Positions 1 through 20,850 of a stretch of 20,850 nucleotides of DNA are shown one piece after another. The first letter of the stretch is position 1; each line of letters begins with the position of its first letter. Both the position numbers and the translations under genes were made by a program. The notes below the pieces were generated by a model. The model did not search any database, was not told where the DNA came from, and saw only the letters and a list, made by a program, of their open reading frames with translations. The DNA is from a virus. The DNA lies in IMG/VR virus record IMGVR_UViG_3300028767_000098, positions 1 to 20,850 of that record, one strand, 5' to 3'.

Positions 1-853
1 CAAAAGACCTATCAACCATAGCTTGCACATATGTAGGGTGGTTGTGTGCTTTCGGCCTTTGGCCAAGTGCAGAGGAAAAAAATATTCGCTTGACTTGTTC
101 GCGGTTATCAGTATAGAACGCGAGAATATTAATTAATGCTAAATCAGCTTCCGATTGACTGGTGTAGTAGTTGTGCCACATTCCGCTATAGAGTTCCAAA
201 AACTTTTGACCATTAGAAGCCGCGAAAGCAGTTTCACAAATTTCATTATCGGAATTGATTTCCGGTTGACTTTCAAAAATTGAAGCCATGTTAGAAGCAA
301 AGGCCGGTTTAGGTGGAGCGAGGTATGCCCACAAGGAATTAGCCCATTCATTGATGTCGACAATAGGCAAATTCTTAATTACATCGCCCGTCATGGTCAT
401 GTATCGGCCTGAAGAATAGACTTCAACAGCGTCCCGCTTCCTTCCTGTGGGCACACTTCCGCGCCCGATGATATGCAACCCCTGGCCGGATGGCGAACGC
501 TCAATGTATGTCTGAAACGCTTCATACATTTCAATTTGACGTTTAATAATTTCATCGGCATTTGGGTATTTTGGTTGCCCTTCCTGATCTAAGCCGAAAG
601 GATTATCTAAGTCGATAAATACAAATGGGTCATTTTCGGTTAGCACAAAACCGATGCCAGAATATCCACCACGGTTAAAAATTTGGCAAGCATACGCAAA
701 ACTAGACCAGTTTGAAGAATCGGTTACACTGGCTTTGTATCCATTATTAGGATTGTAAGGGATTTTAGTGGTTCGGCCATCCTCCAATGTTTCCAGCTTG
801 AAAAGAACCCACTGATTATATGTTTTCATTTCTTCTGGAATTTGGTTAATCAC
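1..853 (-). CDS. Primase-polymerase (AEP/PrimPol type), partial at its C-terminus
   Basis: The reading frame is open from a GTG at 853 to the left edge, 284 codons, so the C-terminal part lies outside the window. Visible archaeo-eukaryotic primase motifs are an acidic pair FIDLDN (D81, D83), SPSGQGLHI (residues 120-128, with H127) and a third acidic site in AVEVYSSGRYMTMTGD (E144). After residue 200 a helical segment rich in W, Y and R (around YTSQSEADLALIN) resembles the linker that precedes a helicase domain in phage and plasmid primase-helicases. The likely role is making primers at the phage replication fork. The GTG start is chosen because AAAGGTG lies just upstream and the GTG overlaps the stop of the helix-turn-helix gene (TAGTG), which suggests translational coupling. 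Family membership is inferred from motifs. A downstream helicase domain is expected but not seen. Confidence 0.78.
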   Translation of the reverse strand, partial: MINQIPEEMKTYNQWVLFKLETLEDGRTTKIPYNPNNGYKASVTDSSNWSSFAYACQIFNRGGYSGIGFVLTENDPFVFIDLDNPFGLDQEGQPKYPNADEIIKRQIEMYEAFQTYIERSPSGQGLHIIGRGSVPTGRKRDAVEVYSSGRYMTMTGDVIKNLPIVDINEWANSLWAYLAPPKPAFASNMASIFESQPEINSDNEICETAFAASNGQKFLELYSGMWHNYYTSQSEADLALINILAFYTDNREQVKRIFFSSALGQRPKAHNHPTYVQAMVDRSF

Positions 854-1050
854 TATTTCACCTTTGATTCTAGGTATGCTTTCAGCGTCTCAATGCGATT
901 AACTGAAGGGTCCGAAATTCTACCCTTGACAAGCGCATTCAACCATGCTGAGGGAATAGTGGTTTCTTCGCAAATGAGATTCAAAGTCAACCAAACCGGC
1001 CTGTTTTTCAAAGATAAGACAGTGGTATCGCGCAAAGTCGTTAGAATCAT
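853..1050 (-). CDS. Small helix-turn-helix DNA-binding protein, likely phage regulator
   Basis: A 65-residue protein. The start at 1050 is chosen because TTGAGG lies six bases before the ATG; the longer frame upstream crosses the promoter region and has no such site. Residues 26-60 read like a helix-turn-helix unit: a variable helix, then IPSAWLNALVKGRISDPSVN, which matches the common pattern of a recognition helix followed by 'G+I.(D/N)P' and an amphipathic final helix ending ETLKAYL. It is the first gene of the leftward unit and faces the rightward replication genes across a region with palindromes. It is therefore a good candidate for a repressor or switch protein acting on that region. 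The exact family is not recognised, and the target site is an inference from position. Confidence 0.6.
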   Translation of the reverse strand: MILTTLRDTTVLSLKNRPVWLTLNLICEETTIPSAWLNALVKGRISDPSVNRIETLKAYLESKVK

Positions 1051-1076
1051 AGGAACCTCAAAAAGTGAACATCTTG

Positions 1077-1105
1077 AGAATAGGTCAAAAATATTTCTTT
1101 GGCAA
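1077..1105 (-). promoter_or_regulatory. Putative leftward sigma70-type promoter for the HTH/primase genes
   Basis: On the minus strand TTGCCA (1100-1105) is followed after 17 bases by TATTCT (1077-1082), matching five of six and four of six consensus bases. The start codon of the HTH gene is 27 bases further on. One copy of the AAATATTTC repeat lies inside the spacer, so binding there could control this promoter. Confidence 0.5.
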
Positions 1106-1138
1106 GGGCGAAATATTTCCTTGACACAAGTTTTGTCA
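1089..1138. promoter_or_regulatory. Putative operator cluster between divergent promoters
   Basis: The nonamer AAATATTTC occurs at 1089-1097 and again at 1111-1119, exactly 22 bases apart, which places both copies on nearly the same face of the helix. The second copy is part of the perfect palindrome GAAATATTTC (1110-1119), flanked by CAAGG (1104-1108) and CCTTG (1119-1123). A further inverted repeat, TGACA (1122-1126) and TGTCA (1134-1138), overlaps the rightward -35 box. One copy lies in the leftward promoter spacer and the other abuts the rightward -35. This arrangement fits a switch site for the neighbouring HTH protein. Binding is inferred from layout only. Confidence 0.45.
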
Positions 1139-1148
1139 GAACTAGAAT
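1121..1148 (+). promoter_or_regulatory. Putative rightward sigma70-type promoter for the replication operon
   Basis: A perfect -35 box TTGACA (1121-1126) is followed after 16 bases by TAGAAT (1143-1148), five of six matches to TATAAT. The expected transcript start is near 1155, giving a leader of about 80 bases before the ATG at 1235. This is the clearest promoter in the window and stands upstream of the whole rightward gene block. Confidence 0.6.
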
Positions 1149-1157
1149 GATTGACAT

Positions 1158-1209
1158 GGGAGCGATGCGAACCCAGACTAGCAACCCAACGGGAGCCGCG
1201 AGCGAACCC
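1158..1209. repeat. Paired direct repeats in the leader of the replication operon
   Basis: GGGAGC occurs at 1158-1163 and 1191-1196, and GCGAACCC at 1167-1174 and 1202-1209, so a two-part unit is repeated with 33-35 base spacing. The segment is GC-rich compared with its surroundings and lies in the expected 5' leader of the rightward transcript, before the ATG at 1235. It could be a protein-binding site or a small iteron-like pair. I found no convincing cloverleaf or terminator fold in it. Confidence 0.4.
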
Positions 1210-1234
1210 CAACCATACACCTTTTGGAGATACG

Positions 1235-1759
1235 ATGGAGAATCGCCAATATCAAACCCTGGCAAATAAATCGCCAATCCGATTTAACGGCGAAAGGGTT
1301 GTTTTGGAACAGTTTTTGAATAGTGTAGCTGGGGCGATTCGTGCCTTGAATATTTTGAATGACTGCAAGCGCGAATTACTTTGCGAAAATGGTTACACTG
1401 GTGCAAGGCCGCCGAAATTTTTCAACAACTGTTCTAGCCTTCCAGCACAGTTTGAAGATTACAAGCAAGGCGAAAAAGTTATTTCGGCAATCCTGAATTT
1501 GGCGATTGAGTCTAAAGGTTTGTTGGAAAAACTTGAACAGACTTTGAAAAATCGAAATTATGTTTCGGTTTGCGGTATGCATGATAACATTGCTAATATG
1601 TTTCAGCATCAAGCTAACATTGCCGAATTTCTGGGAACTGATTTTGATGAAATGATGCAATCCAATATTGGCAAATTGAAAAACATGAATCCCGAAAGGT
1701 TCAATCCTGGCATTGACGAACAGGTTGAAATTGCCATGTTTAAAAGTGAGCAAGAATGA
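1235..1759 (+). CDS. MazG-fold-like protein, possibly inactive
   Basis: 174 residues. The start at 1235 is chosen over an upstream frame extension because GGAGA stands four bases before the ATG. The C-terminal half is mostly helical and aligns by eye with phage MazG-type nucleotide pyrophosphohydrolases: AIESKGLLEKL (residues 90-100) where the family has a glutamate pair, then HDNIANMFQ (116-124), then EFLGTDFDEMMQSNIGKL and MNPERF, which match the usual 'LG.(D/S)..E....N..KL..R.P..F' ending. If the alignment is right, the metal-binding glutamate/aspartate positions are largely lost (ESKG in place of ExxGE; DNxxN in place of EExxD), so it may not be catalytic. It is the first gene of the rightward block. 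The N-terminal 75 residues match nothing I know. The fold assignment is tentative. Confidence 0.45.
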   Translation: MENRQYQTLANKSPIRFNGERVVLEQFLNSVAGAIRALNILNDCKRELLCENGYTGARPPKFFNNCSSLPAQFEDYKQGEKVISAILNLAIESKGLLEKLEQTLKNRNYVSVCGMHDNIANMFQHQANIAEFLGTDFDEMMQSNIGKLKNMNPERFNPGIDEQVEIAMFKSEQE

Positions 1760-2151
1760 ACCCACAAGATAGGGATGAAAAAATACAAAAATGGAACAAT
1801 CTTTGCGCGGCTTTGGCAATTGTCAAAGAACAGGAAATGAAGCTTCGGAAAGAAATTGTTGAGTATGTAACCGAAGGAAAGCATAGCTGCAAAATGAATT
1901 TGGGTTTTGGGTATGGCTTAGATGCCGAAAATACCTTGAATTATAAAATTGATGATCCTGAAGACAAACTTTTAAGTTTGGTTGAATGGCTCAAGCAAAA
2001 TAACGAACCTGAAGTATTCAAGCAAAAATGGGAATTCAACGAATCAAATTACAAAAAGGTTTCACCAACAGTTAAGGCTTATGTTGACGAATTGATTAGC
2101 TGTAAACCCGGTTCTCCAAAATTAACTTTCATTCAACCAAAGGAAGGCTAA
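1756..2151 (+). CDS. Conserved phage protein with N-terminal coiled helix (DUF7173-like)
   Basis: 131 residues. Its ATG overlaps the stop of the preceding gene (ATGA), so the two are probably translated together. Residues 10-35 form a charged helix (ALAIVKEQEMKLRKEIVEYV), followed by a basic, glycine-containing segment with Cys45 and a C-terminal part that pairs WEFNESNYKKV with a final strand PGSPKLTFIQP. This layout resembles a small phage protein family often found next to Sak4 and SSB-like genes (annotated DUF7173, recalled from memory). The function is not known; the neighbourhood suggests a role in DNA replication or recombination. Confidence 0.6.
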   Translation: MNPQDRDEKIQKWNNLCAALAIVKEQEMKLRKEIVEYVTEGKHSCKMNLGFGYGLDAENTLNYKIDDPEDKLLSLVEWLKQNNEPEVFKQKWEFNESNYKKVSPTVKAYVDELISCKPGSPKLTFIQPKEG

Positions 2152-2153
2152 AA

Positions 2154-2258
2154 ATGAAATTATCTGAACTTTTAGGTTGCATTATGTTTTTTATTTGGCT
2201 TAGTTTTTGGAGTTTTGTTGCTTGGGTTGCTTGGCATTTCATTTCTAAGTTCTGGTGA
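2154..2258 (+). CDS. 34-residue single-span membrane protein
   Basis: A short frame encoding MKLSELLGC, then a strongly hydrophobic, aromatic stretch rich in Phe and Trp (about residues 10-30), ending with a short basic tail (HFISKFW). It has a good ribosome binding site (AGGAAGG, seven bases upstream), fills the gap between its neighbours, and ends four bases before the next ATG, all of which support a real gene. It would sit in the inner membrane as one helix. A holin-like role is possible but nothing supports it directly. The placement between replication genes is unusual for a lysis protein. Confidence 0.55.
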   Translation: MKLSELLGCIMFFIWLSFWSFVAWVAWHFISKFW

Positions 2259-2261
2259 TAA

Positions 2262-2945
2262 ATGGTAATTAAACTTAAAAATACCGCCGAATTAGCCAAA
2301 GCAGACTCTATTAAGCTGCTTATCTATGGCGAAGCTGGCGCGGGAAAAACGCGACTCATCAGCACAGCGCCTAGACCTGTTATTTTTTCAGCCGAATCAG
2401 GCTTGTTAAGTTTGCGTAAATTTCAATTGCCATACGTTATTATTTCAACTTATAAGGAACTTGAGGAATGTTTCTTGTGGGCATCCAAATCAGCCGAAAT
2501 GAAGCAATTCGACACAATTTGTCTTGACAGTTTGAGCGAAATTGCCGAAGTTATTTTAACCAATTTAAAAACTTTGCATAAGGATCCTAGAAAAGCCTAT
2601 GGCGAAATTTCGGATAAGATGCTAGAATTAATTCGCGGCTTTCGTGATATTCCTGGGAAGCATGTTTATTTTTCAGCCAAGCAAGAAAGGGTAGCCGATG
2701 CCGCAACGGGCGCTTTGCTTTTTGGCCCCATGATGCCGGGAAAGGTTTTGCCGGTAGCCTTGCCTTATTTCTTTGATGAAATTTTTCAATTGAGCGTTTT
2801 CACTGACCCGGCAACCCAAACAAAAACTAGAGCTTTGCGAACCGATAAAGATAATCAATATCAAGCAAAAGATAGATCCGGCAATCTTGACATTTGGGAA
2901 CCGGCTGACTTAGGTTTGATTTTTAACAAAATCGCGAAAGGATAG
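2262..2945 (+). CDS. Sak4-like RecA-fold ATPase (recombination/annealing)
   Basis: 227 residues. The Walker A motif GEAGAGKT is at residues 23-30 and a Walker B strand FDTICLDSL is at 83-91 with D89. The core spacing, the sensor-like FSAKQER segment after a short helix, and the C-terminal DIWEPADLGLIFNKI resemble the single-domain Sak4 family of phage RecA-like ATPases. These act with the phage single-strand binding protein in homologous recombination and replication. Here the SSB-like gene lies about 400 bases downstream and a RecB-like exonuclease follows, completing the usual trio. The ribosome binding site is weak, but the preceding small gene ends four bases upstream, so coupling is likely. 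Confident as a P-loop ATPase; Sak4 is the best family guess. Confidence 0.75.
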   Translation: MVIKLKNTAELAKADSIKLLIYGEAGAGKTRLISTAPRPVIFSAESGLLSLRKFQLPYVIISTYKELEECFLWASKSAEMKQFDTICLDSLSEIAEVILTNLKTLHKDPRKAYGEISDKMLELIRGFRDIPGKHVYFSAKQERVADAATGALLFGPMMPGKVLPVALPYFFDEIFQLSVFTDPATQTKTRALRTDKDNQYQAKDRSGNLDIWEPADLGLIFNKIAKG

Positions 2946-2949
2946 AGAA

Positions 2950-3171
2950 ATGACCAAAATGGAACGAATTAAACATCTTGAAGGCATTATTTCTGGATGC
3001 CGTGTATTTGTTGCTCAGGCAACGCTAAAAGAGAATGGTGGTTCTCATGCGCAACGTCAAGACGCCAACGAATGGCTACAATTAATTGACTATGCGCTTG
3101 ACAAAACACCGAAGGTTCGATTGTCCGACCCTGGAGTAATTGAGCAATTGCGTAAAGATTTTGGATTATAA
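2950..3171 (+). CDS. Small hypothetical protein
   Basis: 73 residues, predicted to be two to three helices with no membrane segment. It begins MTKMERIKHLEGIISGC and ends in a charged helix IEQLRKDFGL. AAAGGA precedes the start at good distance. It follows the Sak4-like gene by four bases and ends just before the tRNA, so it is in the same operon. The stop codon overlaps a TATAAT box that may drive the tRNA. I do not recognise a family. Confidence 0.55.
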   Translation: MTKMERIKHLEGIISGCRVFVAQATLKENGGSHAQRQDANEWLQLIDYALDKTPKVRLSDPGVIEQLRKDFGL

Positions 3172-3172
3172 T
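3167..3172 (+). promoter_or_regulatory. Possible -10 box for the tRNA-Leu and SSB unit
   Basis: A perfect TATAAT overlaps the stop of the 73-residue gene and lies 11 bases before the tRNA, so a transcript would begin almost at the tRNA 5' end. No good -35 box is seen at 16-18 bases (a TTGAGC at 3140 is too far), so this is weakly supported. Confidence 0.3.
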
Positions 3173-3182
3173 TTAACCAACA

Positions 3183-3270
3183 GCCCCCATGGCGAAATTG
3201 GTCAGACGCTTTGGATTTAAAATCCAACGATAGTAATATCATCCCGGTTCGAGTCCGGGTGGGGGCACCA
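3183..3270 (+). tRNA. tRNA-Leu, anticodon UAA
   Basis: The 88-base sequence folds as a class II tRNA. The acceptor stem GCCCCCA pairs with TGGGGGC and is followed by an encoded ACCA. The D stem is GCG/CGC. The anticodon stem TTGGA/TCCAA encloses the loop TTTAAAA with anticodon TAA. The long variable arm is GATA/TATC. The T arm is CCCGG-TTCGAGT-CCGGG. It reads the UUA leucine codon, which this AT-rich phage uses often. It lies between the replication genes and the SSB-like gene on the same strand. All stems are perfect, so it is expected to be functional. Confidence 0.95.
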
Positions 3271-3291
3271 TTCAGTTCAACCATGGGCCTA

Positions 3292-3315
3292 AATCGCTTG
3301 CCCACAAAAGCGATT
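3292..3315 (+). other. Hairpin before the SSB-like gene with TGCCCACA in its loop
   Basis: AATCGCTT (3292-3299) and AAGCGATT (3308-3315) form a perfect 8-bp stem around the loop GCCCACAA, which carries most of one copy of the repeated octamer TGCCCACA. It is followed by TAAATTTT, too weak a T run for a confident terminator. It stands 20 bases before the SSB-like start codon, in the leader between the tRNA and that gene. It could protect the tRNA 3' end, act as a leaky attenuator, or bind a protein. Confidence 0.45.
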
Positions 3316-3335
3316 AAATTTTATGAGGTTCCAAA

Positions 3336-3941
3336 ATGGCCCTTCTGCCTTCTGCTTTTAACGCTTTCTTGGTTGACCCTGCGGCTTCTGTCGGCCAGCT
3401 TCCGGTATGTCCCGAAGGCTTGCCGGTTGTGATTACTGCCAGCGAATTCAAGGCCGCTAAATCCGGCGGTAATAACTACTACGTTGAATTGTCGCTTCAG
3501 GTTATTGATGGGCCTCACAAGGGCGAAACCGGGCCTTTCCGTCTTAACCTGGGAAATGACAATGAAACTGCGGTTCGCATTGCCAATCAGCAGCTTTCTG
3601 CCATCTGTCACGCAACCAGCCAAATGAATATCAGCGATACGCAACAGCTTCACAACATTCCGTTTGTCGTTACTACTATCGGCAAGGAAGTTACTAACGA
3701 CAAGGGCGAAAAGTTCACCAGTAGCGAAGTCAAGCGCATTCTGAATATTCGCGGTGAAGCGCCTAGCAAGGCCGCTGCCCCTGGTGCTGCTCCTGCCCCT
3801 GCCTTTGCCGCTCCCGTTGCCATCGTTGCTCCTGCCGCTCCTGCGGCCCCGGCCTGGGCTCCCGCTAGCCCTGCGGCCCCGGCCTTTGTTCCTCCTGCGG
3901 CTTCCGCTCCTGCCGGTGCGCCTCCCTGGGCCGCTAAGTAA
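3336..3941 (+). CDS. DUF669-type single-stranded DNA-binding protein
   Basis: 201 residues. The start follows TGAGGTT at ideal distance. Residues 25-140 match the pattern of phage DUF669 proteins, which serve as SSB analogues: a strand segment VVITASEFKAAKSGGNNYY, then VIDGPHKGETGPFRLNL, a helix VRIANQQLSAIC, then IPFVVTTIGKE and a final strand. From about residue 143 the protein becomes a low-complexity tail of Ala and Pro, ending PPWAAK, and lacks the acidic tip typical of bacterial SSB. Codon use is markedly more GC-rich than neighbouring genes, which fits high expression, and a strong terminator follows. It likely coats single-stranded DNA for the Sak4-like ATPase, exonuclease and polymerase of this block. 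Confidence 0.72.
   Translation: MALLPSAFNAFLVDPAASVGQLPVCPEGLPVVITASEFKAAKSGGNNYYVELSLQVIDGPHKGETGPFRLNLGNDNETAVRIANQQLSAICHATSQMNISDTQQLHNIPFVVTTIGKEVTNDKGEKFTSSEVKRILNIRGEAPSKAAAPGAAPAPAFAAPVAIVAPAAPAAPAWAPASPAAPAFVPPAASAPAGAPPWAAK
3840..3885 (+). repeat. Direct 16-bp repeat inside the SSB-like C-terminal tail
   Basis: CCTGCGGCCCCGGCCT occurs at 3840-3855 and identically at 3870-3885, a 30-base period. Each copy codes for part of the Pro-Ala-Ala-Pro-Ala tail. The identity at all codon positions suggests recent duplication or slippage, so tail length may vary among related phages. Confidence 0.75.
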
Positions 3942-3959
3942 ATAGCAATTAACAAATTA

Positions 3960-3996
3960 ACCCCAGGATAGCCTAAAAATTATCCTGGGGTTTTTT
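3960..3996 (+). terminator. Rho-independent terminator after the SSB-like gene
   Basis: A perfect 11-bp stem (ACCCCAGGATA with TATCCTGGGGT) around a 10-base loop is followed by a run of T. It lies 19 bases after the SSB-like stop and only 12 bases before the next start codon, so downstream genes must depend on read-through or another promoter. Confidence 0.92.
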
Positions 3997-4008
3997 CAAA
4001 GGTTTAAA

Positions 4009-4839
4009 ATGAACAGTGATAAAAAGCAAATAGCCGATGAAATTAGAGCCAAAATTGATGCTCATTGTCAAGCTATTTACAATGAAGAATTTAGAACGCA
4101 TTTAGGCGCTTCCTTGATTGGCGATAAATGCTTACGTAAGCTTTGGTTTGGCTTTCGTTGGGTTCAAAAGGCCGCTCATACAGGCCGAAAATTGCGCTTG
4201 TTTAATACCGGCAATTGTGAAGAAACTAGAATTATTGCTTGGTTGAATGGAGCGGGTTATGAAGTTAAAAATGTTGATACTAACACTGGAAAACAATTCA
4301 AGATTGTTGACTGTGCCGGTCATTTTGGCGGGTCTATTGATGGCGTTGTTAATGTTGATGCGCTAGGCTTGTGCTTGTTTGAAGCCAAAAGCAACAAAAC
4401 AGGTTCGGAATTCAAAGCCTTTTTCGATGAAGGAATGAGGCTTAACAAGCCTAGACATTGGGCGCAAATTTGCACTTATGGAATGAAGTTGAACATTAAA
4501 AATTGCTTGTATATCTGCAAGAATAAAGACAATGATGATTTGTATATTGAACCCGTTGAACTTGATTTTGAACATGGAAAGGAAATGATTGAAAAGGCTA
4601 GCTACATTATTGGATGCCAGGACAAGCCTAGCCGTATAAGTGAAACACCAACTTACTTTGAATGTAAAATGTGTGATTATACTGATATTTGCCACAGGGG
4701 AAAACAGGCAGACAATAATTGTCGCTCATGTAAATTTGCAAGCGCCGTTGAAGATGCACAATGGAAGTGTGAAAAATATGGTATAATTCCTAAGGAAGAA
4801 ATTGGTAAGCCTAAACCTTGCTGGGAAGGGATAATCTAA
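4009..4839 (+). CDS. PD-(D/E)XK exonuclease, Cas4/RecB-like
   Basis: 276 residues. The nuclease signature is clear: GGSIDGVV with D111, then LFEAKS with E125 and K127, then HWAQICTYG with Q153 and Y157 (the QxxxY motif of RecB-like nucleases). The C-terminal region has clustered cysteines (C219, C222, C228, C238, C241, C254), arranged like the zinc or iron-sulfur cluster of Cas4/AddB-type enzymes. There is no CRISPR array or other cas gene, so a phage recombination or replication exonuclease is the sensible reading, partnered with the Sak4-like ATPase and the SSB-like protein. AAAGG precedes the start. It begins 12 bases after a strong terminator, so its expression should be lower than that of the SSB-like gene. 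The nuclease class is well supported; the metal cofactor of the cysteines is inferred. Confidence 0.8.
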   Translation: MNSDKKQIADEIRAKIDAHCQAIYNEEFRTHLGASLIGDKCLRKLWFGFRWVQKAAHTGRKLRLFNTGNCEETRIIAWLNGAGYEVKNVDTNTGKQFKIVDCAGHFGGSIDGVVNVDALGLCLFEAKSNKTGSEFKAFFDEGMRLNKPRHWAQICTYGMKLNIKNCLYICKNKDNDDLYIEPVELDFEHGKEMIEKASYIIGCQDKPSRISETPTYFECKMCDYTDICHRGKQADNNCRSCKFASAVEDAQWKCEKYGIIPKEEIGKPKPCWEGII

Positions 4840-4840
4840 A

Positions 4841-5476
4841 ATGGGATGGCCATCTGAAGAAAAGATTGAAAAATTTGAAAACCCAAACAATTTTCCAACA
4901 ACCCAGAATGCAGCCATTGCTATAGGCTCCAGATTCTATATAAACGGAAATTCTTGCAAACGTGGGCATAAATCCGAAAGATATACCAACGGCGGTTGTT
5001 GTGTAGCTTGTAGTATTTTAGCTAAGAAAAGCAGTGTTACCCATAGACAGCGTTCCATTGAAAACCAAAAACTTATGCAAATTGCAGTTTCCAATAATAA
5101 AACTACATATATTCCAGATACACCTTGCAAATACGGCCATAGTTTGCGGTTTACAACGTCTAATAATTGCGTTATTTGTGATGAAATTGGGCGTGACAAA
5201 TACAGAATTACACAAAGATATTGCAGAATAAAAAGAGAATATGGTTTAACAAAAATTGAATATTTGGCTATGGTTGAAAAACAAAAAAGTTGTTGTTTTC
5301 TTTGTAATTCATATCACCAGGACCATTTTAAATTGCATGTTGATCATTGTCATGAAACCGGAAAGGTTCGAGGTTTGCTTTGCAATAAATGCAATCAAGG
5401 AATTGGTTTGTTTAATCATTCTCCAGAATTAATTAGAAAAGCGGCTGTTTATTGTGAGAAAGCCAACAATGAGTAA
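4841..5476 (+). CDS. Endonuclease VII-like HNH nuclease with two N-terminal zinc motifs
   Basis: 211 residues. The C-terminal part is typical of recombination endonuclease VII (T4 gp49 type): YGLTKIEYLAMVEKQ, then CFLC (C152, C155), HVDHCHETGKVRGLLC (D168, H169, C170, H171), and CNKCN (C181, C184, N185). The four cysteines bind zinc and the DHxH segment is the catalytic His-Me finger. Before it are two similar Cys/His units: CKRGH...CCVAC (from C39) and CKYGH...CVIC (from C96), apparently a tandem zinc-binding duplication. The protein is expected to cut branched DNA or Holliday junctions before packaging. GGAAGGGA precedes the start, and the gene overlaps the next by eight bases. A homing HNH endonuclease is the alternative, less likely given its integrated position. 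Confidence 0.82.
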   Translation: MGWPSEEKIEKFENPNNFPTTQNAAIAIGSRFYINGNSCKRGHKSERYTNGGCCVACSILAKKSSVTHRQRSIENQKLMQIAVSNNKTTYIPDTPCKYGHSLRFTTSNNCVICDEIGRDKYRITQRYCRIKREYGLTKIEYLAMVEKQKSCCFLCNSYHQDHFKLHVDHCHETGKVRGLLCNKCNQGIGLFNHSPELIRKAAVYCEKANNE

Positions 5477-7094
5477 TCCTTTATTGCGCTATTATCAAAA
5501 CGAATCTGTAGAATCAATTTTCAACTATTTTAATTCCGGTAAAGTAGGAAACCCTTTGCTTTGTTTACCAACCGGAACCGGAAAAAGTTTAGTAATTGCT
5601 GAATTTATAAAAACTGCTTTGCAACAATGGCCGAATCAAAGATTTATTATGCTTTGCCATGTAAAAGAAATTCTTTCTCAAAATTGCAATAAATTAAAAG
5701 CAATTTGGCCAAATGCTCCAATTGGCATGTATTCTGCCGGTTTAAACGAATACAATACCACCTTGCCTATTATTTTCGCTGGAATTGCTAGTGTTAATGC
5801 AAATCCTGAACAGTTTGGGCATAGAGATATAGCAATAGTTGATGAAGCGCATTGTATAAGTCAAAACGATTCAAGTATGTATCAAAAGACAATTGCAAAA
5901 TTAAAATTAATTAACCCTTATCTAAAGGTTATTGGCTTAACAGCTACGGCTTACCGTATGGGTCAAGGCATGATTACCGATGGTGGTTTGTTCACTGATA
6001 TTGCATATGATGTTACAGGAATGTCAGCCTTTAACCGGCTTATTGCTGAAGGTTTTATTGCTCCATTGATCCCAAAGCGAACTAGAACGGAATTAAATAC
6101 CGATTGTGTCAAAATGTCAAATGGTGATTTTCAACAGCATGATTTGCAAGCCGCTGTTGATATTGATGAAGTAACTTACTCTGCAATCAAAGAATTAGTT
6201 GAATGTGGCTATGAAAGAAATTGTGGTCTAGTTTTTGCAACAGGGGTTGAACACTGTGAACATTTAACAACGGCTATTCAATCTTTTGGGGAAACCGCAA
6301 CATGCGTTCATAGCAAGATGCCCACAAAGGAACGGGATGAACGCCTAGCAGCTTTTAAAGCCGGAATATTTAAATATATTGTGAGCAACGGCATTCTTAC
6401 TACTGGTTTTGATCATCCTCCCATTGACATTATCGGAATGTTACGCCCCACAATGTCTACCGCACTTTGGGTTCAATGCCTGGGGCGCGGAACCCGGCCT
6501 TATACTTGGCTGAATGAACAGCAATACATAAAGGGTTTCAACTATGCAAAAGAAAACTGTTTGGTATTGGATTTTGCAAAGAATACCCCTCGTTTGGGTC
6601 CAATTAACGATCCGGTTAAGCCAAGAAAAAAAGGTCAAAAAACAGGCGATGCGCCGATTCGCATTTGCCCCGAATGCGGTATTTATAACCACGCTTCATC
6701 AAGATTTTGTTGTGAATGCAACGCCATATTTCAAATTGCAGTTAAAATCTTTGGTCAGGCAGGAACAGAAGAATTAATCAAGTCTGATTTGCCACAAATT
6801 GAAACTTTTTCGGTAATTCGTGCTGTTTATCACAAGCACCTGAAACCCGGTAGCCCTGTCATGATCCAAGCCTCATACTATACAGGGGTGAAAACCTTCA
6901 GCGAATTTGTCTGTTTTGAGCATCCCGGTTATCCAGGTAGGAAGGCCGCAGATTGGTGGAAGCAAAGATCAAATGAACCTGTTCCCGCTACGGTTGATGA
7001 AGCCTTAAGCCGAATTTCACAATTGAAAACCCCAGTTAAAATTAGGGTGCAAGTAAACAAAAAGTATCCTGAGGTTTTGAGTCATGAATACTAG
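5469..7094 (+). CDS. SF2 DNA helicase, RadD-like
   Basis: 541 residues from the ATG at 5469, preferred to a GTG at 5454 because GAGAAAG lies upstream of it. Superfamily 2 motifs appear in order: LRYYQ (Q motif), PTGTGKS (residues 34-40), DEAH (125-128), TAT (158-160), ILTTGFDHP in the second RecA domain and QCLGRGTRPY (motif VI). Around residue 400 a CPEC...CCEC zinc ribbon follows, as in the RadD/YejH helicases; the last 120 residues are an additional domain. The role is ATP-driven unwinding or strand remodelling in replication or recombination, in line with neighbouring junction nuclease and exonuclease genes. It overlaps the genes on either side by a few bases, typical of a tight operon. 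Confident as SF2; RadD-like is from the zinc ribbon. Confidence 0.82.
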   Translation: MSNPLLRYYQNESVESIFNYFNSGKVGNPLLCLPTGTGKSLVIAEFIKTALQQWPNQRFIMLCHVKEILSQNCNKLKAIWPNAPIGMYSAGLNEYNTTLPIIFAGIASVNANPEQFGHRDIAIVDEAHCISQNDSSMYQKTIAKLKLINPYLKVIGLTATAYRMGQGMITDGGLFTDIAYDVTGMSAFNRLIAEGFIAPLIPKRTRTELNTDCVKMSNGDFQQHDLQAAVDIDEVTYSAIKELVECGYERNCGLVFATGVEHCEHLTTAIQSFGETATCVHSKMPTKERDERLAAFKAGIFKYIVSNGILTTGFDHPPIDIIGMLRPTMSTALWVQCLGRGTRPYTWLNEQQYIKGFNYAKENCLVLDFAKNTPRLGPINDPVKPRKKGQKTGDAPIRICPECGIYNHASSRFCCECNAIFQIAVKIFGQAGTEELIKSDLPQIETFSVIRAVYHKHLKPGSPVMIQASYYTGVKTFSEFVCFEHPGYPGRKAADWWKQRSNEPVPATVDEALSRISQLKTPVKIRVQVNKKYPEVLSHEY

Positions 7095-7299
7095 AGAATT
7101 AACTTACCAAGACAAATGCTTTAACAAAGATAGAATTAAATTTCAACAGAAAATGATTAATTGTGATTATTGGCAATCCTGCCAAAATTGCGCCCATATG
7201 GATCATAATACAAACAAATGCAAGCTATTTAATGCGGTTCCTCCAGTTGATGTTATTGCCGTTGGATGCGAAAACTTTCAATATGAAATTCCGTTCTAG
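7084..7299 (+). CDS. Small Cys-rich protein, probable zinc binding
   Basis: 71 residues with six cysteines (C12, C27, C33, C36, C46, C62). The arrangement NCDYWQSCQNC, then NKCKLF, then PPVDVIAVGCENF recalls a family of very small phage proteins that occurs beside helicase and polymerase genes; I know no function for it. The start overlaps the helicase stop by 11 bases, so translation is probably coupled. The pairing of Cys motifs suggests one structural zinc site. Confidence 0.6.
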   Translation: MNTRELTYQDKCFNKDRIKFQQKMINCDYWQSCQNCAHMDHNTNKCKLFNAVPPVDVIAVGCENFQYEIPF

Positions 7300-7307
7300 G
7301 GGAAATA

Positions 7308-8258
7308 ATGGCCAGAAAATCAAAATCACTCCATTCTAGCGGCCTGTTAAATGCGCTTTCCTTTGTGGGCATGAACGGCGCTGAATACTGCCAGATTGGC
7401 CACAATTGGGTTACGTCTATCACTGATAATATTTGCATGGGTTTTGCTATTGAAGAAACTCTAGCTTGTCAAGCAAACATTAAAGCTTTGACTCATTCTT
7501 TAACCAGGGCAAAAGATCAAGTAACTATTACGCAATTAGATATTGACAAATTGCATGTTTCTTCAAACGGTTTGGAAGTTTATGTAAACTGTGAAGCAGA
7601 GGTTAAACATGTTGAACCTGATAAAAGATTTTGCGCGATTGATAGCAGATTTACTAAATGCTTGGATATTTTGCATTCTATTGTATCAGCCCATGGGGAT
7701 CATATTTCTGTTAAATCCGTATTGTGCTACGGTTCATCCTGCTTTGCAACTAATCGGCATATTCTAATTGAGTTTTGGAATGGTATTGATTTGCCATATT
7801 GCAAACTATCAAAAAAGTTTGTTGATTTAATTTTGAAGTCAAAGAAAGAAGTTGAATATTTTGGTTATTCTATTAGTAGTGTTACAGTTTATTTCAAAGA
7901 TGGATCTTGGATTATGGGACGCCAAGAAAAAGGTGATTGGATCAATCCGTTTGAAATATTAAATGTGCCTACAGAAATGCAACCACTTACCGCAAACTTT
8001 AAAACTTCGCTCAAGGCTGTTCTAGGGTTCGCTGGGGCTACCACCGTCACCTGGGGCGCTGGAAGGCTCCAGAGCCATGCCGGTGAACGGGAAGGGGCAA
8101 TTTCAGCCATTGCTGACCTAGCCGAAGGTGGCACTTATGGAACAAAGGAAATGAAATTCTTGTTAGATAATGGAAATGAATTTTGTATTGACGCAAACAA
8201 AGTTGTTAGGTTTTTTGGTTCAAACATTCGTGGCGCAATTAGCTCAAGGATTGGTTAA
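7308..8258 (+). CDS. Putative DNA polymerase sliding clamp-like protein
   Basis: 316 residues, preceded by AGGGGAAATA, a strong ribosome binding site. The sequence alternates beta strands and helices in the manner of beta-clamp/PCNA folds: FAIEETLACQANIKALTHSL, then TITQLDIDKLHVSSNGLEVYVNC, and in the second part SSCFATNRHILIEF with LPYCKLSKKFVDLIL and YFKDGSWIMGRQ. This recalls the clamp pattern 'TDG......lp..v.ip...v..l', ending with DGSWIMG. The position directly before the family B polymerase strengthens the idea. Residues 225-275 (MQPLTANFKTSLKAVLGFAG onward) are encoded by an unusually GC-rich stretch (about 8020-8130). No motif is decisive, so structure prediction is needed to separate a clamp from another replication accessory protein. 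Confidence 0.48.
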   Translation: MARKSKSLHSSGLLNALSFVGMNGAEYCQIGHNWVTSITDNICMGFAIEETLACQANIKALTHSLTRAKDQVTITQLDIDKLHVSSNGLEVYVNCEAEVKHVEPDKRFCAIDSRFTKCLDILHSIVSAHGDHISVKSVLCYGSSCFATNRHILIEFWNGIDLPYCKLSKKFVDLILKSKKEVEYFGYSISSVTVYFKDGSWIMGRQEKGDWINPFEILNVPTEMQPLTANFKTSLKAVLGFAGATTVTWGAGRLQSHAGEREGAISAIADLAEGGTYGTKEMKFLLDNGNEFCIDANKVVRFFGSNIRGAISSRIG

Positions 8259-8438
8259 ATGTCAAACTTATATGATTGGCCAGAAGACTCTTAATTAGAA
8301 AACGGCAATTATCACAATGTTTGTCTTTATTGTAGAATTGTTTTTGTTGGATACAAACGGCGAATTGTTTGCAAAAAGTGTGCTACTGAAATAGAAAATA
8401 AAAGAATTGAAACTCAAAAACATGCATGGGATATCTAA
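8259..8438 (+). pseudogene. Small zinc-ribbon gene interrupted by an in-frame TAA
   Basis: Starting at an ATG directly after the clamp-like stop, one frame reads MSNLYDWPEDS, then TAA at 8292-8294, then LENGNYHNVCLYCR with a further CKKC, ending at a stop that overlaps the polymerase start (TAATG). The 59 codons form one coherent small protein with a Cys4 ribbon (CLYC and CKKC). The D..ENGNY..VC..C pattern is one I associate with tiny phage zinc proteins. No start codon lies in frame after the TAA, so the downstream part cannot be made alone. Either this is a recent nonsense mutation, a sequencing error, or stop-codon readthrough. TAA acts as a normal stop elsewhere in the window, so general recoding is excluded. 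Both junctions are perfectly packed, which argues that the gene was intact recently. Confidence 0.6.
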
Positions 8439-10378
8439 TGTTCTTTAACGAACCCGAAAAATTGCCAAAAGGCAAAAAGCAACCCGTTGCCGTTGATCGG
8501 TCGTTTCCTACTCCCATTTTCAAACCTTTGGATTTATACAATGATGCTGAATTGGTTATTGATTCTCATTCTACTTTCATTTTTGACGTTGAGTGTTACT
8601 CTAATTATTTTTTGGCTATGTTCACAAATTTTAGAACAGGGAAAATTGTTTACTTTGAAATGTCACCAAATTCAACAATTGATTATAAAAAATTGGAATG
8701 GGTTTTGTGGAATTTTCTTTTGGTTGGTTTCAATTCCAGCAATTACGATTTGCCTATGCTTTTTTTATGCCTTAAGGGTTTGAGTTGCCAAGAATTAAAA
8801 AGGGTAAGTGACCGAATTATCAATGAGGAATTGCGGCCTAGACAAATTGAGCAAGAATTCAAGGTTATAGTGCCCACAAAGATAAATCATATTGATCTTA
8901 TTGAAGTTGCTCCATTAAAAGCCAGCCTAAAGACGTATGCGGGAAGAATGCATTGTAAAAAGATGCAGGATTTGCCTTATAATCCCGCAATGCCATTAAC
9001 CCAGGAACAAGCAAATATTTTATTGCATTATTGCATAAATGATCTAGAGAATACTATTTTGTTGTTCATTGAACTGAAGGAACAAATTAAGCTTCGATAT
9101 GATATGACTGAACAATACGGGATAGACCTACGCTCAAAAAGTGATGCTCAAATTGCAGAGCATGTTATTGCAAGTGAGGTTATGAAGATTAATGGCAATT
9201 GGCCAAGACGCCCTATCATTCTGGAAGGGCAAAGCTACCGCTATGCGGCCCCGGCTTTCCTGGCCTATGCCACGCCAGCCATGCAAGCCGTTCTAGACCG
9301 GGTTCTAGCTACTGAGTTTGTTGTAGGTGCATCCGGCGCTGTCCTCATGCCTGAAAGTCTAGAATCGCTGTCTGTGGGCATTGGCAATGGTATTTATCGC
9401 ATGGGGATTGGCGGTTTGCATTCCAGTGAAGAAAAGACTATGCATAAAGCCGATGAAGAATATCTATTGATTGATAGAGATGTTGCCAGCTATTACCCCA
9501 GCATTATCATTAATAACAATCTTTTTCCAAAACAAATGGGCAAGGCTTTTATTCAAGTATATTCAACCATTGTTGAAAGGCGTTTAAAAGCCAAAGCCGC
9601 TGGGGATAAGGTTAATGCAGATTCATTAAAAATTGTTATCAATGGAAGTTTTGGTAAATTGGGTTCTAAATATAGTTGTCTTTATTCTCCTGATCTAATG
9701 CTGCAAGTTACCTTGACTGGCCAGCTTGCTTTATTGATGCTTATTGAAAGAATTGAACTAGCTGGAATTTCCATTGTTTCAGCCAATACCGATGGAATTA
9801 TTATCAAATGTCCTAGGGCTAGATATGAAGAATTGAATCAGATTATAAAGCAATGGGAACAGGTAACAGCATTTTATACTGAAGAAACCAAATATAAAGC
9901 AGTATATAGTCGTGATGTTAATAACTATATTGCAATTAAGGAAGATGGCACGGCTAAGGTTAAGGGTTGCTATTCTGAAAAAGGTTCCGCTTTAAATAGC
10001 CGATTGAGCAAGAATCCAGAATCTTTAATTTGCGCCGATGCTGTAACTAAACTTTTGGTTGAATGCATTCCAATTGAACAAACCATAACGGAAAGCCAGG
10101 ATATAACCCGGTTTGTTTGTGTGCGAAATGTCAAAGGCGGTGCCCACAAGAATGCTAAATATTTAGGAAAAGTGGTTCGCTGGATTTATGCAAAAGGTGA
10201 AACCGGAACAATTAATTATGTTTTAACTAACAATATTGTTCCCAAAAGTGAAGGCGCTAGGCCGTTGATGGACCTAGCGCCGGTTGAAGATTTAAATTTT
10301 GATTACTATATCAATGAAGCAAATGAAATGCTTTATGACTTGGGTTATTACAAACCTAAGCAAATTGGTTTGTTTTAG
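8438..10378 (+). CDS. Family B DNA polymerase with 3'-5' exonuclease domain
   Basis: 646 residues from the ATG at 8438; an ATG 12 bases earlier lacks a ribosome binding site, while 8438 follows GGGA and overlaps the preceding stop. The exonuclease site is intact: FDVE (D50, E52), FNSSNYD (D104) and YCIND (Y198, D202). Polymerase motifs are DRDVASYYPS with D348 (motif A), KIVINGSFG with K398 (motif B), and ANTDG with D452 (motif C). Motif C reads NTDG where the canonical form is DTDS; the catalytic second aspartate is kept. At about 650 residues it is a compact phage polymerase without a protein-priming signature that I can see. It replicates the phage genome with the adjacent clamp-like, helicase and primase proteins. 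Confidence 0.9.
   Translation: MFFNEPEKLPKGKKQPVAVDRSFPTPIFKPLDLYNDAELVIDSHSTFIFDVECYSNYFLAMFTNFRTGKIVYFEMSPNSTIDYKKLEWVLWNFLLVGFNSSNYDLPMLFLCLKGLSCQELKRVSDRIINEELRPRQIEQEFKVIVPTKINHIDLIEVAPLKASLKTYAGRMHCKKMQDLPYNPAMPLTQEQANILLHYCINDLENTILLFIELKEQIKLRYDMTEQYGIDLRSKSDAQIAEHVIASEVMKINGNWPRRPIILEGQSYRYAAPAFLAYATPAMQAVLDRVLATEFVVGASGAVLMPESLESLSVGIGNGIYRMGIGGLHSSEEKTMHKADEEYLLIDRDVASYYPSIIINNNLFPKQMGKAFIQVYSTIVERRLKAKAAGDKVNADSLKIVINGSFGKLGSKYSCLYSPDLMLQVTLTGQLALLMLIERIELAGISIVSANTDGIIIKCPRARYEELNQIIKQWEQVTAFYTEETKYKAVYSRDVNNYIAIKEDGTAKVKGCYSEKGSALNSRLSKNPESLICADAVTKLLVECIPIEQTITESQDITRFVCVRNVKGGAHKNAKYLGKVVRWIYAKGETGTINYVLTNNIVPKSEGARPLMDLAPVEDLNFDYYINEANEMLYDLGYYKPKQIGLF
10350..10376 (+). terminator. 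Weak terminator at the end of the polymerase gene
   Basis: ACAAACC (10350-10356) pairs with GGTTTGT (10367-10373) around a 10-base loop, followed by TTT before the stop codon. It is inside the coding sequence. It is the only candidate to stop rightward transcripts before they run into the convergent tail genes. The stem is AT-rich and short. Confidence 0.35.
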
Positions 10379-11154
10379 GCCATCTTCCAAGAAATACCAC
10401 TAAATTTAACGGCAACCTTGGGATCCGTAAACTCGTAAATATGAATATCACCATTCAATTCAATGCCGAATCTTGCGATTGTGTCAGCCGTTCCAGTGCA
10501 ACAGAAACCTTCAACCTTGTGCAATGGCCTATATCCGGCGGGAATGGTAGCTACAATAACATCAGCGCCAAAAGTTCCGCCGTAAACATCACCATTCAAA
10601 AAAGCCCTGCCTTCTAGTGACGTTTGAAGCCAAATTCCACCAGTTGTATAAGTAGCCTTTAGCCAAGATGCGGCGTCAAATTCAGCGCCCAACCAAGGGC
10701 CAGCGGTTGCGCCAAAGTGAACCCTACCACTAATGCCAATGCCAGCAGTAACACCCGGCAAAGATGTTGAAAACTGTAAAATTCCTTTTTCTGAATTTTT
10801 AAATGAAAACAAAAACCCGTTATAAGGACCACCGTTGTTTGCTCCAACGTCCATTCTATCAAAGGTAATACCTTGGAAAAAATGGTTTGGGGAAACAGTA
10901 GAAGGGTTTAAGATTCTATAAAAAGAACCCATGTTATAAATGCCGTTGTTTTTAGAAGATGCTAAATTTGTAGGAAAAACAACATCAGCAAGCAACTTAT
11001 TAATAAGGGCATAAATTTCATCGGTAGGATGAACATGCCCCGGTAAAGAATCCATGTAAAATGAACCGCTATGGCTGTCCTGATACATTCCATAAGTATC
11101 AATAAAGCAGCATTGGAAATCTCTAGCAATCTGCCTAAAGCCTTTGTTTGCCAT
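10375..11154 (-). CDS. C-terminal part of split SGNH receptor-binding protein
   Basis: 259 residues from an ATG without any ribosome binding site. The frame stays open to 11187, and it continues the SGNH hydrolase of the preceding frame: codons upstream of the ATG read LARTEIANEM, then NKGFRQIARDFQCCFIDTYG, then DSLPGHVHPTD, the block V segment with the probable catalytic His (H42). From residue 60 the protein becomes glycine-rich and beta-structured (GIGISGRVHFGATAGPWLG), as expected for a tail fibre tip. Its stop overlaps the polymerase stop by four bases, convergent. It is probably made only as part of a fusion with the upstream frame, or not at all. The aspartate usually three residues before the catalytic His is not there; D35, seven before, is the nearest. 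Confidence 0.7.
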   Translation of the reverse strand: MANKGFRQIARDFQCCFIDTYGMYQDSHSGSFYMDSLPGHVHPTDEIYALINKLLADVVFPTNLASSKNNGIYNMGSFYRILNPSTVSPNHFFQGITFDRMDVGANNGGPYNGFLFSFKNSEKGILQFSTSLPGVTAGIGISGRVHFGATAGPWLGAEFDAASWLKATYTTGGIWLQTSLEGRAFLNGDVYGGTFGADVIVATIPAGYRPLHKVEGFCCTGTADTIARFGIELNGDIHIYEFTDPKVAVKFSGISWKMA

Positions 11155-11173
11155 TTCATTAGCAATTTCAGTT

Positions 11174-11187
11174 CTAGCAAGGGGACA
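11174..11187 (-). other. Frameshift window in the SGNH receptor-binding gene
   Basis: On the minus strand ATG TCC CCT TGC TAG ends the first frame, while the +1 frame reads TAA TGT CCC CTT GCT AGA and onward. The two frames overlap only between the upstream TAA and the downstream TAG, so a shift must occur in these 14 bases, which contain a run of four C (GGGG at 11181-11184 on the plus strand). Losing one C, or a +1 ribosomal shift, restores a single protein. Confidence 0.7.
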
Positions 11188-12022
11188 TTAAAATAATAGG
11201 CAATTCAGCCGCAGTTTTAAGCGCCCGAATCTTAACCAATCCAGCCCTAATATCGTCTAAAGCCGCGTCAACCCATTCAGGATAAGCAAAATCGTTAACG
11301 CCCCAACGAATAATATAAAGGTCTGGATTAGCAGCTAAATCTAAAGCATAGTTTCTATATTCAACGCCAGGATGATTGCTATGCCAGTCCAAATCTTGCC
11401 AAGATTTAGCATCAAAACCGCTTAAAGAGTGGTCAATGATGGTGCAATTTCTATAACCATTTGCAATAGCACTGGAGTTTAAAAGAGAAGCGGGATAATA
11501 ATCAGCGGCACTTGCGTTAAAACCTGCTACCGTGCTATCGCCAGAAATAACAATATTAAAAGGGCCGATTTCGTCAACTTGATTGCCAAATGAGGAACTG
11601 CGTTTAAAATGTTTATACCAAGGGGCTAAATATTCTTGGCCTACAACCAAATTAGTTTGCGCCAATCTTGGATTCATTACCTTTCCAGTTAAAGAAACAA
11701 TAGGATAATCTGGATAAATACCGTATTTGTTATTGTAAGTGCTAGATAAACCATATTTTAAAGAAAAAGCCTGTTTGGCGGTAATGTAGGCTTGAAAAGC
11801 CGTAGTGTTATCCGTTCCGGTTGTTTCTTTGGTTCCATCCAAAACAGTTCCATAAGCAACAACATTTACATTAAAATTTGTAAATGAATCATTTAAAGAC
11901 TGCAAAGTTGCAACTTCAACCCCAAATTTATTTGTATACGTTCCCGGATAGTTCAAAAATTTGTCAAACATATCTTCATTAAGTTGAAAACGCGCAACAG
12001 CGTCAGTTCCCGGAAGTGTCAT
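11174..12022 (-). CDS. N-terminal part of split SGNH-hydrolase receptor-binding protein
   Basis: 282 residues, preceded by AAAGGGG at good distance. The first 130 residues resemble a tail-fibre attachment segment (FLNYPGTYTNKFGVEVATLQSL). A GDSL/SGNH esterase domain then begins: NIVISGDSTVAGFN with the nucleophile S163, a glycine in SLSGFDA (block II), and IIRWGVNDF with G241 and N243 (block III). The frame stops soon after ILMSPC, in mid-domain, before the Asp/His block. The missing part lies in the +1 frame just downstream. Such esterase domains on phage tails are thought to remove acetyl groups from capsule or lipopolysaccharide during adsorption. Joined with the next frame the protein would be about 550 residues. 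As a stand-alone product it would lack its catalytic His. Confidence 0.75.
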   Translation of the reverse strand: MTLPGTDAVARFQLNEDMFDKFLNYPGTYTNKFGVEVATLQSLNDSFTNFNVNVVAYGTVLDGTKETTGTDNTTAFQAYITAKQAFSLKYGLSSTYNNKYGIYPDYPIVSLTGKVMNPRLAQTNLVVGQEYLAPWYKHFKRSSSFGNQVDEIGPFNIVISGDSTVAGFNASAADYYPASLLNSSAIANGYRNCTIIDHSLSGFDAKSWQDLDWHSNHPGVEYRNYALDLAANPDLYIIRWGVNDFAYPEWVDAALDDIRAGLVKIRALKTAAELPIILMSPC

Positions 12023-12034
12023 TTTTTCCCCTTT

Positions 12035-14572
12035 TTAAGAAATAATGTTGTTGATAAAATCTTTGTCATTTTGATAATACCGCGACTCATAATTAATAGC
12101 CTTTAATTCTGAAGTCATAACCCCCTTTGGTGATTTTTCAGTTAAAATAAAAGCAGTTTTCCTTGTATCATTATTTGGAGAAATAATAAAAGTTGTTTTT
12201 GCATAAAGATCAAAATCGAGTGCTAATGGCATACTAGGGGTTCTTAAAAGCAAAACTTTGTTAGAAAAAGCAGTTTTAACAATTGGAATATTGTCTACAG
12301 TTCCGTCACTGTATTGCAGAAATATAGTGTATTCAAGTTCACTTTGCAAGTCAACATTTTGCGACAATACCAGTTCTAAACCGTTTTGGCTGACAATTTC
12401 GCCTTCAAGACTTCCTAATTGTGTTCCATCAGATACCAAAATTCTATCATTAATAACACAAATATTAGCTTCCTGTAAAGCCTCAAACTCTACATTCAAG
12501 TTTTGATATTTCATTTTATTATACAAGCGTTTAGCGTTAAAATGCGCTTGCAGACTGTTTCTAACGCCAATAGACTCAAAACTTTTCGGGTTTACGGCGC
12601 TTCTATCTTCAGGAACATAAATTGAAACGATGGCATCGTCAACCGGATCAACATACTGATATTCAATTCCGTCATTATCGTTTACATTACCAAAACTAAT
12701 ATTTCGGCTTTCTGTTCCTGGAACTTTGTTTCTATGATTGAAAAGAATGGTTGTTTGTTCGGTTTCTTTCTCAAAAGAAAGCCTTATTTTGTTACCCCTT
12801 CTGTAGGCAAGTGAAAAAATAGAATTTGCAATTGTGGTTAAAATTTCTTCAAAAGAAAGGTTGACTGAATCAAAAGTATAACAAAATTCAGCCGCTTTAT
12901 CAGTTCCAAAATAACTAATAATTTCAGCAACAGTAGAATAAATGTTATCAAAATCCATTTCTGATAACTGACGATTACCGATTTTAGGATCTAAGCAGAT
13001 AAAAGAAATAATATCGTCAACTCTTTTTGTAGGATATAGAACAGTAGAAAAAGTTGAACCGCTAATCCTAGTGGGAACTTTGCGAGTAGCCAACATGTTT
13101 AATTTTCTGTTTGAAACAGACAAAGCGCCTTCAGTAGCTCTAGTTAGACTTTGAACTGTAGTAACATTCCCAAAATCCGTTTTATCCATAGGACAAACTG
13201 CATAAAAATCGCGCCATTTAACTTCATCTTGAACTTGGCCGGTTAAAATATAAGCGCCGGTCATCCGTTTGGCTTCTACAATGCAGCGACCTGTGAAGGT
13301 AGGAACGGCCTTTAAAGTGTTACCTAGCGCCATGTTGAAAGTCGAATCCCATAACAAAGTAGTAGTAAAAACTTCAGGTGCCCCGATAGGCGAACCGGAA
13401 GAATTAACAGGGGTTAAACGCAAAGAAATGTCAACCGGAAGCGGCTTTTTAGATGTGCCATCGTCAACATAAATTCCGTTCATTGAAACAAAATTGCACC
13501 AAATTTCTTCCATATCAACCCGGTCGCAAGTAAAAGGACCAGCCCAGGCCGCCTCATTGGAAAATAAAAGAACATTGCTAAAATTAAAATTTAAACCCAA
13601 ACCGATTAAAACTGTCCAATCTGCGTTAGAAGTAGGATTTGCTATAACAAGGTAATGCTGAGAAACTGAAGTTATTGTATAAATACCGTCAAAGTTATAT
13701 ACTTCAGTGTAAGAATGGTCAACAGGATCAAAAGTTCTATATATAGCGTTTGCTACTTTAACTGTTCCACCTGCGTTAAAAAATGCTCTAAAATCAATCC
13801 CAGTAGAAGGGGAAACCGAAATTCTACCAGTTGCTAAAAAGCTAGCTACAACAGCCTTAACTGAATACGTTGAATCCGGCCCTAAAATTTGCCCATTAAC
13901 CGATTCATATTTAATAAAAGTTTTGATTGCTTTGTTTATAACCGGTCCAATTGTTAATTCCGGAACACCAGAATTAGGCGAAGTAAATGGCCCGTAAATT
14001 TCAACTGAAGATGCATCAACCTCACTAATTAAAGTCGTATCTTCCTTAACGTCTTCAACCAAATAAGAGCCTTTGCCAATACACATATAAGAATGTTCGT
14101 ATTCAACATTATTATCAAAAAATTTATAATTTGCTGCAATTAAATCTGGAACGCTTCTAACTTGACCAAAAATATCAGCAATTCGCCCATTGACTCTAGC
14201 TTTATTTGATCTATCGCTTAATGAATTGTTAGCTGATTTATCATCAGAATTTCTAACAGCACCAAAAGGAATTTTCGGCTGATTTAATAAAGTAACTGCC
14301 AAAACAAGTAAAGCAATAATATAAGGAACATACGTCCATTGGGGATAAACAACCACATAAAACGGACCGGACATTTTACTAATTTCTTCAATTTCCTTAA
14401 TGCTAGATGGCGTTACGTCAGTTAAAGTCGAAACATTGCCATTATAAATTCTAGCATTTTCAGGCCAAATTTTAAAATATTCGATTAAAAAATCCAATAC
14501 ATTTTCAGATTCAAACTCAAGCCACGTTTCCGGTTCAAGTGAATTTTCAGCAATTATAATTTTTTTTAACAT
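12035..14572 (-). CDS. Tail tip protein, lambda gpJ/TipJ-like host specificity protein
   Basis: 845 residues. GTGAGG lies seven bases before the ATG, which overlaps the end of the peptidase gene by 26 bases. Near residues 80-98 there is a hydrophobic segment (YVPYIIALLVLAVTLL), a usual feature near the start of J-like tip proteins. It is followed by the NSLSDRSNKARVNGRIADIFGQVRSVPDLI region and IGKGSYLVEDVKE, both typical of the family. The rest is beta-rich with hub-domain character. It forms the central tip under the tape measure, contacts the cell envelope and determines adsorption. It is shorter than lambda gpJ (1132 residues), and the separate SGNH protein directly downstream may supply the receptor-binding part. 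Confidence 0.8.
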   Translation of the reverse strand: MLKKIIIAENSLEPETWLEFESENVLDFLIEYFKIWPENARIYNGNVSTLTDVTPSSIKEIEEISKMSGPFYVVVYPQWTYVPYIIALLVLAVTLLNQPKIPFGAVRNSDDKSANNSLSDRSNKARVNGRIADIFGQVRSVPDLIAANYKFFDNNVEYEHSYMCIGKGSYLVEDVKEDTTLISEVDASSVEIYGPFTSPNSGVPELTIGPVINKAIKTFIKYESVNGQILGPDSTYSVKAVVASFLATGRISVSPSTGIDFRAFFNAGGTVKVANAIYRTFDPVDHSYTEVYNFDGIYTITSVSQHYLVIANPTSNADWTVLIGLGLNFNFSNVLLFSNEAAWAGPFTCDRVDMEEIWCNFVSMNGIYVDDGTSKKPLPVDISLRLTPVNSSGSPIGAPEVFTTTLLWDSTFNMALGNTLKAVPTFTGRCIVEAKRMTGAYILTGQVQDEVKWRDFYAVCPMDKTDFGNVTTVQSLTRATEGALSVSNRKLNMLATRKVPTRISGSTFSTVLYPTKRVDDIISFICLDPKIGNRQLSEMDFDNIYSTVAEIISYFGTDKAAEFCYTFDSVNLSFEEILTTIANSIFSLAYRRGNKIRLSFEKETEQTTILFNHRNKVPGTESRNISFGNVNDNDGIEYQYVDPVDDAIVSIYVPEDRSAVNPKSFESIGVRNSLQAHFNAKRLYNKMKYQNLNVEFEALQEANICVINDRILVSDGTQLGSLEGEIVSQNGLELVLSQNVDLQSELEYTIFLQYSDGTVDNIPIVKTAFSNKVLLLRTPSMPLALDFDLYAKTTFIISPNNDTRKTAFILTEKSPKGVMTSELKAINYESRYYQNDKDFINNIIS

Positions 14573-14918
14573 TATAAAACCTCACATTGCGAAAACCAAT
14601 CATTACCGTTTCAAGATACGTCCATTCTACCCCATTTTGAGCCAAGTGCAGAATTTTGCCATCAAGCCATATGCCCACATGGGAAGCGCCCTGGTTGGCT
14701 TGAAACAGGGCCAAGCAAGGGCTAACCGGCGCTAGGATGCGTTCAAACTGGCCTAGCCTGTGGGCATCCATCACCCGTAGACTTCGGCCTGTCTTAGCCC
14801 ATGTTAAAGCCTCTGAAATGTCTTGATTATTTAATTCTTTCCATACTTCACAAACAAAATGCGCGCAATTATATTTGGCATCGTTATAAACTCTATCAAA
14901 AAATCTATCAAGATTCAT
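14547..14918 (-). CDS. NlpC/P60-type tail-tip cysteine peptidase
   Basis: 123 residues. The catalytic Cys is in KYNCAHFVCEVW (C18), the His in ASHVGIWLDGKIL (H80), and a third polar residue is probably H91 in ILHL. This is the usual NlpC/P60 order in a minimal-size domain. In lambda-like tails this gene (gpK counterpart) lies between the DUF1833-type/gpL position and the J protein; the enzyme opens peptidoglycan during DNA entry. The start overlaps the preceding stop (ATGA). The middle of the gene (about 14640-14790) is strikingly GC-rich compared with either end and contains two inverted copies of TGCCCACA enclosing foldable sequence. Confidence 0.78.
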   Translation of the reverse strand: MNLDRFFDRVYNDAKYNCAHFVCEVWKELNNQDISEALTWAKTGRSLRVMDAHRLGQFERILAPVSPCLALFQANQGASHVGIWLDGKILHLAQNGVEWTYLETVMIGFRNVRFYNVKKNYNC

Positions 14919-15415
14919 AACAAGCCGCGCAGCATTGGGAACCGTTCAAGGCTGAATATTTCACCTGTTTTGGAAATATTCAAACTAGGCGCTTTTACTT
15001 CAAAAACGGAACCTTCCCTAGTAAAAGTAAAGTTCTTAATTTCTAGAACCAAAGGACCATAAAGAACATTATCTAAATCGCTGCTTTTGAATGTTCTAAA
15101 TTTAACAACGGGTTTGATAGAAAATCCATCGGCAATTTCAACCAAACCTAATTCTTTGGGTATAATTTCGCCCAAATCGCCCAATTGAATTTTGATGATT
15201 TGATCTAAATTATCCTGTTCGTTAGCAAGCGAAATTTTCAAAGGTGCATATTCAAAGAAATAATTCAAACTGTCTTCAAGTTTAACCGTAACGCCTTCAA
15301 CGGCATTTCTAACAAGTCTGTATGTTTTACTGAAATTAGGGTGAAATATTTCAATCAATTCAAACTGAATAACCGAAGCCTTACAGTTTAGGAAAAATTC
15401 GCTATATTGACTCAT
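14915..15415 (-). CDS. DUF1833-like minor tail protein
   Basis: 166 residues. The pattern matches my memory of the DUF1833 family: IEIFHPNFSKTYRLVRNAVEG near the start, FEYAPLKI, an acidic DNLDQIIKIQLGDLGEIIPKE segment, then VLYGPLVLEI and a C-terminal SKTGEIFSLERFPMLRGLL. The family occurs between the distal tail protein and the NlpC peptidase in lambda-type tails and probably helps form the tip complex. It overlaps the genes on both sides by four bases (ATGA), so translation is chained. There are no membrane segments or catalytic motifs. Confidence 0.75.
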   Translation of the reverse strand: MSQYSEFFLNCKASVIQFELIEIFHPNFSKTYRLVRNAVEGVTVKLEDSLNYFFEYAPLKISLANEQDNLDQIIKIQLGDLGEIIPKELGLVEIADGFSIKPVVKFRTFKSSDLDNVLYGPLVLEIKNFTFTREGSVFEVKAPSLNISKTGEIFSLERFPMLRGLL

Positions 15416-15936
15416 GCTAAATCCGCAGGTATTTGAACATTCATTAAGTTATCAAATTTATCTATGCTTTTGATTGAAAAATCGCCGAAGGCTGCATAAA
15501 CGTCAGCTTGATTATTTTTTTCAACGTCATATTGATAATTTTTTGCAGCCGGATTGTTAGCCAAAGCCGTAGTGATAGGATGAACTTCTAAAGTAGCACC
15601 TACAACAAAACATTTACCCTGTTGACTTTTTAAACCACTTGTTCCGGGAATAAAATGGCAACGATGCTCAGTTAAAGTTTCTCCATCATCCACATATAAA
15701 TCCATTAAAAAAGGATCACAACCCCTAGTAATTAAGGTATTGTAAAAGATACGATAGAAAGAATATTCTTCACTGTTTAATGTCCATTGCACATTCATTC
15801 TAAAATCAGAATTTAAAATATCACGCCTAAACCTAGACTGACCACCTTCCAATTGAACCATTAAAATTTCAGTTGGATCAGTAAAAGTATAGCCGGATTG
15901 ATCAGGAGGAATTGGAAATTTTTTCAATGGTTCCAT
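15412..15936 (-). CDS. Minor (distal) tail protein
   Basis: 174 residues. It begins MEPLKKFPIPPDQSGYTFTD and has VQLEGGQSRFRRDILNSDFRMNVQW, then EEYSFYRIFYNTLITRGCDPFLMDLYVDDG and a final strand region. This matches proteins that follow the tape measure in many siphoviruses and are called minor or distal tail proteins, joining tube to tip. AGAAGGCGG, overlapping the tape-measure stop, serves as ribosome binding site. The role rests on gene order and overall pattern rather than on an active-site motif. Confidence 0.65.
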   Translation of the reverse strand: MEPLKKFPIPPDQSGYTFTDPTEILMVQLEGGQSRFRRDILNSDFRMNVQWTLNSEEYSFYRIFYNTLITRGCDPFLMDLYVDDGETLTEHRCHFIPGTSGLKSQQGKCFVVGATLEVHPITTALANNPAAKNYQYDVEKNNQADVYAAFGDFSIKSIDKFDNLMNVQIPADLA

Positions 15937-15938
15937 TT

Positions 15939-18900
15939 TTACCGCCTTCTAACAATGTTTGTACTTTGGCTTAATGATTTTGAAGTTTTGGAATTAGGAT
16001 TGCCGATTTCAGAAGCTACCAGACTTGGAACCCTCTTTTCAATGGCTTGTTCGGCTTCATCCTTTGCAATGATTCTATAACGGTTTTCGTCAATCTGTTC
16101 AACTGCAAAAGTTTTAGAAGTTCCGTAGTTTTCGATTTTGATCGAAACAGAATTGCCCACAGAAGCGCCACGGTTCATAGCTTCCAGCATAGGCCGATTC
16201 CGGGCCGTGGCTGGGGCTGAGACGACGAATTCACGCCCATGGACCACTCCAGCCACTTGTGAGGTTCCCCCATCACCTGTATAGCCTCCAGCCTCATACC
16301 CTGGCATCTTGGTTGACATAATGGAAGCGATGTTTGCAGCCATGGCCACGCCAGCGGCAATCGCCAAAGCCGTTCCAACAATCGGCCCCAGCTTTTGCGC
16401 TTCACTGATAGCCAAAAATCCGTTAACGGTAGCTTGAGCAACAGCAGCCGCTTTACCGATTTCAAAAAGTTCCCTGTTTTTGGAATTTTGCAATGAGGAC
16501 ATATTGCCGAAAAATTGGTCAGCCTGTTGAAACTGTTTTTCGTGTTCCTTGATCCAAGCAACAGATTTAGCTTGTTCATATTGCTTTGTAGTGATTACGT
16601 TAGTTTTGGCTAAAGTTTCCAAATGCTTATAAAACAAATCCCATTTCTTAGTTTCGGCATCTAAGGCAATTTGGGTTCCATCAAACATATCCCCAAACAT
16701 AGTCATAAGGCCGGCAGATTTGTCAGCACCTTTTAAAATCTCATTATTCAAAGCTTGCAATTTGGTATTAAAATCAACAACAGCGCCACCAGTAGCAGCA
16801 TAAATATTATTTTGTTCCTGATTCAAAGCGTTCTTTTTAATTAAGTTATCAATCTCCATCTTGTATAAAAGAATCTGCACTTCATCCAACGGAATGCCCT
16901 GATTGTAGGCATCATTTTTCAATTGCATAAGCCGGGTTTGCGCTTCCTGTTCTCTGCCGACATAATTGAGTAAAGTGCTTTCGTCGCTCAACTGTTTGTT
17001 ATATTGGAACAAAGGTTCCGTTAAGTTAATCATAGCAATACGAGCAAGATTAATTTGCTTGGTTGCTTCTTCTTCACTGATCTTTTTCTTATCAAGTAAT
17101 TGAGTAGTTGCGGCAATGGTGTTTAAATAATCCCGCATTGGAGCAATGGAAGATTCAAAAATTCTATCCCGTTCTCCAGAAACTTTCTTTTCAGTTTCAA
17201 TAGCGGTAATTTTATTTAAAATAGAATCATGTTCCTGTTTGCTTAATTTAATAGAAGCAGAATTTTTACCGTTCTTTTTATCAGCTAATTGAATTTCAAT
17301 TTCGGTCATTTTGTTATAAATTGACCGGCTAGGCTCTAAAATTTGAAGTGAATTTTGTTCTTTGTTTAATTCGTCATTGATTTTCTTAAGTTTCATTGCG
17401 CGACTTTCGGCCAAAGGATCAACCGGCGGTTTTGAAGTGTCATCGCTTGCTTGGCGTAAATAGCTTTTGCCATGGGAAACCAAAGGCTTAGTAGGCTCAT
17501 TTTTCTTTGCTTCCAATTCAGCAAGCTTAATTTTCGCTTGTTCTAAGCCTTCTAAAAATTTATCCGTAGCGCCTTTTGCGCCTAGCGCATTCTTTCCCCA
17601 AACTGTAAAAAAGTTATCATCGGAAGCCAAGTTTGCAGTTTTACCAACTAGCGTAGCAATCCCGCCAGCCAATTCCCTAATAATGTCTGAAGCCATTGCA
17701 GCGGTAAAACCCAAACCTCTAATCAAATGTTCAAGCGCATTTAAAGAGTCTTTGGTCTTATCTTTACTTCCATCTAATAAAAATATACTGTTTGCTAAAT
17801 CACCAATAGCCGTAGCAGTAACAATGGTTGTTTCGCCAAGACTAAAAATTTCATATTTATTATTTTTAATAGAGTCTGCAATATTAATAAGCTTAGCAGC
17901 AAACCCGGAAAAACTTCCAGTTGTTTTTTCAAATTCTCCTGCCAATTGAATTAAATCATTTTTTAGAATAACAACAGCCTGATTAACTGTAGCCGTTGAC
18001 CTTGCAAATTTATCATCAATTTTCATATTGGTGAAAGCGTCAAGCATAACCTTTCCGGTTAACTTGCCTTGCTTGGAAAGGTTCATTAATTCGCCTTTAG
18101 GAACCCCTAAAGAGTCAGCTAACGCTTGCATCAAGATTGGAGCATTCCGCATTAAGGTTCGGAATTCATCGGCCTGTAAGTTGTTTCTGTTGAAAGCCTG
18201 GGATAACTGAAGCAAACTTTGCGCGGCTTCAATGGTGTTAGCGCCACCTAAAGTTAAAGACTTGCTGATATTTTCAGTCATCTTTAAAGTCTGTTCCTGC
18301 GAGGCACCTAGCGGCTTCAACGCCATATCGTAACGCTGAAAAGCCGTTGCCAAATCTTCAACTGGAACCCTAGCGCGTCTTGCGGATTCAAACAGCCTGT
18401 TAGTTAATTCTTCCGTTTGCAATTCGCTATCAGAAACAACCTTTAATTTATTCTGAAGTTCTAAATACGAGTTACCTAAACCCATAATAGCTTTTGTTCC
18501 AACAGCAGCAACGCCAGCAACCATAGCCAACATCATAAAATGGCGCAAAGAACTAAAACCCAACTGATTTCCATGTTCGGTAGTTTTATTTACTTCATTT
18601 TGTGCACCTTTTAATTTTAAAGCAGACATAGCAGCTTTATCGCTTGCAATTGAAACATTTTTCAAACTAATTGCCGTTTGATTTTGCGCTTGAATAACCT
18701 TTTCATTGCTGATTAAAACATTGTTATTAGCAACCTTCAAAGCTTCGGTAGCGATTGCAGCGTTAATGGTTGCAATTTCTAAATTCGTTGCTGACAAAGT
18801 GGCTTCATTTTGTCCAACGGCTAAAGCTTCGGATTCAATAGCGCCTTGCCGCATTGAGTTACCAAGCGCCTCAATAGCAGCCAGGGCTGACATTTGGGCC

Positions 18901-19109
18901 GCTGTAAGGCTTTCAGTAGCGGCAGACACACCGGCAAGATTAGCCTGAAGGCCGGCAATACCACTAGCCGAAAGGGCATTCAAATTGGCCTGTAAAGTAG
19001 CAATAGCTAAATCAGCGCCAATTGCAGCCGCAGAAATACCATCTAACTTTTCAGCAATGGTAGCACTAATTTTATCTTGAATTTCAATAACAATCATTTC
19101 ATCAGACAT
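15939..19109 (-). CDS. Tail tape measure protein
   Basis: 1056 residues from the ATG at 19109, chosen over a GTG two codons earlier because GGGGTG then lies at the right distance. The Ala-rich, helical N-terminus (about 1-190) has coiled-coil character. A hydrophobic stretch follows (RHFMMLAMVAGVAAVGTKAI, near residue 200), then the characteristic tape-measure core with ELQNKLKVVSDSELQTEELT and DEFRTLMRNAPILMQALADS. Near the C-terminus a second hydrophobic helix (VGTALAIAAGVAMAA) is followed by GYEAGGYTGDGG and HGREFVVSAPATARNRPML. The protein sets tail length and may be ejected into the periplasm. With the usual 0.15 nm per residue the tail would be roughly 160 nm. The region 16150-16400 is GC-rich. 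Confidence 0.9.
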   Translation of the reverse strand: MSDEMIVIEIQDKISATIAEKLDGISAAAIGADLAIATLQANLNALSASGIAGLQANLAGVSAATESLTAAQMSALAAIEALGNSMRQGAIESEALAVGQNEATLSATNLEIATINAAIATEALKVANNNVLISNEKVIQAQNQTAISLKNVSIASDKAAMSALKLKGAQNEVNKTTEHGNQLGFSSLRHFMMLAMVAGVAAVGTKAIMGLGNSYLELQNKLKVVSDSELQTEELTNRLFESARRARVPVEDLATAFQRYDMALKPLGASQEQTLKMTENISKSLTLGGANTIEAAQSLLQLSQAFNRNNLQADEFRTLMRNAPILMQALADSLGVPKGELMNLSKQGKLTGKVMLDAFTNMKIDDKFARSTATVNQAVVILKNDLIQLAGEFEKTTGSFSGFAAKLINIADSIKNNKYEIFSLGETTIVTATAIGDLANSIFLLDGSKDKTKDSLNALEHLIRGLGFTAAMASDIIRELAGGIATLVGKTANLASDDNFFTVWGKNALGAKGATDKFLEGLEQAKIKLAELEAKKNEPTKPLVSHGKSYLRQASDDTSKPPVDPLAESRAMKLKKINDELNKEQNSLQILEPSRSIYNKMTEIEIQLADKKNGKNSASIKLSKQEHDSILNKITAIETEKKVSGERDRIFESSIAPMRDYLNTIAATTQLLDKKKISEEEATKQINLARIAMINLTEPLFQYNKQLSDESTLLNYVGREQEAQTRLMQLKNDAYNQGIPLDEVQILLYKMEIDNLIKKNALNQEQNNIYAATGGAVVDFNTKLQALNNEILKGADKSAGLMTMFGDMFDGTQIALDAETKKWDLFYKHLETLAKTNVITTKQYEQAKSVAWIKEHEKQFQQADQFFGNMSSLQNSKNRELFEIGKAAAVAQATVNGFLAISEAQKLGPIVGTALAIAAGVAMAANIASIMSTKMPGYEAGGYTGDGGTSQVAGVVHGREFVVSAPATARNRPMLEAMNRGASVGNSVSIKIENYGTSKTFAVEQIDENRYRIIAKDEAEQAIEKRVPSLVASEIGNPNSKTSKSLSQSTNIVRRR

Positions 19110-19111
19110 AT

Positions 19112-19546
19112 TCACCCCAACTTCATTTTAAACTTTTTAACTTCAACTCTGCCCACAATAACAGCCCGTTCGACAAATCCCGCAGGTTGCTGTTGTGAAG
19201 ATCCATTATTCAATTCTCTAATATAAGGCGCGGTGTTTACTAAAAATATAGACTGGCCAACAATTTTATTTTTTAAAACATTATTCATATCAACTACGGT
19301 TGCTTTTGCGCTAGGCCCATAGGTTGAACCTTTGTGGCCAAGGAAAAACGGCAAACGCATTGAAACATTGGGGTTTTCTAATGAGATTTGCCAGTTTGAA
19401 ATAGCGTTGGAAGTGTCTACAGGGGTAACATACGCCAAATTGCGCCCTGTGGCCATAGCAACCCCAACAGCACACCGGCTACCCTCAGAAGCCAGGATAG
19501 CCGGTAGCGCCTTCATTCTGTTTGCTAGGTCAATCAGGGTTCCCAT
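19112..19546 (-). CDS. HK97 gp10-like tail completion/terminator protein
   Basis: 144 residues from the ATG at 19546, chosen over an upstream ATG at 19594 because AAGGGG lies seven bases before it. Features of the gp10 family are a starting helix LIDLANRMKALPAILASEG, YVTPVDTSNAISNWQ (the 'TPvdtG.A..nW' segment), and NTAPYIRELNNGSSQQQPAGFVERA near the end, where 'Y...L..GsS.Q.p.Gfv' is typical. Such proteins cap the tail tube or join it to the head. It overlaps the stop of the GT-type frame by 17 bases. It lies between the chaperones and the tape measure, rather than before the tail tube gene as is more common. Confidence 0.65.
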   Translation of the reverse strand: MGTLIDLANRMKALPAILASEGSRCAVGVAMATGRNLAYVTPVDTSNAISNWQISLENPNVSMRLPFFLGHKGSTYGPSAKATVVDMNNVLKNKIVGQSIFLVNTAPYIRELNNGSSQQQPAGFVERAVIVGRVEVKKFKMKLG

Positions 19547-19847
19547 GGCTGTTCCCCTTGTGCTGATTTGACCATTTAGTATAGCATTCGTCAAGCCTTG
19601 TTATGAATATATTTAATGCTTCTGTTTGGTAACTATCAAATTGGAACCTGTCAGCATAGTGCATTTTTACAGACCATGGAACATAGCCCACTTGATTACG
19701 GTCATTTTGCAATTGCCAAAAGGCTTCATAGTAAAGAGTTAAGCCGGTTCCCAATATTGGTTTGTTTAAAATTCTATCAGGAACCGGCTGACCCATTTGT
19801 TTAGCTTGTCTTGTGAGGTTCTTTTCCCGATTCGGGGGCATTTCCAA
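19530..19847 (-). CDS. Tail assembly chaperone, T-type part reached by -1 frameshift
   Basis: 105 residues in the -1 frame relative to the preceding chaperone. A stand-alone start would be a TTG or the ATG two codons later, neither with a convincing ribosome binding site at the right distance (GAGG at 19862-19865 is far off). The frame is open right back to the slippery sequence A AAA AAC at 19871-19877, so a -1 shift adds eight residues plus this frame to the G-type protein and gives a fusion of about 252 residues. It contains TLYYEAFWQLQNDRNQVGYVPWSVKMHYADRF-like spacing (segment starts near residue 37), as in second-half tail chaperones, which bind the tape measure. Function by analogy to lambda gpGT. 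Confidence 0.72.
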   Translation of the reverse strand: MEMPPNREKNLTRQAKQMGQPVPDRILNKPILGTGLTLYYEAFWQLQNDRNQVGYVPWSVKMHYADRFQFDSYQTEALNIFITRLDECYTKWSNQHKGNSHGNPD

Positions 19848-19867
19848 ATCGTATAAAAGAACCTCAA

Positions 19868-20287
19868 TTAGTTTTTTTCATCGGCCTTGAGATTGGCTTC
19901 AAGAAAATTGTCTTTATCGGAAGCCTTAATATTCAAAGTGCTAAACAATTCGGGAAGTTCGCTGAAAAAGGAAATAGCATTATCATAGGAATAAGGAATA
20001 GTTTTACCGTCCATACCCTGAATATTTTCCCAACCCTTAAGATTAGCAGTTACGAAAATATCAATATTAAGCTTGCTTGCATCGGCTTCAGAAAGCAGAC
20101 CTTCATCAATTTCTTTCTTGAAAGGCCGGGTTTTGGCTTCAAAAGTCTTAAGCCAAAGGGGATTAGACCGGCCAGCCCTGGCAATAATGAAAGCCGGAAT
20201 AGAGCCATCATCGTTAGCCTTAAACTTGATCTTAATTCCGTTTTCTTCACAATTCTTATTAGTTTTGAACTGGGAATAAATAGACAT
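19868..20287 (-). CDS. Tail assembly chaperone, G-type
   Basis: 139 residues. It lies directly after the tail tube gene, as the G-type chaperone does in lambda-like tails. The sequence has an N-terminal KFKANDDGSIPAFIIAR segment, KTRPFKKEIDEG, and a C-terminal helix ending with SDKDNFLEANLKADEKN. The last codons GAA AAA AAC contain the frameshift heptamer, so a fraction of ribosomes should continue into the next frame. The ribosome binding site AAAAGGA is somewhat far from the ATG (about 10 bases). A terminator stands between it and the tail tube gene, which would lower chaperone expression relative to the structural protein. It acts in the cytoplasm by coating the tape measure during assembly and is absent from virions in known systems. 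Confidence 0.72.
   Translation of the reverse strand: MSIYSQFKTNKNCEENGIKIKFKANDDGSIPAFIIARAGRSNPLWLKTFEAKTRPFKKEIDEGLLSEADASKLNIDIFVTANLKGWENIQGMDGKTIPYSYDNAISFFSELPELFSTLNIKASDKDNFLEANLKADEKN
19871..19877 (-). other. Programmed -1 frameshift site A AAA AAC
   Basis: On the minus strand the codons GAA AAA AAC TAA place the heptamer A AAA AAC exactly in the X XXY YYZ phase, one codon before the stop. After a -1 slip the frame continues CTA ATT GAG GTT and joins the 105-codon frame without a stop. CAAGG about eight bases upstream could act as a stimulatory Shine-Dalgarno-like element. Confidence 0.88.
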
Positions 20288-20301
20288 TGGGTCTAATCCT
20301 T

Positions 20302-20332
20302 TTAAAAACCCCTAGGACCATTCCCAGGGGTT
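20302..20332 (-). terminator. Rho-independent terminator after the tail tube gene
   Basis: On the minus strand AACCCCTGGGA and TCCTAGGGGTT form an 11-bp stem with one G-T pair and a four-base loop, followed by TTTTTAAA. It lies 11 bases beyond the tail tube stop and 15 bases before the chaperone ATG, so it separates abundant tube mRNA from downstream tail genes, with partial read-through needed. Confidence 0.85.
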
Positions 20333-20342
20333 GATAGAGCAA

Positions 20343-20850
20343 TTATACAGGCATTGCCGAATTAGGCAAGTAACTAAAGAAAGTCATCAAAAGCGTATGA
20401 CCGGCAACGCTTTCATTAGCGTTCATATCAATGGGAATAGTAATAGCGGCATCCTTTTCAACCTTAAGCCTACCGTTGCCTAAAGACATAGAAGGAATGT
20501 CAATAACAGTTCCCGCATTCTTGTGGGCAAGAATGACATTAAAGCCAACATCGGAATTGTTGCGAACAGCGTTAACAGCCCCAACGGTAGAGAAATAAGC
20601 AGTAAGGGAACCGCTAATTATAAAATCACCAGCGGTAGCGTCAAAAGCGCCAAGGGTTCCCAACGCCTTAGTAGGCTTAACACCATTGTTAATAACCAGT
20701 TTGGCATCGTTGACATAAGCAAACAAAGGCGAACCGTTCACATTAAGCGGATCAACAATGCTAAGCTTAATCCGATAAATATCAGAAGACGTATTGAAAG
20801 CATTTTCAGCAACGGCAGGAATACGAGTTCCGGCCTTTACACCGGTAGCG
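20343..20850 (-). CDS. Major tail tube protein, N-terminus outside the window
   Basis: The open frame runs to the right edge, 169 codons visible, without a start; an internal GTG at 20741 is not a good start because the frame continues upstream with similar composition. The segment NGSPLFAYVNDAKLVINNGV, then ATAGDFIISGSLTAYFSTVGAVNAVRNN and a beta-rich ending resemble the tail tube proteins of siphoviruses that polymerise as hexameric rings. The next genes (chaperone pair, then tape measure) fit. The strong terminator right after it suits a highly expressed structural gene. The first part of the protein is missing here, so domain completeness cannot be judged. Confidence 0.75.
   Translation of the reverse strand, partial: ATGVKAGTRIPAVAENAFNTSSDIYRIKLSIVDPLNVNGSPLFAYVNDAKLVINNGVKPTKALGTLGAFDATAGDFIISGSLTAYFSTVGAVNAVRNNSDVGFNVILAHKNAGTVIDIPSMSLGNGRLKVEKDAAITIPIDMNANESVAGHTLLMTFFSYLPNSAMPV

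Follow-up and report, generated by a model that had tools for sequence, protein, structure and literature searches.

The window, by which we mean the whole 20,850 bp stretch of viral DNA analyzed here, represents only half of the phage genome. Its replication genes are as follows.

2..853, minus strand: NrS-1-type AEP primase, N-terminal 284 aa, with the gene truncated at the window end; proposed reader of the word described below
2262..2945, plus strand: Sak4-like annealing protein (RecA-like), which clusters with those of phages in the other word class
3336..3941, plus strand: single-strand DNA binding protein (SSB)
4009..4839, plus strand: Cas4-domain (RecB-like) exonuclease
5469..7094, plus strand: SF2 DNA helicase
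7308..8258, plus strand: DNA polymerase processivity factor (sliding clamp)
8426..10378, plus strand: DNA polymerase (weak family B match), the proposed primer extender

The primase fragment matches the PHROG 3022 DNA primase (4e-74) and the NrS-1 primase of PDB entry 6k9a (3e-29), and retains all of the NrS-1 catalytic residues D78, D80 and H115 together with the SPS loop (108–110), as D, D, S-P-S and H. The catalytic domain is followed by a helix bundle domain matching PF22763 (NrS-1 HBD) above the cut-off (1e-8), in which one of three functional NrS-1 residues is kept (Y261) and R249 and K251 differ. The primases of relatives are full length (754–778 aa) and DUF3987 matches in three of them at the C-terminus, where a helicase domain would be expected, a region before which the window gene is cut. 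A primase of this kind is present in 434 phage records. A small HTH protein gene adjoins the primase gene in several relatives, and a recombination module is present in all phages of the compared set. A search of viral contigs returned two distant polymerase fragments and nothing else.

The asymmetric, non-palindromic octamer TGCCCACA is present in the window in 14 exact copies, eight on the plus strand and six on the minus strand.

326..333, plus: site 1, inside the primase gene on its template strand; predicted priming site
446..453, minus: site 2, inside the primase gene on its coding strand
2476..2483, minus: site 3, in the Sak4 gene
3299..3306, plus: site 4, intergenic between tRNA-Leu and the SSB gene
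6319..6326, plus: site 5, in the helicase gene; position also kept in phage Halfdan
7364..7371, minus: site 6, in the sliding-clamp gene
8871..8878, plus: site 7, in the DNA polymerase gene; position also kept in Loki and SZL7
9373..9380, minus: site 8, in the DNA polymerase gene
10141..10148, plus: site 9, in the DNA polymerase gene
14672..14679, plus: site 10, in the minor tail gene
14759..14766, minus: site 11, in the minor tail gene
16154..16161, plus: site 12, in the tape measure gene
19150..19157, plus: site 13, in the tail completion gene; position also kept in Kmi2C
20522..20529, minus: site 14, in the tail tube gene

An exact recount reproduces the copies, strands and coordinates of the initial annotation, which had put the chance expectation at about 0.4; the expectation lies at 0.4–0.7: dinucleotide shuffles of the window (n = 100) average 0.71 copies and never exceed 3, and an order-3 Markov model predicts 0.36. 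The word ranks first among the over-represented octamers of the window. Equal enrichment of other octamers, or loss of the word in relatives, had been named as findings that would speak against it; other octamers are much less enriched in the window, and relatives keep TGCCCACA. The match is strict, as the 24 one-mismatch variants sum to 11 copies where 9.9 are expected. Thirteen of the copies are intragenic, lying on coding and template strands and in frames 1 and 2, and synonymous codon shuffling within genes (1000 trials) yields a mean of 0.78 and a maximum of 4 copies against the 13 observed; the earlier argument for selection on DNA or RNA, and not protein, is borne out for DNA. The recount also recovers the reported 3′ flank, with A as the next base in nine of the 14 copies and the next four bases mostly purine, and the flanks contain no repeated sequence.

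The initial annotation described the spacing as irregular, which is true only with the strands pooled. When each strand of the window is taken separately the gaps are even (median 2.65 kb, CV 0.38 and 0.41), and permutation of the strand labels gives P = 0.005. Even spacing on each strand is seen in 17 of 20 genomes, which are related and therefore not fully independent samples; of the exceptions, Iggy and ART are not even and RcTitan is marginal. Distances between sites on opposite strands look random, and control words are without even spacing. The word shows a preference for the strand opposite to that of the late genes in 12 of 12 genomes, and this bias is unchanged in blocks of reversed gene direction.

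TGCCCACA ranks first or close to first among octamers in the window and in ten relatives, which span several hosts and GC contents of 39–56%. Phages with more diverged primases have TAACCACA or TGACCACA as their top word, again with the pattern T..CCAC-A, and a top word of this pattern was predicted in advance for six phages picked solely by primase homology, correctly in every case. No such word was found in Staphylococcus DS11, Listeria LP-101 or Salmonella 9NA, which have related primases. CCAC is invariant across the word families and the template forms TGTGGGCA, TGTGGTTA and TGTGGTCA all contain GTGG, with TGCCCACA reading T-GTGG-GCA on the template strand. Only four of 89 mapped homologous positions conserve TGCCCACA, and sites are therefore presumably re-created elsewhere.

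The base following TGCCCAC in the ten TGCCCACA phages is A in 179 instances, G in 15, C in one and T in none. An enriched word may itself raise the Markov expectation of its neighbors. Avoidance of the recognition 7-mer before a pyrimidine was therefore compared with the other word class and with control phages, and each group avoids its own 7-mer and not that of the other group. Thymine is depleted at predicted primer bases 7–9; this depletion is absent in Greed and is therefore not a general rule.

We consider it very likely that the NrS-1-type primase encoded by the phage itself recognizes TGCCCACA and starts primers there. As judged from sequence, the primase would be the reader and the sites would serve to prime the lagging strand. 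The enzyme is predicted to read template 5′-GTGGGCA-3′, probably via its helix bundle domain, and to start the primer opposite the T just upstream, such that the primer would begin with the last A of TGCCCACA and run away from the word. With one set of sites per strand, about 2–4 kb apart, start points would recur regularly along each lagging-strand template, and the positions at which Okazaki fragments begin should be fixed. A map of lagging-strand start points thus appears to be written into the genome. This map probably consists of a long, exact primase site that is selected for even spacing on each strand independently, with sites re-created on turnover, removal of half sites that do not start a primer, and a larger number of sites on one of the lagging-strand templates.

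The closest known system is that of the Nitratiruptor phage NrS-1 primase-polymerase, whose template sites are 5′-TTTGGTTA-3′ and 5′-GTGG/GTGA-3′ (PMC8718748, PMC7102993). Priming from 5′-GTGG-3′ or 5′-TTTGGTTA-3′ starts one base upstream, recognition is loose (GTG), and initiation is possibly up to several bases away (PMC8718748). The phages described here share with NrS-1 the homologous primase and helix bundle domains, GTGG in the template and initiation one base upstream, predicted here to be opposite T in nearly all cases; moreover, template TGTGGTTA of the sister phages agrees with TTTGGTTA at 7/8 letters, being one letter off. However, NrS-1 reportedly carries its 8-nt site twice, near the genome center and read as an origin, whereas there are 14 to 57 copies here in an even grid on each strand, and the NrS-1 enzyme doubles as the replicative polymerase whereas a separate DNA polymerase is encoded here. 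The NrS-1 genome is a weak positive control, with AACCAC as the top hexamer (31 vs 11) in modest enrichment and with uneven spacing.

The pRN1 plasmid ORF904 primase-polymerase recognizes template 5′-GTG-3′, starts outside the motif and makes a primer of ~8 nt, according to a citation in PMC8718748. The resemblance lies in an AEP primase with a helix bundle domain, GTG recognition and a start outside the motif; a three-letter motif, however, occurs everywhere by chance, and no dispersed, spaced 8-mer has been described for it. The T7 gp4 primase is of a different superfamily, the DnaG type, and we know of no genome-wide even grid of its sites. These sites are 5′-(G/T)2GTC-3′ (PMC12839067). T7 gp4 is likewise a phage-encoded primase with a defined template motif, a purine start, a lagging-strand role and flanks that modulate use, but its motif is short. 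E. coli Chi sites and mycobacteriophage stoperators are short, asymmetric, dispersed words with strand-dependent action as is TGCCCACA, but they have other readers and are not known to show per-strand even spacing or the GTGG-plus-start-base structure.

The initial annotation offered five roles without choosing among them; priming initiation is favored by the data and the others less so, because of GTGG in the template word, the exchange of Sak4 genes between phages without a change of word, the transcription-independent bias and the per-strand evenness. We asked whether the word follows the primase more closely than it follows the rest of the replication genes, and only Sak4 could be set apart; the polymerase, helicase and Cas4 genes match word class no less well than the primase, and attribution to the primase therefore rests mainly on the NrS-1 homologue. 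Sak4 itself was rejected as a reader, as it groups with the other word class. It is unlikely, though the least so of the alternatives, that a different protein of replication or recombination reads the sites as strand-specific signals, for example the Cas4-type exonuclease or SF2 helicase using them in a Chi-like way. The word is suitably asymmetric and strand-biased, Cas4 and helicase are concordant with word class, and the recombination module is found in all of these phages, with the exonuclease encoded in the window. Such a reader does not predict independent even spacing on each strand, the purine start with avoided pyrimidine half sites, or the GTGG core match to the proven motif of a homologous primase, and the RecA-like partner of a Chi-like reader, Sak4, does not follow word class.

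Mycobacteriophages are known to carry repressor sites that are dispersed and asymmetric, and this precedent, with the HTH gene next to the primase in relatives, would suit operators or stoperator-like sites of a phage regulator such as that small HTH protein. We regard this as very improbable, as all sites but one are within genes and not at promoters, the strand bias is equal whichever way local genes run and is not oriented with transcription, the 8-mer is strict and non-palindromic, and even spacing is not expected of operators. A role of the word as a mark for DNA modification, packaging or condensation is equally hard to credit. Any of these functions could use a short invariant word, and packaging direction could yield strand bias, but none accounts for sites evenly spaced on both strands independently, for the start-base rule or for the retention of the primase motif across word families. 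That most sites lie in genes is compatible with TGCCCACA simply reflecting protein sequence, codon usage or base composition, or descending from an inherited repeated element, but this is almost certainly wrong: it is already refuted by the synonymous shuffles, the same word is enriched across the GC range, and few homologous positions keep the word while its flanks are not repeated.

Given the shortness of primase motifs, the start points of lagging-strand fragments are commonly regarded as semi-random, whereas a whole phage group seems here to fix them in sequence. We found no earlier description of these words or of dispersed primase sites in the open-licence literature, and the word goes unmentioned in the paper on the Loki genome. 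If the primase interpretation is correct, lagging-strand synthesis would start at positions that are fixed and predictable, in contrast to the semi-random priming usually assumed for short motifs, and Okazaki positioning could be read from the genome and directly tested in infected cells. The recognition code of the helix bundle domain could be deduced from the word families TGCCCACA, TAACCACA and TGACCACA, and attention would be drawn to primases whose start sites are long and addressable. Laboratory hosts support growth of several of these phages, among them Halfdan on E. coli MG1655, which puts such a test within reach.

The window covers about half of a siphophage genome, in which a plus-strand replication module encoding Sak4, SSB, a Cas4-type exonuclease, an SF2 helicase, a clamp and a DNA polymerase meets a minus-strand tail module convergently at 10.37 kb. 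By polymerase, the nearest named relatives (~50% protein identity) are FtMidnight, Septimatrevirus 73, Lokivirus, Kmi2C and PaMx25. Features of the window are:

2-853, minus strand: start of the primase gene
3183-3270: tRNA-Leu (anticodon taa) of the replication module, directly preceding the sole intergenic copy of the dispersed octamer TGCCCACA
4841-5476: gene of the recombination endonuclease VII type (PF02945, 3e-20), an insertion separating the Cas4 exonuclease gene from the helicase gene
11174-12022: protein of the tail region whose match to GDSL lipase/acylhydrolase is weak and falls under the Pfam cut-off; possibly a receptor-modifying tail enzyme
4360, 10254, 10273, 13323, 14729, 17581, 18369 and 19308: copies of a second enriched octamer, CCTAGCGC (8 versus 0.3–0.6 expected), which was not among the top words of the relatives examined

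The octamer TGCCCACA is very probably a dispersed priming site, evenly placed on each strand, for the phage's NrS-1-type primase. Recounting both strands of the 20,850 bp gave the 14 copies (8 plus, 6 minus) reported in the initial annotation, compared with a mean of 0.71 (maximum 3) in dinucleotide shuffles and an order-3 Markov expectation of 0.36, the octamer being the top-scoring one in the window. Words that differ from it by one letter are about as frequent as chance predicts (11 versus 9.9 expected). The flanks hold no fixed letter, and the four 3′ bases are nearly all purine, as had been noted. Thirteen sites lie within genes, on both coding and template strands and in frames 1 and 2, and synonymous shuffling of these genes yields only 0.78 copies (maximum 4); selection therefore acts at the level of DNA and not protein, in agreement with the earlier proposal.

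The word is shared with ten relatives: Halfdan (20 copies), phage 73 (19), PSV3 (18), Pfeifenkraut (18), FtMidnight (16), Loki (13), Kmi2C (12), RcTitan (17), R3 (26) and SZL7 (24). In each it is expected about once or less and ranks first or near first among octamers, and because these phages span several host genera and GC contents of 39 to 56%, neither host nor composition accounts for it. When the window sites were mapped to homologous places in relatives, only four of 89 such places had kept the word (0.45 by chance), so that individual sites are lost and gained at a steady overall number. In Loki, a hairpin annotated as a terminator (9528–9559) has two oppositely oriented copies as its arms.

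Spacing had been described as irregular, which is how it looks when the strands are pooled, but on each strand separately the sites are even (CV 0.38 and 0.41 in the window, 0.17 on the Halfdan plus strand). Averaged over 12 genomes, the per-strand CV comes to 0.40, whereas permuting the strand labels gives 0.70 (never below 0.57 in 5000 permutations) and uniform placement 0.87; same-strand gaps have a median of 2.65 kb, with 0.7% under 500 bp where 15% are expected. Evenness is individually significant in 17 of 20 genomes (exceptions RcTitan, Iggy and ART), tests that are not independent since the genomes are related, although the low site conservation means that the patterns have largely been rebuilt. 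In the 20-genome comparison, distances between opposite-strand sites look random, and 59 other enriched words have an average CV of 0.92. Achromobacter phage ART (95 kb) has very uneven sites (CV >1.5), as if only part of its genome used the word system. In all 12 genomes the strand opposite the late genes carries more copies of the word than the other (199 versus 111). Oppositely transcribed blocks show an unchanged bias (55 versus 30), which thus follows replication rather than transcription. A primer with the word's sequence would run against late transcription, like lagging-strand primers if the fork is co-directional with it.

Homology links the primase fragment to NrS-1: it hits both the helix bundle domain family of that enzyme and its solved primase structure (3e-29), and has kept the catalytic residues and SPS loop. 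The NrS-1 enzyme recognises 5′-GTGG-3′ in its template and initiates one base upstream of it (PMC8718748). As template, TGCCCACA reads 5′-T-GTGG-GCA-3′, so the predicted primer starts with the last A. Phages with primases only ~31–36% identical to the window's mostly differ in their top word but keep its build, with TAACCACA in Greed (36 copies) and TGACCACA in PaMx25 (33); Loki and SZL7 have equally distant primases, yet carry TGCCCACA with an altered 3′ flank. The template reading of TAACCACA, TGTGGTTA, matches the NrS-1 site at 7 of 8 letters. As a test of prediction, six further phages chosen by primase homology alone were searched for TRACCACA: each has 25 to 57 copies (reversed-pattern control, 0–5 per strand), and TAACCACA or TGACCACA is the top octamer in all six. 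HdK1 and ART, picked as polymerase relatives, also have such primases and the same words. Throughout, CCAC is almost invariant and the first three letters differ by lineage. In Shewanella phage S0112 the words are weaker, TTTCCACA with 10 copies and TATCCACA with 8, and may represent a further family, T.TCCACA.

In the TGCCCACA group, TGCCCAC is followed by A 179 times, G 15, C once and T never. The TRACCACA group has 22 TAACCAC or TGACCAC sites followed by a pyrimidine versus 87 expected, whereas TGCCCAC before a pyrimidine is not avoided there (47 versus 40 expected), and control phages avoid neither form. Each group thus avoids the pyrimidine-start form of its own word, as would fit an enzyme that needs a purine start and stalls at dead-end sites. 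Downstream, thymine falls to 8, 3 and 9% at offsets 13–15, counted from the first letter of the word, versus 26% (144 sites). The depletion recurs in less marked form in PaMx25 and three held-out genomes; Greed lacks it. The depleted positions are primer bases 7–9 if the last A is base 1, and would lie about where an 8-nt primer, as made by pRN1 ORF904 of the same family (cited in PMC8718748), would end.

Word class is tracked by polymerase, helicase and Cas4 no less well than by the primase, and Sak4 disagrees because the window's copy groups with the TRACCACA phages; attribution to the primase therefore depends mainly on what biochemistry has established for its homologue. DS11, LP-101 and 9NA have an NrS-1-type primase and no such word; their helix bundle loop reads LxRxKW, as in NrS-1, and that of most word-bearing phages LGxRxK. 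Primase sites and the NrS-1-type family are already known; our searches turned up no earlier description of a long exact primase word laid out as a grid. In the NrS-1 genome, AACCAC is modestly enriched without even spacing. The published TTTGGTTA site lies inside a tandem array, AGTGTAACC(CAA/AAA/ACA), at 17186–17217, and AGTGTAAC occurs 11 times, so that this site may be part of an iteron-like origin.
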